From NCBI RefSeq assembly GCF_030815485.1, contig NZ_JAUSWV010000002.1:2728001-2792000 (forward strand): 64,000 bases of DNA. Reading direction: 5' to 3'. The stretch comes from Streptomyces rishiriensis (GTDB taxonomy: Bacteria; Actinomycetota; Actinomycetes; Streptomycetales; Streptomycetaceae). The notes under the pieces are model-generated. The model searched no databases. It saw only the letters and a program-made list of their open reading frames with translations, and was not told the origin of the DNA. Made by a program: the position numbers and the translations under genes. This document shows positions 1-64,000 of this stretch, in pieces. Within the stretch, counting starts at the first letter, position 1. Every line of letters starts with the position of its first letter.

Positions 1-372
1 CGCCTGCCGGCGCAGCTGCTTCCACTGGATGCGGCCCATACGGGTCGGTTCACGTCCGATGAAGATGTTCTCCGCCACCGACAGGTTGGGGCAGAGGTTG
101 ACCTCCTGGTAGACGGTGCTGATGCCGGCCTGCTGGGCCTCCAGCGGGCTGCCGATCCGTACCGTCGTGCCGTCCAGCGTGATCGTGCCGCCGTCCAGGG
201 AGTAGACCCCCGTGAGCACCTTGATGAGGGTGGACTTGCCCGCGCCGTTCTCGCCCATCAGGGCGTGGATCTCGCCGGGGAAGAGCCGGAAGTCGACGTC
301 CGACAGAGCCCGTACCCCCGGAAACTCCTTGACTATGCCCGTCATTTCCAGGACGGGCCGTGGCTCTGCCAT
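1..372 (-). CDS. Sugar ABC transporter ATP-binding protein (N-terminal part, cut by window edge)
   Basis: The first 124 residues of an ATPase of the monosaccharide importer class (RbsA/MglA/YtfR type, normally about 500 aa with two nucleotide-binding domains). Walker A is GENGAGKST at residues 40-48, and the Q-loop [18 protein letters not shown] is visible further on. The ATG at 372 is chosen because the ABC fold begins eight residues later. The gene lies just downstream of a sugar-binding lipoprotein on the same strand, separated by a strong hairpin, so it most likely energises uptake of the sugar bound by that protein. The remainder, and presumably the permeases, lie to the left of the window. 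Confidence 0.93.
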
Positions 373-404
373 GGCAGCGCTCCTCTTGAGATTCGTTCAG
401 GCCC

Positions 405-451
405 GCAGGGAGCCCCGTAGCCGACGGCTCGGTCGGCCGGAGGCTCCCTGC
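405..451 (-). terminator. Intercistronic hairpin between binding protein and ABC ATPase
   Basis: A ten-base-pair perfect stem (GCAGGGAGCC at 405-414 with GGCTCCCTGC at 442-451) lies in the gap between the binding-protein stop and the ATPase start. There is no U-tract. Such hairpins commonly stabilise the abundant binding-protein mRNA or partly terminate before the less abundant ATPase; which of these applies is inference. Confidence 0.6.
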
Positions 452-467
452 CGGTGGGTGCGGTCGG

Positions 468-1475
468 TCAGTACTTGCGGCTCGGGAGCGCGGCCGCGGC
501 CTGGTCCTGCATGAAGTCGCCCTCCTTGGTCTTGATCCAGCGCTCGACCGTCTCGCCGTTCTTGACCTTCTTGACGACGTCCATCAGCTGCGGGCCGAGC
601 AGCGGGTTGCACTCGACGATGGCGTTGATCTTGCCCTCGGACATGGCCACGAAGCCGTCCTTCACGCCGTCGATCGAGACGATCAGGATGTCCTTGCCGG
701 GCTTCTTGCCGGCCGCCTCGATGGACTGGATGGCGCCGATGGCCATGTCGTCGTTGTGCGCGAAGAGGACGTTGATGTCCGGGTTGGACTGGAGGAAGGC
801 CGCCATGACCTGCTTGCCGCCGGCGCGGGTGAAGTCGCCGGTCTGGCTGACGACGACCTTCCAGTCGCTCGCGTGCTCGGCGTCCATGATCTCCTTGAAG
901 CCCTTGGCCCGCTCGATCGCCGGGGCGGCGCCGGTGGTGCCCTCCAGCTGCGCGATCTTCACCGCGCCCTTGAGGCCGGCCTTCGCGATGACCTTCTCGA
1001 GGATCTTGGCGGCGCGACGGCCCTCGTCGGTGAAGTCCGAGCCGACCAGGGTCACGTACAGGGACTCGTCGGAGGTCTCGACGGAGCGGTCGGTGAGGAC
1101 CACGGGGATCTTCTTGGCCTTGGCCTCCTTCAGCACCGCGTCCCAGCCGGTGACGACCACCGGCGAGAAGGCGATGACGTCGACGCCCTGGGTGATGTAG
1201 CTGCGGATCGCGGAGATCTGGTTCTCCTGCTTCTGCTGGGCGTCGGAGAACTTGAGGGTGTAACCCGCCTCCTTGGCCGCCGCCTTCACCGAGTCCGTGT
1301 TGGCGCTGCGCCAGCCGCTCTCCGAGCCGACCTGGGAGAAGCCGAGCGTGATGGCCTTGCCGCCGTCCCCGGAGGAGCCGCTGGACGCGCTGTCGTCCTC
1401 CTTGGCGCAGGCCGCCAGGCCGCCCGCCGCCGCCACGCCGACCGCCGCGGTGAGGAAGTTCCTTCTGCTGAGCAT
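468..1475 (-). CDS. Sugar ABC transporter substrate-binding lipoprotein (Tat-type signal)
   Basis: A 335-residue periplasmic-binding-protein family member (Peripla_BP_4, RbsB/YtfQ type) that captures a monosaccharide outside the membrane for the ATPase encoded next downstream. The N-terminus has a twin-arginine stretch (SRRNFL, residues 3-8), a hydrophobic segment and a lipobox LAAC with Cys23, so it is probably a Tat-exported lipoprotein. The ATG at 1475 follows a clear AAAGGAG ribosome site; longer in-frame extensions upstream have no such site. Its leader contains one copy of the TGTTCG-N6-CGAACA-like element seen before the other arabinan genes. The sugar is not determined; galactofuranose, arabinose and related sugars are bound by relatives. 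Confidence 0.9.
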   Translation of the reverse strand: MLSRRNFLTAAVGVAAAGGLAACAKEDDSASSGSSGDGGKAITLGFSQVGSESGWRSANTDSVKAAAKEAGYTLKFSDAQQKQENQISAIRSYITQGVDVIAFSPVVVTGWDAVLKEAKAKKIPVVLTDRSVETSDESLYVTLVGSDFTDEGRRAAKILEKVIAKAGLKGAVKIAQLEGTTGAAPAIERAKGFKEIMDAEHASDWKVVVSQTGDFTRAGGKQVMAAFLQSNPDINVLFAHNDDMAIGAIQSIEAAGKKPGKDILIVSIDGVKDGFVAMSEGKINAIVECNPLLGPQLMDVVKKVKNGETVERWIKTKEGDFMQDQAAAALPSRKY

Positions 1476-1559
1476 GTTCTTCTCCTTTGAAGAGCCGGCC
1501 CGGGGATGGACCTGCTGGTACTCGACGGACCGGCCGCATACGTCCAGCCTGTCGATCAT

Positions 1560-1577
1560 TGTTCGGTATTTCGGCCA
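1560..1577. promoter_or_regulatory. Putative IclR-type operator, site 1
   Basis: TGTTCG GTATTT CGGCCA, matching the left arm and the AT-containing centre of the element shared with 4230, 6513, 16104, 25880 and 31467. It lies 85 bp upstream of the start of the binding-protein gene at 1475. The right arm is weak (CGGCCA instead of CGAACA). Confidence 0.5.
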
Positions 1578-1608
1578 CACTGCTGGTCAGGGGCGTCCGA
1601 CGGGGTCG

Positions 1609-2655
1609 TCAGAGGGGTACGCCCTCCGGTTGAGCGGCGCTCGGGAACGTACTTGCGCGTACGACGAGTTGGGGTTCGATCGCGATGCGGGGCGTCGTGG
1701 CGGCCGGCCGGCCCTCGATCTGCTCCAGGAGCAGCGCGATGCCTCGCTGGCCCACCGCCGAGAAGTCCTGCCGGACGGTGGTGAGCGGCGGAGCGAAGAA
1801 CTCCGACTCCGGGATGTCGTCGAAGCCGACCACCGCGACGTCCTGGGGAGTCCGGACGCCCGCTTCCCGCAGGGCCCGCAACACCCCCAGCGCCATCTGG
1901 TCGTTGGCGACGAAGACGGCGGTCAGCCCTCGGCCCACCCAGCCGGCCAGTTCCTGGCCCGCACGGTAGCCCGACAGCGGGCTCCAGTCCCCCCGCAGCA
2001 GCATGGGCGGCTCGACGCCCGCCGCTTCGAGGGTCGCCCGCCAGCCGGCGGCCCGGTCGGCCGCCTCCTGCCAGTCCTCGGGTCCGGCGAGGTGCCAGAC
2101 CGTGCGGTGGCCGGCGGCCAGCAGGTGGCCGGTCGCCAGCCGTGCCCCCAGGTGCTGGTCCACGCCGACCCGGGGGATGTCCATGCCCGGCCCGCCGCCC
2201 ACGACCACCACCGGGAACGGATGGCGCAGTTCGGTCAGGGCGTCCACCGCCGACCGCTGCGGGGCGATGGCGACCACTCCCTCCACCCCGCCCTCGCTGA
2301 GGTGGTCCAGGGCCTCGGCAAGCTTCTCCATGGTCAGTTCGCGCAGACTGACCGTCGAGACGAGGTACCCCTCGGCCCGCGCCGCCTCCTCGAGCGCGAA
2401 CAGCGTGCTGGCCGGCCCGTAGAGGGTGGTGTCCGAGGCGACCACGCCCAGTGTCCGGGTGCGCCGGGTGGCCAGGGCCCGTGCGGAGAAGTTGCGGCGG
2501 TAGCCCATCTCCTCGATCGCCCGCAGCACCCTGGCCCGGGTCTCTTCCCGCACGTTGGGGTGCTCCCCCAGCACGCGGGACACGGTCTGGTGGGACACGC
2601 CGGCCAGGCGTGCCACGTCGGCCATGGTGGGCGGCCGGAGCCGGGTGTGTGTCAC
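1609..2655 (-). CDS. LacI family transcriptional regulator
   Basis: A 348-residue LacI/GalR repressor. The helix-turn-helix MADVARLAGVSHQTVSRVL lies near the N-terminus, followed by the hinge and a periplasmic-binding-protein-like effector domain ending in the usual AVVGFDDIPESEF and RQDF motifs. The GTG at 2655 is preceded by AAGGAGGTG at good spacing; the upstream in-frame extension is not protein-like. It reads in the same direction as the sugar transporter downstream and probably controls it. A near-perfect lac-type palindrome at 2846-2863 upstream of its own start suggests autoregulation. Confidence 0.93.
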   Translation of the reverse strand: MTHTRLRPPTMADVARLAGVSHQTVSRVLGEHPNVREETRARVLRAIEEMGYRRNFSARALATRRTRTLGVVASDTTLYGPASTLFALEEAARAEGYLVSTVSLRELTMEKLAEALDHLSEGGVEGVVAIAPQRSAVDALTELRHPFPVVVVGGGPGMDIPRVGVDQHLGARLATGHLLAAGHRTVWHLAGPEDWQEAADRAAGWRATLEAAGVEPPMLLRGDWSPLSGYRAGQELAGWVGRGLTAVFVANDQMALGVLRALREAGVRTPQDVAVVGFDDIPESEFFAPPLTTVRQDFSAVGQRGIALLLEQIEGRPAATTPRIAIEPQLVVRASTFPSAAQPEGVPL

Positions 2656-3139
2656 GGCCGCACCTCCTTGGCGCTCGTCTGCGGATAAGTCCTGTGGCGT
2701 GGGCGGACCGTTCCGCCCCGCCGGCTTCACTCCGGGATCCCGGCGGGCCCGACGGCACCGGCGGGAAAAGCGAGTGGGGACACTGCGGGCACGGTCCCCG
2801 TACCTCCCGTGTTGACGTCGTCGCCGACTGGTGAATGCGGAGGTCATTGTGAGCGCTAACAATTCACGGCGGTCAAGAGGGTTGCACGGGAAGCTCGTCA
2901 CGGTTCCATAACGCGCTTACCGGAGGCGGCACATCGTCGCTGGTCAGAGGCCGAAAGGCCGACCTGGGCCGGCTACCCGGCGGCGACCCGACGACGGGCC
3001 CTGCGGCCGGAACACGACGAACCCGTGTCGGCGCACGACGATTTCGGCCATACCGGGGCGCCCGGCGCACCGTCGTGGACGGCCCACATGGCGGCCGCTC
3101 GGCGTGGCCGGGGGCGGAGCGGTCCGCTCCGGGAGAGCC
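2656..3139. other. Non-coding stretch upstream of the LacI gene
   Basis: About 480 bases without a credible gene; the open frames here lack ribosome sites and protein-like composition. It contains the lac-type operator at 2846-2863 and a possible minus-strand -35 (TTGACC, complement of 2871-2876), placing the lacI-family promoter here. No other structure is evident. Confidence 0.6.
2846..2863. promoter_or_regulatory. LacI-type operator palindrome
   Basis: ATTGTGAGCGCTAACAAT is an 18-bp palindrome with a single mismatched pair around the AGCGCT core. It is strikingly close to the symmetric form of the Escherichia coli lac operator. It sits about 190 bp before the GTG of the LacI-family gene at 2655 and overlaps a possible TTGACC -35 on the minus strand, consistent with autorepression. 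Confidence 0.75.
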
Positions 3140-4009
3140 CTACGAGCACCACCACAGGAAGCGCGTGCACGTCTGCGAGGGCGACGGATCCGGGGACGCG
3201 GCCGGCGTCGACGGTTCGGCGGTCCCGGTGGAGCCCGAGCCCGGATCCCCGCCCGACGGGGTCGACCCGGAGGTCGGCCCGGAGGAGCCGGGGACGGGGG
3301 CCGACTGGGCTTCCTTGTCCGGGCTCGGCGTGGCCGACTCGTCCTTCGCGGACTCCGAGGCCGACGGGGAGGCGGAAGGGCTGGGGGAGGACGAGGAGTT
3401 GCCGGCGCCCGTGTCGGTCCGGTCGTCCAGGGGCTGCGCGGACGCGCTCGGTCCCGACGACGACCCGTCGACCTCGGACGCCTCTCCGCCGGCCGCCGCC
3501 GGGTTCGAGGGCGAGCCGAACCCCGGTGCGTCCACGCCGAGTTCGGCCAGGCTCAGGCCGCCGGCCGCGAGCGCGAAGCCGACGGCGATCAGGACGATGC
3601 GTTTGCGGCGTCTTCGGTGGGCCGAGGCCTTGCGGTCACGGCGGCTCGACTCCGGCGCGGCGGCCGGGCCCGGAGATCCGCGCCGGCCACCCCGGCCCTG
3701 CTCACGGCGGCGCGCGGCCCGGCCCTGCGGTTCGCCGCTCTCGGCTCGCCGCCCGCCGTGATCGTCCTCGCCGTGGTCGTCGCGCTCGCCGTGGTCGTCG
3801 CGCTCGCCGTGGTCGTCCCGGCCGTCGGAAATGCCGCGATCGCCACCGGCCGGGGCGCCGAGCGCCTCGTGCGCCGACGCGGCCTGCGCGTACGGCTCGG
3901 GGCCGGGCGGGCCGGGCGGATACGCGCGTAGCTCTGGAGCAGGCGCGCCGCACCCCGGGCAGGCGAGGGCGCCGTTGAGGTGCCGTCGGCACGGGTGGCA
4001 GTAATCCAT
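3140..4009 (-). CDS. Zinc-ribbon and single-membrane-span protein with low-complexity tail
   Basis: A 289-residue protein of unknown function. Residues 4-20 carry two CxxC knuckles (Cys4, Cys7, Cys17, Cys20) typical of a small zinc ribbon. A His/Asp-rich tandem repeat (unit DDHGER) lies at about 65-84, a basic stretch HRRRRKR and one membrane segment at about 138-155, then a Ser/Pro/Gly/Thr-rich extracytoplasmic tail ending CTRFLWWCS. From memory it resembles the Streptomyces proteins named SCO2400 family; this was not checked. The His/Asp repeat is encoded by near-identical 18-base repeats around 3762-3820. Confidence 0.75.
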   Translation of the reverse strand: MDYCHPCRRHLNGALACPGCGAPAPELRAYPPGPPGPEPYAQAASAHEALGAPAGGDRGISDGRDDHGERDDHGERDDHGEDDHGGRRAESGEPQGRAARRREQGRGGRRGSPGPAAAPESSRRDRKASAHRRRRKRIVLIAVGFALAAGGLSLAELGVDAPGFGSPSNPAAAGGEASEVDGSSSGPSASAQPLDDRTDTGAGNSSSSPSPSASPSASESAKDESATPSPDKEAQSAPVPGSSGPTSGSTPSGGDPGSGSTGTAEPSTPAASPDPSPSQTCTRFLWWCS

Positions 4010-4179
4010 GACGCGGAGAGACTAAGTTCCCGGAAGGGCGCGTTCCCGGGTTCGCCTGTGAAAGTTGTGTGGGAACCGGCCATACCGGCGCGACGCTTCG
4101 AGTGACCTGGAACACATGTCGACAGGCCAACTTCCGAAAGGAGTACCGAAACTGCCGAAACCGTTACCTGTTCGACCCA

Positions 4180-4209
4180 TTGACACTCGCCTCGCGTCAT
4201 CCTTACTGT
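4180..4209 (+). promoter_or_regulatory. Promoter of the enolase-superfamily/dehydrogenase operon
   Basis: TTGACA at 4180-4185 and TACTGT at 4204-4209 with an 18-base spacer form a good sigma-70/HrdB-type promoter. The operator-like palindrome at 4230-4247 lies just downstream, where a bound repressor would block initial transcription. Confidence 0.65.
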
Positions 4210-4229
4210 CTGCCCAGCATTTCGAACAT

Positions 4230-4247
4230 GTGACGAAATCTCGAACA
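4230..4247. promoter_or_regulatory. Putative IclR-type operator, site 2
   Basis: GTGACG AAATCT CGAACA, with the right arm perfect and the AT-rich centre conserved. A further half-site TTTCGAACA lies directly upstream at 4220-4228. The site lies between the promoter at 4180-4209 and the GTG at 4263. Confidence 0.55.
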
Positions 4248-4262
4248 GCGAAGGGTACTTCC

Positions 4263-5423
4263 GTGCGCATCACCGGAATCAGCACGCACGTGGTCGGGAC
4301 GCCGTGGCGGAACCTGACCTACGTCCTGGTGCACACCGACGAGGGCATCACGGGTGTCGGAGAGACCCGCATGCTGGGTCACACCGACGCACTCATCGGC
4401 TACCTGAAGGAGGCCGAGGTCAACCACATTCTCGGCTCCGACCCATTCGCTGTCGAGGACCTCGTGCGCCGGATGAAGTTCGGCGACTACGGGCGCGCCG
4501 GCGAGATCGTGATGTCCGGCATTGCCGTCGTCGAGATGGCCTGCTGGGACATCAAGGGCAAGGCCCTGGGCGTGCCCGTCTGGCAGCTTCTCGGCGGCAA
4601 GGTCACCGACAAGGTCAAGGCCTACGCCAACGGCTGGTACACCACCGAGCGGACGCCGGAGGCGTACCACAAGGCGGCCCAGGGGGTCATGGAGCGCGGC
4701 TACAAGGCACTCAAGATCGACCCCTTCGGTACCGGGCACTTCGAGCTGGACCACCAGCAGACCCTGTACGCGGTCTCCCTCATCGAGGCCGTGCGCGACG
4801 CCATCGGGCCGGACGCCGAGCTGATGCTGGAGATGCACGGCCGCTTCTCCCCCTCCACCGCCGTCCGGCTCGCGAACGAACTCGCGCCCTTCAAGCCCGC
4901 GTGGCTGGAGGAGCCGTGCCCGCCCGAGAACCTCAAGGCCCTGGAGAAGGTCGCCGCGAAGGTCGACATCCCCGTCGCCACCGGCGAGCGCATCCACGAC
5001 CGCGTCGAGTTCCGTGAGCTCTTCGAGAGCCAGGCCGTGGACATCATCCAGCCGGACGTCGGCCACATCGGCGGTATCTGGGAGACCAGGAAGCTGGCCG
5101 CCACCGCCGAGGCGCACTACGTGCTCGTCGCCCCGCACAACGTCGGCGGCCCGGTCCTCACAGCGGCCTCGCTCCAGGTCGGGTTCACCTCCCCGAACTT
5201 CAAGATCCTCGAGCACTTCAACGACTTCGCCGACTCGGACATCAAGAAGGTCGTCAAGGGGGCTCCCCAGGTCGTCGACGGCTACTTCCACCTGTCCGAC
5301 GCGCCCGGCCTCGGTGTCGAGCTCGACGTGGACGCCGCTGCCGAGTTCCCGCAGCAGCAGGCCCGTTTCGACCTCTGGGCCGAGGGCTGGGAGCAGCGCA
5401 AGCCGAAGGGCAGCACCAAGTGA
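4263..5423 (+). CDS. Enolase-superfamily (MR/MLE) sugar-acid dehydratase or cycloisomerase
   Basis: A 386-residue mandelate racemase/muconate lactonising enzyme family protein. It has the three barrel metal ligands (Glu190 in LMLEMHG, Glu216 in WLEEP, Glu242 in ATGER), a KxD base motif (Lys151, Asp153) and the His292/Asp265 pair (PHN, QPDVGHIGG) of the galactonate/gluconate dehydratase branch. The GTG at 4263 begins MRITGISTHVV, matching the usual start of the family. It overlaps the next gene (dehydrogenase) by four bases. Together with the SMP-30 lactonase at 29807 it suggests oxidative catabolism of an aldose; the exact sugar acid cannot be read from sequence. Confidence 0.88.
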   Translation: MRITGISTHVVGTPWRNLTYVLVHTDEGITGVGETRMLGHTDALIGYLKEAEVNHILGSDPFAVEDLVRRMKFGDYGRAGEIVMSGIAVVEMACWDIKGKALGVPVWQLLGGKVTDKVKAYANGWYTTERTPEAYHKAAQGVMERGYKALKIDPFGTGHFELDHQQTLYAVSLIEAVRDAIGPDAELMLEMHGRFSPSTAVRLANELAPFKPAWLEEPCPPENLKALEKVAAKVDIPVATGERIHDRVEFRELFESQAVDIIQPDVGHIGGIWETRKLAATAEAHYVLVAPHNVGGPVLTAASLQVGFTSPNFKILEHFNDFADSDIKKVVKGAPQVVDGYFHLSDAPGLGVELDVDAAAEFPQQQARFDLWAEGWEQRKPKGSTK

Positions 5424-6424
5424 GTACGGCCGTCGTCGTCGAGGCGCCGGGCGAGCACCGTCTCGTCCCGCACGAGCCGCGACGGCCGGAACCCGGCGAG
5501 GCGCTCGTCCGCGTCCACGCCACCGGCATCTGCGGCAGCGACCGCGAGGTGTACCAGGGCAACCGCCCCGAGGGATACGTCCGCTACCCGCTGACCCCCG
5601 GCCACGAGTGGTCCGGGACGGTCGAGGCGGTCGGCGCCGGGGTCCCCGCGTCACTGGTCGGCCGCAAGGTCGTCGGCGAGGGCTTCCGCAACTGCCAGGT
5701 CTGCGACCGCTGTCACGCGGGCGAGACGACGCTGTGCACGGACGGGTACGAGGAGACCGGCTTCACCCAGCCGGGGGCCATGGCGGCCACCCTCACCCTG
5801 CCGGCCCGGCTGCTGCACGTCCTGCCGGACGACGCCGATCTGACCGCCGCCGCGCTGCTGGAGCCCGCCGCCTGTATCGCGGCCGCCGCGATCAAGGCGC
5901 GCGCCCTGCCGGGCGAGAAGGTGGCCGTCGTCGGCACCGGGACGCTGGGCATGTTCGCCGTGCAGTTCCTGAAGGCCGGCTCGCCCTCCGAGCTGCTGGT
6001 CGTCGGCACCCGCAACGACCGGGAGGCGCTCTCCCGGCAGTTCGGGGCCACGGACTTCCGGACCAGGGACCAGGAACTCCCGGACAACTTCGACGTCGTC
6101 ATCGAGACCGCCGGGTCCGCGTCCGCCGCGCGGACCGCCGCCTCGCTGCTCCGGCGCGGTGGCCGGCTGGTCCTCACCGGGATCCCGGCGGCCGGCGCCG
6201 ACGGGCTCGACCCGACGGATCTGGTCGTACGCCAGCTGGAGGTGCACACCGTCTTCGGTGCGCCGCCGGACGCCTGGTCGCACACCGTCCGGGTCTTCGG
6301 AGCCGGGCTGCTGGATCCGCTGCCGCTGGTCACGCACGAACTGCCGCTCGCCGAGTTCTCCGCGGCCATCGACCTGGTGGGATCAGGCGATCCGAAGGTG
6401 GGCAAGGTGCTGCTCAAGCCGTGA
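5420..6424 (+). CDS. Zinc-dependent alcohol/sugar dehydrogenase (MDR family)
   Basis: A 334-residue medium-chain dehydrogenase. The catalytic zinc site is indicated by GICGSD and GHEW near residues 36-66. The four-cysteine structural zinc lobe NCQVCDRC...C follows, and the nucleotide-binding Rossmann motif VGTGTLG lies in the middle. It starts with GTG inside the stop of the enolase-superfamily gene (GTGA overlap), so the two are translationally coupled. It probably oxidises a sugar or sugar alcohol, or a later hydroxy-acid intermediate, in the same catabolic route. A strong terminator follows. Confidence 0.88.
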   Translation: MSTAVVVEAPGEHRLVPHEPRRPEPGEALVRVHATGICGSDREVYQGNRPEGYVRYPLTPGHEWSGTVEAVGAGVPASLVGRKVVGEGFRNCQVCDRCHAGETTLCTDGYEETGFTQPGAMAATLTLPARLLHVLPDDADLTAAALLEPAACIAAAAIKARALPGEKVAVVGTGTLGMFAVQFLKAGSPSELLVVGTRNDREALSRQFGATDFRTRDQELPDNFDVVIETAGSASAARTAASLLRRGGRLVLTGIPAAGADGLDPTDLVVRQLEVHTVFGAPPDAWSHTVRVFGAGLLDPLPLVTHELPLAEFSAAIDLVGSGDPKVGKVLLKP

Positions 6425-6435
6425 GCCCCTGAGCC

Positions 6436-6480
6436 GTACGCCGGTGCGGGGTCGACCTGACCGCCCCCGCACCGGCGTAC
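6436..6480 (+). terminator. Strong hairpin terminator after the dehydrogenase
   Basis: A 16-base-pair perfect stem (6436-6451 pairing with 6465-6480) with a 13-base loop begins 12 bases after the dehydrogenase stop. It has no U-tract, as is common in Streptomyces. It separates the two-gene operon from the next gene, which has its own operator. Confidence 0.8.
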
Positions 6481-6512
6481 ACCCAATCCCGCACGACCTG
6501 AGCCGCGAACCT

Positions 6513-6530
6513 TGACCGAAATATCGAACA
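6513..6530. promoter_or_regulatory. Putative IclR-type operator, site 3
   Basis: TGACCG AAATAT CGAACA: perfect right arm, conserved A/T centre and TG-starting left arm. It lies 14 bases before the GTG at 6544, so it would overlap the 5' end of the transcript. The ribosome site GAAGGA follows at 6532-6537. Confidence 0.55.
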
Positions 6531-6543
6531 CGAAGGACGGCAT

Positions 6544-7515
6544 GTGACCACCGACGCTTCCGCCACGGCAGCCCGTCGACCCGGTGAGCAGGCGCTCACC
6601 GCGCTCGGCCTGGGCGCGCCCGCCCTCGACCCCGCCGACACCTCCGCCCACACCTTCCCCGGTGGCGGTCGCTGGCGCACCGAGGTCCCTTCGTGCGAGG
6701 GCCCCGAAGCGCTGGCCGTCATCCTCAAGGAAGCCTCGCGCCTCGACGTGCCGATCCACCGGATCAGCCAGGGCAGCGGCATCTGGATGCTGACCGACGC
6801 CGAGATCACCGAGATGGTCGACGCCACCGCAGAGCGTGACATCGAGCTGTGCCTGTTCACCGGGCCGCGCGGTACCTGGGACATCGGCGGCTCGACCCGT
6901 ACCGACTCGCGCGGCGGCGGACTGCGCGCCCGCGGTCACGACGCCGTGGCCGGGTGCGTCGAGGACGCGGTCCGGGCGACGGAACTCGGTGTCAAGTGCC
7001 TGCTCGTCGCCGACGAGGGCGTGCTGTGGACGCTGCACCGCGCCCGTGCGGCCGGCATCATCCCGGCCGACACCACGCTGAAGGTCTCGGCGCTGATCGG
7101 CCCCGTCAATCCGGCGGCGTACGCGGTCTACGAGCAGCTCGGCGCCGACTCGGTCAACGTGCCCAGCGACCTCACCCTGGACCACCTGACCGAGATCCGC
7201 CGGGTGTCCGGCGCCCCCATGGACATGTACATCGAGGCGCCCGACGATCTCGGCGGCTACATCCGGATGTACGAGGTCGCCGAGCTCATCCGGCGCGGCG
7301 CGCCGCTCTATCTCAAGTTCGGCCTGTCCAAGGCTCCCGGGATCTACCCGTACGGCCACCACCTGCGGGATCTGGCCCTCTCCACGGCCCGGGAACGGGT
7401 GCGGCGCGGGCGGCTCGCCCTGGACCTTCTGGCACGTCACGGCGCGGACGGCGACATGGCGCCGCTGGGTTCTCGCCTGCCGGGTGAACTGAAGCGCTTT
7501 GACATCCAGTCATAA
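6544..7515 (+). CDS. Predicted TIM-barrel protein of unknown function (U32-peptidase-like)
   Basis: A 323-residue soluble protein without recognisable catalytic signature. Repeated beta-alpha patterns ([46 protein letters not shown]) suggest a TIM barrel, and relatives are, as far as I recall, annotated loosely as U32-type peptidases; the collagenase-like U32 signature is not seen. The GTG at 6544 follows GAAGGA. It has its own regulon-type operator and lies between the sugar-acid operon and the ChvE-type transporter, so a step in sugar or sugar-acid metabolism is more likely than proteolysis. That is inference from context. Confidence 0.8.
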
Positions 7516-7666
7516 CGTTCCGGAAACCCTGCTTCACAGAAGCCGACACAGGCGCGCAGAATCCCACACACCGCTTCTTCACTTCTTCTCCTCCTCCCGG
7601 CGTAGCTCCGGGAGCGGCCGTCGCACCGCGATACCGACCCCTGCACCCACATCAAGGATGATGATC

Positions 7667-8776
7667 ATGCGCAACCGTAGAGCAGCCCTCGCCGCCATAG
7701 CCGGAGCCGCCTCCCTCGCCCTGACCCTGTCCGCCTGCGGCCAGAGCGGCGACGGCGGCAGCAAGGACGAGGGTTCGGACAGCGCCAAGGGCGGGACCAT
7801 CGGTATCGCGATGCCGACGAAGTCCTCCGAGCGCTGGATCTCCGACGGCGCCAACGTCGTCAAGGACCTCGAGGCCAAGGGCTACAAGACCAAGCTGGTC
7901 TACGGCGAGGACGACCCCGACCAGCAGGTCTCGCAGATCGAGAACCTGATCACGCAGGGTGTCAAGGCGCTGATCGTCGCGGCCATCGACAACAAGTCGC
8001 TGAACAACGTCCTCCAGCAGGCCGCCGACGCCAAGATCCCGGTCATCTCCTACGACCGCCTGATCCTCGGCACGAAGAACGTCGACTACTACGCGTCCTT
8101 CGACAACAGCAAGGTCGGCGAGCTCCAGGCCAACTACATCGTCGACAAGCTCGGCCTGAAGTCCGGCAAGGGCCCGTTCAACATCGAGCTGTTCGCCGGC
8201 TCGAACGACGACAACAACACCAAGTACTTCTTCAACGGCGCGATGAGCGTGCTCCAGCCGTACATCGACAGCAAGAAGCTCGTCGTCCAGTCCGGCCAGA
8301 CCGGCCTCACCCAGGTCACCACCCTGCGCTGGGACGGCGCGACCGCGCAGAAGCGCATGGACGACATCCTCACCAAGTCGTACGGCAGCAAGAAGGTCGA
8401 CGCGGTCCTCTCGCCGTACGACGGCATCTCCATCGGCATCCTGTCGGCGCTGAAGTCGGACGACTACGGCTCCGCGAGCAAGCCGCTGCCGGTCCTCACC
8501 GGCCAGGACGCCGAGCTGGCCTCGGTGAAGTCGATCATCGCGGGCGGTCAGACGCAGACCGTCTACAAGGACCTCCGTGAGCTGGCCAAGGTCGCCACGA
8601 CCATGGTCGACGACGTCCTCAACGGCAAGACGCCCGAGACGAACGACACCAAGACCTACGACAACGGCACCAAGGTCGTCCCCGCCTACCTGCTCCAGCC
8701 GGTGAGCGTGGACAAGACCAACTACGAGAAGGTCCTCGTCGAGGGCGGCTACTACACGGCCGACCAGCTCAAGTAA
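7667..8776 (+). CDS. chvE: ChvE-type multiple-monosaccharide-binding lipoprotein
   Basis: A 369-residue periplasmic-binding-protein family lipoprotein of the ChvE group. The signal peptide ends in the lipobox LSAC with Cys24, and a short charged linker precedes the sugar-binding domain ([13 protein letters not shown]...). The ATG at 7667 is preferred to two adjacent ATGs (7658, 7661) because AAGGA at 7654-7658 is then correctly spaced. ChvE proteins bind arabinose, galactose, xylose and related sugars for the GguA/GguB importer, which is encoded immediately downstream. No copy of the 18-bp operator was seen in its leader. Confidence 0.92.
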
Positions 8777-8808
8777 GCGTCGACCCTCAAGGATTGGAAG
8801 GCACGACC

Positions 8809-10355
<1,547 letters not shown>

Positions 10356-10359
<4 letters not shown>

Positions 10360-11600
10360 GCACCGACGTGACCAAGAGCCCGGCGGCCGCGCCGCCCGGC
10401 AAGAGCGGCGGCCCGGCGGCCGGCGGCGGCCTGCTCCAGCTGGTGCTGGACGGCCTGCGCCGCAACATGCGCCAGTACGGCATGCTGATCGCGCTCGGCC
10501 TGATCGTCGCGCTCTTCGCGGTCTGGACCGACGGCGACCTGCTGCTGCCGCGCAACGTCTCCAACCTGGTTCTGCAGAACAGCTATGTGCTGATCCTCGC
10601 GATCGGCATGATGCTGGTGATCATCGCGGGCCACATCGACCTGTCGGTCGGTTCACTGACGGCGTTCATCGGCGCCTTCGCGGCCGTCCTGACGGTGCAG
10701 CACGAGGTGGCGTGGCCGGTCGCGGTGGTGCTGTGCCTGATCGTGGGCGCGGTCGCGGGGTCGGTGCAGGGCTTCTTCATCGCGTATCTCGGCATACCGT
10801 CGTTCATCGTCACCCTCGCCGGCATGCTGATCTTCCGCGGCATGACGGAGATCTTCCTCGAGGGCCAGACCCTCGGCCCGTTCCCGGACGGTCTTCAGAA
10901 GATGGGCAACGGCTTCCTCCCGGAGGCCGGTCCGACCACGAACTACCACAACATCACGCTGCTGCTGGGTCTCGCCGTGATCGTCATGGTGGTGCTCCAG
11001 GAGGTGCGTGACCGCAAGCGCCAGCAGGAGTTCTCGCTGGACGTCGTGCCGCGCAACCTGTTCCTGCTCAAGATCGTCGCCATCGTCGCCGCGGTGCTCA
11101 CCGTCACGATGCTGCTCGCCAGCTACAAGGGCGCGCCGATCATCCTGCTGGTCCTGGGCGCGCTGGTGGTCGGTTACGGCTACATCATGCGCAACGCCGT
11201 CTTCGGCCGCCACATCTACGCGATCGGCGGCAACCTGCCGGCCGCGAAGCTGTCCGGCGTCAAGGACAAGAAGGTCACCTTCCTCGTCTTCCTGAACATG
11301 GGCGCGCTGGCGGCCCTGGCGGGTCTCGTGGTCGCGGCCCGGCTGAACGCGGCCGGTCCCAAGGCGGGTCTGAACTTCGAACTCGAGGCGATCGCCTCGG
11401 CGTTCATCGGTGGCGCGTCCATGAGCGGCGGTGTCGGCACCGTCCTCGGCGCGATCATCGGTGGTCTCGTCCTCGGCGTGCTGAACAACGGCATGAACCT
11501 GCTCGGCGTCGGCAGCGACTGGCAGCAGGTCATCAAGGGCCTGGCGCTGCTCGCCGCGGTCGGTTTCGACGTCTGGAACAAGCGCAAGTCCGGTTCGTGA
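10356..11600 (+). CDS. gguB: Sugar ABC transporter permease (GguB/MmsB type)
   Basis: A 414-residue polytopic membrane protein of the BPD_transp_2 family, with about ten hydrophobic segments and the family motif HIDLSVGS in the first third. It forms the channel for the ChvE/GguA importer. A four-base ATGA overlap with the ATPase gene shows tight coupling. The N-terminal 25 residues are Gly/Ala/Pro-rich cytoplasmic sequence. A terminator follows 40 bases after the stop. Confidence 0.94.
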
Positions 11601-11642
11601 CCCGTCCGCAGGTCAGCACGGGTCCGTAGCTCAGGACAGGGA

Positions 11643-11671
11643 GGGCCCCGCCGGGAACGGCGGGGCCCTTT
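11643..11671 (+). terminator. Terminator of the chvE-gguA-gguB operon
   Basis: A ten-base-pair GC stem (11643-11652 with 11659-11668) closed by a GGGAAC loop and followed by TTT. It is a convincing intrinsic terminator 40 bases after the permease stop. Confidence 0.85.
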
Positions 11672-11869
11672 CCGCTCGGCCCCGGGCGGCACGGCCGCCA
11701 CGGTCACGGCGGCTTCACAGATACCCCACAAGTTCTTACCGATTCCTCAGCGGTTGAACAGCGCCACCCCAACCTTCGTATGTAAGGGCGGCCCGCGCTC
11801 CCCCGCGCGGGCCATCCAGTGACGACGGGCCCGGTCGTCCCCGCCGGGTCCGCCCCATACGGAGGTTCC

Positions 11870-13549
11870 ATGGCCGACAACGTCTCCTCGTTGTTCCGCA
11901 ACACCGCGGCGCACAGCCCGTCGATGGCGGCGCTGACGCGGGAGGGCGGCGAGGGTGTCGGCCCGGTGGACTTCTGTATCCCCTGCAACCCCTACTTCCC
12001 CACTCCGGCCATGATGGACACCATGGCAGCGCGGCTGCGGGACATCATCACGTACTACCCGAGCGGCGCCGACACGATCACGGCCGAACTGTGCAACCTG
12101 CTCCAGCTTCCGCCGCAGGCGGTGGCGATGGGCAACGGTTCGACCGAGCTCATCACCTGGATCGATCATCTGCTGGTCCGTGAGTCCCTCGCCGTCCCCG
12201 TCCCCACCTTCGGCCGCTGGACCGACCAGCCCATGGAGACCGGCAAGCGGGTCGACATGTTCCCGCTCCAGGAGTCCAGCGGCTTCGCCCTGGACCTCGC
12301 GCAGTACGCCGAGTTCATCCGGACCCGGGGCACCAGGGTCGCCGTCATCTGCAACCCGAACAACCCCGACGGCGGTTTCCTCCACAAGCACGCGCTCGTG
12401 CAATTCATGGACGCGATGGCCGACCTCGACCTGATCGTCATCGACGAGTCGTTCCTGGAGTTCGCGGACGCGGAGCAGGAACCGAGCGTCGTGCAGGAGG
12501 CGATGATCCGCCCGAACGTCATCGTGCTGCGCAGCCTCGGCAAGAACTTCGGCCTGCACGGCATCCGGTTCGGCTACATGGTCTCCAACCCGTCGCTCGC
12601 CGGCCGGGTCCGCTCGATGCTGCCGAAGTGGAACCTCAACGCCTTCGCCGAGTACGTGGTGTTCATGCTGAAGGAGCACGGCCCCGAGTACGCGCAGAGC
12701 CTGATGCAGGTGCGCCGGGACCGTCTCGACATGGCCAGTCAGCTCAGCGCCCTGCCCGGGCTGACCGTCTACCCCTCCCAGGGGAACTTCCTCTTCGTGC
12801 GCCTCCCCGTCGGCGCCGAGGGCACCGTGGTCCGTGACCGGCTGCTCGCCGAGCACCGCATCCTGGTCCGCGAGTGCGGCAACAAGATCGGTTCGTCCAG
12901 CCGCTTCCTGCGGCTCGTGGTGCGCCCCCAGGTGGACGTTCGTCGCCTGGTGTCCGGCCTGGAACAGGTGCTCTACGGGACCAGGAGGGGAGCCGCCGTG
13001 CCCGAGCTGAGCACCGCGAACAGCTACAGCTCGGGCACGCCGGCGGTGGACCGGCTGGTCACCAACGGGTCGGGCATGCCGGGCCTCGCCGCTCAGGCCA
13101 TGGGCATGGCGATGCCGGGGCTGGTCGCGGCCGCCCCGGCCGCCGCCCCGATGGCGATGCCCGTCCCCGCGATGGCCCCGCCGATGGCGCAGCCCACGCC
13201 GTCCGACGGCGCCGGGATGCCCATGCCGGCCGCGGCACAGGTCTTCCCGCAGTCGGTGCCCGCGCCGGCCCCGGCTCCCGTACCGGCCGCCGCTCCGCCG
13301 ATGGCACCGGCAGCCGCCATGTCACCGGCCGCGATGTCACCGGCCGCCATGACCCCCGCGGCGATGGCGCCCGCCATGGCTCAGGCGCCCGCCCCGCCGA
13401 TGGGCCCGACCCCGCCCGGCGTACCGGCCCGCGGCGGCCTCACGGCCGCTCAGGTACGGGGCACCAACGGCCTCTCCCCCGCCGCGGCGACCGGCTGGCC
13501 GAACGCCCAGAGCTGGCCGAACGCGGCGGGGATGGGACAGGCGGGATAG
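11870..13549 (+). CDS. HisC-like class I/II aminotransferase with Ala/Pro/Met-rich C-terminal extension
   Basis: A 559-residue protein whose first 380 residues form a histidinol-phosphate-aminotransferase-like PLP fold. The PLP lysine is Lys225 in RSLGKNFGLHGIRFGY, preceded by NPNNPDGG and VIDESFLEF. The last 160 residues (from about 400) are a low-complexity Ala/Pro/Met/Gly tail with repeated AAAP, MAPP and MSPAA units that no fold explains. The ATG at 11870 follows GGAGG. The reaction is not known; relatives transfer amino groups between alpha-amino and keto acids. It stands alone, convergent with the GH43 gene. Confidence 0.87.
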   Translation: MADNVSSLFRNTAAHSPSMAALTREGGEGVGPVDFCIPCNPYFPTPAMMDTMAARLRDIITYYPSGADTITAELCNLLQLPPQAVAMGNGSTELITWIDHLLVRESLAVPVPTFGRWTDQPMETGKRVDMFPLQESSGFALDLAQYAEFIRTRGTRVAVICNPNNPDGGFLHKHALVQFMDAMADLDLIVIDESFLEFADAEQEPSVVQEAMIRPNVIVLRSLGKNFGLHGIRFGYMVSNPSLAGRVRSMLPKWNLNAFAEYVVFMLKEHGPEYAQSLMQVRRDRLDMASQLSALPGLTVYPSQGNFLFVRLPVGAEGTVVRDRLLAEHRILVRECGNKIGSSSRFLRLVVRPQVDVRRLVSGLEQVLYGTRRGAAVPELSTANSYSSGTPAVDRLVTNGSGMPGLAAQAMGMAMPGLVAAAPAAAPMAMPVPAMAPPMAQPTPSDGAGMPMPAAAQVFPQSVPAPAPAPVPAAAPPMAPAAAMSPAAMSPAAMTPAAMAPAMAQAPAPPMGPTPPGVPARGGLTAAQVRGTNGLSPAAATGWPNAQSWPNAAGMGQAG

Positions 13550-13581
13550 GGCTTCGCGCGGGGCGCCCGCCCCGGACGACG

Positions 13582-13610
13582 GGCCGGCCGCACGGGGCGT
13601 CCGGCCGGCC
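13582..13610. terminator. Bidirectional hairpin between convergent genes
   Basis: A nine-base-pair perfect stem (GGCCGGCCG at 13582-13590 and its complement at 13602-13610) lies between the stops at 13549 and 13642. It probably serves both genes. Confidence 0.65.
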
Positions 13611-13641
13611 TGTGACCGCGACGGGGAACCCACCCCACCGC

Positions 13642-15075
13642 CTACACCGGCTCCAGCCTCCACTGCTGGCAGGCGTTGTTCAGCCAGGACCACTGACGCA
13701 CGTCGGCGGAGTCGGCGGCGGAGCAGTCGGCGACGTCGGCGACCTTGCCCGTGGCCTGGTTGACGATACGGACGTATCCGCTGTCGGTGGTGACGAAGCG
13801 GAAGCGCTGGCAGGTGTTGTTCAGCCAGGACCACTGACGCAGGTCGGCGCCGTCCGCGGTGGAACAGTCCGCGGTGTCCAGGACCTTGCCGGTGGCGACG
13901 TTCACCAGCCGGCTGGTGTCGTCGCCCTGGTCCTCGATCCGCCAGCGCTGGTTGGCGCCGCCGTTGCAGGTGTACTGCTGGACGTTGGCGCCGTCCGCCG
14001 TCGAACCGCCCGCCACGTCGAGGCACTTGCCGCTGTTGCGGTTGGTGATCCGGTAGGTGGCGGCGGTGGCCGACGGTTCGCCGGAGGGCCCGCTGCCGGC
14101 CGAGCCCAGTGCCACGGGCGTGCCCAGGTCGGGGGTGCCGTCGGCGTTCCAGGTGAACTTCTGCGCCCGGGTCGTACGGCCGTTGTCGCAACCGTCCGAG
14201 GCCGAGTCGTTGGCGTGGTACACGATCCAGTTCTCGGTGCCGTCCGGCGAGCTGAAGAAGCCGTTGTGGCCGGGACCGTAGACGCCGGCCGAGTCGTTCC
14301 GCTGGAAGACCGGCGTGGGGTTCTTCGTCCAGGACGACGCCGCGAGCGGGTCTGAACCGGTGAGGGTGAGCCGGCCGAGTTTGTAGTCGGGGGTCCAGCA
14401 GCCGCTCGCCGAATAGACCAGGAACGTCCTGCCGCCGCGTTGCAGGATCTCCGGGCCTTCGTTGACCGAACCTCCCGAGGTCTCCCAGGAGTTGGTCGGT
14501 GTGGAGATGGTCGAGAAGCCGGTGGCCAGGGTGTACGGGTTGGACATCCGGGCCGCCACGAGGTTCTGCGTCCCGCCGGCGGCGCTGCCGAACAGGTAGA
14601 GCGAGCCGTTGATGGTGGCGACCGTCGGATCCAGCATCCAGGCGGAGTTGAGCTGGTTGCGGTAGCTGTACGGGCCCGTCGGGTCGGCGCCCGCGCTCTC
14701 CAGGACGTGCGTGCGCTGCGTCGGGTTGTAGTCGGAGACGTTCTGTCCGGCGACGTAGTACAGGTACCAGCGGCCGTTGAGGAAGTGGATCTCGGGCGCC
14801 CAGATGTTGCAGCACCGCGAGGCGGCGTCCCCGGTCCACACCTGGATGTTCGGCGCGGTGGCGAGTCCCGCGAGGGTGGCGGACTTGCGCATGGTGATGA
14901 CGTTCGTCCAACTCGTCGTGACGAGGTAGTAGTTGCCGTCGTAGTACGAGATCCAGGGGTCGGCGCCCTTCTGCGCCTTGATCGGGTTGGTGACGGTGGC
15001 CGCGCTCGCGGAGGGCTGGCCGATCGCCAGGGCGAGCAGCAGCGCGGCCAGCAGGGTCAGTAGGCGACGGGCCAT
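13642..15075 (-). CDS. Secreted GH43 alpha-L-arabinofuranosidase with ricin-type lectin domain
   Basis: A 477-residue exported enzyme. The signal peptide (MARRLLTLLAALLLALA...ASA) precedes a five-bladed GH43 domain with the expected acids: Asp in GADPWISYY, Asp in LDPTVATI and Glu in NEGPEIL. A Ser/Pro linker leads to a ricin-B/CBM13 domain with three QxW-type repeats (VQQYTCNGGANQRW, LRQWSWLNNTCQRF, VRQWSWLNNACQQW), which would bind polysaccharide. Its ATG lies inside the 3' end of the endo-arabinanase gene (19-base overlap), so the two enzymes are made together to debranch and cut arabinan. Confidence 0.9.
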   Translation of the reverse strand: MARRLLTLLAALLLALAIGQPSASAATVTNPIKAQKGADPWISYYDGNYYLVTTSWTNVITMRKSATLAGLATAPNIQVWTGDAASRCCNIWAPEIHFLNGRWYLYYVAGQNVSDYNPTQRTHVLESAGADPTGPYSYRNQLNSAWMLDPTVATINGSLYLFGSAAGGTQNLVAARMSNPYTLATGFSTISTPTNSWETSGGSVNEGPEILQRGGRTFLVYSASGCWTPDYKLGRLTLTGSDPLAASSWTKNPTPVFQRNDSAGVYGPGHNGFFSSPDGTENWIVYHANDSASDGCDNGRTTRAQKFTWNADGTPDLGTPVALGSAGSGPSGEPSATAATYRITNRNSGKCLDVAGGSTADGANVQQYTCNGGANQRWRIEDQGDDTSRLVNVATGKVLDTADCSTADGADLRQWSWLNNTCQRFRFVTTDSGYVRIVNQATGKVADVADCSAADSADVRQWSWLNNACQQWRLEPV

Positions 15076-16076
15076 CCGCTGCTCCAGTTCAAGAGGTTGA
15101 TGCCGAGTCGGGGGGTGCCGTTGTCGTTGCCGTCGTAGTAGTGGTAGACGATCAGGTCGCCGTCGGTGTCGTGCAGGATCGACTGGCCGCCGGGGCCGAT
15201 GACGCTGCCGTGCGACTCCAGGACGGGCGTGCCGCCGTTGTTCGTCATCGCGACGCCGCTCTTGTCGTAGTACGGCCCGGTGACGGCGGTGGCGCGGCCC
15301 ACCTTGACCTTGTAGGTCGAGCTGGTGCCGGCGCAGCAGGTGTCGTACGAGGCGAAGAGGTAGTAGTAGCCACCGCGCTTCACGATGTAGGGCGCCTCCA
15401 CGGCCTTGGTCCCGGTGGGGCGGGAGGCGATCGAGCGCCGGGCGGTGTCGGACGTGAGCTGCTTGCCGGTGGACGGATCGATCCGGATCATCTTGATCCC
15501 CGTCCACCAGCTCCCGAACGACAGCCACCACTTGCCGTCGTCGTCCACGAAGAGGTTCGGGTCGATGGCGTTGTAGTCGCTGGACGTGGTGGAGGTGTAG
15601 ACGGCGCCGTAGTCCGTCCAGGAGCCGGGGAGTCCGGTGCTCGAACCGGCCAGTCCGATGGCCGACTTGTTGGACCCGAAGGTGGAGACGGCGTAGTACA
15701 TCAGGTACTTGCCGCCCTGGTACGAGATGTCGGGCGCCCAGGCCTCGGTGGTGCCGTAGGAGGACCACCAGCCCGGCCGGGTGGAGAAGGCGTCGCCGCC
15801 CGCGCTGAACGCGATCCGGTCGGTGGAGGTGCGGTAGGACAGGCCGCCGCCGGTGGCGTAGAGGAGGTAGCGGCCGGCCGAGGTGCGGATCATCGTCGGG
15901 TCGTGCACGACCGTGGAACCGGTGACCGTGCCGGGGTTGGGGTACGCGGAGGCGGTGGAGGGCACCAGGGCGAGCAGGACCGCCGCCGGGACGGCGAGCA
16001 GCGCGGCCCTGCGGGGCGTGCGAGGGGCGTGGGGCGCTCGAGACGTGTGGGGCGTGCGAGAGTTCGTGCGGCTCAT
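15057..16076 (-). CDS. Secreted GH43 arabinan endo-1,5-alpha-L-arabinanase
   Basis: A 339-residue exported enzyme that cuts the alpha-1,5-linked arabinan backbone. The long signal peptide (basic first 22 residues, then AALLAVPAAVLLALVPSTASA) is followed by a GH43 five-bladed propeller with the catalytic Asp in VVHDPTMI, the modulating Asp in NAIDPNLF and the acid Glu in KAVEAPYIV. It heads a two-gene operon with the arabinofuranosidase. The promoter at 16143-16171 and a perfect-armed operator at 16104-16121 lie upstream, the best example of the regulon element in the window. Confidence 0.92.
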   Translation of the reverse strand: MSRTNSRTPHTSRAPHAPRTPRRAALLAVPAAVLLALVPSTASAYPNPGTVTGSTVVHDPTMIRTSAGRYLLYATGGGLSYRTSTDRIAFSAGGDAFSTRPGWWSSYGTTEAWAPDISYQGGKYLMYYAVSTFGSNKSAIGLAGSSTGLPGSWTDYGAVYTSTTSSDYNAIDPNLFVDDDGKWWLSFGSWWTGIKMIRIDPSTGKQLTSDTARRSIASRPTGTKAVEAPYIVKRGGYYYLFASYDTCCAGTSSTYKVKVGRATAVTGPYYDKSGVAMTNNGGTPVLESHGSVIGPGGQSILHDTDGDLIVYHYYDGNDNGTPRLGINLLNWSSGWPVAY

Positions 16077-16103
16077 GCGGACGCTCCTTCAGTGGGGTTT
16101 CGC

Positions 16104-16121
16104 TGTTCGTGATACCGAACA
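16104..16121. promoter_or_regulatory. Putative IclR-type operator, site 4 (perfect arms)
   Basis: TGTTCG TGATAC CGAACA, a perfect inverted repeat of six-base arms around six bases. It lies between the minus-strand promoter at 16143-16171 and the endo-arabinanase start at 16076, a position suited to repression. Confidence 0.65.
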
Positions 16122-16142
16122 GCGGTCGCGTCGTCGGACGGG

Positions 16143-16171
16143 ACCGTAGAGTCGAACCCCTTGCGCGTCAA
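16143..16171 (-). promoter_or_regulatory. Promoter of the arabinanase operon
   Basis: Read on the minus strand: TTGACG (complement of 16166-16171), 17 bases, TACGGT (complement of 16143-16148). The same two hexamers at the same spacing occur before the oligosaccharide transporter at 25919-25947, and both are followed by the 18-bp operator element. Confidence 0.65.
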
Positions 16172-16206
16172 TGGTCCGCGCGCGCACCCGAAAGTGTTCG
16201 AGAAAC

Positions 16207-16242
16207 GGCGACACCCCCCGCGAACCGGCGGGAGGTGTCGCC
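16207..16242. terminator. Stable hairpin in divergent spacer
   Basis: GGCGACACC at 16207-16215 pairs with GGTGTCGCC at 16234-16242, with further inner pairing. It lies between the divergent arabinanase and dioxygenase promoters; it may insulate them or be part of the dioxygenase leader. Confidence 0.45.
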
Positions 16243-16338
16243 ACGATGTCGGCACTTGCCCGGCAAGCACCTTGACGGCATCTCATTTTGCCGAACTGAC
16301 AGCCTGCCGACAGAAAGAGTTCCTACGGTGTCGTGCCC

Positions 16339-17106
16339 ATGACAGACACCTCAGATGCGCGCCCCTCGGTCGCGCGCCGTACCGTACTCGTCGCCTCGGG
16401 CGCGACCGCAGCGGCCCTGGCCGTAGGCGCCGCTGCCACGCCCGAGGCCCCCACCGCCGACGCCGCCGACACCGCCCCCGTCGCCGCCGCGGCCGTCTGC
16501 ACCCTCACCAAGGAGATGACCGAAGGCCCCTACTACCTCGACGGACAGTACGTCCGCGCCAACGTCACGGAGGGCAAGGCGGGCATCCCGCTGAAGCTCA
16601 CCCTCACAGTCGTCGACGACGACACGTGCGTGCCTCTCCCCAACGCCCTCGTGGAGATCTGGCACTGCGACGCCCTCGGCGAGTACTCCGGCTTCGTCGG
16701 CAACAACGGCCACAACGAACCGGACAGCGGCACCTTCCTGCGCGGCGGAGTCCTCACCGACTCCGGCGGCGTCGCCGCGATCACCTCGGTCTACCCGGGC
16801 TGGTACCGGGGCCGCTGCGTCCACATCCACGTCAAGGTGCACACCGACGTCACTCTGACCTCGGACGGCTCCTTCACCGGAGGCCAGGAACTCCACACCG
16901 GACAGCTCTTCTTCAACGAGACGATCACGACGGCCGTCGCGAAGGTCTCGCCGTACTCGACCAACACGGTCACCCGCACCACCCTCGCCCAGGACTCCAT
17001 CTACGACGAGGGAGGCGCCGCTTCGGGCCTGCTGACCCTGACGGCCCTGGGCAGCTCGACGTCCTCCGGCTACGCGGGGACGCTCACCCTCGGGGTCGAG
17101 CGCTGA
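16339..17106 (+). CDS. Tat-exported intradiol ring-cleavage dioxygenase
   Basis: A 255-residue protein with a twin-arginine signal (ARRTVLVASGATAAALA), then the intradiol dioxygenase fold: EGPYYLDGQYVRANVTEG, ALVEIWHCDALGEYSGF, FLRGGVLTD and YPGWYRGRCVHIHVKVH. These supply the two Tyr and two His ligands of the ferric iron. The family normally cleaves catechol or protocatechuate; extracellular Streptomyces members act on aromatic compounds derived from lignocellulose. The ATG at 16339 is preferred to a GTG six bases earlier, though no strong ribosome site decides it. It runs divergent to the arabinanases and convergent with the ATPase-like gene at 17152. Confidence 0.9.
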   Translation: MTDTSDARPSVARRTVLVASGATAAALAVGAAATPEAPTADAADTAPVAAAAVCTLTKEMTEGPYYLDGQYVRANVTEGKAGIPLKLTLTVVDDDTCVPLPNALVEIWHCDALGEYSGFVGNNGHNEPDSGTFLRGGVLTDSGGVAAITSVYPGWYRGRCVHIHVKVHTDVTLTSDGSFTGGQELHTGQLFFNETITTAVAKVSPYSTNTVTRTTLAQDSIYDEGGAASGLLTLTALGSSTSSGYAGTLTLGVER

Positions 17107-17151
17107 CCGCCACCACCTGACCCCTCCCGCGTCCGACCGGGCGTCACCGCA

Positions 17152-17685
17152 TCACGGTGGCGTCCGGTCGGCATGCCGGAGGGCGGTACGCAGGGCCGCC
17201 CCCTCCGAAAGCGACAACCTCCTCGCCAGGACGAGCCAGTTGGGCACGTCGACCTCCGCGCGCACGGTCTTGCCCGGCGGCGGCTCCCGGTCCAGCACCT
17301 CCCATCGGGCGGCGAGCGCGTCGACGAGGAGCAACCCACGGCCGGCCTCGCCGAGGGGGTGCGGGGCGGGAACGGCGCCGGGACCGGGCGGGCGGGGCCC
17401 ACTGCGCGTGTCGGTGACCTCGACCCGGACACTTCCGGGCGGGAAGGAGAGCCGCAGCTCGAAATCCCGTCCCGGCACCCGCCCGTGCGTCACGGCGTTG
17501 GCGGCCAGTTCTCCGACGATCACCGCGACGGTGTCGGAGACCTCCGCCCCGTACGGGATGCCCCAGGCGTGGAGCTGGTTCTGCGCGAGGCGCCTCGCCA
17601 GGCGGGCGCCGCGCGGGGTCGCGCTGAGGCGCTGGGTGAACACACGTACGGTGACCGGCGGTCGAAGACCGGGGCGTGCTGTCAT
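17152..17685 (-). CDS. HATPase_c anti-sigma-type ATP-binding protein
   Basis: A 177-residue GHKL-fold protein (RsbW/SpoIIAB-like). The N-box (VIVGELAANAVTHG) and G-box (GEAGRGLLLVDALAARW) are visible. The start at 17685 is inferred from a methionine just before the conserved domain; upstream in-frame residues look non-coding. In Streptomyces such proteins commonly sit beside an XRE-DUF5753 regulator and a DUF397 protein, as here, where they run divergently. Confidence 0.8.
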   Translation of the reverse strand: MTARPGLRPPVTVRVFTQRLSATPRGARLARRLAQNQLHAWGIPYGAEVSDTVAVIVGELAANAVTHGRVPGRDFELRLSFPPGSVRVEVTDTRSGPRPPGPGAVPAPHPLGEAGRGLLLVDALAARWEVLDREPPPGKTVRAEVDVPNWLVLARRLSLSEGAALRTALRHADRTPP

Positions 17686-17812
17686 GGGGCCAATGTGGCG
17701 GACGCGGAGACCGAACCGCCAGGTCGCGGCCGCGTACGCCGCCGAAGCGTACGCGGTGACGGACTGGACAGTACCGGTCACCGGCCGTGACCATGGGCCG
17801 CAGGAGGTGACC

Positions 17813-18633
17813 ATGGCGGTCGACGGTGAGCCCGAGTCGTCGGACAGCATGCGCACGTTCGGGGCGGTGGTCCAGGCGTTGCGCGTGCATCACGGGCTGA
17901 GCAGGGAGGACTTCGGCAGCCGGGTGGGCTTCTCCAAACACACCGTGGCATCCGTGGAGTTGGGCCGGAGGATGCCGGACGAGGACTTCGTCGAGGCGGC
18001 CGAGGGGGCACTGGGGAACACGGGCGCGCTGAGGAGCGCGGCGGGATTCCTGGAACGGCAGCCGGGACTGGCGTCCTGGTTCCGACGGTGGGCGGGGCTG
18101 GAGAAGACGGCGATCACGCTCTTCAACTACGAATGCCGCATGATCCCAGGCCTCCTGCAGACCGAGGCCTACGCACGCCAGTTGTTCGCGGACGAGCTGC
18201 CACCACTGAGCGACGAGCAGATCGAGGCCAACTGGAGTGCGCGGGCCGAACGCCAGCGGCTACTGCGGGAGCGGCCGAACACCGCCTTCAGCTTCATCAT
18301 CGAGGAGCAGGTGTTCAGGCGACGAACCGGCGGAACCGAGGTGACCCGCGGCGCAGTCGAACACCTGCTGTGGTAGGCGAGTTGCGCAACGTCGCGATGC
18401 AGATTGTGCCGATGGTCCAGACGTCGCATGCAGGGCTGCACGGCCCCATCGCGTTGCTGGAAACCCCGCAGCACCGGTGGTTCGGATACAGCGAGGGCCA
18501 GGAAAGCGGAACGTTCATTTCCGACCCGAAAGCAATCAGCGTGCTCCAGGCCCGGTATGCCAGGATGCGTTCACAGGCTCTCACCATCCAGGACTCGATG
18601 GGCCTGCTGGAACGGATGCGAGGGGACCTATGA
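17813..18633 (+). pseudogene. XRE-family DUF5753 regulator interrupted by a one-base frameshift
   Basis: The N-terminal helix-turn-helix (LRVHHGLSREDFGSRVGFSKHTVASVELGR) and the first half of the DUF5753 domain read from the ATG at 17813, which has an excellent AGGAGGTGA ribosome site. This frame stops at 18376 after EHLLW. The rest of the domain (VGELRNVAMQIVPMVQTSHAGLHG... ending LLERMRGDL) continues in another frame from about 18373 to 18633. A single base is missing after CTGCTG at about 18370. The full-length product would be about 273 aa, normal for the family, so this is either a recent inactivation or a sequencing error. Confidence 0.85.
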
Positions 18634-18812
18634 GCACGCCCGAACTGACCTGGTTCAAGAGCAGTTACAGCAGCGGCTCCGGTGACAACTGCGTCGAGGT
18701 CGCCACCCGCCCCGCCCGGGTCCACGTCCGTGACTCCAAGGACAGGACGGGGCCCCAGCTCGCCCTCTCCCCCGCCGCGTGGGCCGACTTCGTGGCCCAC
18801 GCGGCGAGGTGA
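18630..18812 (+). CDS. DUF397 small protein
   Basis: A 60-residue protein with the DUF397 pattern LTWFKSSYSSGSGDNCVEVA...VRDSKDRTGPQL...AWADFVAHA. Its ATG overlaps the stop of the XRE gene by four bases. DUF397 proteins accompany XRE-DUF5753 regulators in Streptomyces (the BldB/WhiJ-like group) and are thought to modulate them; the exact target is not known. Confidence 0.88.
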   Translation: MSTPELTWFKSSYSSGSGDNCVEVATRPARVHVRDSKDRTGPQLALSPAAWADFVAHAAR

Positions 18813-18826
18813 CCCCGAGGCCGGGG
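18813..18826. terminator. Short hairpin between convergent genes
   Basis: CCCCG-AGGC-CGGGG sits directly at the stop of the DUF397 gene and before the stop of the convergent DUF4360 gene. It is a small GC-rich stem without a U-tract. Confidence 0.4.
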
Positions 18827-18831
18827 CGGGC

Positions 18832-19482
18832 TCACTTGGCCGGGCACTCCTTCCAGGCCATGTGGTAGACGGTGCTGATGTCGCCGTCCGTCGAGTCCAT
18901 CGTCATGAAGCTGACCCGGGACGGGGACGAGGTGCCCGCGTTGACCCGGATCTCGGTGTTGATGTTGAAGTTGCGCTGGACTCCGCAGGGCGCGTAGACC
19001 AGGTTGGCCCAGTCGGTGGTGTCGGTCGCCTGCCAGTTGTCGTTGAACGCGCCGTTGAAGGTGTGGTTCTTGAACACCGTCTGCGACGAGCCCTGGAAGT
19101 AGTACGAGGCCCGCTGCACGGCGTTCGCGCCGGACTGGAGCGAGGCGAAACCGCGGTAGTCCGCCTGCGCGATGGCGTACGTGAAGCCCGACGGGACATG
19201 AACGACCAGGTTGAGCTGGCAGTTCTTGCGGAAGGCCGTGGGGTTGGAGCCCCCGCCCACCTGGGCCAGGTAGTCGCTGTAGGTCACAGTGAAGGCGGTG
19301 TTGTCCTCGGAGACGGCGACCGCCGCCGTACCCGCGGGACAGCCGGAGCCGTTCACCGTGGCCACGTTGATGACGATCTTGTCCGGGGGCGGGTCGATGA
19401 ACCCCGAGGACGGGTTGTGCGCCGGTACCGCGGCGGTGACGAGAGCGGCGACAGCGCCACCCAGGAGCAGCCCACTTGCCAT
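18832..19482 (-). CDS. Secreted DUF4360 protein
   Basis: A 216-residue exported protein. The short signal peptide (MASGLLLGGAVAALVTAAVPA) precedes a DUF4360 domain (DKIVINVATVNGSGCPAGTAAVAVSEDNTAFTVTYSDY and a C-terminal CGVQRNFNINTEIRV). Cysteines at the start and end of the domain probably form disulphides. The function of the family is unknown. The ATG at 19482 follows AAGGGGAG. Confidence 0.85.
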   Translation of the reverse strand: MASGLLLGGAVAALVTAAVPAHNPSSGFIDPPPDKIVINVATVNGSGCPAGTAAVAVSEDNTAFTVTYSDYLAQVGGGSNPTAFRKNCQLNLVVHVPSGFTYAIAQADYRGFASLQSGANAVQRASYYFQGSSQTVFKNHTFNGAFNDNWQATDTTDWANLVYAPCGVQRNFNINTEIRVNAGTSSPSRVSFMTMDSTDGDISTVYHMAWKECPAK

Positions 19483-19793
19483 GGTCTCTCCCCTTCGTTC
19501 GGATCGGTGGGGGGTGGATGCGACCGGCTCGTCACGGCAACTCTGTGAAGGATCAATGGAGTTGCTGTGAAGAACCGGGGCGATCGCATCGTAGGGAGAG
19601 GCCTGGGGCGCGCCCAGGTAAAAGTCCGGCCATTCACCACGGCCCGTTCACACCCGGTCGCTCCGGGTCAGCGTCCGAGGGGCTTCCTGACACGGCCGTC
19701 GCTCGGTCAGACGGCATCGAGAAGCTCCGGGACGGCACCGACGGCCGCGGCCCGCACCCCGTACGGGTGCGGGCCGCGGCTGCCACGCCGGTC
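19483..19793. other. Non-coding spacer
   Basis: About 310 bases. It contains the promoter region of the DUF4360 gene (not recognised in detail) and the large hairpin at 19744-19780. No credible gene is seen. Confidence 0.5.
19744..19780 (-). terminator. Terminator of the small secreted-protein gene
   Basis: A 16-base-pair perfect stem (19744-19759 with 19765-19780) with a five-base loop, directly after the stop at 19794. It is one of the most stable hairpins in the window. Confidence 0.8.
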
Positions 19794-20171
19794 CTAGTAG
19801 GTGTAGCTCAGACCCGACTTGTACGGCGTGAGGGACCGCTGGCCGACGACTCCGCGGTAGGTGTACCAGCCCCATTTCCTGCACATGGTCTGGTAGCTGA
19901 GCGTGTTGTGGGCGCCGGCCCCCACCCGGACCCGCGGATAGATGACGTTGTCGCCCCAGTCGCCGCCGGCCGGCCCGCTGGAGTATGCGTCCACCGCCCA
20001 GTACACGCCCACCACCGAACCGCCCGCCGGGCAGTTCCAGCTGCCCAGGTTCACCCAGACGTTCCCACCGGTCCACGCGCTCGCGGGAGCCGCGGCGAGA
20101 CCGACGACACCGGCCGCCATCATCGTCCCCACGGCCCACAGCCGCGCTCTGCGCACGATCGACCTGCCCAT
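19794..20171 (-). CDS. Small secreted protein of unknown function
   Basis: A 125-residue exported protein: a signal peptide (basic MGRSIVRRARLW, hydrophobic core, cleavage after ASA) and a mature domain of about 90 residues rich in Trp, Tyr and Gly with two cysteines (NCPAGGS and MCRKWGWYTY). No family was recognised. The ATG at 20171 follows AAAGGGGAGGGG. It is followed by a strong terminator and stands alone. Confidence 0.78.
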   Translation of the reverse strand: MGRSIVRRARLWAVGTMMAAGVVGLAAAPASAWTGGNVWVNLGSWNCPAGGSVVGVYWAVDAYSSGPAGGDWGDNVIYPRVRVGAGAHNTLSYQTMCRKWGWYTYRGVVGQRSLTPYKSGLSYTY

Positions 20172-20367
20172 GTGACCCCTCCCCTTTCGTGCGGCCGGAG
20201 TCGCGCCTCGCGGCCCTGTCGCTCCGGCAGGCCAGGATCGTGTCACGCGGTGGAACCCACCCGCTCCGGGTTCTTCGAAGCCCGGAAATAGGAGATCTGT
20301 ACGATTCGGGCCGGGCGCGATTCCGGCCTGCCTGCCGGACCCGGGCGACGCCGTCGGCGGCCGCGGC

Positions 20368-20826
20368 TCACGGGTTCTCCCAGGCCGCCGGTTCCGCGGC
20401 CAGCGCCTGCACCGGATCCGGCAGGGCGTCCGCCGCGATGTCGGCGATCGTGACGCCCTCCAGGATCCGCCGCACGTTCGCCCGCAGGGCGATCCAGAGC
20501 GGGAGCAGCGGCTGTGCCGAGCCCGTGTACGTCAGGCCGGTCGGGCGTTCTCCGCGTACGGAGACGATCGGGCCGTCCACCGCCCTGATGACGTCCGCGA
20601 CCGTGATCACCGCCGGGTCGCGGGCCAGCCGGTAACCGCCGCCCCCGCCGCGCCGGCTGTCGACGATCCCGCCGCGCCGCAGGTCGCCGAGGATCCCCTC
20701 GAGGAACTTGTGCGGAATGTCCTGCACGGCGGCGATCGACTCGGCCTTCACCGGGTCGCCGCCCTGCCGTACGGCGAGCTCCAGTACCGCCCGCACTGCG
20801 TAGTCCGCCCGTGCCGAGATCCTCAT
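20368..20826 (-). CDS. Rrf2 family transcriptional regulator without iron-sulphur cysteines
   Basis: A 152-residue winged-helix regulator. The Rrf2 motifs MRISARADYAVRAVLELA, IPHKFLEGILGDLRRGGIVDSRRGGGGGYRLAR and ITVADVIRAVDGP are present. The three-cysteine cluster that binds an Fe-S centre in IscR/NsrR is absent (no cysteine at all), so it belongs with CymR-like members that sense by other means. Its target is unknown; a set of 13-bp repeats lies about 150 bp upstream. Confidence 0.9.
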   Translation of the reverse strand: MRISARADYAVRAVLELAVRQGGDPVKAESIAAVQDIPHKFLEGILGDLRRGGIVDSRRGGGGGYRLARDPAVITVADVIRAVDGPIVSVRGERPTGLTYTGSAQPLLPLWIALRANVRRILEGVTIADIAADALPDPVQALAAEPAAWENP

Positions 20827-20974
20827 GAGCCCATTGTGCCGTCAGCCGTCAGCCGTCAGCTGCCGGCCGTCCCGGGCCGGGCGGGACGGGGCGCCCGGTG
20901 CCGGACCGGTTCTCCCGTGCCCGCGCGGCCGCTCGGTCCGTCGGCGGGGCGCGTCCGACGGACCGGCGGTCGTC

Positions 20975-21013
20975 CTCGTACGTCGTCGTCGTACGTCATC
21001 GTCGTACGTCCGG
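20975..21013. repeat. Three tandem 13-bp repeats
   Basis: TCGTACGTCGTCG, TCGTACGTCATCG and TCGTACGTCCGGT follow each other without gaps. Each contains the palindrome CGTACG. They lie between the 3' end of the GH51 gene and the start of the Rrf2 gene and may be operator iterons or simple-repeat expansion. Confidence 0.7.
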
Positions 21014-21032
21014 TCGTGCCCGGCCGCTGCCG

Positions 21033-22547
21033 TCACGCCAGCCTGATCACGTTCCACGACAGCGGCTCCAGCGTCGCCGTCAGCGCGCCGTCCGTCAGCG
21101 TCGTGCCCTCGGCCGCGTGCGGGGCGACCCGCTCGGGCTCGGCGAGGGTGTTGCGGGCGTCCGGATCGGCGTCCGCGAGCACGCTGTGTTCGACGACCGA
21201 CGTCACGCCGAGGCCGGTCAGCCCGATGTGGAGGGGCAGCGCCTCGGTGCGGCCGCGGTTGACGGCGAACACGGTGACCGTACCGTCGTCGGCGCGGACG
21301 GCGGTGGCGTGCAGCAGGTCCGCCTCGCCGTACTTGGCCGTCACGTAGGTCGGTGAGTCCACCCGCACGTCCAGGACCGTGCCCCGGCCGTGCTTCGACG
21401 CCTGCGCGAACGGGAAGAACGTCGTCTGCCGCCAGGCCGGGCCGCCCGGCTCGGTGAGGATCGGCGCGATGACGTTGACGAGCTGGGCGAGACAGGCGAC
21501 CGTCACCCGGTCGGCGTGCCGCAGCAGCGCGATGAGGAGCGAGCCGAAGACGACGGCGTCCATGACGCTGTAGTTGTCCTCCAGCAGGCGGGGGGCCTCC
21601 GGCCAGTCGCTCGGGTCGGCGGTGCGGGCGTGCTCCTCCCACCGGGAGAGATACCAGACGTTCCACTCGTCGAAGGAGAGGTTGATCTTCTTCTTCGACT
21701 TGAGCTTCGCGCCCACGTGGTCGCAGGTCGCGACGACGTTCTCGATGAACGACTCCATGTCCACCGCCGAGGCGAGGAAGGAGTCGAAGTCGCCGTCGTG
21801 CGGCTCGTAGTAGGCGTGCAGGGAGATGTGGTCGACCAGGTCGTAGGTCTCCGCCAGGACCTTCGCCTCCCAGTCGGCGAACGTCGGCATCGACTGGCTG
21901 GAACTGCCACAGGCGACGAGTTCCACCGCCGGGTCGATCTGGCGCATGGCGCGGGCCGTCTCGGCGGCGAGACGGCCGTACTCCTCGGCCGTCTTGTGGC
22001 CGGTCTGCCAGGGACCGTCCATCTCGTTGCCCAGGCACCAGAGCCGGATGCCGAAGGGGTCCTTGTCGCCGTGCGCGATGCGCTGCTCCGCGAGGGCGGT
22101 GCCGGACGGGTGGTTGGCGTACTCCTGGAGCTCCAGGGCCTCGGCCACGCCTCGGGTGCCGAGGTTGACCGCCATCATCGGCTCGGCCTGCGGGCCGATC
22201 TTGCGCAGGAAGGCGATGTACTCGGAGAGGCCGAAGCGGTTGGTCTCCGTCGAGCGCCAGGCCAGGTCGAGACGGCGCGGGCGGTCCTCCGCGGGCCCGA
22301 CCGAGTCCTCCCACTTGTAGCCCGAGACGAAGTTGCCGCCCGGGTAGCGGACGGCGGTGACGCCGAGTTCGCGGACCAGGTCCAGAACGTCGGTGCGCAG
22401 CCCCGCCTCGTCGGCCGACGGGTGGCCGGGCTCGAAGACGCCGGTATAGACGCAGCGGCCGAGGTGCTCCACGAAGCTGCCGAAGAGCCGGGGGTTGACT
22501 TCGCCGACGGTGAAGGCGGGGTCGAGGGTGAGACGCGCGGTGTGCAT
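21033..22547 (-). CDS. abfA: Intracellular GH51 alpha-L-arabinofuranosidase
   Basis: A 504-residue GH51 enzyme without signal peptide. It releases arabinose from imported arabino-oligosaccharides. The acid/base Glu lies in WCLGNEMDGPWQ and the nucleophile in LSFDEWNVWYL; the C-terminal beta-sandwich ends NVIRLA. The ATG at 22547 has GAAAGG upstream. It lies 123 bases downstream of the transporter permease gene on the same strand and probably belongs to that operon, coupling uptake to intracellular hydrolysis. Confidence 0.94.
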   Translation of the reverse strand: MHTARLTLDPAFTVGEVNPRLFGSFVEHLGRCVYTGVFEPGHPSADEAGLRTDVLDLVRELGVTAVRYPGGNFVSGYKWEDSVGPAEDRPRRLDLAWRSTETNRFGLSEYIAFLRKIGPQAEPMMAVNLGTRGVAEALELQEYANHPSGTALAEQRIAHGDKDPFGIRLWCLGNEMDGPWQTGHKTAEEYGRLAAETARAMRQIDPAVELVACGSSSQSMPTFADWEAKVLAETYDLVDHISLHAYYEPHDGDFDSFLASAVDMESFIENVVATCDHVGAKLKSKKKINLSFDEWNVWYLSRWEEHARTADPSDWPEAPRLLEDNYSVMDAVVFGSLLIALLRHADRVTVACLAQLVNVIAPILTEPGGPAWRQTTFFPFAQASKHGRGTVLDVRVDSPTYVTAKYGEADLLHATAVRADDGTVTVFAVNRGRTEALPLHIGLTGLGVTSVVEHSVLADADPDARNTLAEPERVAPHAAEGTTLTDGALTATLEPLSWNVIRLA

Positions 22548-22574
22548 GGACGCCTTTCGAAGAGGGGGTGCTGG

Positions 22575-22608
22575 TCCGTCGGCTGCCTGTCCGTTGGCTG
22601 CCGACGGA
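22575..22608 (-). terminator. Intercistronic hairpin before abfA
   Basis: TCCGTCGGC at 22575-22583 pairs with GCCGACGGA at 22600-22608 over a 16-base loop. It may partly terminate or stabilise the transporter mRNA before abfA. Confidence 0.45.
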
Positions 22609-22670
22609 TGGTCCGGGAGTGGTCGCGGGCTGGTCGCGCGGTTGCCCGCGCCCGCCCCTGGGACCGGGGT

Positions 22671-23564
22671 CTACTGGCCCGCCAGACCGGTGTGGGCCAC
22701 GCCCCGCACGATCTGGCTCTGGAAGAAGACGAACACGACGATCAGCGGGAGGCCGGCCAGCAGGCCGCCGGCCATCAGCTGGGGCCAGACGATGCCGAAG
22801 GCGTTCTGCACGGTGGCGATGCCGTTCGGCATGGTCATCAGGTCGGGGTTGTTGGTCACCATGTAGGGCCACAGGAAGTTGTTCCAGGAGGCGATGAACG
22901 TGAAGATGCCGACCGCCGAGAGGGAGGGCTTCGACAGGGGCAGGACGATCGTGAAGAAGATCCGCCAGCGGCCCGCGCCGTCGATGAAGGCCGCCTCCTC
23001 CAGCTCCTTCGGCAGTGACTGGAAGAACTTGTAGAGGATGTAGACCATCGCCGCCGGCGCGCACTGCGGCAGGATCATGCCCCAGTAGGTGTCCACCATG
23101 CCGAGCGACTGGACCGTGGTGAAGAGCGGGACGCCGAGGATCGCCGGGGAGAACATCAGCCCCGCCATCGTCAGCGCCATCAGCGCCGACTTGCCCCGGA
23201 ACTCCGTGCGCGCGAAGCCGTAGCCCGCGAGGGAGGCGACCCCGAGGACGATGAAGGTGACGCAGACGGACACGACGACCGAGTTCACGAACCAGTTGGG
23301 GATGTTGCCCGCCTCGATCACCGCCTTCCAGGACTCCGCGGTGAAGTCCTGCGGGATCCAGTGCGGGGAAGTGACCGACTCGGTGGGTGTCTTCAGGGAC
23401 GTCGACAGCGCCCAGGCGAGCGGGGCCAGCCAGACCAGGGAGAGGGCCGCCGCCACGAGCGTGAGGGCGATCTGGGCCGGGGTCCAGGTGCCGCGGGGTT
23501 TGCGGAGCGGGGCAGTGCCGGGCCCCGGGGGCGTGGTCTGCGTCGGCGGTGTCGGCGTCGTCAT
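22671..23564 (-). CDS. Carbohydrate ABC transporter permease (MalG/AraQ type)
   Basis: A 297-residue inner-membrane permease with six predicted spans. The cytoplasmic EAA loop that contacts the ATPase reads LEEAAFIDGAGRWRIFFTIVLPL. The first 30 residues are Pro/Thr-rich. The ATG overlaps the stop of the partner permease (ATGA). No ATPase gene is present; Streptomyces oligosaccharide importers commonly share the MsiK ATPase encoded elsewhere. Confidence 0.93.
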   Translation of the reverse strand: MTTPTPPTQTTPPGPGTAPLRKPRGTWTPAQIALTLVAAALSLVWLAPLAWALSTSLKTPTESVTSPHWIPQDFTAESWKAVIEAGNIPNWFVNSVVVSVCVTFIVLGVASLAGYGFARTEFRGKSALMALTMAGLMFSPAILGVPLFTTVQSLGMVDTYWGMILPQCAPAAMVYILYKFFQSLPKELEEAAFIDGAGRWRIFFTIVLPLSKPSLSAVGIFTFIASWNNFLWPYMVTNNPDLMTMPNGIATVQNAFGIVWPQLMAGGLLAGLPLIVVFVFFQSQIVRGVAHTGLAGQ

Positions 23565-24502
23565 CGGGTGGCGACCTCCTCGCGGTTGCGCAGCAGCCAC
23601 ATCCGCCCGAGGGCGACGGCCGCGACGATGATGAAGAGGATGAAGGAGATCGCGGAGGCGTAGCCCACGCGGTAACTGGTGAAGCCCTGTTCGAGGGTGT
23701 ACTGCACGAAGGTGCGGGTCGATTCCTCGGGTCCGGGCCCGAACTGGTACATCACCACGGCCTGGTCGAAGACCTGGAGCGAGGCGAGGATCTGCAGGGC
23801 GAGGACCAGGCCGGTGATGTTGCGCAGGTTCGGCACGGTGATGTGCAGCATCCGCTGGAAGGCGTTCGCGCCGTCCAGCTCGGCGGCCTCGTAGAGGTGG
23901 TGGGGGATGTTCTGGAGCGCGGCCAGGTACAGGAGGAAGGAGAAGCCGACCGTCCACCACAGGGTCGCGACGACGACCGCGAGCATCGCCGTGGACTTCT
24001 GGGTGAGCCACGGGGTGTCCAGGCCCAGGACGTGGTTGACCATGCCGTTGGTGGGCTGGAACAGCCACCACCACAGGTTGCCGATCACCGCCGAGGGCAG
24101 CAGGAAGGGCGCGAAGAAGCACAGCCGCCACAGCCACGTGAAGTGCACGGTGTGATGGGCGATCAGCGCCATCAGCAGGGCCACGACGACGATCACCGGG
24201 ACCACGTAGAGCGTGAACTGCACGCTGTGCCAGAGGGAGTCCCAGACCAGGTCGTCCCGCAGGGCCTCGCGGTAGTTGTCGAGGCCGACGAAGCCGGTGT
24301 GGTCGCCGGAGATGTTGGCGTCGGTGAAGCTGAGGTAGAGGCCCCGGACGACCGGCAGCACGACGAACAGTCCGTACAGGACGAAGAACGGGGCCACGAA
24401 CCAGCCGCCGTGCTGGAAGCGGCGGCCCCAGCGGGCACGGGCGGAGTCGGCGGCGACCGCGGTGCGCGGCGGCAGTGTCCCGGCGTGCGCGAACGTGCTC
24501 AT
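23561..24502 (-). CDS. Carbohydrate ABC transporter permease (MalF/AraP type)
   Basis: A 313-residue inner-membrane permease, the partner of the downstream MalG-type protein. Six hydrophobic spans are visible, and the EAA loop reads LYEAAELDGANAFQRMLHITVPNL. It overlaps both neighbours by four bases (ATGA), so binding protein and permeases are translated as a coupled set. Confidence 0.93.
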   Translation of the reverse strand: MSTFAHAGTLPPRTAVAADSARARWGRRFQHGGWFVAPFFVLYGLFVVLPVVRGLYLSFTDANISGDHTGFVGLDNYREALRDDLVWDSLWHSVQFTLYVVPVIVVVALLMALIAHHTVHFTWLWRLCFFAPFLLPSAVIGNLWWWLFQPTNGMVNHVLGLDTPWLTQKSTAMLAVVVATLWWTVGFSFLLYLAALQNIPHHLYEAAELDGANAFQRMLHITVPNLRNITGLVLALQILASLQVFDQAVVMYQFGPGPEESTRTFVQYTLEQGFTSYRVGYASAISFILFIIVAAVALGRMWLLRNREEVATR

Positions 24503-25857
24503 GCGCCGGCTCCCTTCAGCTCCTGGGCTGCCGTGCGGCCGTCCATCGGGTTCTTCATCGCCAGCAGCTGCGCCAGCGCGGACCTCATCCGGCGGGCGGC
24601 CGCGTCCGGCGTGGCGGAGCCCAGGTTGGAGGCGGCCACGATCGGTCCGACGCGCTGGGCGAGGACACCGGTGGAGCCGGCGAACCAGATGTGGGGTTCG
24701 TTGGCCTGGTGGTCCATGGCCGGGCGTGAGTACTCGCTCTGGGGGGCCAGCTTGAGGTAGGCGGGGTCCTTGAAGGTGGGCAGATAGGCCGGGACATGGC
24801 CGCCGTTGGCCCAGGTGGTGGCATGGGTGACCATGTAGGCGGCGAGCCGGTAGGCGCCCTCGTTCGCGTCTCCGCCGCGGTCGGCCTGGTGGGGCAGGAC
24901 GAAGGAGTGCGACTCGGCGTGGGTGGCCGGGGCGCCGAAGACCGGGGGCAGCGGCTGAGCGCCGTACTCGACCTTCTCGCCGTTGAAGTACGGCACCGAC
25001 CAGTTGCCCTCCCAGGTGAACGGCGAACCGGCGAGGAACGCCTCACCGTCCGCCTCGCCGACGGTGACGTAGCCGTCGGTGACGTGCTTGCGGAGGAACT
25101 CCAGGACCTGGGTGGCCTTGTCGGTGTCGAAGGTGACGGTCGTGTGGTCGTCGTCGAAGTAGGCGCCGCCGAGTTGCCGGTAGAAGGCGACGAAGAACCA
25201 CCAGCAGAAGTTCTGGTCGTTGGCATGCAGGCCGAGCGTCTGCTGCCCCTTCCTCAGCTGCCCCCTGGCCTCCTTCAGGATGTCGAACCACTCGTCGGTG
25301 GAGCCGGCGGCGGGGAGACGGCCGGCGCTGTCGAGGAGGCCCGCCTTCTCGCAGACGTCCTTGCGGTAGAAGTTCAGCTGGACGTGGATGTCCAGCGGCA
25401 GCGCGTACAACTGTCCGTTCACGATGCCGCGTTGCCACAGCACCGGATTGAAGTCGGCCTCGCGCACGCCGTACTCGGCGAGGAGGTCCACGTCCCAGGG
25501 ATCCAGGAGGCGGCCGGGCGCGAAGCCGGGGATGCGGCCCTGGTGCATGACCCCGAGGTCGGGGGCGCGGTTGCCGGCGGCGGCCATGGCGAGCTTGGTG
25601 TAGTAGGGGCCGCCCCAGGCGAGGGTGGAGTCCTTCACGGCGATGTCCGGGTGGCCGTCGCGGAAGGCGTCCACCATGGCGACCTGGTTGGCGCCGTCAC
25701 CGCCCTGGAAGAGGTTCCAGTAGCGGACGCGGGTGTGCGCCCCGGCGGCGAGCGCGTCGGCCCCCGTGCCGAGGGCGGCGAAGCCGAAACTGCCTGCCAC
25801 CGTCAACCCGCCTGCGGCGGCGAGAAGTTGCCTGCGATTCAGGCCAGGTTGTCCCAT
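24499..25857 (-). CDS. Carbohydrate ABC transporter substrate-binding protein
   Basis: A 452-residue extracellular solute-binding protein (SBP_bac_1 type). The N-terminus carries a twin-arginine signal (NRRQLLAAAGGLTVAGSFGFAALG) and no cysteine lipobox, so it may be Tat-exported and anchored by the uncleaved or cleaved signal. The binding domain starts RVRYWNLFQGGDGANQVAMVDAF. The ATG at 25857 is chosen because the upstream frame crosses the promoter. With abfA downstream, the ligand is most likely an arabino-oligosaccharide (inference). Confidence 0.9.
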   Translation of the reverse strand: MGQPGLNRRQLLAAAGGLTVAGSFGFAALGTGADALAAGAHTRVRYWNLFQGGDGANQVAMVDAFRDGHPDIAVKDSTLAWGGPYYTKLAMAAAGNRAPDLGVMHQGRIPGFAPGRLLDPWDVDLLAEYGVREADFNPVLWQRGIVNGQLYALPLDIHVQLNFYRKDVCEKAGLLDSAGRLPAAGSTDEWFDILKEARGQLRKGQQTLGLHANDQNFCWWFFVAFYRQLGGAYFDDDHTTVTFDTDKATQVLEFLRKHVTDGYVTVGEADGEAFLAGSPFTWEGNWSVPYFNGEKVEYGAQPLPPVFGAPATHAESHSFVLPHQADRGGDANEGAYRLAAYMVTHATTWANGGHVPAYLPTFKDPAYLKLAPQSEYSRPAMDHQANEPHIWFAGSTGVLAQRVGPIVAASNLGSATPDAAARRMRSALAQLLAMKNPMDGRTAAQELKGAGA

Positions 25858-25879
25858 ACCTTGCCCCTGTCGTTCTCTT

Positions 25880-25916
25880 GGTTCGACATTTCGAATTCCG
25901 CTCGTAACTTCGAACG
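25880..25916. promoter_or_regulatory. Two adjacent putative IclR-type operators, sites 5 and 6
   Basis: GGTTCG ACATTT CGAATT (25880-25897) and CGCTCG TAACTT CGAACG (25899-25916) each fit the arm-N6-arm pattern. They lie directly downstream of the minus-strand promoter at 25919-25947 and before the binding-protein gene. Confidence 0.55.
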
Positions 25917-25918
25917 GG

Positions 25919-25947
25919 ACCGTAAAATCGATGCGCCTGCACGTCAA
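25919..25947 (-). promoter_or_regulatory. Promoter of the arabino-oligosaccharide transporter operon
   Basis: Minus strand: TTGACG (complement of 25942-25947), 17 bases, TACGGT (complement of 25919-25924). Both hexamers and flanking bases (CCATTGACG, TACGGTCCCG) match the arabinanase promoter at 16143-16171. Confidence 0.65.
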
Positions 25948-26094
25948 TGGTTTTGACGGGATCTATGACAGCGCTTTCTACCAGCGGCTCCCCGACGCCC
26001 CCCGACGGTCCCGTGAAAACTTCCCGTGACGTGGGCACAACCGGCCGCGTAGGCTCGAACGGGCTGCCGCACGGCGGTTGAGAAGGGGGAGCGG

Positions 26095-26718
26095 ATGGAC
26101 ATCGCGGGCGCGCGCGGGAGGGCGGCCCGGATCGGCTCGGCGCTGCGGCGCGCGAGGACCGGACCGGCCATGCGCGAGCTGACCGGCGATCTCTCCGCCG
26201 CGGTGCGGGCCCGCCCCGGCCGGCCGGCCGGTGTGCGGGACGTGTGCCGGGCGCTGTGCGAGGAGATGTCCGCGCGGCGCGGCGGGCGACCCGTCGAGGT
26301 CCGGTTCGAGCGGTTCCCCGACGAGATCGAGGTGACCGGACTGTGGGTGGAGTTCCAGGACTTCGACCTGGTCATCGTCGAGGAGCGGGCCGAGGACGTG
26401 CAGCAACTGGTCATACTGGGCCATGAGTTGTGGCACCTGCACGCCGGCCACCGGCACCACCACCACGGCGTCGGCACGGTGGCCGCGGGCGTCCTGGCCG
26501 GCCGGACCGGCTGGGACTCCCTCGCCCTGACCGTCGCCGCCCGCAACGGCTCCCGGGAGGACGACGAGGCCGAGGCCGACGACTTCGGCCACCGGCTCGC
26601 GGCCCGCTTCCGGCGCTATCTGTCCGACTCGGGACCGGCCGCCGAAGGGCCGGGCGGCGACACGGCCGCGGTCCAGCGCACCCTCGGCTACCGGGGACGC
26701 AGGGGCACGGCGCGGTGA
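26095..26718 (+). CDS. HExxH zinc-peptidase-like protein (ImmA/IrrE-like, toxin-annotated family)
   Basis: A 207-residue soluble protein with the zinc motif HELWH (His110-Glu111-...-His114) in LVILGHELWHLHAGH and a distal EDDEAEADDFG that could supply the third ligand. This architecture resembles ImmA/IrrE-type peptidases, which cleave repressors in phage and stress systems. It overlaps the next gene (membrane protein) by four bases, and a flavin monooxygenase follows. Related three-gene operons occur in Streptomyces without known function, as far as I recall. A nearby XRE-type partner is not present. Confidence 0.78.
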   Translation: MDIAGARGRAARIGSALRRARTGPAMRELTGDLSAAVRARPGRPAGVRDVCRALCEEMSARRGGRPVEVRFERFPDEIEVTGLWVEFQDFDLVIVEERAEDVQQLVILGHELWHLHAGHRHHHHGVGTVAAGVLAGRTGWDSLALTVAARNGSREDDEAEADDFGHRLAARFRRYLSDSGPAAEGPGGDTAAVQRTLGYRGRRGTAR

Positions 26719-27986
26719 GCCACGGGCTGTACGTCTCCTTCTGGCTGCCCACCGTGGTCCTGGGCGCGGCCCTCGCCATCAAGCTGCCCAGCATTCTCAA
26801 GCTCTGGCGGGACCCGCTGCTGCGCGCCGTCGGCGGTCTGCTGGTCTTCGCCTGCGCCGTGTTCGTCTTCGCGGCGCCCAAGACCATCGCCTGGACCAAC
26901 CGGGTCACCGGCGTGCCGAACATCGCGGCGCCCTGGGTGTACTCGCTGCTCACCGCGCTCTCCGCGTCCTGGCTGCTGCTGATCATCGCCTGGCGCAACG
27001 GCCGTACCGAGCGCTCGGCCCAGACCCGGCGGGCGACCCGCTGGGTGGTCTCCGTCTACGCGGGGGTGGTCGTCGCGCTGTGGGTGCTCTTCGCGCTCGC
27101 CGACGTCCCCGTGGAACAGATCCGGGACCTGGACACGTACTACGCCAACACGCCCTTCATGCGCGAGGAGATCCTGCTCTACCTGCTCGCGCACACGGTG
27201 GCCTGCTCCGTCACCGCCCGGCTGGTCTGGAACTGGAGCCGCACCGAGGGCCTCGACGCCTGGCTGCGCTGGGGGCTCCGGTTCCTGGGGGCCGGCTATG
27301 TGACGAACCTGCTGTTCAGCGCGGCCAAACTGACGGCGGTCGGGGCCCGCTGGACCGGGCACGACCTGGACTGGCTGAACACCAGCATCGCCCCGTCGGC
27401 CGCCTGCATCGCCGCCACCCTGGTCGCGGTCGGCTTCATCGTCCCGCACGCCGGCCAGTACCTCCAGGAGCGGTGGCGGATCCGCCGCCGGCACCGGAGC
27501 CTGCGGCCCCTGTCCCGGCTGATGCGGGGCGTCACCGGCGCCCGCGAGCCCTTCGACCTGCGCGCCACGCCGGAACTGCGCCTGATCCGGCGCGAGACGT
27601 TCATCCGCGACGCGCTGCTCCAGCTCGCCCGGCACCTCGACGACGACCTGCGCGCGCGGTCCTACGACGCCGGCGTCGCCCTGGGATTCGAGCGCGGCCG
27701 GGCACAGGCCCTCGCCGCCGCCGTGACGCTCCTGGACGCGGTCGAGGCCCGGGAGCGGGCGCTGCGGCGCCCGGAGCCCCCGGAAGCCGCCCGCTCCGCC
27801 GCCTCTCCCACTCCCCCCACCTCCCCCACCGCCTCGTCCGACCCGACCGGGTCCTCCCGTCCGGACACCACCTACCTCCTGCGGGAGATCCAGGCCGTGT
27901 CCCGTGTCCTTCGCCACCCCGTCGACATCCAGGCGGTCCGCGCCCACGCGGCCGCCCCGGCAGAGAGCATGTCCACGCATGAGTGA
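26715..27986 (+). CDS. Seven-span membrane protein of the MAB_1171c-like family (DUF6545 type)
   Basis: A 423-residue protein with seven hydrophobic segments in the first 230 residues, followed by a cytoplasmic domain with LSRLMRGVTGAREPFDLRATPELRLIRRETFIRDALLQLARHLDD. A Pro/Thr/Ser-rich linker precedes the C-terminus. This matches proteins named MAB_1171c family putative transporter; transport has not, to my knowledge, been shown. The GTG start overlaps the stop of the HExxH gene, and its own stop overlaps the monooxygenase start by eight bases. Confidence 0.8.
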   Translation: MSHGLYVSFWLPTVVLGAALAIKLPSILKLWRDPLLRAVGGLLVFACAVFVFAAPKTIAWTNRVTGVPNIAAPWVYSLLTALSASWLLLIIAWRNGRTERSAQTRRATRWVVSVYAGVVVALWVLFALADVPVEQIRDLDTYYANTPFMREEILLYLLAHTVACSVTARLVWNWSRTEGLDAWLRWGLRFLGAGYVTNLLFSAAKLTAVGARWTGHDLDWLNTSIAPSAACIAATLVAVGFIVPHAGQYLQERWRIRRRHRSLRPLSRLMRGVTGAREPFDLRATPELRLIRRETFIRDALLQLARHLDDDLRARSYDAGVALGFERGRAQALAAAVTLLDAVEARERALRRPEPPEAARSAASPTPPTSPTASSDPTGSSRPDTTYLLREIQAVSRVLRHPVDIQAVRAHAAAPAESMSTHE

Positions 27987-29628
27987 ACCCTCCAACCCCG
28001 TGAGAACCGCCGTAGTCCTGGGGGGATCGCATGCGGGCATGCTCGCGGCACGCGCCCTGGCAGGCCTCGCCGACCGGGTCGTCGTCGTCGAGCGGGACGT
28101 CCTGCCCGACGGCCCCGCCCCGCGCCGGGGCCTGCCCCAGGCCCGCCACGCCCACATGCTCTGGTCGGGTGGCGTGCGGGCCGTGGAGGAACTGCTGCCG
28201 GGCGTCACCGAGGCCCTCCTGGCCGCCGGGGCGCGCCGGGCGCCGGTCACCACGGACATGGTCGTGCTGGGCCCGCGGGGCTGGTTCCGGCGCTGGCCCG
28301 AGTCCCACCACGTGATCCTGGCCGGCCGCGACCTGCTGGACGCGACGATCCGCGAGCGGGTCCTCGCGGACGACCGGATCGAGCTGCTCTCCGGCGTCGA
28401 GGTGCTGGGCCTGGTCGGCGACGCGGGGAGGATCACGGGGGTACGGGTACGAGCCCGGGAGGGCCTGGCCCGGGACACGGGGGCAGCGCCCCGAGCGGGC
28501 GCGGGGGCGACACCCGGCGCGGGATCGGGCGCGGCGCCCGGCGCGGGCGCTGACGCAGTGCCCGGCGCGGACTCGGGGGCAGTGCCCGCGGCCGGCGCGG
28601 GGGCAACGTCCGGAGCGGCCGCGGAGGCAGTGCCCGGGCCCGGCACTGAGGCGGTACCCGCAGCGGGTTCGGGGGCGGTACCCGGAGCGGAGGCGGTGTC
28701 CGGGGACGGTGTGGAGTGGGTGGTTTCGGGTGGGCTGGTGGTCGACGCGACCGGGCGTGGGTCGCGGGTCGGGCGGTGGCTGGCCGAGCTGGGGCTGCCC
28801 GCGGTGGAGCGGCGGGAGGTGGACTCCGGGCTGGCGTACGCCAGTCGTCTCTTCCGCGCGCCCGAGCAGGCCAGGTCCGGCTATCCGGTCGTCAACGTGC
28901 AGCCCGACCCGCGCGCCGGGGGGCCCGGACGGGCGGGGTTCCTGCTGCCCATCGAGGACGGCCACTGGATCGTCACCCTCAACGGCACCCGGGGCGGCGA
29001 ACCCGGCGCCGACAACGACGACTTCGTCCGCTTCGCCCGTGAGGAACTGCGCCATCCCGTCATCGGCGAGCTCCTGGAGCGTGCCGAGCCGGTGTCCGAG
29101 GTGGTGTACACCCGGGCCACCGTCAACCGTCGCCACTTCTACGAGCGGATGCCGGCCTGGCCGGAGAACCTCACCGTCCTCGGTGACGCCCTCGCCGCGT
29201 ACAACCCGCTCTACGGCCACGGTCTGGCCGTCGCCGCCCAGAGCGCGGTGATCCTGCGGGACGTGGTGCGGCGGCGGGGATGGGGTTCCGCCGGGCTGTC
29301 CCGGCGGGTGCAGAAGGCGGTGGCCCGGCCGGTGAGCACCGCGTGGGACCTCGCCGTCGGCCAGGACGTGTTCTTCCCCGGCGCGACGGAGGACGGGCCC
29401 ACGTTCCGGGACCGGCTCGTGGCGGCGTATGTCGGCCGCCTGATGCTGACGGCCACCGGCAACGGGCGGATCGCCCGCCGGGTGACGGACGTGACCTCGC
29501 TGGAGCGGGGGCCCGAGGTGCTGCTGGCGCCGTCGGTGCTGCTGGCGGCCGCTCTGGGGCCGTGGAAACCGGCGTTGACCGGGCCGCCGCTGACCGCGGA
29601 CGAGTTGAAGCGGGCGGGGCTGGAGTAG
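27979..29628 (+). CDS. FAD-dependent monooxygenase with internal repeat expansion
   Basis: A 549-residue flavoprotein. The FAD-binding motif is VVLGGSHAGMLAARALAG near residue 15, and the second FAD motif reads VLGDALAAYNPLYGHGLAVA (GD...P). Relatives are about 460-480 aa. The excess comes from an insertion at about residues 163-245 made of degenerate Ala/Gly/Pro/Val units (PGAGSGAAPGAGADAV and similar), encoded by GC-rich near-repeats at 28465-28710. The insertion falls between two strands of the FAD domain, where it may be tolerated as a loop. Substrate unknown; the gene is the last of a coupled three-gene operon. Confidence 0.85.
   Translation: MSEPSNPVRTAVVLGGSHAGMLAARALAGLADRVVVVERDVLPDGPAPRRGLPQARHAHMLWSGGVRAVEELLPGVTEALLAAGARRAPVTTDMVVLGPRGWFRRWPESHHVILAGRDLLDATIRERVLADDRIELLSGVEVLGLVGDAGRITGVRVRAREGLARDTGAAPRAGAGATPGAGSGAAPGAGADAVPGADSGAVPAAGAGATSGAAAEAVPGPGTEAVPAAGSGAVPGAEAVSGDGVEWVVSGGLVVDATGRGSRVGRWLAELGLPAVERREVDSGLAYASRLFRAPEQARSGYPVVNVQPDPRAGGPGRAGFLLPIEDGHWIVTLNGTRGGEPGADNDDFVRFAREELRHPVIGELLERAEPVSEVVYTRATVNRRHFYERMPAWPENLTVLGDALAAYNPLYGHGLAVAAQSAVILRDVVRRRGWGSAGLSRRVQKAVARPVSTAWDLAVGQDVFFPGATEDGPTFRDRLVAAYVGRLMLTATGNGRIARRVTDVTSLERGPEVLLAPSVLLAAALGPWKPALTGPPLTADELKRAGLE
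28465..28710 (+). repeat. Intragenic GC-rich degenerate repeat
   Basis: About eight imperfect units of 24-30 bases (pattern GCGGGCGCGGGGGCA-like, translated as AGAGATPGAG-like units) lie inside the monooxygenase gene. They keep the reading frame, consistent with slippage in multiples of three. Confidence 0.65.
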
Positions 29629-29640
29629 TCCCGGGCGGGG

Positions 29641-29715
29641 CGGCGCCGAACGGCGGGACGGCGGGGCGGCGCCGAACGGCGAGGCGGCGAGGCGGCGGGA
29701 CGGCGCCGAACGGCG
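29641..29715. repeat. Three direct repeats downstream of the monooxygenase
   Basis: The 15-base core CGGCGCCGAACGGCG occurs at about 29641, 29667 and 29701, embedded in GGCGG-rich sequence. It lies between the stop at 29628 and the convergent lactonase gene, and is probably simple-repeat sequence that may also form hairpins. Confidence 0.6.
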
Positions 29716-29806
29716 AGGCGACAGCGAGCCGGCCCCCGCCCGGCGTGCCGGGCCGACCGCTCGCGACCCCCGCCCCCGGCCCCGCGGCCGCTCGTCCGGC
29801 CCGTGT

Positions 29807-30658
29807 TCAGCCCGCGAACGCCGGTTGGGCCAGTCCCTTCCCGGCTCCCGGCACCACCAGCAGCGATCCCGCCACCGGGTGCGGCGACTCCAGGCCCACC
29901 CGGGCGGTGGTGATGTACAGGTCGCTCAGGTCCGCGCCGCCGAACGCGCAGGCCGTGATCCTGGGGGTCGGGAGGACGATCACCCGGTCCAGGTCGCCCT
30001 GCGGGGTGTAGCGGCGTACCGCTCCCCCGTCCCACAGCGCCACCCACACGCAGCCGTCGGCGTCGACGGTGAGGCCGTCGGGATAGCCGGCGCCGTCCTC
30101 GATCTCGACCAGGGTGCGGCGGTCGCTCACCCGCCCGTCCGCCGCGTACGCGAAGACGTCGACCCGGCGCGTCGGCGAGTCGACGTAGTACATCAGCGTC
30201 CCGTCCGGGCTCCAGCCCGTGCCGTTGCTGACCGCCACGTCGTCCAGGACCGGCTCGGCCGAGCCGTCGCCGGTGACCCGGGAGAGGGTGCCGCCGCCCG
30301 GGGCCTCGTCGTAGCGCATGGTGCCGGCCCAGAGGGAGCCGTCGGGCGCGACGGCGGCGTCGTTGGCGCGGCGGCCGGGGACCGGCTCGTGGCGCAGCCA
30401 GCGAAAGCCGCCGTCCGGGTCGAGCAGGCCCACCCCGTCCCGCAGGTTGAGGACCAGGCCGCCCCCGGCACGGGGCTTGGCCGCGCCCACGTGCTGGTGG
30501 GTCGTCCGCACCGTGCGGCGGCCGGTCGAGGGGTCGTAGCCGTGCAGACGGGAGCCGAGTATGTCGAGCCAGAGCAGCCGGCCGGTGACCGGGTCCCAGG
30601 TCGGCCCCTCGCCGAGGACCGCCTCGGCCCGTACCGCCACCTCGTACGAGGTCGTCAT
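29807..30658 (-). CDS. SMP-30/gluconolactonase family sugar lactonase
   Basis: A 283-residue six-bladed propeller enzyme that opens sugar lactones. The family metal ligands are visible: Glu in LGEGPTWDP, Asn in SNGTGWSPDG and Asp in YPDGLTVDADGCVW. It overlaps the IclR regulator gene by four bases and is co-transcribed with it. With the dehydrogenase at 5420 and the dehydratase at 4263 it would complete the first steps of an oxidative aldose pathway; L-arabinose is favoured by the surrounding arabinanases, but this is inference. Confidence 0.9.
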   Translation of the reverse strand: MTTSYEVAVRAEAVLGEGPTWDPVTGRLLWLDILGSRLHGYDPSTGRRTVRTTHQHVGAAKPRAGGGLVLNLRDGVGLLDPDGGFRWLRHEPVPGRRANDAAVAPDGSLWAGTMRYDEAPGGGTLSRVTGDGSAEPVLDDVAVSNGTGWSPDGTLMYYVDSPTRRVDVFAYAADGRVSDRRTLVEIEDGAGYPDGLTVDADGCVWVALWDGGAVRRYTPQGDLDRVIVLPTPRITACAFGGADLSDLYITTARVGLESPHPVAGSLLVVPGAGKGLAQPAFAG

Positions 30659-31428
30659 GCCACGCTCCGGTAGCCCAGCAGCTCGGACAGGTCGGCGGCG
30701 CCCTTCGCGGCGAGCTGCTCCAGTTCGACGCGGCGGTCGTCGCTCCAGCGGATCATCGGCACGGAGATGGACAGGGCGGCGACGACCTGGCCCGTGCGGT
30801 CGCGCACCGGCGCCGCCACACAGCTGACGTCCGGGTTGGACTCCCGGCTCTCGACCGCGACCCCCCGCTCCCGGATCTCCGTCAGGGCCTCGCGCAGGGC
30901 ACCGGGCTCGGTGATGCTGTTCGGGGTCATCCGGATGAGGTCGGCGTCGTCGGGGATGCGCGCGCTGAGCTCCGGCTCGGGGAGCGAGGCCAGCAGCATC
31001 TTGCCGACGGAGGTGCAGTGGGCCGGAAGGCGACGGCCGGCGGCCGAGACCATCCGGACCGCGTGCGTGGAGTCGACCTTGGCGATGTAGATGACGTCCG
31101 TGCCCTCCAGGATCGCCACGTGGACCGTCTCGTCACACGTCTCAGCGACGGAGCGCGCGACCTGCTGACCCTCGGCGGCGAGGTCGAGCTGCTCGGCGTA
31201 GCGGCTGCCGAGCTGGTACGGACGTACCCCGAGGCGGTACCGTCCGGGCTGTCCCGGTACGGCCACGATGTACGACCGTGCCGAGAGTGTGGTCACCAAT
31301 TCGTGCACGGTGGTGCGCGGAAGCTGGAGCTTGCGCACGATGTCGGGGGCGGAGAGCGAACCGTCCCCGTCGAGGAAGAGCTCGAGAATGTCGAGAGCTC
31401 GGGTCACGGCAGGTACCAGGCGTCCCAC
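30655..31428 (-). CDS. IclR family transcriptional regulator, candidate controller of the arabinan regulon
   Basis: A 257-residue regulator with an N-terminal winged helix (ALDILELFLDGDGSLSAPDIVRKLQLPRTTVHELVTTL) and the IclR effector domain (VHVAILEGTDVIYIAKVDSTHAVR, LPAHCTSVGKMLLA). A GTG start at 31428 is used. It shares an operon with the lactonase. Two copies of the operator-like palindrome lie upstream of its own start, so it probably autoregulates and controls the transporter, arabinanase and sugar-acid genes carrying the same element. Confidence 0.92.
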   Translation of the reverse strand: MGRLVPAVTRALDILELFLDGDGSLSAPDIVRKLQLPRTTVHELVTTLSARSYIVAVPGQPGRYRLGVRPYQLGSRYAEQLDLAAEGQQVARSVAETCDETVHVAILEGTDVIYIAKVDSTHAVRMVSAAGRRLPAHCTSVGKMLLASLPEPELSARIPDDADLIRMTPNSITEPGALREALTEIRERGVAVESRESNPDVSCVAAPVRDRTGQVVAALSISVPMIRWSDDRRVELEQLAAKGAADLSELLGYRSVA

Positions 31429-31466
31429 AACCGGCCCCCTCCCTTAGATAGTCGTCTCAGTGCCTG

Positions 31467-31503
31467 TGTTCGAGATTTCAACAGGCGATCGGCATGACGA
31501 ACA
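31467..31503. promoter_or_regulatory. Two putative IclR-type operators upstream of the regulator, sites 7 and 8
   Basis: TGTTCG AGATTT CAACAG (31467-31484; right arm shifted by one) and CGATCG GCATGA CGAACA (31486-31503; right arm perfect) lie 39-75 bases before the GTG of the IclR gene. Confidence 0.5.
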
Positions 31504-31591
31504 CAGGCTGTCATAACGCGTTGCGCCGGGCAATGGGCGGGAAACGCACAGTGGCCCAGGACGGTACGCCCGGTGGGCCAGGATGGAGAGC

Positions 31592-32182
31592 ATGCCGACC
31601 CAGAAACGCCTCGCCGGGTCCTTCTCGGCGCTCGATTTCCAACAGGTCCTGCTGCGTCGCATGGCCGATCACAACCCTGACCTGGTGGAGGACGCCCGCC
31701 ACGCGCTGGGCGTCTCGCTCGCCCAGATGCGGGAGGCCAACAAGCGCTGGCAGGCGATGCTCCACTCCCCGCACGCCCGGGGCTCACTGGCCCGTTACCG
31801 CTCGGTCCTCGGCGAGCCGGAGTCCCGCACGCCCCGTCGCGTCGGGGACCTCGACTGCGAGGCCTGGCTCTGGCCGCTGCCCCTCTGGCCCGACCTGCGC
31901 TTCGAGGTGCTCCTCGCCCCGAACGGCGGGGTCTGGAACGAGTGGCTGGTCCGCGCCCCCGGGGCCGCGCCGCCGCGCCTGACGAGCCTCGACGACCTCA
32001 CCCCCTGGTCCTGCACGGTCGACGAGGCCGCGCACGCCTTCGCCCCGGCCCGCCCGCTGGAGGGCACCGCGCCCACCCGCTGGGGGCTGGCCTTCACCGC
32101 CCCGGACGGCTGGGGCGTGCGACGGGAGGTCGTCGCCGAGTTCACCTGGGGGCTGCTCCAGCGGACGGCGGTCCGGGAGTAG
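31592..32182 (+). CDS. Conserved hypothetical protein
   Basis: A 196-residue soluble protein, not recognised. The first 60 residues are helical (SALDFQQVLLRRMADHNPDLVEDARHALGVSLAQMREANKRWQ); the remainder is a Trp-rich beta domain (EAWLWPLPLWPDLRFEVLLAP...WNEWLVRAPG). The ATG at 31592 is spaced correctly from AGGA at 31580-31583; an ATG nine bases earlier is the alternative. It is divergent from the IclR gene and convergent with the ATP-grasp gene. Confidence 0.75.
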   Translation: MPTQKRLAGSFSALDFQQVLLRRMADHNPDLVEDARHALGVSLAQMREANKRWQAMLHSPHARGSLARYRSVLGEPESRTPRRVGDLDCEAWLWPLPLWPDLRFEVLLAPNGGVWNEWLVRAPGAAPPRLTSLDDLTPWSCTVDEAAHAFAPARPLEGTAPTRWGLAFTAPDGWGVRREVVAEFTWGLLQRTAVRE

Positions 32183-32219
32183 GGGCCGGCCGGTGGCGCC
32201 CCGGAAGCGCGGACGGTCG

Positions 32220-33101
32220 TCAGCGGGCGGCGGCCGCCAGGATCGCCGCCACGACGGCCGGCGCCGACTTCGGGTGCAGGAACAGGAAGAGGTTCGGCTC
32301 GACCAGTTCCAGCTCCATCACGCGAGGCTCCCCGTCGTCGCCGTCCACCAGGTCGACACGGGCGTAGAGCAGCTCCGGCGCGTCCGGTACGGCGGCCAGG
32401 GCCCGTTCGGCGACGGCGAGCTCGGCCGGGCTCGGGGTCCAGGGCTCCAGACCCGGGTGGGCCACCTTGTCCGCGTCGAAGGCGGTGCCGGGGGCCAGTA
32501 CGGCCCGCTTGCGGCTGGCGTGCAGCAGACGCCCGCCGAAGAACTGAAGGGCACGCTCACCGCCGGTGTCGATGCTCCGCATGTACGGCTGCACCATCGC
32601 CGTCAGCCCCTCGGCGTGCATCCGCGCGACATGCCGTACGGCCGCCTCGCGCCGATCGGGCGTGTAGCGGGCCGCATACCGGGCGCCGGCGCCGGAGGTG
32701 GGCTTGACGACGTACTCGTGGTCGCCGGGCAGTCCCGCGAGGGCATCGGCGTCGCCCGGGGCGAGATAGCGGGTGGGAACCGTGGGCACCCCGGCCGCCG
32801 CGAGTTCCCCGATGTACCGCTTGTCGGCGTTCCAGCGCACGACGGAGGCCGGGTTGGCCAGCCGCGTCAGCTTTCCGCACCGCTCCGCCCAGGACGTGAA
32901 CTCGGCGGCGCGCCAGCTGTAGTCCCAGGTCGAGCGGATGACGGCGAGGTCGTAGGAGGCCCAGTCGACGTCGGCGTCGTCCCAGACAACGGCGTCCGCC
33001 TCGGCACCGGCCGCCTCCAGCGCCGCTCGCAGCCCGGGAAGATCGCGGTCCTTGCTCGGCTCCGGCCGGGGGTCGTAGGTGACGAGGGCGACTCGGGGCA
33101 C
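32220..33101 (-). CDS. ATP-grasp domain protein
   Basis: A 293-residue protein with an N-terminal Rossmann-like region (RVALVTYDPRPEPSKD...DLAVIRSTWDYSW) and an ATP-grasp core (EYVVKPTSGAGARYAARY, then YARVDLVDGDDGEPRVMELELVEPNLF with the metal-binding Glu/Asn). Such enzymes join a carboxylate to an amine or thiol using ATP; relatives are annotated as RimK- or glutathione-synthetase-like, substrate unknown. The GTG at 33101 follows ACGGAG; the longer frame upstream is not conserved in character. Confidence 0.85.
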   Translation of the reverse strand: MPRVALVTYDPRPEPSKDRDLPGLRAALEAAGAEADAVVWDDADVDWASYDLAVIRSTWDYSWRAAEFTSWAERCGKLTRLANPASVVRWNADKRYIGELAAAGVPTVPTRYLAPGDADALAGLPGDHEYVVKPTSGAGARYAARYTPDRREAAVRHVARMHAEGLTAMVQPYMRSIDTGGERALQFFGGRLLHASRKRAVLAPGTAFDADKVAHPGLEPWTPSPAELAVAERALAAVPDAPELLYARVDLVDGDDGEPRVMELELVEPNLFLFLHPKSAPAVVAAILAAAAR

Positions 33102-33305
33102 GGCAGGACTCCGTTCTCGTACATCTGCGCCGCGTACGGCTGTACATCCGTACGTCTGTGTCGTACCTCCGCAGGTTAACGGCCGTCCCCGCGACCGGGA
33201 CAACGGGTTCGGCCCTGCCCTTGGGGGAGAACCGACAGGTGAGGGCTGGGTGAGTGGGGTATGAACGGACTCGTCGTGTCCCGCAGCCCCCAAGGAGCCC
33301 GCCCC

Positions 33306-34760
33306 GTGTCCTCACTCTTCCCGGCCCTGACGGACGACCCGTCCGGGCGTCCCGCCCTGCGGTTCGGCGAGCGCTCCCTGACGTACGCGCAGCTCGCCTC
33401 GGCGGCCGGTGCCATCGGCGCACGGGTGCGGGGTGAGGTGAGGGTGGCCGTGTGGGCGACCCCGTCGCTGGAGACCGCCGTCGCGGTGGTGGGGGCGCTG
33501 CTGGCCGGGGTGGCCGCCGTCCCGCTGAACCCGAAGTCGGGCGACAAGGAGCTCGGGCACATTCTGGGCGACAGCGCGCCGGCCGTGGTGCTGGCGGCTC
33601 CCGGCGACGAACTGCCCCCGGCGCTGGCGGGCTTGACCCGGATCGACGTCGACGTCGACGCGGACGTACCGGGTGCCGGGGCGCCGGTGGCCGGGCCCGT
33701 GGGTGACGAGGAGCCCGCCCTCGTCGTCTACACCTCCGGTACCACCGGGCCGCCCAAGGGCGCGGTCGTCCCGCGTCGCGCGATCGCCACGACGCTGGAC
33801 GCGCTCGCCGACGCCTGGCAGTGGACCGGTGCGGACGTCCTCGTGCACGGGCTGCCGCTGTTCCATGTGCACGGACTGGTGCTGGGGATCCTCGGGCCGC
33901 TGCGGCGCGGCGGGTCCGTACGGCATCTCGGGCGGTTCGGCACGGAGGGCGTGACGCGGGAACTGAGCACCGGGGCGAGCATGCTCTTCGGGGTGCCGAC
34001 GATGTACCACCGCATCGCCGAGGCGCTGCCCGGCGACCCCGCACTGGCCAAGGCGCTCGCCGGGGCGCGGCTGCTGGTGTCCGGTTCGGCGGCGCTGCCC
34101 GTGCACGACCACGAGCGGATCGCGGCCGCGACCGGACGGCGGGTGATCGAGCGGTACGGGATGACGGAGACGTTGATGAACACCAGCGTCCGGGCGGACG
34201 GGGAGGCGCGGGCGGGGACCGTCGGGGTGCCCCTGCCCGGCGTGGAGCTGCGCCTGGTGGACGAGGACGGCTCGGCCGTCGGGGCGTACGACGGGGAGAG
34301 CGTCGGGGAGATCCAGGTGCGCGGGCCGAACCTGTTCACCGAGTACCTCAACCGGCCGGACGCGACGGCCGCCGCCTTCACCTCCGACGGCTGGTTCCGG
34401 ACGGGCGACGTGGCCGTGCGCGACCCCGACGGCTATGTCCGGATCGTCGGGCGCAAGGCGACCGACCTCATCAAGAGCGGTGGGTACAAGATCGGGGCCG
34501 GTGAGATCGAGAACGCTCTGCTGGAGCATCCGGGGGTGCGCGAGGCCGCCGTCACCGGGGAGCCGGACGCGGACCTCGGGGAGCGGATCGTCGCGTGGGT
34601 CGTGCCCGCAGACCCCGGTTCCCCGCCGGCCGAGGGCGAGTTGGCCGACCATGTGGCCCGTCGGCTGGCGCCGCACAAACGGCCTCGCGTGGTGCGCTAC
34701 CTCGACGCGCTGCCCCGCAACGACATGGGGAAGATCATGAAGCGGGCTCTGCCGTCATGA
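33306..34760 (+). CDS. matB: Malonyl-CoA synthetase (MatB)
   Basis: A 484-residue acyl-CoA synthetase that activates malonate (and methylmalonate) to the CoA ester. Motifs: YTSGTTGPPKGA (A3), LPLFHVHGL, RYGMTETLMNTS (A5), TGDVAVRDPDGYVRIVGRKATDLIKSGGYKIG (A7-A8) and the catalytic Lys in PRNDMGKIMKR. The sequence closely follows the characterised Streptomyces coelicolor MatB as I remember it. The GTG at 33306 with AAGGAG upstream is chosen; a start 45 bases earlier is possible. It overlaps the carboxyltransferase gene by four bases, and both would enlarge the malonyl/methylmalonyl-CoA pool used by the PKS genes further right. Confidence 0.94.
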   Translation: MSSLFPALTDDPSGRPALRFGERSLTYAQLASAAGAIGARVRGEVRVAVWATPSLETAVAVVGALLAGVAAVPLNPKSGDKELGHILGDSAPAVVLAAPGDELPPALAGLTRIDVDVDADVPGAGAPVAGPVGDEEPALVVYTSGTTGPPKGAVVPRRAIATTLDALADAWQWTGADVLVHGLPLFHVHGLVLGILGPLRRGGSVRHLGRFGTEGVTRELSTGASMLFGVPTMYHRIAEALPGDPALAKALAGARLLVSGSAALPVHDHERIAAATGRRVIERYGMTETLMNTSVRADGEARAGTVGVPLPGVELRLVDEDGSAVGAYDGESVGEIQVRGPNLFTEYLNRPDATAAAFTSDGWFRTGDVAVRDPDGYVRIVGRKATDLIKSGGYKIGAGEIENALLEHPGVREAAVTGEPDADLGERIVAWVVPADPGSPPAEGELADHVARRLAPHKRPRVVRYLDALPRNDMGKIMKRALPS

Positions 34761-36205
34761 CGACGGGGCGGGCCAGCGCGCGGGAGGTCATCGCCCTTGT
34801 CGCCGACGACTTCGGCCAGTTCCCCGACCCGCCCGGCGGGGAGCGGTCGTCCCTTCCGGACGGGCCCCTGGGCTGGCCCGGCTACGACGCCTCGCGCGAA
34901 CGTGCCGCCCGGCGCACCGGTGAGTCGGAGTCCGTCGTCTGCGGCACGGCGAGCGTCCAGGGCACCCGTGCCGTGCTGATCGCCTTCGAGTTCGGCTTCC
35001 TGGGCGGTTCGCTGGGCGAGCGCACCGGTGACCGGCTGGAGGCGGCGTACACGTACGCCCGTGAACACCGGTTGCCCATCGTGCCGTTGGTCGCGACGGG
35101 TGGCAGCCGGATGCAGGAGGGCATGCTCGCCCTCACCCAACTCCAGCGGGTGGCACGGCAGTCGGCGCTCACCCGGGAGGCCGGGCTGCCGCAGATCGCG
35201 GTCCTGCGGGACCCGACGACCGGCGGCGGCTGGGCCACCCTGGGCGCGGGCGCCGACGTGGTGCTCGCGCTGCCGGACGCCCAGGTGGGCTTCGCGGGCT
35301 CGCGGGTGCGGCCGCCGGACGCCGACCCGGCCGCCTACACGGCCCGGGCCCAGGTCGGGGCGGGGGCGGCGGACGCGCTGGTCTCCCCGGCGGAGCTGCG
35401 GGACGTACTGGGCGGGTGGCTCCGGCTCCTGACCGACCAGTCGCTCCGCGAGCCCGCCACCGACACTTCCGTCACCGCCACCACCACTTCCGTCACCGAC
35501 ACCAGCGCCTCCGACGCCTCCACCGCCACCGACGCCCCCGCCACCTCCGTCGCCGCCGCCCCCGTGCCCGCCGCTCTCGGTGTCTGCGATCTGCCGCGTA
35601 CGGGGTGGGAGGCGGTGCGGCGTGCGCGGGCGCCGGAGCGGCCCCGTGCGCGGGCCTACCTGGACGCCTACTTCACCCACCGACGCGCGATCTCCGGTGA
35701 TCGGTGCGGTGGCGTCGACCCGGACGGGATGCTGTGCGGCTTCGGCCTCCACCAGGGCCGTACGGTCGCCTACGCGGCCCAGACCGGAGCGGCGACCCGG
35801 CCCGCCGGTTACCGCACGGCCACCCGGCTGATCCGCCTCGCGGACCGGCTCGGCATTCCGGTGCTGACCCTGGTGGACACCCCGGGCGCCGCCAACGACG
35901 CCGAGGCGGAACGGCAGGGGGCGGGCGCGGCGATCGCGGAGCTGTTCGGCGTGGTCGCCACCGCCCGCACGCCGATCACCACGCTGGTCATCGGCGAGGG
36001 CGGCTCCGGCGGCGCGCTGGCGCTGGCCGCGCCCGGCCGCACCTGGGCCACTCCCGACAGCTACTTCTCCGTCATCGCGCCGGAGTCGGCCGCCGCGATC
36101 CTCAAGCGGTCCCCGGCCGAGACGGAGGCGACGGCCGGTCAACTCCGGATCCGGCCACAGGACTTGGCTGAGCTGGGGGTGATCCGGATCACGCAGGCGC
36201 GCTGA
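34757..36205 (+). CDS. Fused acyl-CoA carboxylase carboxyltransferase (AccD-AccA-like)
   Basis: A 482-residue protein with two crotonase-fold carboxyltransferase halves. The N-half (to about 225) is AccD-like: FGFLGGSLGERTGDRLEAAYTYA and ATGGSRMQEGMLALTQ; no zinc finger. The C-half (from about 285) is AccA-like: GYRTATRLIRLADRLGIPVLTLVDTPGAAND and EGGSGGALALAAP. The halves are joined by a Thr/Ser/Ala/Asp linker of about 40 residues (232-271), probably expanded repeat sequence. It starts in an ATGA overlap with matB. It would transfer carboxyl groups to acetyl- or propionyl-CoA with biotin carboxylase subunits encoded elsewhere. Confidence 0.88.
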   Translation: MTTGRASAREVIALVADDFGQFPDPPGGERSSLPDGPLGWPGYDASRERAARRTGESESVVCGTASVQGTRAVLIAFEFGFLGGSLGERTGDRLEAAYTYAREHRLPIVPLVATGGSRMQEGMLALTQLQRVARQSALTREAGLPQIAVLRDPTTGGGWATLGAGADVVLALPDAQVGFAGSRVRPPDADPAAYTARAQVGAGAADALVSPAELRDVLGGWLRLLTDQSLREPATDTSVTATTTSVTDTSASDASTATDAPATSVAAAPVPAALGVCDLPRTGWEAVRRARAPERPRARAYLDAYFTHRRAISGDRCGGVDPDGMLCGFGLHQGRTVAYAAQTGAATRPAGYRTATRLIRLADRLGIPVLTLVDTPGAANDAEAERQGAGAAIAELFGVVATARTPITTLVIGEGGSGGALALAAPGRTWATPDSYFSVIAPESAAAILKRSPAETEATAGQLRIRPQDLAELGVIRITQAR

Positions 36206-36288
36206 ACGCAGGACAATCTCCAGTACCGTCCGTGACAATGGATGCGCGCAGCGCCGCAGGACGATGAGCAAGGGGTCACGGGGGCATC

Positions 36289-36612
36289 GTGGACGCAGTG
36301 GTGGAGTTCAGGACCGATGACGGTGCCGTGGTCGCCGTCGAGGCGGTCACGGAGGGGCGGCCCGGTTCCCGGCTGGTGGCCCGCGACGGGACGGTCCAGG
36401 CGGCCCGCACCTTCGAGGGCGCCCTGGAGGGCGTGCGCGCGGCCGCCTCGTCCGCGCTGCGGGTGTTCCGCGACGGGGAGTTGCGCCCCGACGGGGTGGA
36501 GATCGAGTTCGGGGTGAAGATGTCGGCGGAGACCGGCGCGATCATCGCCAAGGGCACGGCGGAGGGTCACCTCGTCGTGCGGCTGACCTGGTCGCCCTCC
36601 CCCACCTCATGA
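36289..36612 (+). CDS. Trypsin-co-occurring domain 1 (Trypco1/CU044_2847-like) protein
   Basis: A 107-residue single-domain protein (VEFRTDDGAVVAVEA...ALEGVRAAASSALRVF...VEIEFGVKMSAETGAIIAKGTAEGHLVVRLTW). The pattern is that of the small proteins regularly encoded beside trypsin-like proteases in conflict-type cassettes. It overlaps the protease gene by four bases. A GTG start at 36289 is used. It probably partners or is processed by the protease (inference). Confidence 0.8.
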   Translation: MDAVVEFRTDDGAVVAVEAVTEGRPGSRLVARDGTVQAARTFEGALEGVRAAASSALRVFRDGELRPDGVEIEFGVKMSAETGAIIAKGTAEGHLVVRLTWSPSPTS

Positions 36613-38339
36613 ACAGCGCCGAATGGCACGCCCGGATCGAGAGCGCGGGCCAGGTGGCGGGCGCGGGCTTCCTCGTCACCCCCCGCCGGGTGCTGACCTG
36701 CGCCCATGTCGTGCGGCAGGCCGGTCCGGACGCTCTGACGGTGACCTTCACCGAACGCCCCGGCGCCCCCGCCGTACCGGCGCGGGTGGTCGCCGACGGC
36801 GGCTGGGGCGGCGGCGCCACCGACCTCGGCGACCTGGCCGTACTGGAACTGGCGCACGAGGTCCCGATCGCCCCGGCGGCGCTGGCCCCCGTGGACGCCG
36901 CCCACGACCGGCGGCCCGACCGGCCCCGCAAGCTCGTCGTCTACGGCTTCCCGGTCGGTTTCGACGAGGGCACACTCGCCGAATACCGCATCACCGCCAC
37001 GCAGTTGCTCAACCGCGAGTGGATCCAGCTGGAGGCCTGGCAGCCCGGCGGGCAGCCGCTCGCGCCGGGATTCAGCGGCGCCGCGGTCACCCTCGTCGAC
37101 ACCGGTGAGGTCGTGGGCATGGTCACCGCGGCCGCAGGGGACCGGGGTGTGCACAACGGGCGGATGATGCCCACCGAGGTCATGGCCCGCTACTGGCCCG
37201 ACCTGGAGGGCCTGGTGCCCACCTCCGACCACCGCACCGCCGACCGCGCCCGGCTGCGCGCACTCGTCGAGCGTGCCGTGCGCGCGGGCCTGGACGGCGA
37301 TCCGGGGCGGCGCGTGCGGCTCTACGAGTCCGCCCGGGGCCCCCTGGACCCGGACGCTCCCGAGGAGGGTTTCGACTCGCTGTGGTCGGCGGCCCTCTTC
37401 GTGCTGTGCGAGGTCGACGGCGCCGACGCGGCGGCCACCGTCGCCCGCTTCGCCGCCCATGTGGAGAGCCTGTTCCAGGACCCTGTCGAGACGGCCGCCG
37501 AGACCACCGCCGCACCCGAGTGGTCGCCGATCCTCGTCGACCTCCAGCACAGCGGCGCGGGCGACGGACACGTGCGCGTCGAGGTGTCCGCGTACAGTGG
37601 GGGTCGCCGGCATCCGGTCGGTTCCGGCACCGTCCCGCAGGCCGGACTGCGCGCCTTCGTGCAGGACCGGATCGAGGCCGCCTTCCGTTATCTGACGCCC
37701 GGCTGCGACGAGTTGCTCGCGTTCGCGCTGCCCCGTGACTGGATCGACCTGCCCGTGGACCGCTGGGCGAGCACGCCCGACGACGACACCCCGCTCGGCT
37801 GTGTGTACCCGCTCGTCGTCACCGACCAGGCGCGGCGCAGGGCGGGGGTCCGGCATCAGCTGACCCGGGTGTGGAACCGGCTCGACGCGGCGCCCGGCGC
37901 GCGGATGCACCGCGTCGAGTGCGGCAGCGCCGAGGAACCCCGCCGGCTGCGGGTGCGGCTGCGTCAGGACGACGCCTGTCTCGCCGGCTTCGCGACGGTT
38001 CCGGCCGCGTCCCACACCCGCCCGCACTTCGACACCTCGCTGAACGCGCCCGCCCCGATGGTGATCTGGTCCCGGGAGGGCTGCGCCGGCGGGCCCGACG
38101 CGTCCTGCGCCGGCGGGGACGGCTGCGCGGGCAAGACGTTCCTGGACGAGCTCGACACCTGTGTGTCCGGCGTGCCGCCCGCCGAACTCCCGCGCCGGGT
38201 ACTGGCACTGCGCGAGGAGGCCGACGCGGAGGACGGCCACTGGGCGCACGACATCCAGTTGCTGTGGGACGACCCGCGCCTCTTCGCCGACCCGCACGGC
38301 GGCGCGGCCGGCCCCCTCCACCGCTCCCCCGTGACCTGA
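36609..38339 (+). CDS. Trypsin-like protease fused to a VMAP-C-like domain
   Basis: A 576-residue cytoplasmic protein (no signal peptide). Residues 1-190 are a trypsin-like protease with the triad His33 (LTCAHVV), Asp75 (LGDLAVLEL) and Ser156 (PGFSGAAV). Residues about 230-570 match the pattern of the vWA-MoxR-associated protein C-terminal domain: LPRDWIDLPVDRW, PLGCVYPLVVTDQARRR and a final FLDELDTCVSGVPPAELPRRVLALREEAD...LLWDDP. VMAP is the central component of ternary systems proposed to act in biological conflict. It is flanked by the Trypco1 gene and the MoxR ATPase gene. Confidence 0.85.
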   Translation: MNSAEWHARIESAGQVAGAGFLVTPRRVLTCAHVVRQAGPDALTVTFTERPGAPAVPARVVADGGWGGGATDLGDLAVLELAHEVPIAPAALAPVDAAHDRRPDRPRKLVVYGFPVGFDEGTLAEYRITATQLLNREWIQLEAWQPGGQPLAPGFSGAAVTLVDTGEVVGMVTAAAGDRGVHNGRMMPTEVMARYWPDLEGLVPTSDHRTADRARLRALVERAVRAGLDGDPGRRVRLYESARGPLDPDAPEEGFDSLWSAALFVLCEVDGADAAATVARFAAHVESLFQDPVETAAETTAAPEWSPILVDLQHSGAGDGHVRVEVSAYSGGRRHPVGSGTVPQAGLRAFVQDRIEAAFRYLTPGCDELLAFALPRDWIDLPVDRWASTPDDDTPLGCVYPLVVTDQARRRAGVRHQLTRVWNRLDAAPGARMHRVECGSAEEPRRLRVRLRQDDACLAGFATVPAASHTRPHFDTSLNAPAPMVIWSREGCAGGPDASCAGGDGCAGKTFLDELDTCVSGVPPAELPRRVLALREEADAEDGHWAHDIQLLWDDPRLFADPHGGAAGPLHRSPVT

Positions 38340-38413
38340 GCCGCGCCCACCACCCTCCTCACCTCGTCATCGAGTCACGAGCCGCACGAGCCACACCAGA
38401 GTTTCGGAGAACC

Positions 38414-39454
38414 ATGCCGCACTGGTCCGTCTACACCGGCAACAGCGAGCCGCACGACGGCATCGACCGGCTGCCCGCGCCGCCGCCCTGGCGGGCGTTC
38501 GACGGCGAGCCCGTCGTGCCGCCGCCCCGGGACGCGGACGACGAGGCGGCCGTCTCCCCCGACCGCGTGCACCGCGCCCGCTCGTACGTCGCCACCCCGG
38601 AGAGCGTCGAACTCGTCAACGCGGCCCTGGTGCTGCGCCGCCCGCTGCTGGTCACCGGTCCGCCCGGCACCGGAAAGTCCTCCCTCGCGTACGCGGTGGC
38701 CCGCGAGCTGGGTCTCGGCCCGGTGCTGCGCTGGAACATCACGAGCCGCTCCACGCTGGCCGACGGCCTCTACCAGTACGACCCGCTGTCCCGGCTGTAC
38801 GCGGCCCGGCAGGCGGCGTGGCGCGAACGGGGCGGGGATGCCGGGGCCGAGGACGGCGGCGGGGTCGAGGACCATCTGCGTCTCGGCCCCCTCGGCACGG
38901 CCCTGCTGCCCTACGAGCGCCCGCGCGCGCTCCTCGTCGACGAGATCGACAAGAGCGACCTCGACCTGCCCAACGACCTGCTGAACGTCCTGGAGGAGGG
39001 CCAGTACGAGATCCCCGAACTCATGCGCGCCGCCCGGCACTCCGCCGAGGACGTCACCGCCGGGGTCCTGGCCGACGGCTCGGACGACCCGGTCGCCGTC
39101 ACCCGGGGCCGGGTGCGCTGCCGCGCCTTCCCGTTCGTCGTGCTGACCAGCAACGGCGAGCGCGAGTTCCCGCCCGCCTTCCTGCGCCGCTGTGTCCGGC
39201 TGAAACTGCGCCGCCCCGGCCGGGAACAGCTCACCGAGATCGTCCGGGCCCACCTCGACACCCCGCCGGGCGAGGCGGAACACCTCATCGACCGCTTCCT
39301 GGCCCGCGCCGCCGACGGCGAACTGGCCACCGACCAGCTGCTGAACGCGCTCTACCTCACCGGGGTCGCCGGACTGGACGCCGACTCCCGCGACGCACTG
39401 GCGGAGCGACTGATGCCCTACCTCAGCGCCACGGCGGACGGCGATGGCTTCTGA
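38414..39454 (+). CDS. MoxR-type AAA+ ATPase
   Basis: A 346-residue AAA+ protein. Walker A is GPPGTGKSS at residues 82-90, Walker B LLVDEIDK at 173-180, sensor 1 VLTSNGERE and the arginine-finger region FLRRCVRL. It belongs to the VMAP-associated MoxR group by context: protease/VMAP-C gene upstream and large vWA-like protein downstream. These ATPases are thought to remodel or signal through the vWA-type partner. The ATG at 38414 follows GGAGA. Confidence 0.9.
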   Translation: MPHWSVYTGNSEPHDGIDRLPAPPPWRAFDGEPVVPPPRDADDEAAVSPDRVHRARSYVATPESVELVNAALVLRRPLLVTGPPGTGKSSLAYAVARELGLGPVLRWNITSRSTLADGLYQYDPLSRLYAARQAAWRERGGDAGAEDGGGVEDHLRLGPLGTALLPYERPRALLVDEIDKSDLDLPNDLLNVLEEGQYEIPELMRAARHSAEDVTAGVLADGSDDPVAVTRGRVRCRAFPFVVLTSNGEREFPPAFLRRCVRLKLRRPGREQLTEIVRAHLDTPPGEAEHLIDRFLARAADGELATDQLLNALYLTGVAGLDADSRDALAERLMPYLSATADGDGF

Positions 39455-42400
39455 GGAGACACCGGGGGGCGAGATGTCGGCCCTCGACCGGTTGACCGCA
39501 CTGCTGACGGCCGCGACGGACACCGCACCCACCCCCCGCGAGCTGGCCGAACTGCTCTGGCTCGCGGGGCTGTCGCACGACCCGGAGGAGCCGTCCCGGC
39601 CGACGGAGCCGGAGACGGCGGCCACGGCACCCGATCCGGACACCGACGGCGCCCGTGGCGGCCCGCCCGGCGACACGGTGGGCGGCACACCCGACAGCGC
39701 TCCCGACCGTACGGCCGGGAGCACCTCGCCGAAGGCCGCGCCCGCCGCCCTCGCCGACCGTGTCCCCCTCCGCCTCCCCACGCCCGCGAGCGCCGCCGAC
39801 TCCGGTGGCGACTCCCCCGGCGGCGACGCCCGGAACCGTCCGGTCCTCGCGCCCGCGCCCGCGATGCTCCCGCACCCCCTCGCCCTCCAGCGGGCCCTGC
39901 GTCCGCTGAAGCGCACGGTGCCCTCGGCGAGCGCCCGCCTCCTCGACGAGCGGGCGACGGCCGACCGCATCGCACGGCTGGGCGCCCACCCGGACGTCTG
40001 GCTGCCCGTCCTGCGTCCGGCGCGCGACCGCTGGCTGCGACTCGGCCTCGTCCACGACACCGGCCCGACGATGCCGGTCTGGCGGCCCCTCGTCCGTGAA
40101 CTGCACGCCGTCCTGGCCCAGTCGGGCGTCTTCCGGACGGTCACCTTGCACCCGGCCGCACCCGACGGTGATGCGCGGCAGCTCCCCGGCCCGGCGGACG
40201 GCCGGACGGTGACCCTGATCGTGAGCGACTGCATGGGCCCGCAGTGGCGCCCCGGCCCGGCGGGCGAGCGCTGGTACCGGACCCTGCGGCACTGGGCGAC
40301 CCGGATGCCGCTGGCCGTCGTACAGCCGCTGCCGGAGCAGCTGTGGCCCACGACGGCTCTCCCGGCCGAGCCGGGTGTGCTCTCCTCCTCGCACCGGGCG
40401 GCCCCGCTCTCGGCGCTCACGTTCACCCCGTACGACCCCGAGGCGGCGCGCCGGCCCGGTGCGGCCCTCCCGCTTCCCGTCCTGGAGCCGGGCGCGCCCT
40501 GGCTCGCCAACTGGGCCGCGCTGGTGGCGAGTCCGGGCGGCGCCCGCACCCCGGGCGCGGTGGCCTGGTTGCCCCCGGCGCCCGTCCCGCCCCCTCCTGC
40601 CGGCCCAGGGGCCGCCGACCCGGCTGCTCCGGCCGCCCAGGACCTGGTGCTGCGCTTCCGCGCCACCGCTTCCCGGGAGGCCTTCCGGCTGGCCGGCCAC
40701 CTGGCCCTGGCCGTCCCCTCGGTCCCGGTGATGCGCCTCGTCCAGCGAGCCGTGAACCGCGACCCGCGACCGCAGCACCTGGCCGAGGTGATCCTCAGCG
40801 GCATGCTGACCACCGTCCCTGGCCCGCCCGGCTCGTACGACTTCCGCCCCGGCGTACGGGACCTGCTGCTGCGCACCCTGCCGCGCACGACCCGCGGCCG
40901 CACCCGCGAACTCCTCGACCGGATCGGCGGGTTGATCGACGAGCGTGCGGGCCTCACGACGGGCGAGTTCCGCGCGGAGACCGGCGGGACCGACGGCACG
41001 GCCGGCGCGTTCGCGACGGTGAGCGCGGAGACGATCCGCAGACTGGGCGGAGACGTCGAGGCGGCGGGACCGCCGGAGACCGGCGTCGGCACGCGTCCCA
41101 CCCTCCTCTTCGAGACCGCCACCGATCTCGCCGCCCGTCCCGAGACCCGGATCACGCTCGAGTACGCCGTGCACGAGGTTCTCGCGCGGGGCGATCTCAC
41201 GCCCCAGCAGTACGAGGTGCACGTCCGCGGGAACGGGTACGTCGTCCGGATCCAGCCCGAGGCGTATCTCCTGCCGGTGCTCGCGGCCGCCCTGCGCGGG
41301 CTCCCCGGTCCACTCGCCGAGTCGGCCGAACCTCCTTGTCTGCGGGTGACGTTCCAGGACGGCCACGAGTCCCCGGCGGCCCCGCAGGGCACCGCCCCCG
41401 TCCTGCTCACCGTCCCCCCGGCCCTCTACGCGGCCTTCGCCGAGAGCTCCGCCGCCTCCGGGCCACACCGTTTCCGGCCGCTGTTCGGCGACGCCCCGGA
41501 CGCCCCGCCGCTCGCCTGGTACTGCCCGCTGCCGCTGGACGAGGGCGCGGCGGGCGACCGCAAGGACGTGCGGGACCTGGTGCGCGGGCCCTTCCTCACG
41601 CGCGACCTGCGCCAGCTGGGCATCCCCGCCCCGGGCCGCACCGCGATCGTGCACACCGGTCCCGACAGACCGCTCACCCTCCTCGACCCCGTGCTGTCCT
41701 ACGAGGGCCGCCCGCCGCGCCCGGCGACGTACTACGAGGTCGACCTGACCCCGCGGCACGCCGTCCACCGGATCTCCCTGCCCAGCTCCGGGAAGGGCGT
41801 CTTCACCGCCGCCGTCGAGCTGACCTGGCGGGTCGAGGACCCGGTGGCGTTCGTGCGGGCGCAGAGCGCGGACGTGCCCGAGCGGCTGCTGGCGCATCTG
41901 CGGGCGACGGCCTCACTCGTCACCCGCCGCCACTCCGTCCGCCGGGCGGCCGGCGCGCAGCGGGCCGTCACCTCCCAGCTGGGCAGGTGGCCGGTGCCGG
42001 GTCTGGCGGTGAGCTGCGCGCTCACCCTCGCGCCGGACTACGCCCCGCCTCCCGAGGCGCGCCGGCCGGCCGGCCGCTCCGCACGTCCGCTCCAGGACCT
42101 GCTCGCCGGCGCCGAGACCGTGCTGTTCGGCTTCGACGGGCCGCTGATCCGGCTGTTCACGGCGACGACCGCCCGTGCGGCAGCGCTCGACCTGCTCGCG
42201 ATCGTCGCCGAACACCGCGACCCCGAGGACGCGCTGGCGGGCCGTCCGCCGGTCCCCCCGGGCGCCGCGGGGCGGGAGCTGTTCGTGCACCCGCTGGACG
42301 TGCTGCGGGCCTTCGCCCAGGACCGGCTGGGCCCTCTGCTGCGGGACCGTCTCGACCGGCTGGAGCTGAGCGCCGTACCGGACGCGCCCAGGACGCATCA

Positions 42401-42785
42401 CTCCGTCGTCCTCGTCCGCACCCTGCACGACGCCGGACGCCGGGTCGGGGTTGCCACGGACGTCTGCGCGGCGGCCGTCCACCGCTGTCTGGAGTCCTAC
42501 CGGCTGCCGCTGCGGGCCGGCGTACACGGCCGCGACGACGACCTCGGCCTCCTCACGCCGAACCCGCACCGTCTGCTGCACGTCCTGGGGTCGCTCGACG
42601 CGCCCGCCGCCACCGGCGTCCTGATCGGCTCCACGCTCGCCGAGCTCGCCGCCGCCCGGGCCGCGGGCCTGCGCTTCCTCGGTCTCGCGCGCAATCCGAC
42701 CGTCGAGCAGGCATTGCTCGGGGCGGGCTGCGACGCGGTGGTGCCCTCCCTCACCCCGGTACTGGAAGCGGCCCGCGCGCTGTAG
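39444..42785 (+). CDS. Large SAV_2336-like protein with vWA-like, SPFH-like and degenerate HAD regions
   Basis: A 1113-residue multidomain protein. Residues 1-40 are helical (LDRLTALLTAATDTAPTPRELAELLWLAG), then a low-complexity linker. At about 150-340 lies a vWA-like fold with an altered metal site (LGLVHDTGPTMPVWR, Asp205; VTLIVSDCMGPQW). A region at about 762-865 (GVFTAAVELTWRVEDPVAFVRAQ) recalls SPFH/flotillin domains. The C-terminus (from 890) is HAD-like but reads LFGFDGPL, with Gly896 at the nucleophile Asp position, and the second acid motif is lost. It overlaps the MoxR gene; a start at 39474 with a better ribosome site is possible. It is presumably the third component of the ternary system. 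Confidence 0.82.
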   Translation: MASEETPGGEMSALDRLTALLTAATDTAPTPRELAELLWLAGLSHDPEEPSRPTEPETAATAPDPDTDGARGGPPGDTVGGTPDSAPDRTAGSTSPKAAPAALADRVPLRLPTPASAADSGGDSPGGDARNRPVLAPAPAMLPHPLALQRALRPLKRTVPSASARLLDERATADRIARLGAHPDVWLPVLRPARDRWLRLGLVHDTGPTMPVWRPLVRELHAVLAQSGVFRTVTLHPAAPDGDARQLPGPADGRTVTLIVSDCMGPQWRPGPAGERWYRTLRHWATRMPLAVVQPLPEQLWPTTALPAEPGVLSSSHRAAPLSALTFTPYDPEAARRPGAALPLPVLEPGAPWLANWAALVASPGGARTPGAVAWLPPAPVPPPPAGPGAADPAAPAAQDLVLRFRATASREAFRLAGHLALAVPSVPVMRLVQRAVNRDPRPQHLAEVILSGMLTTVPGPPGSYDFRPGVRDLLLRTLPRTTRGRTRELLDRIGGLIDERAGLTTGEFRAETGGTDGTAGAFATVSAETIRRLGGDVEAAGPPETGVGTRPTLLFETATDLAARPETRITLEYAVHEVLARGDLTPQQYEVHVRGNGYVVRIQPEAYLLPVLAAALRGLPGPLAESAEPPCLRVTFQDGHESPAAPQGTAPVLLTVPPALYAAFAESSAASGPHRFRPLFGDAPDAPPLAWYCPLPLDEGAAGDRKDVRDLVRGPFLTRDLRQLGIPAPGRTAIVHTGPDRPLTLLDPVLSYEGRPPRPATYYEVDLTPRHAVHRISLPSSGKGVFTAAVELTWRVEDPVAFVRAQSADVPERLLAHLRATASLVTRRHSVRRAAGAQRAVTSQLGRWPVPGLAVSCALTLAPDYAPPPEARRPAGRSARPLQDLLAGAETVLFGFDGPLIRLFTATTARAAALDLLAIVAEHRDPEDALAGRPPVPPGAAGRELFVHPLDVLRAFAQDRLGPLLRDRLDRLELSAVPDAPRTHHSVVLVRTLHDAGRRVGVATDVCAAAVHRCLESYRLPLRAGVHGRDDDLGLLTPNPHRLLHVLGSLDAPAATGVLIGSTLAELAAARAAGLRFLGLARNPTVEQALLGAGCDAVVPSLTPVLEAARAL

Positions 42786-42915
42786 GGCCGCCGGCCGAAC
42801 CGGGCGACTCCCGCACGGAAGGCGGTACCGGCGGAAAACGGCACCGGCCGGGGCCAACTGGCCTACCCTGACCGGGATTTGAAGATCTCATGAAGATTCC
42901 GAGGGGGAACCACTC

Positions 42916-44406
42916 ATGTCCGGAACGCCGTCAAGACGTACCGTCCTGCGCGGACTCACGGTCACCGGGGCCGCGGTGACCGGCTTCGATCCCGGCGCCC
43001 GCGGTTGGGCCGCGACCACGGCCGGGGCGGACTCCGGGTCCGTCACCGAAGTGGCCAGGGTGCCCCGGCTGGACGGCACGCTCGGCACCGACGACCCCTC
43101 CCTGGCGGCGGCGGCCGACGACTACGGACACATCGTGCACCGCCGCCCCTCCGCGGTCCTGCGCCCGGGCTCGGTCCGTGACGTCGTCGCCATGGTCCGC
43201 TTCTGCAACGACCACTGCGTGCCGGTCGCGCCGCGCGGCCAGGGACACGCACCGTTCGGCCAGGCGCAGGTGGACGGCGGTCTGGTCATCGAGACCGCGA
43301 CACTCGCGGACATCGGCCCGCTGGGTCCCGGCAGCACCACCGTCACCGTCGGGGCGGGCGCGCGGTGGAGCACCGTCGCCCGGGCCACGCTCGCGCACGG
43401 CCTCACCCCGCCCGTGTTCACCGACTACCTCGAACTCTCCGTGGGCGGCACCCTGTCGGTGGGCGGTCTGGGCGGCCAGGCCCACCGGCACGGCGCCCAG
43501 GTCGACAACGTGACCGAGCTGCGGGTCGTCACCGGGGCGGGCGAGCTGGTGCGCTGTTCCCCGTCCCGGCGCGCCGACCTCTTCCACGCCGTCCTGGCCG
43601 GCCTCGGCCAGTGCGCCGTCATCGTCGAGGCCACCCTGCGCCTGGTCCCCGCGCCCCGGACCGTGCGGCGTTACCAGCTGACCTACGACGACCTGGCGGT
43701 CTTCCTCGACGACCAGCGCGTCCTGGTCCAGGACGGCCGTTTCGACTATGTCGAGGGACAGGTCCAGGCGGACGCCGCCGGAACGTTCGGGGTCTTCGTC
43801 CTGGAGGCGGTGGCCTACGGCCCGCCGGTGGGTCCCGCACCGGACGACACGGCGCTGCTGCGCGGTCTGCGCCACGACCCCGCGAGCGCCCACTCCACCG
43901 ACCAGCCCTACTACGACTTCCTCGACCGGCTGGCCCCGGTCATCGCCGCGATGAAGGCGGCCGGTATCTGGACGTACGCGCACCCCTGGCTCAACCTCAT
44001 GCTGCCCGGCACCTCCGCCGCGGCCCTCGGCGCGCGGATCCTGGGCGGGCTCACCCCGGCCGACGCGGGCCCCGGGGCCGTCGTCCTCTTCTACCCCCTG
44101 CGCGGCGACCGCCTCACCGCCCCACTGCTGCGCAGCTCCGACGAGACCGTGTCGTACCTCTTCGACGTGCTGAGCGCCGCCCCGGCGGACGACACCGCCG
44201 CCGTCGACCGTCTCCTGGCGACCAACCGCGCCGCCTACGAGGCCACCGCGGCGACCGGTGGCACCCACTACCCCGTCGGCAGCATTCCCTTCACGCCCGC
44301 CGACTGGCGCACCCACTTCGGCCCGGCCTGGCCGGCACTGGAGTCGGCGAAGCGGACGTACGACCCGCTGGGGATCCTCGTCCCGGGGCAGGGCATCTTC
44401 GGCTGA
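42916..44406 (+). CDS. Tat-exported FAD oxidoreductase, cytokinin-dehydrogenase-like
   Basis: A 496-residue flavoprotein with a twin-arginine signal (PSRRTVLRGLTVTGAAVTGF). The FAD_binding_4 domain has the RGQGHAPFGQ motif with His111 as likely covalent FAD attachment site, and TLSVGGLGGQAHRHGAQVDNVTELRVV. The C-terminal half carries TYAHPWLNLMLPGT, close to the substrate-domain signature of cytokinin dehydrogenases. It may degrade plant cytokinins or oxidise related N-alkyl or alcohol substrates outside the cell; activity is inferred from family only. It is monocistronic. Confidence 0.85.
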   Translation: MSGTPSRRTVLRGLTVTGAAVTGFDPGARGWAATTAGADSGSVTEVARVPRLDGTLGTDDPSLAAAADDYGHIVHRRPSAVLRPGSVRDVVAMVRFCNDHCVPVAPRGQGHAPFGQAQVDGGLVIETATLADIGPLGPGSTTVTVGAGARWSTVARATLAHGLTPPVFTDYLELSVGGTLSVGGLGGQAHRHGAQVDNVTELRVVTGAGELVRCSPSRRADLFHAVLAGLGQCAVIVEATLRLVPAPRTVRRYQLTYDDLAVFLDDQRVLVQDGRFDYVEGQVQADAAGTFGVFVLEAVAYGPPVGPAPDDTALLRGLRHDPASAHSTDQPYYDFLDRLAPVIAAMKAAGIWTYAHPWLNLMLPGTSAAALGARILGGLTPADAGPGAVVLFYPLRGDRLTAPLLRSSDETVSYLFDVLSAAPADDTAAVDRLLATNRAAYEATAATGGTHYPVGSIPFTPADWRTHFGPAWPALESAKRTYDPLGILVPGQGIFG

Positions 44407-44640
44407 TCCCACCGCGCGCCTCCCGGAGGGGACTGTATTTCATACTTACTTTGGACATGTGAGACAAACCCTTCATAGGGGAAACCCCCATTCGGGCGCG
44501 CCCCGCCCGGCCCACCTGAAAAGGCGGCCGCCTTCCCGCCCCCGCACCATGCGAAGGAGGCCGACCGCCCGGCGGCCCACACACGAGAGGCCCGCCGGCC
44601 CGGCGAGCCCCCACGGTCTGTGCTCTCGGGAGGACCTGCC

Positions 44641-45678
44641 ATGACCGCCAGTCTGGAGCAGCTGCGCCGCTGCCACTTCGCCGTCGATCTGGGAGCGGCG
44701 AGGACGCGGGTGTACGTGAAGGGGGCCGGGCTCGTCGTCGACCAGCCGTCCGCCGCCGCCGTCAACACCCGCACCGGTGCGCTGATCGCGGTCGGCGAGT
44801 TCGCCGAGAAGATGACCGGGCGCACGCCGCACTACATCCGGGTCGTGCGCCCGGTCTCCGGCGGCACGGTCGTCGACATCGAGATGGCGCAGCGCATGCT
44901 GCGCCATCTCCTCGGCGACAAGATCCGCCGCCAGCTGCGCCGCAAACCGTTCCTGCGCGCCGCCGCCTGCACCCCGCACGACGCCGACCCGCTCGCCCAG
45001 CGCGCCGCGATCGAGACCCTGGTGGGCCTCGGCGCCCGCCGGGTGGAACTCGTCGACACCCTGATCGCGGCCGCCGTCGGCTGCGGGCTTCCCGTCGAAC
45101 GCCCCGAGGCCACCATGATCATGGTGTGCGGGGCGGCCGCCACCCAGGTCGCCGTCCTCTCCCTGGGCTCGATCGTCACGGCCGAGCGGATCCCCGTGGG
45201 CGGTGAGGCGGTGGACCACGCGATCGTCCAGCACCTGCGTCATGAACACGAGCTGATGCTGCCCAGCCAGTCCGTCCGGCCCCTGCAGGTCGCCCTCTCC
45301 GGCAACGGCCTCACCCCGCAGGGCCCCGCGTCCACGGAGATCCACGGGCGGGACGTCGCCACCGGCCTCGCCCGTTCCGTGCAGGTCGACACCGCGGCCG
45401 TGCGGGACGCCATCGAGACCCCGCTGACCGCCGTGCTCGACGGCATCGGCAGGGTGCTGCGCGAGTGCCCGCCCGACCTGGTCGCCGACCTCGCCGACCG
45501 CGGGATCATGATGGTCGGCGGTTCCGCCCTGCTGCCGGGCTTCGACCAGATGCTGCGTCAGGCCACCGGCATGCCGGTCCACATCGCGGAACGGCCCGAC
45601 ATCTGCGCCGCGCAGGGCCTGGGCGCCATGCTGGAGGGGAAGATCGAGCCGCTGACCCTGGACCCGCTGGGGGCCTGA
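44641..45678 (+). CDS. mbl: MreB/Mbl-like actin homologue
   Basis: A 345-residue actin-fold protein. It shows the phosphate-1 loop FAVDLGAARTRVYVKG, the MreB-like YIRVVRPVSGGTVVDIEMAQRML, and the adenosine motif GIMMVGGSALLPGFDQML. The phosphate-2 loop, normally DIGGGTT, reads MVCGAAATQVAVLSLG and lacks the acidic residue, so nucleotide hydrolysis may be impaired. The Streptomyces Mbl proteins that help build the spore wall are a good match, and matB and mbl lie in the same neighbourhood in S. coelicolor as I recall. The ATG at 44641 follows GGGAGGA. Confidence 0.88.
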   Translation: MTASLEQLRRCHFAVDLGAARTRVYVKGAGLVVDQPSAAAVNTRTGALIAVGEFAEKMTGRTPHYIRVVRPVSGGTVVDIEMAQRMLRHLLGDKIRRQLRRKPFLRAAACTPHDADPLAQRAAIETLVGLGARRVELVDTLIAAAVGCGLPVERPEATMIMVCGAAATQVAVLSLGSIVTAERIPVGGEAVDHAIVQHLRHEHELMLPSQSVRPLQVALSGNGLTPQGPASTEIHGRDVATGLARSVQVDTAAVRDAIETPLTAVLDGIGRVLRECPPDLVADLADRGIMMVGGSALLPGFDQMLRQATGMPVHIAERPDICAAQGLGAMLEGKIEPLTLDPLGA

Positions 45679-46402
45679 GCGGGGCCCGGTCACCGAGACC
45701 GGCCTGCCGCCCCTCCCGCACGCCGTCCCGGGCGTCGGCTCCGAGCTCGAACTGCGCGCCACACGCCGCCACATCGTGGACGCCGCCGTCGAGCCGGCCG
45801 GCGCCCGGTAAGCGGTCCTCCCCACGACCGCCGCCGGCCCGGAGGACCGCACCGGCGCCCACACCGCCGGTTCGTCCCACCACCCGCACGTCCCGCGCGG
45901 GCCGGACGCCCGGCAACGCCGACCGACGCGCACGGCGAGCCGTTCGGCCGCCCGCACCTGACCGGGAAGGACGGCGGCGCACCGGCGTCCACACCGCCGG
46001 TTCGTCCACCTCCCGCACCTGGCCGGGAAGGACGGGCGGCGCGCGGGAGTTCACCGTCGAGGACATACGGCTCCCCCACCTCCTCACCGCCCGGGCCGGA
46101 CCCGCGATCGGCGACGCCCGCCGGTGCGGGACGGCCCGTCGGCGCGAGCACCGGGCCGAGGGCGCCGCCGCCGTCACCACCGCGCCGCTCACCGGCGAGT
46201 GCGCCGGCGACGGACCACGCGCGGGACCGGGCAGGCCGACGTGAGCGCGGCCTGCGTCCTGCCTGCGTCCCTTGCCACCTCGGAATTCCTTCGTTAAAAT
46301 ACGATTGCCTTATGCAAATAGAATTTCGAACGGCAAATCGGGGTCGCGCGGATCACGCAGATCTTCGCGCAGAGCGTTTATCGGAACACCGGGGGGATCG
46401 AA
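45679..46402. other. Gene-free, possibly decayed stretch at the left edge of the biosynthetic cluster
   Basis: About 720 bases without a convincing gene. It contains partial duplications: the phrase CACACCGCCGGTTCGTCC occurs at about 45860 and 45991, and CCGGGAAGGACGG at about 45962 and 46023. Short stretches look protein-like (for example ending HIVDAAVEPAGAR before the TAA at 45810-45812), suggesting gene remnants. The last 100 bases are markedly AT-richer (around 46287-46330) and probably hold the promoter of the ketosynthase operon. Confidence 0.5.
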
Positions 46403-47563
46403 TTGGGGGGTTTCCGCAGAGCCGACCGCGATCGGGCCGTGTGCATCACCGGAATGGGCTGGACCACAGCACTGGGTGACGGCCTCGACGAGGTGTGGCA
46501 GCAGCTGACGAGTGGTCGCGTCGGCATCCGGGAGTCGGCGGGTGACGGTCGTCCGCCCGCCGCCCTGCTGACGGAGGGCGGGCCGGCCGGGCCTCCGTCC
46601 GAGCGGCAGATCTCGCTCGCGGTGGCCACCGCTGCCGCCGCCCTGCGCGACGCCGGCTGCCCGGCCTGGGACGTCGACACACTGGTGCTCGGCAGCAGCC
46701 TCGGCCCGCACCTGGACGACGCCGCCGAGATCTCGCCGCACACCCTGACGTCCGCCGTCGCCGCACAGCTGGGAGTGGCCGGGTCCGCCTCGGTGAGCAC
46801 CGCCTGCTCCTCCGGCGCCGACGCCGTCCTGGCCGGCGCGGCCCTGCTCACCGGCGGCGAGGCGGAACGCTGTCTGTGCGGTGGCATCGACCTGCTCACC
46901 GACGGCAAGCTGCTCGGACACCGGGCGCTCGGCACCCTGTCGGCGTCCGGCACCGTCCGCCCCTTCGACACCGACCGTGACGGCACCCTCTTCGGCGAGG
47001 GCGCCGGCTTCCTGCTGCTGGAGACCCGGGCCTCGGCGACGGCGCGCGGCGCGCGGATCCTGGGCGAGCTGCGCGGCTGGGGCGCGTCCAACGACGGCAC
47101 GGGCCCGACCGCCCCCGACGAGAGCGGGGCCGGCGCGGTCCTCGCCGTCCGGCGCGCCCTGGCCAGGGCCGGGGCCGACCCCCGGGACATCGCGGTGATC
47201 AACGCCCACGGGACCGGCACCCGCGCCAACGACACGGCGGAGGCGGCCTGCTACGCCACGGTCTTCGGCGCGCAGTCGGAGGCGGTCGTGTTCGCCACCA
47301 AGCCGGCCTTCGGCCACACCCTCGGCGCCACCGGCGCCCTGGAGGCGATCGCCCTGCTCCTCGCGCTGCGGCACGGCACCGTGCCCCCGCTCCCGCACAC
47401 CCGCACAGTCATGCCCGAACTGACCCTGCCGCTGGCCACGGACGGGCCCCGAAAGTTCACCGGCTCCCTCGGCATCAGCCTCACCCTCGGCTTCGGCGGC
47501 TTCAACACCTGCCTGCTGCTGTCGGCCGGCGAGCGCCGGACCGTGACAGGGGGTACCGCGTGA
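46403..47563 (+). CDS. Beta-ketoacyl synthase (FabF/KAS II-like), biosynthetic cluster
   Basis: A 386-residue stand-alone ketosynthase with a complete catalytic set: Cys135 (VSTACSSGAD), His269 (NAHGTGTRAND), Lys300 and His305 (KPAFGHTLGATGALE). It would condense an acyl-ACP with malonyl-ACP. A TTG start at 46403 follows GGGGGGA; a GTG at 46439 is the alternative. It heads a four-gene unit with four-base overlaps (truncated ketosynthase-like, ligase, thioesterase), so it probably makes or extends an acyl starter for the assembly line encoded further right. Confidence 0.9.
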   Translation: MGGFRRADRDRAVCITGMGWTTALGDGLDEVWQQLTSGRVGIRESAGDGRPPAALLTEGGPAGPPSERQISLAVATAAAALRDAGCPAWDVDTLVLGSSLGPHLDDAAEISPHTLTSAVAAQLGVAGSASVSTACSSGADAVLAGAALLTGGEAERCLCGGIDLLTDGKLLGHRALGTLSASGTVRPFDTDRDGTLFGEGAGFLLLETRASATARGARILGELRGWGASNDGTGPTAPDESGAGAVLAVRRALARAGADPRDIAVINAHGTGTRANDTAEAACYATVFGAQSEAVVFATKPAFGHTLGATGALEAIALLLALRHGTVPPLPHTRTVMPELTLPLATDGPRKFTGSLGISLTLGFGGFNTCLLLSAGERRTVTGGTA

Positions 47564-48108
47564 ACCCGGCCCAGTGGTGCCCAGCGGGCGCCGTGCTCAC
47601 CGGCTCCGCCCTGGTCGAGGCCGCCGACCCGGGCACGGTCGGGCGCCGCGTCCCCGGGGTGTACGCCGACCCCGTCGCCTGGCTGATGGCCGCGGCCGTG
47701 GCGGACGCCCTGGAGAACTGCGGCGACGCCGCGCCGAACCGCCCCGAGGAGGTAGGGGTCGTCGGGGTGAGCGAGCGGGCCACGCGCCACACCCTGCGCG
47801 CGCTCGCCGGGACCGTCCCGCGCGGCCGGATCTCCCCCATGCGGTTCGCGGGCGCCGGACCGGGCTCGCTCGTCGGCGTGGTCTGCTCGGCGTTCGGCTT
47901 CCACGGGCCGGTGTCGATGCTGCCCATGCCCCTCGCCCCGGCCGTGCCGCTCACCAGAGCCCTGTGCGGCGACTGGCTGCTCGGCGACCCGCCGAGCGCC
48001 GCACACGTCCTGGTCGTCACCCACGAAGTCGACGACGAAGGCAAGCACCGGGCGCACTGCCTGGTCGTCAGTGGGCCGACGCCCACGCGGAGGCCCCACC
48101 GAACATGA
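47560..48108 (+). CDS. Truncated ketosynthase-like protein without catalytic residues
   Basis: A 182-residue protein matching only the N-terminal half of a ketosynthase (VGVVGVSERATRHTLRAL, ISPMRFAGAGPGSLVGVVCSAFGFHGPVSMLPMP). The segment that should carry the nucleophilic cysteine reads GPVSMLPMPLAPAVPL, so it cannot condense. It overlaps both neighbours (ATGA), is free of stops and keeps normal codon usage, so it is unlikely to be decay. By analogy to chain-length-factor subunits it may pair with the preceding ketosynthase, but it is much shorter than those. Confidence 0.8.
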   Translation: MNPAQWCPAGAVLTGSALVEAADPGTVGRRVPGVYADPVAWLMAAAVADALENCGDAAPNRPEEVGVVGVSERATRHTLRALAGTVPRGRISPMRFAGAGPGSLVGVVCSAFGFHGPVSMLPMPLAPAVPLTRALCGDWLLGDPPSAAHVLVVTHEVDDEGKHRAHCLVVSGPTPTRRPHRT

Positions 48109-49634
48109 CCTCGCAGAACACCACCCCACGGAACGCGACTTCACCGGGCACCACTCCACCGGGCATCACTCCACCGAGCGCGGCTTCGTCGAGCGCGACG
48201 TCGCGGAACACGTCGTCGTCGCGCACGACGGCGCCGGTCCTGGCCGATCCGCTTCTCGACCCCGGCGTCGTCGGCGACTTCCTGGACCGGGTCGAGGATC
48301 TGTCCCGTTCCGAGGATCCGGGCCGCCCGGCCGGACTGCCCGCCCTCGTCGACCGGTTCACGGCGCTGCCGGCCCCGCCCGGCGCCGTCGTCGTCATCGC
48401 GCTGCCGAACGGCATCCGGGCGCTGCGTTTCTTCTTCGCCGTCGCACTGGCCGGGCACACCCCCGTGCTGCTCTCCCCGTCCACCCCGGTCTCCCGGGTC
48501 CGCGAGGTGGCCCGCGAGCTGGGCGCCTGCGCACTGGTCCGGGCGGCGATCCGGGCGGACGCGTACGGCGTCACCGATGTCACCCGCGCCGGCGGCGCCG
48601 ATGTCGGCCTCTTCACCGGCCGGCCGTATCTGCACCACGGGCCGGGCCACGTGATCCTGATGAGCTCCGGCACCTCCGGCATGGCCACCGGGTGTCTGCA
48701 CGGCATCGACGCCCTGTTGCGCAACGCCCGCCGCCACGGCCGTTCCCTCGGCCAGCGCGCCGCCGACACCGCCCTGGTCAGCCTGCCCGTCTACTACTCC
48801 TACGCGCTGGTCGCCCAGGTCCTGGGCGGTCTGGTGCACGGCTCGCGGCTGGTCATGGCCGGACCGCCGTTCTCGGTGGCCGACTACCTGGCCACGGTCG
48901 CCGGCCGGGGGGTCACCCTCTCCTCGCTCACCCCGAGCCTGGTCAAGTCCGTCGTCACCGCGGGCGGCGAACTGCCCTCGCCGCTGCGCACGCTGACCGT
49001 GGGCGGTCAGGCGCTGGACCCGTCGTACGTCTCCCGCCTGCTGAAACTCAATCCCGAGCTGGGGTTGTACATCACCTACGGGCTGACCGAGGCCGGACCG
49101 CGGGTGTCCACCCTCGCCGCCCACCGGGAGCCTCCGCACCGGCACGGATCGGTGGGCGTGCCGCTGGACGGCGTCGAGGTGCTCACGCGGCCGACCGACA
49201 CCGGGGAGCGCGAACTGCTCGTGCGCTCCGACACCGTCTACCGCAGGCGGGTCGGCGAGCCCGCGCCGTCCAAGCGCGGCGATCTGATCGAGCCGGGGCT
49301 GCTGGCCACCGGCGACATCGGGCACGTCGACGACGACGGGTACGTGTACGTGCACGGCCGCTCCTCGGACTTCGCGATGGTGCGCGGCGAGAAGGTGTCG
49401 ACCGCGACGGTGCGCCGCGCCGCCGAGTCCCTGCCCGGGGTGGTCCGTGCCGCGACCAGGATCGCCGTCGTGGACGACGACTCCGCCGTCCTCGAGCTCG
49501 ACGTCTTCGTCGACGACGCCGTACCGCCCTCCGAGGCGGAGATGCGACGGCATCTGCGGTCCCTGCTGACCCGTAACGAGCTGCCGGTGACGGTCCGGAT
49601 CCAGCCGCTTCGCGCGGGCGAGCACCACAAGTGA
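48105..49634 (+). CDS. AMP-dependent acyl/aryl ligase with unusual core motif
   Basis: A 509-residue member of the ANL superfamily. The first 45 residues are a Thr/Ser/Pro repeat leader. The A3 loop reads ILMSSGTSGMATGC (usually YTSGTTGxPKG), lacking the lysine; A5 is YGLTEAGPR; A7 TGDIGHVDDDGYVYVHGR; hinge FAMVRGEKVS. The C-terminal lysine falls at the very end (RAGEHHK). It probably activates a carboxylic acid for loading on a carrier protein. ATGA overlap upstream and GTGA overlap with the thioesterase show coupled translation. Confidence 0.83.
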   Translation: MTSQNTTPRNATSPGTTPPGITPPSAASSSATSRNTSSSRTTAPVLADPLLDPGVVGDFLDRVEDLSRSEDPGRPAGLPALVDRFTALPAPPGAVVVIALPNGIRALRFFFAVALAGHTPVLLSPSTPVSRVREVARELGACALVRAAIRADAYGVTDVTRAGGADVGLFTGRPYLHHGPGHVILMSSGTSGMATGCLHGIDALLRNARRHGRSLGQRAADTALVSLPVYYSYALVAQVLGGLVHGSRLVMAGPPFSVADYLATVAGRGVTLSSLTPSLVKSVVTAGGELPSPLRTLTVGGQALDPSYVSRLLKLNPELGLYITYGLTEAGPRVSTLAAHREPPHRHGSVGVPLDGVEVLTRPTDTGERELLVRSDTVYRRRVGEPAPSKRGDLIEPGLLATGDIGHVDDDGYVYVHGRSSDFAMVRGEKVSTATVRRAAESLPGVVRAATRIAVVDDDSAVLELDVFVDDAVPPSEAEMRRHLRSLLTRNELPVTVRIQPLRAGEHHK

Positions 49635-50353
49635 CGGGCCCGGAACCGCTCACCCTGTACTGCGTGCCGCACGCCGGCGGTTCGGCGCGCAGCTTCGTGC
49701 GCTGGCGACGCGAGCTGCCGGCCGGTCTGTGCGCCCGGCCGCTGGAGATCGCGGGCAAGGGTCTGCGCTCCCGTGAGCCGCGGGCGGCGACCCTGCGGAC
49801 GGCCGCCGCCGACCTCGCCCTCCGCGTGGATCCGCCCGGCCGGTACGCGCTCCTCGGGCACAGCATGGGCGGCCTGCTCGCCTACGAGACGGCTCTCGCC
49901 CTGCAGGACCTGGGCCGGCCCGCGCCCGAGTTCGTCGTGGTCGCCGCCGCCCGGCCGCCCCACCTTCTCGGAACCTCCCCCTACGGCCCCCTGCTCGCTC
50001 TGGGCGACGACGCCCTGCTCGACGCCCTCGCGGAGAACGGCCGGATCCCGAGGGAGGTACGCCGGTCACCGATGCGGCACCAGTTCGTGCCGGTCATCCG
50101 CGGCGACCTCGCGCTGCTCGCCGGCCACCGCCCCGACCCCGAGCCGCGGCCCCTGCCGAGCGACCTCGTCGTCTGGTACGGCGGCGGTGACGCGGACACC
50201 CCGCCCGAGGTGATGGCCGGCTGGCGGCACTACACCCGGCGCACGCACGTCGGCGAAGCCTTCGCCGGCGGCCACTTCTTCCTCCATGAACGCTTCGAGG
50301 AGGTCGCGGCCCGGCTGCTGGACCTGGCCGCGCAGCAGCGAGCGGACCGCTGA
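49631..50353 (+). CDS. Type II thioesterase
   Basis: A 240-residue alpha/beta hydrolase of the GrsT/RifR class. The nucleophile lies in LLGHSMGGLLAYE, the His in FAGGHFFLHER and the Asp in VWYGGGDAD. Such enzymes remove wrong or stalled acyl groups from carrier proteins. It starts with GTG overlapping the ligase stop and ends the left unit, convergent with the tryptophan-dioxygenase-like gene. Confidence 0.92.
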   Translation: MTGPEPLTLYCVPHAGGSARSFVRWRRELPAGLCARPLEIAGKGLRSREPRAATLRTAAADLALRVDPPGRYALLGHSMGGLLAYETALALQDLGRPAPEFVVVAAARPPHLLGTSPYGPLLALGDDALLDALAENGRIPREVRRSPMRHQFVPVIRGDLALLAGHRPDPEPRPLPSDLVVWYGGGDADTPPEVMAGWRHYTRRTHVGEAFAGGHFFLHERFEEVAARLLDLAAQQRADR

Positions 50354-50419
50354 CCGGGACGGCCGGCGGCCCGCTCGCCGAGAGGCGGTGCCAGGAGGGG
50401 AGGTGCCGCGCAGGCGGTG

Positions 50420-51274
50420 TCAGTGCTGCACCGGGCAGCCGTTCCCGCCGCCGCGCACCGGGGCGTCGGTGTCGTGCCGGGTGCCGAGCAGCCAGTACGC
50501 GTCCTCCGCCGCCCGCCACAGTTCCGGAAAGAGCGCCAGCTGCGAGCGCGCCTCCAGGGTCGACAGGGACCGGCCGCCCAGGCTCTGCGGCAGCTCGAGC
50601 TCGTCGTCGCCCTCCTCGTTCCCCTTGCGCAGCCCGGGCTGACCGCCCAGCTGCGACCACACCATGATCAGGTGGTGCTGCTTCCAGCCGAGGACACTGC
50701 CGTCCAGCCGCAGCATCGCCTCCCGCACCAGGGCCAGCGACTGGGACGCGGGCGAGCGCGGGCCGTCGTAGCCGTCGTCCTGCTGGGCGATCACGTCCTG
50801 GAGTGACAACCCGGCGCGCTCCACCGCCTGCTCGTAGGCCTTCCACACCGGACGGGCCACCCGCCGCAGATTGCGGTAGCCGGGCGAGTCCAGGCCGGTG
50901 GCGTCCTCGGGCAGCGCGTTGCGCATCATCAGCAGGCTGTGCTGCGGCAGGTGGTCGGTGAGCAGCCGCACCGCCTGGACGGTGACCTCGCTGAGCCCGG
51001 TGGCCCGGTCGAACATGCGGACCGCCTGGTGGTACCGGTCCTGGTCCAGGTGTCCGATCGCCCGGCGCAGCTCGTAGTGGACCTGGACCCAGGCGTACTC
51101 GGTGATGAGGTGGGTGACCTGGAAGAAGCGCTGGTCGGGGTGTTCCGTCTCGCTCTCCGGGACCAGTGCGCCGAGTGCGTCGGTGAGGTGCAGGACGTTC
51201 TCGTAGTTGCTGCCCCGGTCGAAGTCGTAGGAGAGCAGGGCGTTGGGCTCGTCCGGGTTCAGCGAGCGCTTCAC
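50420..51274 (-). CDS. Divergent tryptophan 2,3-dioxygenase-superfamily haem protein
   Basis: A 284-residue TDO-fold protein. His55 (FFQVTHLITEYAW) aligns with the distal active-site His, and His200/His201 (GWKQHHLIMVW) with the haem-ligand region. The canonical THQ...ELWF motif is changed, and the GTGGSSG substrate loop after the haem His is replaced by GLRKGNEEGD. It is therefore not an ordinary kynurenine-forming TDO. Homologues in secondary metabolism include MarE, which makes a 2-oxindole from beta-methyltryptophan. With the beta-methyltryptophan-type genes directly upstream, an oxidation of that amino acid is the favoured role (inference). GTGA overlap with the methyltransferase gene. 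Confidence 0.85.
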   Translation of the reverse strand: MKRSLNPDEPNALLSYDFDRGSNYENVLHLTDALGALVPESETEHPDQRFFQVTHLITEYAWVQVHYELRRAIGHLDQDRYHQAVRMFDRATGLSEVTVQAVRLLTDHLPQHSLLMMRNALPEDATGLDSPGYRNLRRVARPVWKAYEQAVERAGLSLQDVIAQQDDGYDGPRSPASQSLALVREAMLRLDGSVLGWKQHHLIMVWSQLGGQPGLRKGNEEGDDELELPQSLGGRSLSTLEARSQLALFPELWRAAEDAYWLLGTRHDTDAPVRGGGNGCPVQH

Positions 51275-52314
51275 CGGGTCTCCTCTTTGGTGTACTCGAC
51301 CAGCCAGTGGCCGGGCAACTCGAACTTCCTGGCGTCCGTGAGGGTGAGCCCGACACCGGCGCCGAGGTCGCGCAGGTCCTCCATGCTGCGCTCGCGGCCG
51401 CCGAGCAGGACCAGCATCAGCAGGTCGGCGTAGCTCGCCATCACGGGGTCCTTGCCGCTGTCCAGCAGCCGCTCGACGACCACGACCCGCCCGCCGGGGA
51501 CGAGCGCCGCCGAGCAGCGGCCGAGGATGCGGGCGGCGTCCCGGTCGCTCCAGTTGTGCAGCGTGTTGGCGATCAGGTAGACGTCGCCGCCGGCGGGCAT
51601 CGGCTCGAAGAAGCTGCCCGCGACCAGCTCGCAGCGGTCGGACACCGGGGCGGTGATCCCGGCGGCCTCGTCGATCACGCTCGGCAGCTCCAGCAGCGTG
51701 CCGCGCAGCGCCGGGTGCTCGGTGAGCAGCTTCAGCAGCAGGGAGCCGTTGCCGCCGCCGACGTCCACGACGTGCCCCACCGACGCCCAGTCGTAGATAC
51801 GGGCCAGTTCCGGCACGAGCCGGTCCGCGATCCGGGCGATGCCCGTGTTGAAGGACTTCTCGATGTCGGGGTGCGCCTCCAGGTCCTTCCAGAAGGGCCG
51901 TCCGTGCGCCTGCTCGTACACCGGCAGACCGGTGCGTACGGCGTCCATGAGCCGGCCGACGGCCGGCTCGAAGCGGGCCTCCATGGGCCGGCTGGGGTCC
52001 TCGTAGTCCAGCCAGCGGCGCAGATTGCCCGGGTGGTCGCCGAGCAGCACCCGGCCCACGTCGGTGAGCTCGTACGTGCGCTGCCGCGACGCGGTGTCGG
52101 TGGTCTCCTCGAAGAGGCCGAGGAGGCTGACGTAGTGCAGGACGCGGCCCAGGGACTGCTCGTCGGTGCCGGTCTCGGCGGCCAGGGCGGCCGCGGTCCG
52201 GTGTCCCTGCTCGACCAGGTCGGGCAGGCGGAGTGTCGCGGTCACCCGCACGGCGGTGGGGGTGAACCCGGAGCCCAGGGCGAGGATCGTGTTCAACGGG
52301 TCTTGGCGGAACAC
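51271..52314 (-). CDS. O-methyltransferase (Methyltransf_2/Dimerisation2 type)
   Basis: A 347-residue SAM-dependent methyltransferase. An N-terminal winged-helix dimerisation region (RVTATLRLPDLVEQGHRTAAALAAETGTDEQSLGRVLHYV) precedes the SAM domain, with motif I VVDVGGGNGSLL and the catalytic-region pattern LIANTLHNWSDRDAARIL. The family methylates hydroxyl groups of small molecules. The GTG at 52314 suits the GGAGG ribosome site better than the TTG three bases upstream. It lies between the aminotransferase gene and the TDO-like gene in the same operon, so it probably tailors the oxidised amino acid. Confidence 0.88.
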   Translation of the reverse strand: MFRQDPLNTILALGSGFTPTAVRVTATLRLPDLVEQGHRTAAALAAETGTDEQSLGRVLHYVSLLGLFEETTDTASRQRTYELTDVGRVLLGDHPGNLRRWLDYEDPSRPMEARFEPAVGRLMDAVRTGLPVYEQAHGRPFWKDLEAHPDIEKSFNTGIARIADRLVPELARIYDWASVGHVVDVGGGNGSLLLKLLTEHPALRGTLLELPSVIDEAAGITAPVSDRCELVAGSFFEPMPAGGDVYLIANTLHNWSDRDAARILGRCSAALVPGGRVVVVERLLDSGKDPVMASYADLLMLVLLGGRERSMEDLRDLGAGVGLTLTDARKFELPGHWLVEYTKEETR

Positions 52315-52372
52315 CAAAAGCCTCCAGTCGTTCTCGTTCGGTCGGTCGTCCGCCGGGCGTTCCGGTGGAAAT

Positions 52373-53593
52373 TCAGGAGCATTCCTCGATCGCGTCGAGG
52401 GCGTCGAGGAACCGCGTCAGGTCCTCTTTCCCGCCGAGCGACGTGCGGAGGTAACCGGGAAATCCGAACAGTCCCGCATTGCGAACGAGAATGCCGAAAT
52501 CCGCGGCGAGACGATCCTGTGCACGGGCGCAGTCCCGGGCCGCGACGGCGACGAAGTTCGTCACGGAGGGCAGATGCGCGCGCCCCCGGCGGTCCAGCTC
52601 GCGGACGAACCAGCGCCGCCGCTCGGCGGTGGACCGGCGTACCCCGTCGACGAAGTCCCGGTCGGCGAGGGCGGCGGTCGCGGCCGCCTGCGCGAGCCGG
52701 TTCACGCTGAAGGGCAGGGCGCGCAGGGTCGCCCGCAGCCCGGCGATCAGGTCGGGCCGTCCGACGGCGTAGCCGACACGCAGCGCGGCCAGGCCGTAGG
52801 CCTTGGAGAAGGTGCGCAGCGCGACGACCGGCGCGTCCGCCTCCAGCAGGTCGCGGGCGCAGGGGAGGTCCGGGTCGGCGAACTCCATGTACGCCTCGTC
52901 GAACACCAGCGGGACCCCGCTGCGGCCGGAGACGTCGACCAGTGCGGCCAGTTCGTGCCGGGTGAGGGCCGCGCCGCTGGGGTTGTGCGGGTTGCACAGA
53001 TAGCCGATCCCGTGTGCGGGCAGCCGCTCGGCGAACCCGGCGGCGTCGACGGCCGTGCCGGCCGGCGGTACGGCGGTGCAGCCGCGCCCGATGAGTTCCA
53101 GACAGGTCCGGTAGCCGGGGAACGTGCCGTCGGTGACGAGGCCGGGAAGGCCGCGGTCGCCGAGGGTCAGGGCGGTGGCCAGGACGAGTTCGTCGCTGCC
53201 GTTGGCGACGGCGATGTGGTCCGGGCCGACGCCCCAGTGCGCGGCGAGCGCCCGCACCAGTTCCTGCCGCTCGGGATCCGGATAGACGTTGACCCGCGCC
53301 AGTTCACTCTCGGCCGCCCGGATCGCCGCCCTGCTTGCGCCGTGGGGGCTCTCGCTCAGGTGCAGCCGGATCAGATCGTCGGCGCCGGGAACACTCGCGT
53401 TGAACGCCTTGCCGACGGCCGGAGCCGCTTCCCCTGCGGTGGGGGCCCCGTGCCCGGCGGCGGCCACGTCCTCAGCGGCGGACTCCACGGGTACGGCGCC
53501 GGGGGCCGCTCGCCCGGGCGTCGGGCCCGCTTCCCCACCGCCCGCGGCCGGCGTGCCGACGGCGGAGGCCGGCTGCCCCGCCGGCGGGGTCAC
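52373..53593 (-). CDS. PLP aminotransferase, candidate for beta-methyltryptophan formation
   Basis: A 406-residue fold-type I aminotransferase (HisC-like). Core motifs: YLCNPHNPSGAAL, VFDEAYMEFADP and the PLP lysine in TFSKAYGLAALRVGYAVG. The first 65 residues are a Pro/Ala/Gly-rich extension not seen in the fold. It overlaps the cupin gene (GTGA), which overlaps the methyltransferase gene; this aminotransferase/cupin/methyltransferase trio matches the combination known to convert L-tryptophan to beta-methyltryptophan through the keto acid in maremycin and streptonigrin pathways. Substrate assignment is inference. Confidence 0.85.
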   Translation of the reverse strand: MTPPAGQPASAVGTPAAGGGEAGPTPGRAAPGAVPVESAAEDVAAAGHGAPTAGEAAPAVGKAFNASVPGADDLIRLHLSESPHGASRAAIRAAESELARVNVYPDPERQELVRALAAHWGVGPDHIAVANGSDELVLATALTLGDRGLPGLVTDGTFPGYRTCLELIGRGCTAVPPAGTAVDAAGFAERLPAHGIGYLCNPHNPSGAALTRHELAALVDVSGRSGVPLVFDEAYMEFADPDLPCARDLLEADAPVVALRTFSKAYGLAALRVGYAVGRPDLIAGLRATLRALPFSVNRLAQAAATAALADRDFVDGVRRSTAERRRWFVRELDRRGRAHLPSVTNFVAVAARDCARAQDRLAADFGILVRNAGLFGFPGYLRTSLGGKEDLTRFLDALDAIEECS

Positions 53594-53979
53594 AGGCGGT
53601 CCCCGAGGAGGACGCCGAAGCAGTAGCTGCCCACCTCCGCCTCGAGGGTCAGGAAGCAGTGCTCGCTGCCGGCCGGGATCCGCATGACGGCCGGTGAGAG
53701 CAGTTCATGACGTCTGCCGTCGAGTTGGACCTCGATGCGGGCGCCGCCCTTGTTCGGGGAGACCAGCAGGTAGAGCTCGTCGACCGGGTGGGTGTGCGGC
53801 GCGGCGACCGGCTTGCCGACCAGGGTGCTGAGTTCACCGCCGGCGAGCTGGACGGGCAGGCCGCCGAACATGTCCGCGGTGAGGTAGAAGGGCGCGGGCT
53901 GGTGATGCCCGGCCACGGCGAGGGGAATGGGCAGACCCTCCACGATCTCCGGGTCGGCGGGACATCGCTCGGTCGTCAC
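53590..53979 (-). CDS. Cupin protein, candidate stereo-switch of beta-methyltryptophan pathway
   Basis: A 129-residue single-domain cupin (APHTHPVDELYLLVSP, then RIPAGSEHCFLTLE). The metal-binding His pair (HTHP) with Glu in VDELY and the distal His in GSEHC fit cupin motifs 1 and 2. In the maremycin pathway the small cupin MarH acts with the aminotransferase to set the alpha/beta stereochemistry of the methylated keto acid. GTGA overlaps on both sides make the three-gene set obligatorily coupled. Confidence 0.83.
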   Translation of the reverse strand: MTTERCPADPEIVEGLPIPLAVAGHHQPAPFYLTADMFGGLPVQLAGGELSTLVGKPVAAPHTHPVDELYLLVSPNKGGARIEVQLDGRRHELLSPAVMRIPAGSEHCFLTLEAEVGSYCFGVLLGDRL

Positions 53980-55049
53980 TGGGCCTCCAGGACGAACAGG
54001 TAGGTGTGCGGGGCGCCGAAGGGAATCGTGCGGCGCAGGTGCAGCCCGCCCTCGTGGAAGAGGTTCTCGTACTCCTCGCGCGTGTAGACGGGGACGCCCA
54101 TCAGGGCGTGGGCGAGCTCGAAGCCGCTGGAGAAGACGGGCAGCGTGTCGTTCTCGCCGCGCGGCCGGACGGTGGTGTCGGCGAGCAGGAAGGTGTGCGC
54201 GCGCGGGAACGCCTTGCGCAGCGCCGGGATGACGTCCGAGCGGGTGGCGGGGTCGACGAGCAGGTCGTGCAGGAACATGAAGCTCATCGCCACGTCCACC
54301 TGGTCGGCGCCCTCGATGCGGCGGCCCCGGAAGAGGACGTCGAGAACGTCGGCGCAGATCGGCTGGACCCGGTCGGCCAGTTCGTGGCGCTCGACGGTGC
54401 CGGCCGCCAGCGCGGTGGCCGAGGCGCTGATGTCCAGGCCCAGACCCCGGGCGCCGGGGCGGGACTTGACGAGGCGGCACACGCGCTCGCTGATCCCGCT
54501 GCCGAGGTCGGCGATGACGGCGAAGTCGAGCGCGGCGATCTGCTCGTCGAGCAGGTTCCGCATCAGCGCCATGTCGGCCTGGGCCGAACCGAGCGCCACC
54601 ATGCCCTCGTCACGCAACACGTCCTTGCCGAAGGCGCGTTCCCCTCGCGCGATGGACGCGGCATTGGCGAAAACGTCGTGGTATCCACCCACGCCCCAGG
54701 TGAAGAACCCTATTTTCCGGCGGAGTTCACCCCAGGCAGGCCTGGGCGTCACCCGGTCGTCGCGGACCTCGAGATACCCGAAGGCCTCGGCAGCCGACAC
54801 CAGGTGACGGAAAACGCTTTCGTCCAACTGCCGGCGCCAGCAGTAATCGGGCACGTCGAGCCGGTCGGCCTCGTCGAACCAGGCGAACAGTCCCAGCTGC
54901 TCCAGGGCGAAAACGACATGAGTGGAGATGAACCCGTTGAACGCGGTGTCGGCATCGAGCGGGGTGTTCGCGGCGCCCTGCCATTCGGCGGGAAGGAAAA
55001 CGCTTTCACCTAAGTCTTGGAGGCTGTCACGGGAAAGGGGAGCTGTCAC
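53976..55049 (-). CDS. SAM-dependent methyltransferase, candidate C-methyltransferase
   Basis: A 357-residue protein: an N-terminal helical domain (TAFNGFISTHVVFALEQLGLFAWFDEADRL) and a class I SAM domain (motif I FAVIADLGSGISERVC; ARGLGLDISASATALAAG; post-I MSFMFLHDLL). The GTG at 55049 follows GGAAGG. Immediate coupling to a cupin and an aminotransferase suggests C-methylation of the beta-carbon of an indolepyruvate-type keto acid, as for MarI in maremycin biosynthesis. Confidence 0.84.
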   Translation of the reverse strand: MTAPLSRDSLQDLGESVFLPAEWQGAANTPLDADTAFNGFISTHVVFALEQLGLFAWFDEADRLDVPDYCWRRQLDESVFRHLVSAAEAFGYLEVRDDRVTPRPAWGELRRKIGFFTWGVGGYHDVFANAASIARGERAFGKDVLRDEGMVALGSAQADMALMRNLLDEQIAALDFAVIADLGSGISERVCRLVKSRPGARGLGLDISASATALAAGTVERHELADRVQPICADVLDVLFRGRRIEGADQVDVAMSFMFLHDLLVDPATRSDVIPALRKAFPRAHTFLLADTTVRPRGENDTLPVFSSGFELAHALMGVPVYTREEYENLFHEGGLHLRRTIPFGAPHTYLFVLEAQ

Positions 55050-55106
55050 GGGAAGTGCCTTCCTTGTTTCGGTCGAATGCCGAGCTCCGGTCGGGCCGAT
55101 TCCGAA

Positions 55107-55171
55107 CCGGCATCGAGTCGGCTCTGACTCCGCGTCGAGTCGGCACGAGCCGACGTCGAGCCGATGCCGGT
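55107..55171. repeat. Imperfect inverted repeat between carrier and methyltransferase genes
   Basis: The arm ACCGGCATCGAGTCGGCTC is mirrored by GAGCCGACGTCGAGCCGATGCCGGT-like sequence, with inner copies of TCGAGTCGGC. In the operon transcript this would form a large hairpin in the 143-base gap. Confidence 0.5.
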
Positions 55172-55192
55172 GTTCGAATCGACGGGGACCGG

Positions 55193-55570
55193 TTACACGC
55201 GGGGCGAGGTGGCGGCGATACGGGCCACCGCCACCGCCAGTTCGCGCACGGTGGGGTGGTCGAAGAACAGCCGGTTGGGCAGCCGGACACCGAGCCGCCG
55301 GCGGAGCCGGACGAGCACCTGCGTGGCTTTCAGGGAGTGACCGCCCGCCTCGAGAAAGGGGGTGTCGTCATCGAAGTCGTCATGCCCGAGCACCTCGACC
55401 CACGCGGCTCTGACCTGGTCTTCCATGGCCTGCTCGGGTGTCGTCACGGGCAGCCCGGAAGCCGGCCCGGAAACTGGGGCGGAAGCCGGCCCCGAAGCTG
55501 GTGCGGAAGGCAGCCCGGACGATGGTCCGGCATAAACATCCGGACGTGTTTTCACGCCGTCGTCGCTCAA
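55193..55570 (-). CDS. Stand-alone peptidyl/acyl carrier protein
   Basis: A 125-residue carrier protein. The phosphopantetheine serine is Ser79 in FLEAGGHSLKATQ. The first 45 residues are a Ser/Gly/Pro/Ala repeat leader (SGPAS units). A TTG start at 55570 follows GGGGGAA; an internal GTG is possible. As first gene of the reverse unit it may hold the amino acid while the following enzymes modify it, or carry the product to the NRPS. Confidence 0.88.
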   Translation of the reverse strand: MSDDGVKTRPDVYAGPSSGLPSAPASGPASAPVSGPASGLPVTTPEQAMEDQVRAAWVEVLGHDDFDDDTPFLEAGGHSLKATQVLVRLRRRLGVRLPNRLFFDHPTVRELAVAVARIAATSPRV

Positions 55571-55799
55571 AAGAATTCCCCCGTGTCATGACGGATCAGG
55601 GTCGAGCGCGCCGAATTCGGCGCAGCCGTAGGACGGCCCCGCCCATGGGCGTGGCTAGATGAAGCTTCAATTGTTTTCCCCCGTAGAAACGGACGCTCCA
55701 CCGGTGGGTCAGACCGGTTCGGTCCCTGAGGTGATTGCTCACCATGGCGGCAGATTGCCGATATCGGAGAGTAGGCAGCGGCCATCGAGCCAGTCAAGG

Positions 55800-55849
55800 G
55801 TCGAATGTCGGCCAGCCACCCCCAGGTCACCCCTGGCCAACGCTTCGAC
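55800..55849. promoter_or_regulatory. Long imperfect inverted repeat, candidate operator
   Basis: GTCGAATGTCGGCCAG at 55800-55815 mirrors CTGGCCAACGCTTCGAC at 55833-55849 (one-base bulge and mismatches). The centre contains a second short palindrome (CCAGGTCACCCCTGG). Its position between divergent operons and upstream of the forward promoter suits a pathway regulator, which is not encoded in this window. Confidence 0.5.
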
Positions 55850-55911
55850 TCTGGGTGTGAACCCGCCCCGGCATTCCCATGCATCGGCCATCCGGTTGGC
55901 CGAAAAGCGGG

Positions 55912-55941
55912 TTGACGGCCGAAACTTGGCACCTCTACGGT
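55912..55941 (+). promoter_or_regulatory. Forward promoter of the NRPS unit
   Basis: TTGACG at 55912-55917, 18 bases, TACGGT at 55936-55941. The transcript would begin about 70 bases before the small leader ORF at 56016. Confidence 0.6.
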
Positions 55942-56015
55942 CGGACGAGTCGATTGTGAACGCAGTATTTCAAGGGTTGCGTCCGAGGTCGACACCAACC
56001 GGCGTGACAGGGGGA

Positions 56016-56099
56016 ATGATGTACGCCGTAACGGGGGAGAATGAACCGGCCGACCAACCGGTTCCCTATTCCGTCAGAGTCCTTTTCGAACTCCGATGA
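56016..56099 (+). CDS. Possible 27-residue leader peptide
   Basis: A short ORF starting with two ATGs (56016, 56019) after AGGGGGA, encoding MMYAVTGENEPADQPV... and ending FELR at 56099. The ribosome site is better than that of many large genes here. It stops seven bases before a stem-loop series ending in an intrinsic-type terminator. It contains no tryptophan and no known family signature. It may be a regulatory leader or a short secreted or signalling peptide; the coding assignment rests only on start, ribosome site and position. Confidence 0.4.
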   Translation: MMYAVTGENEPADQPVPYSVRVLFELR

Positions 56100-56105
56100 T
56101 CCTTG

Positions 56106-56166
56106 GATCGGCGGCCGCCTGACCCGTGGCCGCCCGATCTCTCCAAGGCCTTGGCCGGCCTTTTTT
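56106..56166 (+). terminator. Two hairpins with U-tract in the leader of the NRPS operon
   Basis: Hairpin 1 pairs GATCGGCGGCC (56106-56116) with GGCCGCCCGATC (56128-56139, one bulge). Hairpin 2 pairs AAGGCC (56145-56150) with GGCCTT (56157-56162) and runs into six T residues. It resembles an intrinsic terminator between promoter and first large gene, so it may attenuate the NRPS operon. Confidence 0.6.
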
Positions 56167-56276
56167 CCATCATTCACATGATGTCGTCCTCCGCTGCCCG
56201 CCACACAGCGCGCACCTGTGCGCGCACCGCTGTGCGGGCACCGGCAATTCGTCACGAGATGCAGCAGGGAAACGCG

Positions 56277-57272
56277 TTGAGGCATGCGATTCTGGGCGCC
56301 GGGGGAGTCGGGCTCGCCCTCGGAGCGGCGCTGGCCCGCGCGGGCCACGAGGTCGTGCTGGTGATGCGGGAGTCCTCACGAGCCCGCTACCGCGGCGTGA
56401 TCGACGTGCACAGCAAGCTGCACGGCGACCTCGCCGTGCGGGCACGGGCGGTGGAGCGGCTCCAGGAGCCGGTCGACGTCCTGTGGGTGACGGTGAAGGC
56501 GCCCGCGCTGGACGCCGCGATGGCCCGGGTCGCCCCACGGCTGACCCCGGACTCGGTCGTCCCCCTGCTCAACGGACTCGACCATCCGCGAACGCTGCGG
56601 GCCAGGTTCGGGCCCCGCCAGCTCGTCGGCTCGATCCTGATCGAGGCGGAACGCACCGCACCCGGCCGGGTGATCTGGAACTCGCTGTACGCCGAGGTCA
56701 GCCTCGCGACCACGGAGACAGGCGCGGGCGCCGGGGCCGATGCGGGTCACGGGGCCGATGCGCAGCCCGGGGCCGGGGGCAGACGTCTCGGCCGGCTCGC
56801 CGAGCTCCTCGCCGACGCGGGTCTCGGCTGCACCCCGGAGCGCGACGCGGCGAGCGTCCTCTGGCGCAAGCTGGTCCTCCTGCTGCCGTTGGCGCTGGCC
56901 ACCACCGCGGCCGACGGCCCCCTGGGCATCGTCCGCCGCCGGCCCGAGCTGTCCGCCCTGCTGCGCGACGCCGCCCGGGAAGCCTGTGCCGTCGCCGCGG
57001 CGGACACCGTCGCCGTCGACGACCGCAACCTGCTGCACACCCTGGACACCCTGCCCGGCCGGACCGACACCTCCCTGCACCGGGACGTCACCGCCGGGGT
57101 CCGGCCGACCGAACTCGCCGCGCTCACCGAGCCGGTGCTGCGCCGCGCCCGCGACCATCACGTGGCCGTGCCCGCGCTGGCCGAACTGGCGCGCAGGGCC
57201 GCCGAGCGGGAGCGGCAGGCGGAGGTTCCCGCGCCGCACCGATCCACCTACCGCAAGGGAGAAACGTCATGA
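56277..57272 (+). CDS. Ketopantoate reductase (ApbA/PanE)-family dehydrogenase
   Basis: A 331-residue NAD(P)-dependent reductase. The Rossmann motif HAILGAGGVGLALGAALA lies at the very N-terminus; VTVKAPALDAAM, PLLNGLDH and SVLWRKLVLLLPLA follow the family. A TTG at 56277 with AGGGA upstream puts the Rossmann strand at residue 3; an ATG at 56259 is the alternative. In secondary metabolism such enzymes reduce alpha-keto acids to hydroxy acids or make methoxy/hydroxy-malonyl-type units. It overlaps the ACP gene by four bases. A Gly/Ala/Asp-rich loop at about 150-165 is probably expanded repeat. Confidence 0.85.
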   Translation: MRHAILGAGGVGLALGAALARAGHEVVLVMRESSRARYRGVIDVHSKLHGDLAVRARAVERLQEPVDVLWVTVKAPALDAAMARVAPRLTPDSVVPLLNGLDHPRTLRARFGPRQLVGSILIEAERTAPGRVIWNSLYAEVSLATTETGAGAGADAGHGADAQPGAGGRRLGRLAELLADAGLGCTPERDAASVLWRKLVLLLPLALATTAADGPLGIVRRRPELSALLRDAAREACAVAAADTVAVDDRNLLHTLDTLPGRTDTSLHRDVTAGVRPTELAALTEPVLRRARDHHVAVPALAELARRAAERERQAEVPAPHRSTYRKGETS

Positions 57273-57577
57273 CAGTCGGTTCGGGCGAGACACTGGACGA
57301 AACGCTGGAGGCGACCCTCAAGGAGATCCTCGTCGAGGACCTCTTCCTTGACGTGCCCACCGAACGCATCGGGGACGACGACGGCCTCCAGGACGTACTG
57401 GGCCTGGACTCCCTCGGCTTCGTGGAGCTGCGTGCCCAGTGCGAGCAGCGTTTCGGCGTGGCCATCACGGACGCCGAGTTCACCCCGCTCCACTTCCACT
57501 CGGTGCGCACGGTGGCCAATCTGGTGCGCACCCTGCGTACGGGCGCCGCCGGCGAGCACCTGGCGGTCCCGCAGTGA
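57269..57577 (+). CDS. Acyl carrier protein
   Basis: A 102-residue acidic ACP. The phosphopantetheine serine is Ser48 in VLGLDSLGFVELRAQCEQRFGV. Overlaps of four bases with the preceding reductase and following NRPS genes show coordinated synthesis. The stand-alone form suggests that it carries the starter made by the ketosynthase/ligase unit or a tailored extender unit. Confidence 0.92.
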   Translation: MTVGSGETLDETLEATLKEILVEDLFLDVPTERIGDDDGLQDVLGLDSLGFVELRAQCEQRFGVAITDAEFTPLHFHSVRTVANLVRTLRTGAAGEHLAVPQ

Positions 57578-60500
57578 GAGAGCCGGCTTCCTCCGAGCAG
57601 TTGGACGTCTGGCTCGCCTGCCAACGCGAGCCGGAGTCCGACCGCTACAACGTCACCGTCGACCTGGAATTCACCCCGACCGTCGACGTACCGGCGCTGC
57701 GTGCCGCGCTGACCGATGTGCTGACCGCCCATCCGGCTCTGCGGTGTGCCTTCGCCACCGAGGGCGGCGAGCTGTGGCGCAGCACGGAGGCCGACCCGCC
57801 GATGGCCTTCGTCACCGACCGCCTCCCCGGCCGCTACGACCGCGCGCAGGCCCTCGCCCGTGCGGTCGTCGCCGGCCGCGCGCCCTTCGACCTGGCCACC
57901 GCGCCGCTGGTGCGGGCGACGCTTTTGACCGGGGAGGGCGGCGCACTGCTCGCCGTCACGATGCACCACATCGTCTCCGACGGCTGGTCCAGCCGGATCC
58001 TCGCCGAGGACCTGGTGACGGCGTACCGCTCCCGCACAGCGGGCGCCCCGGGCCCTGCCCCGCGCAGGTCGCCCGACGCCGGGGCCGACGCCACTGCCGG
58101 CACCAGTGCCGACGCCACTGCCGACATCGTTGCCGAGACCGGTCCACGTGCCGGTACGGGTACCGGTGCCGGTGCCGACGGTGGTGCCGCCGCCCTCTCC
58201 CCCCGGGCCGTTGCCGGGGCCGAGACGCCCGCGCCGGTCGGTCGCGACGCCGACGCCGGCGTTGAGGCCGACGCCGACGGCGATGCCGACGCGGACGCCG
58301 AGGCGGAGGCCGAGGCCGAGGAGTACTGGACCTCCGTCCTGCGCGACGCCCCCGCCTCCCTCGCGCCGCCGCACGACCTGGTGCCGGAGGACGGTTTCCC
58401 CGGTCCCTCCGGCCGGGTGGAGGTGCTCCTGCCCGCCGAGGTGCACGCGGGCGTCCAGGCGCTGGCCGCCGCCGAACGCGGCTCCCCCGCCGTCGTGCTG
58501 CTCGCCGCCTGGTCCGTGCTGCTGCACGCGTGGGCCGGAGAGTCGGAGGGCACCTTCGGCATGGTCTTCGCCGGCCGCCGGTACGCCGACGCCGAGCGCG
58601 TCGACCTGTTCAGCCGTGCGCTGCCGCTGCGCGACCGGACGTCCCCCGACGACCGCTTCCTGGAGGTGGCGGCCCGGCTGCGCGAGCAGATGCTCGACGC
58701 GATGGAACACGCCCACCTGCCCGTGCGGCGGCTGCGGGCGATCCGCAGCGCGCGGGCGAACGGTCCGGGCGTCGAGCGGACGGTGTTCATGTACACCCCC
58801 GCCTACGAGGACGCGTGGCAGGCCGGCGAGGTGACCGTCCGCCGCTTCGACCACCCGGACGAGACGACGAAGTACGAGTTCTCCCTCAACGTCCTGGAGG
58901 GCGCGGCCGGCACCCGGCTGTGCGTCTACTACGACACCGCCCGCTACCTTCCCGCCACCGCGCAACTGTTCGCCGAGGAGCTGCGCGAACTGCTGGCCCG
59001 CGCCGTGGCCGCCCCGGACAGCACCTGCGGAGACCTCCTCGCCGCCTGCGACCCGGGCCTGTCCGAGGTCGCCGCGCACGGCGCGCCCGTCGCGTCACCG
59101 GCGCCGAGCATCCCCGGGCTGGTCCTGCGGCACGCCGCCGCCCGCCCGGACGCCGTCGCCGTACGCCATGGGCAGCGCACCCTCGGCTACGGCGAACTCG
59201 CCGCGCGCGCGGGTGAGGTGGCCGGCTGGCTGCGCGACCGGGGTGTCGGGCCCGGCGACACCGTGGCGCTGCTCCTCGCCCCCGGCGTCGAGACGCCGGT
59301 GTTCTGGCTGGCGTCCGCCCTGGCCGGCGCCGCCTACCTCCCCCTGGACCCCGCCTATCCACAGGCCCAGCTCCAGCTGATCGTGGACGACGCCCGTCCC
59401 GCGGTCCTCGTCGTCGACCCGGACTGCGGACAGTCCCTCGACGTGCCGGAGGGCACCGCCGTACCGGTCGGCGAGGCGCTCGAACGGGCCCGCGGCCGGT
59501 CCGCCCCCGAGGTCGCGTACGACGACACAGCGACCCTCTGCGTCCTCTACACCTCCGGCACCACCGGGCGGCCCAAGGGGGTCGTCCTGCCGCACCGCGG
59601 GCTGGCCCGGCTCTTCGTACGCCCCGACTTCCTCCCGCTGGACGAGACGGACGTCGTCGCGCAGCTGTGCCCGCTCAACTTCGACGGCGCCAGCTACGAG
59701 ATCTGGGGCGCCCTCACGCACGGCGCGCAGCTGGTCGTCCTCGACAAGCACCTGGTGCTCAGCCCCCGCGAGATGCGCACGGTGGTCCGCGAGCGCGGGG
59801 TGAGCACGCTGCTCGTGACGACACCGCTGCTCAACCGGATCATCGAGGACGCCCCGGACCTGCTCCAGTCGCTGCGGCGGGTGTACTTCGGCGGCGAGCT
59901 GATCTCCGTACGGCACATGCGCCGTGCCCTGCGCTGGTCCCGGCCGGGCGTCCTGCTGCACAGCTACGGTCCCACCGAGAACTCCTTCACCTCGACCTGG
60001 TACCCGATCACCGACCTCGCGCCGAACGCCAGGACGGTCCCGATCGGCCGACCGGTGCCCGGCACCGAGGTGCGGGTGGTGCAGGAGGGCGGCATCCGCC
60101 CGGTCCCGCGCGGTGTCCCGGGTGAACTCCTGCTCGGCGGGGCGGGGTTGGCCGACGGCTATCTGAACGCGCCCGGGATGACGGCGGACCGTTTCGTCAC
60201 CGACGGCACGACCCGGCTCTACCGGACCGGTGACCGGGTGCGCTGGCGCCCGGACGGCCTGCTGGAGTTCATCGGCCGCAAGGACAACCAGGTGAAGATC
60301 CGCAGCCAGCGCGTCGAACTCGGCGAGGTGGAAGCGGTCTTGGACGCGCACCCGGCCGTCGAGTCGGTCTTCGTCACGACACGCGTCAACCGTCGTGACG
60401 AGAAGGAGATCGTCGCCTACGCGGTGGCCGCGCCCGGCACGGACGCCGACGAGATCGGCCGGCACGCCCGGCTGCGGCTGCCCGCCTTCGCCGTACCCAG

Positions 60501-61821
60501 CCACCTGCTGCTGGTCGGGGAACTTCCGCTCACCCCGACCGGCAAGATCGACCGGCGTCGGCTGCCGGATCCGGAGCGGACCTCCCGGGCCGCTGGGCCC
60601 GACCCCGCTCCGGTCCCCGCCTCGGCCCTCGCACCGGCACCCCCTTCCGTGACCTCCGTGACCTCCGTGACCCCAGCCTCCGAGGCCTCCGGGACTTCCG
60701 TGGCTTCCGTGACGGATGGCGTGCGGGCCGCCTGGCGGGCGGTGCTGGAGCACGACGGATTCGGGTCGGACCGCAACTTCTTCGACGCCGGCGGCCATTC
60801 GCTGCTGCTGGTGAAGCTGCGGGAGCACCTGCGGCTGACGACCGGCGCCGACGTCCCGGTCATCGACCTGCTGCGCCACGTCACGGTCCACGAGCAGGCC
60901 CGCCTGATCGCCACGGCCCACCGCCCCGGGGGCGGAACGGCGGCCCCGGCCAGCGTCGTGCCCCGAAGGCCCCTCGATCGCGCGCCGTCGGGCAAAACCG
61001 TCCCGGCGCCGGTGTCGCCCCCCGGTCCCCGGATCGTCGCCCTGTCCGCCGCCACCGCCGACGCCCTGGCCGTCGCCCGCGAGCGGCTGGCCGCCCATCT
61101 GGAGGCGAACCCGGACCTGGCGCTGGCGGACGTGGCCCACACGCTGGACGTGGGCCGTCGGCACTTCGGGCACCGGTGCGCCGTCGTGGCGTCCGACCCG
61201 GCCGAGGCGGTACGCGCCCTGCGCGCCCCGCACACCGCGACGCCCGCCGTCCCCGGTTCGCCCCCGGCCGTGGTGTTCGCCTTCGCGGACGGCCCGCCGG
61301 ACGGCGCCGACCGGGCCGCCGGACCGCTCACCCGCCAACTGCGTCTGGCCGACCGGTTCGCCGAACGGGGCGTGACCCCGGCGGCGGTGTACGGCGTGGG
61401 GACGGGACGGTTCGCGGCCGCGGTGGTGAGCGGCGCGCTCACGGCCGAGGAGGGTGTACGGCTGGCGGCCGACGGGGCCGCCGCGCGCGTCCCGGTACCC
61501 CGCCGTCCCCGCCTGCTGTGGTCCACGGCGCTGGGTCCGCTCCTCCCCGACGGGCCCGCCCCGCAGGAACAGCACCTGTCGGCCGAGGCCGAGCCGGCCA
61601 AGCTGCTCCGGGCGGCCGGTGACCGGCTCGGCGAGGTGGCCGTCCTCGACATCGCGGCCGTCGACCCCGACGAGCGGGCCCTGCTCACGGCCCTCGCGGC
61701 CCTGTGGTGCCAGGGCGCCGAGGTGCGGCTGACACCGCCCGGCCCGGCCCGCCGGCTGCGCCTGCCCGGCCACCCCCTGTCGTGGGCGTTCTCCGCGTCC
61801 CCGCTCCCCACAGATTCCTGA
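57574..61821 (+). CDS. NRPS (condensation-adenylation-carrier) with degenerate acyltransferase-like C-terminus
   Basis: A 1415-residue protein. The C domain has an intact HHIVSDG at 131-137, interrupted after it by an acidic/Ala low-complexity insertion (about 155-248). The A domain (about 512-1000) has YTSGTTGRPKG at 658-668, SYGPTENSF and the A10 Lys in PTGKIDR; the FDGASYE strand keeps the Asp that binds an alpha-amino group. The carrier serine is Ser1076 (DAGGHSLL). Residues 1150-1415 match the PKS ketosynthase-acyltransferase linker and a shrunken AT-like region in which GHSxG reads GVGTG (1274-1278), so it cannot load extenders. GTG start overlapping the ACP stop. Confidence 0.88.
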   Translation: MREPASSEQLDVWLACQREPESDRYNVTVDLEFTPTVDVPALRAALTDVLTAHPALRCAFATEGGELWRSTEADPPMAFVTDRLPGRYDRAQALARAVVAGRAPFDLATAPLVRATLLTGEGGALLAVTMHHIVSDGWSSRILAEDLVTAYRSRTAGAPGPAPRRSPDAGADATAGTSADATADIVAETGPRAGTGTGAGADGGAAALSPRAVAGAETPAPVGRDADAGVEADADGDADADAEAEAEAEEYWTSVLRDAPASLAPPHDLVPEDGFPGPSGRVEVLLPAEVHAGVQALAAAERGSPAVVLLAAWSVLLHAWAGESEGTFGMVFAGRRYADAERVDLFSRALPLRDRTSPDDRFLEVAARLREQMLDAMEHAHLPVRRLRAIRSARANGPGVERTVFMYTPAYEDAWQAGEVTVRRFDHPDETTKYEFSLNVLEGAAGTRLCVYYDTARYLPATAQLFAEELRELLARAVAAPDSTCGDLLAACDPGLSEVAAHGAPVASPAPSIPGLVLRHAAARPDAVAVRHGQRTLGYGELAARAGEVAGWLRDRGVGPGDTVALLLAPGVETPVFWLASALAGAAYLPLDPAYPQAQLQLIVDDARPAVLVVDPDCGQSLDVPEGTAVPVGEALERARGRSAPEVAYDDTATLCVLYTSGTTGRPKGVVLPHRGLARLFVRPDFLPLDETDVVAQLCPLNFDGASYEIWGALTHGAQLVVLDKHLVLSPREMRTVVRERGVSTLLVTTPLLNRIIEDAPDLLQSLRRVYFGGELISVRHMRRALRWSRPGVLLHSYGPTENSFTSTWYPITDLAPNARTVPIGRPVPGTEVRVVQEGGIRPVPRGVPGELLLGGAGLADGYLNAPGMTADRFVTDGTTRLYRTGDRVRWRPDGLLEFIGRKDNQVKIRSQRVELGEVEAVLDAHPAVESVFVTTRVNRRDEKEIVAYAVAAPGTDADEIGRHARLRLPAFAVPSHLLLVGELPLTPTGKIDRRRLPDPERTSRAAGPDPAPVPASALAPAPPSVTSVTSVTPASEASGTSVASVTDGVRAAWRAVLEHDGFGSDRNFFDAGGHSLLLVKLREHLRLTTGADVPVIDLLRHVTVHEQARLIATAHRPGGGTAAPASVVPRRPLDRAPSGKTVPAPVSPPGPRIVALSAATADALAVARERLAAHLEANPDLALADVAHTLDVGRRHFGHRCAVVASDPAEAVRALRAPHTATPAVPGSPPAVVFAFADGPPDGADRAAGPLTRQLRLADRFAERGVTPAAVYGVGTGRFAAAVVSGALTAEEGVRLAADGAAARVPVPRRPRLLWSTALGPLLPDGPAPQEQHLSAEAEPAKLLRAAGDRLGEVAVLDIAAVDPDERALLTALAALWCQGAEVRLTPPGPARRLRLPGHPLSWAFSASPLPTDS

Positions 61822-61833
61822 AGGAAGGTCCGC

Positions 61834-62847
61834 ATGTCGCACGTACGTGGCGAAGCCGCCGTTCTCGTCGAACCCGGGCGCCTGGAGGTGGCGGAGGTCG
61901 CCTTCCGGGAGCCGGCCGAGGGCGAGGTCCTCGTCCGCAACACCGTGGCCGCCATCTGCGGCAGCGATGTGCACCGGGTGCGCGCCGAGTCCCCCTTCTT
62001 CCGGGACATGCGCGACCACCCCTATCCCTGCCCGGCCGGCTACCCGGGGCACGAGGGCGTCGGAGAGGTCGTCGAGAGCCGGTCGGCCCTCTTCTCGCCG
62101 GGCGACCTGGTGCTCACCGTGCCCAACCACGCCTACATGGCGTCGTTCGCCCGCTACCAGACGATCGCCGACCGGTTCCTGCTGCCGGTGAAGGGCACCG
62201 GGGCGCCGACCGTCCAGCTGATGGCGCAGCAGCTCGGGACGGTCGTCTTCGCGCTGAACCGGTTCTGGCCGGAGCCCGTGCCGGAGGGGTCGACGGCCGC
62301 CGTGGTCGGCGTCGGCTCGGCGGGACTGCTGTTCCAGCAGCTGCTCAAGCACCGCGGCTTCGAGAAGGTCGTCGCGGTCGACCTGGAGCCGGGGCGGCTG
62401 GCGGTGGCCCGTTCCCTCGGCGCGGACGCGACCGTGCACGTGCCCGGGCAGAGCGCCGAGGAGGTCGTCATGGAGGCGACCGGCGGCAAGGGCGCCGACC
62501 TGGTCGTCGAGGCGGCGGGCACCGACGGGGCGCGCGAGCACGCGATGCGGATGGTCGGGCAGCACGGCCGGCTGGGCTTCTTCGGCATGCCCGAGGACTA
62601 CGACATGCGGATCCCGTACGCCCATCTCTTCGTCCGCCAGGCGCAGTTGATCACCGCGGTCGGCGGCGCCCAACTGGAACCGGGGCTTCCTTCCTTCCGG
62701 ACCGCGCTGGAGCTGATCGGGGACGGCTCGATCCGGGTCGACGACCACATCACCCACACCTTCGACATCAAGAACATCGCCGACGCCTTCGACCTCGCGC
62801 ACAACCGGCAGGACGACGTCGTCAAGATCGCGCTCACTTTCGGCTGA
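61834..62847 (+). CDS. Medium-chain alcohol dehydrogenase
   Basis: A 337-residue MDR-family enzyme. The catalytic zinc ligands are suggested by AICGSDVH and YPGHEGVGEV; the structural-zinc cysteine lobe is absent. The nucleotide motif is VVGVGSAGLLFQQL. It lies between the NRPS and PKS genes with small gaps and a good ribosome site (GAAGGAAGG). It may reduce or oxidise an intermediate or release product; substrate unknown. Confidence 0.87.
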   Translation: MSHVRGEAAVLVEPGRLEVAEVAFREPAEGEVLVRNTVAAICGSDVHRVRAESPFFRDMRDHPYPCPAGYPGHEGVGEVVESRSALFSPGDLVLTVPNHAYMASFARYQTIADRFLLPVKGTGAPTVQLMAQQLGTVVFALNRFWPEPVPEGSTAAVVGVGSAGLLFQQLLKHRGFEKVVAVDLEPGRLAVARSLGADATVHVPGQSAEEVVMEATGGKGADLVVEAAGTDGAREHAMRMVGQHGRLGFFGMPEDYDMRIPYAHLFVRQAQLITAVGGAQLEPGLPSFRTALELIGDGSIRVDDHITHTFDIKNIADAFDLAHNRQDDVVKIALTFG

Positions 62848-62860
62848 CGGGAGGTCAGGC

Positions 62861-64000
62861 ATGTCCGAACTCACCGCGCATTCGCCCCCGGTCGCCGTCA
62901 TCGGTGTCGGCGGCCGTTTCGCCGACGCGCCCGACGTCGGGGCGTTCTGGGACAACCTCGTGGCGGGCCGGGACTGCTTCCGGCGGGAGCCGGTCCCGGT
63001 CGTGGAGGACCTGGGCGAGGACCGGCTGCGGGTCCACTCGTGGGGGATCGCCCCGCACCGGGACGCCTACGACCACGCACTCGTCGGCGTCGAGGGCCTG
63101 GACCCGCAGCACGGCATCCTCCAGGAGTCGCTGTGGCAGGCGGCCGAGGACGCCGGGGTCAGGCTGTCGGCGATCGCCGACCGGACCGCCGTCTACGCCG
63201 GCTGCGCCCGCACCAAGCATGTGCCGCGGGCCGCCTTCGACGACGTGGTGCACGTCGACCCGACGTTCGCCGGGCCCTACTTCTCCTATCTCCAGGACCT
63301 GTGGGGCGAGTCGCTGATGCTGGACTCGGCGTGCGCCACCTCTACGGTGGCCGTGCAGCTCGCCTGTCAGAGCCTGCGGGCGCACGCCTGCGACTACGCG
63401 CTGGCCGGGGCGGTGGCCATCCAGGAGAACGCGGACGGCTCCTACCTGCGGACCCCGCGCAGCATCTACTCCACCGAGGGCATCGTGCGCCCCTTCGACC
63501 GCCGCCACAACGGGGTGGTGCCCGGCGACGGCTCCGGGGCCGTCCTGCTGCGCAGACTGGACGACGCCCTGCGCGACGGCGATCCGGTCTACGCCGTCGT
63601 CCGGGGCGGCGCCGTCACCAACGACGGGCGGGCCAAGCCCGGTTTCGTCATCCCGGGCGTCGACGGCAAGGTCCGCGCGGTGCGCCGGGCGCTGGAGGCG
63701 GCGGGGCTGACCGGGGCCGACGTCGACTACGTCGAGACGCACGGTGTCGGCATCCCGCTGAACGACCAGATCGAGGCGACCGCGCTGATCGAGGCCCTCG
63801 GCACCGACGGGCCGCCGGTGGCGGTCGGCTCGGTGAAGGCCTCCGTCGGCCACTGCGACACCGCCGCCGGCATGGCGGCCCTGATCAAGACGTGCCTCGC
63901 GATCGACCGGGGCTTCCTGCCCGCGACCCCGAACACCGAGGTTCCCATCGAGGAGTTCACCGGACGCGGCGAACGCTTCGGCATCCTCCCCGAAGGCCGC
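62861..64000 (+). CDS. Modular type I PKS, N-terminal ketosynthase domain (runs off window)
   Basis: The first 380 codons of a PKS beginning MSELTAHSPPVAVIGVGGRFADAPDVGAFW. The ketosynthase is complete up to the window edge with Cys158 (LDSACATST), His294 (VETHGVGIPLND) and His331 (SVKASVGHCDTAAG), so it should condense. The GPGD-type motif reads GDGSGAVLLRR. The ATG at 62861 follows GGGAGG. No stop occurs up to position 64000, so further domains lie to the right. It follows an NRPS ending in an AT-like remnant, suggesting NRPS-to-PKS transfer. Confidence 0.93.
   Translation, partial: MSELTAHSPPVAVIGVGGRFADAPDVGAFWDNLVAGRDCFRREPVPVVEDLGEDRLRVHSWGIAPHRDAYDHALVGVEGLDPQHGILQESLWQAAEDAGVRLSAIADRTAVYAGCARTKHVPRAAFDDVVHVDPTFAGPYFSYLQDLWGESLMLDSACATSTVAVQLACQSLRAHACDYALAGAVAIQENADGSYLRTPRSIYSTEGIVRPFDRRHNGVVPGDGSGAVLLRRLDDALRDGDPVYAVVRGGAVTNDGRAKPGFVIPGVDGKVRAVRRALEAAGLTGADVDYVETHGVGIPLNDQIEATALIEALGTDGPPVAVGSVKASVGHCDTAAGMAALIKTCLAIDRGFLPATPNTEVPIEEFTGRGERFGILPEGR

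Follow-up and report, generated by a model that had tools for sequence, protein, structure and literature searches.

A hybrid NRPS-PKS locus of Streptomyces rishiriensis is very probably the known maremycin/FR900452 gene cluster

The right-hand end of a 64,000-nucleotide stretch of Streptomyces rishiriensis DNA (the window, contig positions 2728001-2792000) carries ketosynthase, NRPS and TDO-like oxidase genes side by side, which raises the question of whether they encode a new pathway or one already described. The original prediction had called the locus uncharacterised and had read it as an acyl starter joined to a modified tryptophan. FR900452/maremycin-type products are assembled from a methylated, oxidised tryptophan, S-methylcysteine and a small five-membered ring. 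We conclude that the cluster is already known and not a new one; it is, with near certainty, an orthologue of the maremycin/FR900452 cluster marA-Q.

Genes were called by GC3 and reading frame in the window and in DNA fetched on its right (stretch L006). The whole cluster comprises 17 genes, from window position 46403 to ext. 67073, in the published order marA-Q. They form three blocks, with four genes running rightward (46403-50353), six leftward (50420-55570) and seven rightward (56259-67073):

marA, 46403..47563, + strand, ketosynthase, AmcF type; 91% to TP-A0890
marB, 47560..48108, + strand, cyclization factor (CYF), AmcG type; 92% to TP-A0890
marC, 48105..49634, + strand, adenylate-forming 2-oxoglutaryl-ACP ligase, AmcH type; 91% to TP-A0890
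marD, 49631..50353, + strand, type II thioesterase (Pfam Thioesterase 3.5e-28); 89% to TP-A0890
marE, 50420..51274, - strand, heme-dependent 2-oxindole-forming monooxygenase (TDO-like); 98% to TP-A0890
marF, 51271..52317, - strand, SAM methyltransferase, O-methyltransferase fold (Pfam Methyltransf_2 5.9e-38); 97% to TP-A0890
marG, 52373..53593, - strand, aminotransferase, beta-methyltryptophan cassette (Pfam Aminotran_1_2 7.6e-47); 88% to TP-A0890
marH, 53590..53979, - strand, cupin, beta-methyltryptophan cassette; 97% to TP-A0890
marI, 53976..55049, - strand, C-methyltransferase, beta-methyltryptophan cassette (weak TIGR04543 match); 92% to TP-A0890
marJ, 55193..55570, - strand, stand-alone peptidyl carrier protein (Pfam PP-binding 5.2e-19); 84% to TP-A0890
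marK, 56259..57272, + strand, ketopantoate-reductase-like oxidoreductase (TIGR00745 153.7 bits, cut-off 141.35); 88% to TP-A0890
marL, 57269..57577, + strand, acyl carrier protein, AmcB type; 95% to TP-A0890
marM, 57574..61821, + strand, NRPS C-A-T with KS-AT linker and acyltransferase remnant; 88% to TP-A0890
marN, 61834..62847, + strand, zinc-binding alcohol dehydrogenase family (Pfam ADH_zinc_N 9.1e-20); 97% to TP-A0890
marO, 62861..ext. 64102 (window part ends 64000), + strand, stand-alone ketosynthase, 413 aa; 96% to TP-A0890
marP, L006:152-580, right of the window, SnoaL-like; 97% to TP-A0890
marQ, L006:626-3073, right of the window, A-MT-A NRPS; 88% to TP-A0890

The genes lie where the original prediction had placed them, and they show both the high GC3 typical of genuine Streptomyces genes and clear domain matches. 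Its range, 46403-64000, was right in its start and its genes but too short, as the 3' end of the ketosynthase gene, the SnoaL-like gene and the A-MT-A NRPS gene lie past the right edge of the window. Similarly, the genes that it named are present, but the carrier protein (55193-55570), the ketopantoate-reductase-like protein (56259-57272) and the alcohol dehydrogenase (61834-62847) had gone unnamed, and the PKS that it saw at the right edge is indeed a ketosynthase but a lone one. Several gene joins overlap by four bases (for example 48105-48108 and 57574-57577), in keeping with co-translation. The cluster is bordered on its left by an MreB gene and on its right by a peptidase gene that looks M28-like on inspection; the genome as a whole measures 9.07 Mb.

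A search of public genomes for the TDO-like protein returned seven loci. Two of these are 98% identical, and one of the two is NZ_BBYG01000020 from Streptomyces sp. NBRC 110468 (TP-A0890), a proven FR-900452 producer (PMC4611700). Gene-by-gene comparison shows that all 17 genes are collinear with those of TP-A0890 and on the same strands, with protein identities of 84-98%, and the chromosomal flanks (MreB on the left, an M28-type peptidase on the right) are common to both strains. The cluster therefore has a database counterpart of identical gene order and known product, and the earlier statement that maremycin/FR900452 share only its amino-acid part does not hold. TP-A0890 is another genome, and probably another species, from which the proteins differ at 2-16% of amino acids, most in marJ, marM, marK, marG, marQ and marD. 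Our direct comparison is with the TP-A0890 cluster and the MarE structure; the tie to the maremycin producer B9173 comes through PMC4611700, which reports orthologues of all of marA-Q, >98% identical to those of B9173, at orf152 to orf168 of TP-A0890 scaffold13.

The letters A-Q used here are predicted correspondences, given to the genes by order and count. This order fits the published letters: the fifth gene is MarE, the seventh to ninth are marG-H-I, named as the beta-methyltryptophan cassette in PMC5454204, the thirteenth is MarM, the NRPS of the TP-A0890/B9173 comparison (PMC4611700), and the seventeenth is MarQ.

MarE shares 278 of 284 residues with crystallised MarE (PDB 9CA3), the engineered C280S being among the six that differ, and the DATG loop, the SLGGR loop and the His201 ligand are all present. 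Assignment as an ordinary TDO was rejected on a score of 44.4 against a cut-off of 390.7 and on this near identity to MarE; the activities of MarE and MarQ are published. The marG-H-I cassette is complete, at 88%, 97% and 92% to TP-A0890, so that the predicted beta-methyltryptophan set with a TDO-like oxidase is confirmed by the cassette and by the 98% match of MarE to PDB 9CA3. MarH is identical to the cupin protein PDB 6J4B at 122 of 123 residues and also matches a second cupin structure, PDB 7EQK, which may belong with streptonigrin. The streptonigrin cluster has a cassette of the marG-H-I type too; to our knowledge, the remainder of that cluster is unrelated to mar. MarI has a weak match to 2-ketoarginine methyltransferase (TIGR04543), and neither MarH nor MarI has a Pfam name; their identity is taken from the structure match and the comparison with the producer. 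The predicted O-methyltransferase, MarF, has that fold but is probably an indole N-methyltransferase. In the proposed scheme, MarG-H-I would form beta-methyltryptophan, MarE would monooxygenate it to the 2-oxindole, and MarF would probably methylate the indole nitrogen.

FR900452 contains a cyclopentenone, and the genes that had been read as an acyl-starter set instead match the enzymes of a cyclopentenone cassette. MarA matches NCBIfam NF058662 (AmcF, 475.7 bits, cut-off 325), MarB NF058659 (AmcG, 159.8 bits, cut-off 80), MarC NF058661 (AmcH, 593.4 bits, cut-off 370) and MarL NF058660 (AmcB, 115.1 bits, cut-off 80); AmcB, AmcF, AmcG and AmcH homologues are thus present together, all above curated cut-offs. 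On these matches the acyl-starter reading of the ketosynthase, CYF, ligase and ACP was dropped. What had been called a truncated ketosynthase-like gene does lie at 47560..48108, but it encodes a cyclization factor of the AmcG type, placed by its NCBIfam model with no match to MarB in Pfam or PDB. The active-site Cys of MarA, in STACSSG, is kept in all nine clusters compared. The same ACP, ketosynthase, CYF and 2-oxoglutaryl-ACP ligase are shared with the type II PKS-like cassette of cispentacin and amipurimycin. In vitro, with Amc proteins only, AmcH puts 2-oxoglutarate onto the ACP and the AmcF-AmcG pair performs one malonate extension and then closes the cyclopentenone, so that the product from 2-oxoglutarate and malonate is 3-oxocyclopent-1-ene-1,2-dicarboxyl-ACP (PMC10698177). 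By domain matches, none of the 17 mar genes encodes a hotdog decarboxylase like AmcE, which makes mar a 'minimal type' of the cassette as defined in that paper. The same paper lists B9173, an FR900452 producer, with a 'minimal type' Amc set and calls its pathway unknown (PMC10698177). Together with the Amc-type matches, this report points to a set that most likely supplies the FR900452 cyclopentenone rather than a chain starter. By analogy, MarC would load 2-oxoglutarate onto MarL in the FR900452 branch, and MarA and MarB would carry out a single malonate extension followed by closure to the cyclopentenone.

The remaining building block would be provided by MarQ, which is reported to be an A domain interrupted by an S-methyltransferase, with adenylation and S-methylation demonstrated (PMC11355689) and Cys, methyl-Cys and some Ser as reported substrates. 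In the protein studied here, the methyltransferase (residues 219-339) lies ahead of the a3 motif FTSGSTG at residue 431, so that the A domain is interrupted between a2 and a3. Thiocoraline TioN has the same interrupted architecture but is part of another assembly line. MarQ would activate and S-methylate Cys and probably charge the product on the free carrier protein MarJ. MarM (C-A-T), whose A-domain pocket region is nearly identical to that of its TP-A0890 counterpart, would activate the tryptophan-derived unit and join it to S-methylcysteine. Release as a diketopiperazine would then give the maremycins. For FR900452, MarO would probably condense the cyclopentenone with the chain, aminoacyl or peptidyl, that MarM carries, and the Cys amine would close the ring to the piperazinone. 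MarD, a thioesterase, probably acts in editing or in release. The domain matches uphold one part of the original prediction, a hybrid NRPS-PKS line in which an acyl part made by a ketosynthase is joined to a unit of the beta-methyltryptophan type.

The tail of MarM (61021-61818) may offer a clue to how the two halves are joined. After the carrier domain it contains a KS-AT linker (Pfam CurL-like, 1.8e-21) with no ketosynthase, followed by an acyltransferase remnant (Acyl_transf_1 0.00036) whose end aligns with post-AT linkers and in which the catalytic GHSxG is replaced by GVGTG. The acyltransferase Ser is lost in every cluster with a readable MarM tail, and the distant G158 cluster has a very weak carrier-like remnant after that tail (E 0.077). 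MarO is the complement: a bare ketosynthase (Pfam ketoacyl-synt N and C) that stops at the point at which a linker would start, its Cys/His/His regions conserved in every cluster holding the gene. This active-site comparison left out the S. phaeoluteigriseus rows for marB, marM and marO. A linker without a ketosynthase and a ketosynthase without a linker suggest, as the simplest reading of the two sequences, that the ketosynthase was cut from an ancestral C-A-T-KS-AT(-ACP) protein. As the acyltransferase is no longer functional, MarO would need another source of nucleophile, for which the cyclopentenone carried by the ACP MarL is the obvious candidate. We put forward the complete proposal tentatively, as possible though not probable: that MarO was excised from such a megasynthase, that the linker and dead acyltransferase left on MarM perhaps serve as a dock, and that MarO adds the MarL-bound cyclopentenone, not malonate, to the aminoacyl or peptidyl thioester. 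No description of the split architecture or the coupling step was found in the literature searched (Duan 2018, Lan 2016 and Huang 2018 fell outside its scope), and the MarM/MarO split may be one detail perhaps not yet described. Comparing the nine clusters singles out one step, the joining of the cyclopentenone to the tryptophan unit, in the FR900452 pathway, which PMC10698177 describes as unknown.

How well do other explanations fare against this evidence? An undescribed hybrid NRPS-PKS cluster coupling a modified tryptophan to an acyl starter would account for a ketosynthase, ligase, thioesterase, NRPS and beta-methyltryptophan set all lying in one hybrid line. It is contradicted by the collinear TP-A0890 locus, which corresponds gene for gene and is assigned to FR-900452, and the genes taken for a starter set are those of the AmcB/F/G/H cyclopentenone cassette; we give it almost no credence. 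Decay of a mar cluster into a non-functional copy, to which the dead acyltransferase in the MarM tail might point, is also very improbable, given that all 17 frames are open in the window strain and that the remnant is also found in the producer TP-A0890 and so belongs to a working system.

A diverged mar-type cluster making another congener, such as an analogue with a different amino acid or oxidation level, deserves somewhat more attention. Identity to TP-A0890 is only 84-92% for marA-D, G, J, K, M and Q, and MarQ reportedly tolerates more than one substrate. However, not a single gene has been lost, gained or moved, and the MarM pocket region and the two MarE loops are unchanged, and we judge this reading unlikely. 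The orthologous marA-Q cluster remains the preferred reading, with FR900452/maremycins as the products expected from its gene content, although the cluster may be silent in this strain. This spares a search for a novel product, as heterologous expression would most likely yield FR900452/maremycins, and adds one more complete mar cluster on a single contig.

Complete mar clusters were found in TP-A0890, OV320, S. aurantiogriseus, S. actinomycinicus, S. bobili, G158 and Allokutzneria. Six other clusters carry the full set of 17 genes in collinear order, so chance grouping is not an issue. The Allokutzneria cluster has the 17 genes with the block marA-D inverted in place (beside marE, on the opposite strand), which indicates that gene arrangement can vary to some extent beyond Streptomyces. 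An eighth further cluster runs from marA to marM and then meets a contig edge. In S. phaeoluteigriseus, marB (L059:5589-6133) is split over two frames by a frameshift or a draft-assembly error, and MarM is interrupted by a run of N.

Across the genus, 20 of the 393 genomes sampled contain a MarB-like gene, as do 3 of 395 in a class-wide sample. Most of those in the genus have only 35-42% identity and so probably sit in other clusters. Such MarB/AmcG-like genes, seen at about 35-42% identity in some 15 of the sampled genus genomes (L069-L083), may mark other cyclopentane-type clusters. MarE-like proteins of 44-50% identity occur in four further genus genomes (L086, L087, L088, L089), one of which, G125, has a MarB-like gene too, on another contig. 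A second locus in Allokutzneria sp. A3M-2-11 (L058:7554-12114 and 15123-16157) holds a marA-D-like set at 54-68% identity adjoined by marE-like and marF-like genes and a glycosyltransferase gene, with an M1 peptidase gene between. No beta-methyltryptophan cassette or NRPS genes were seen within the 18 kb read, and the locus possibly makes another product joining a cyclopentenone to an oxidised tryptophan.

Left of the cluster in the window, 36609-38339 encodes a trypsin-like protein that also contains a VMAP-C domain. A 1113-aa frame at 39444-42785, for which a Pfam search gave no match, is conserved next to the mar genes of TP-A0890, OV320 and S. aurantiogriseus. The stretch 42807-44374, in which a cytokinin-dehydrogenase-like FAD protein gene (42916-44406) sits, is absent from TP-A0890, where the flanks join within 2 bases; it is a gain or loss peculiar to one strain, beside the cluster.
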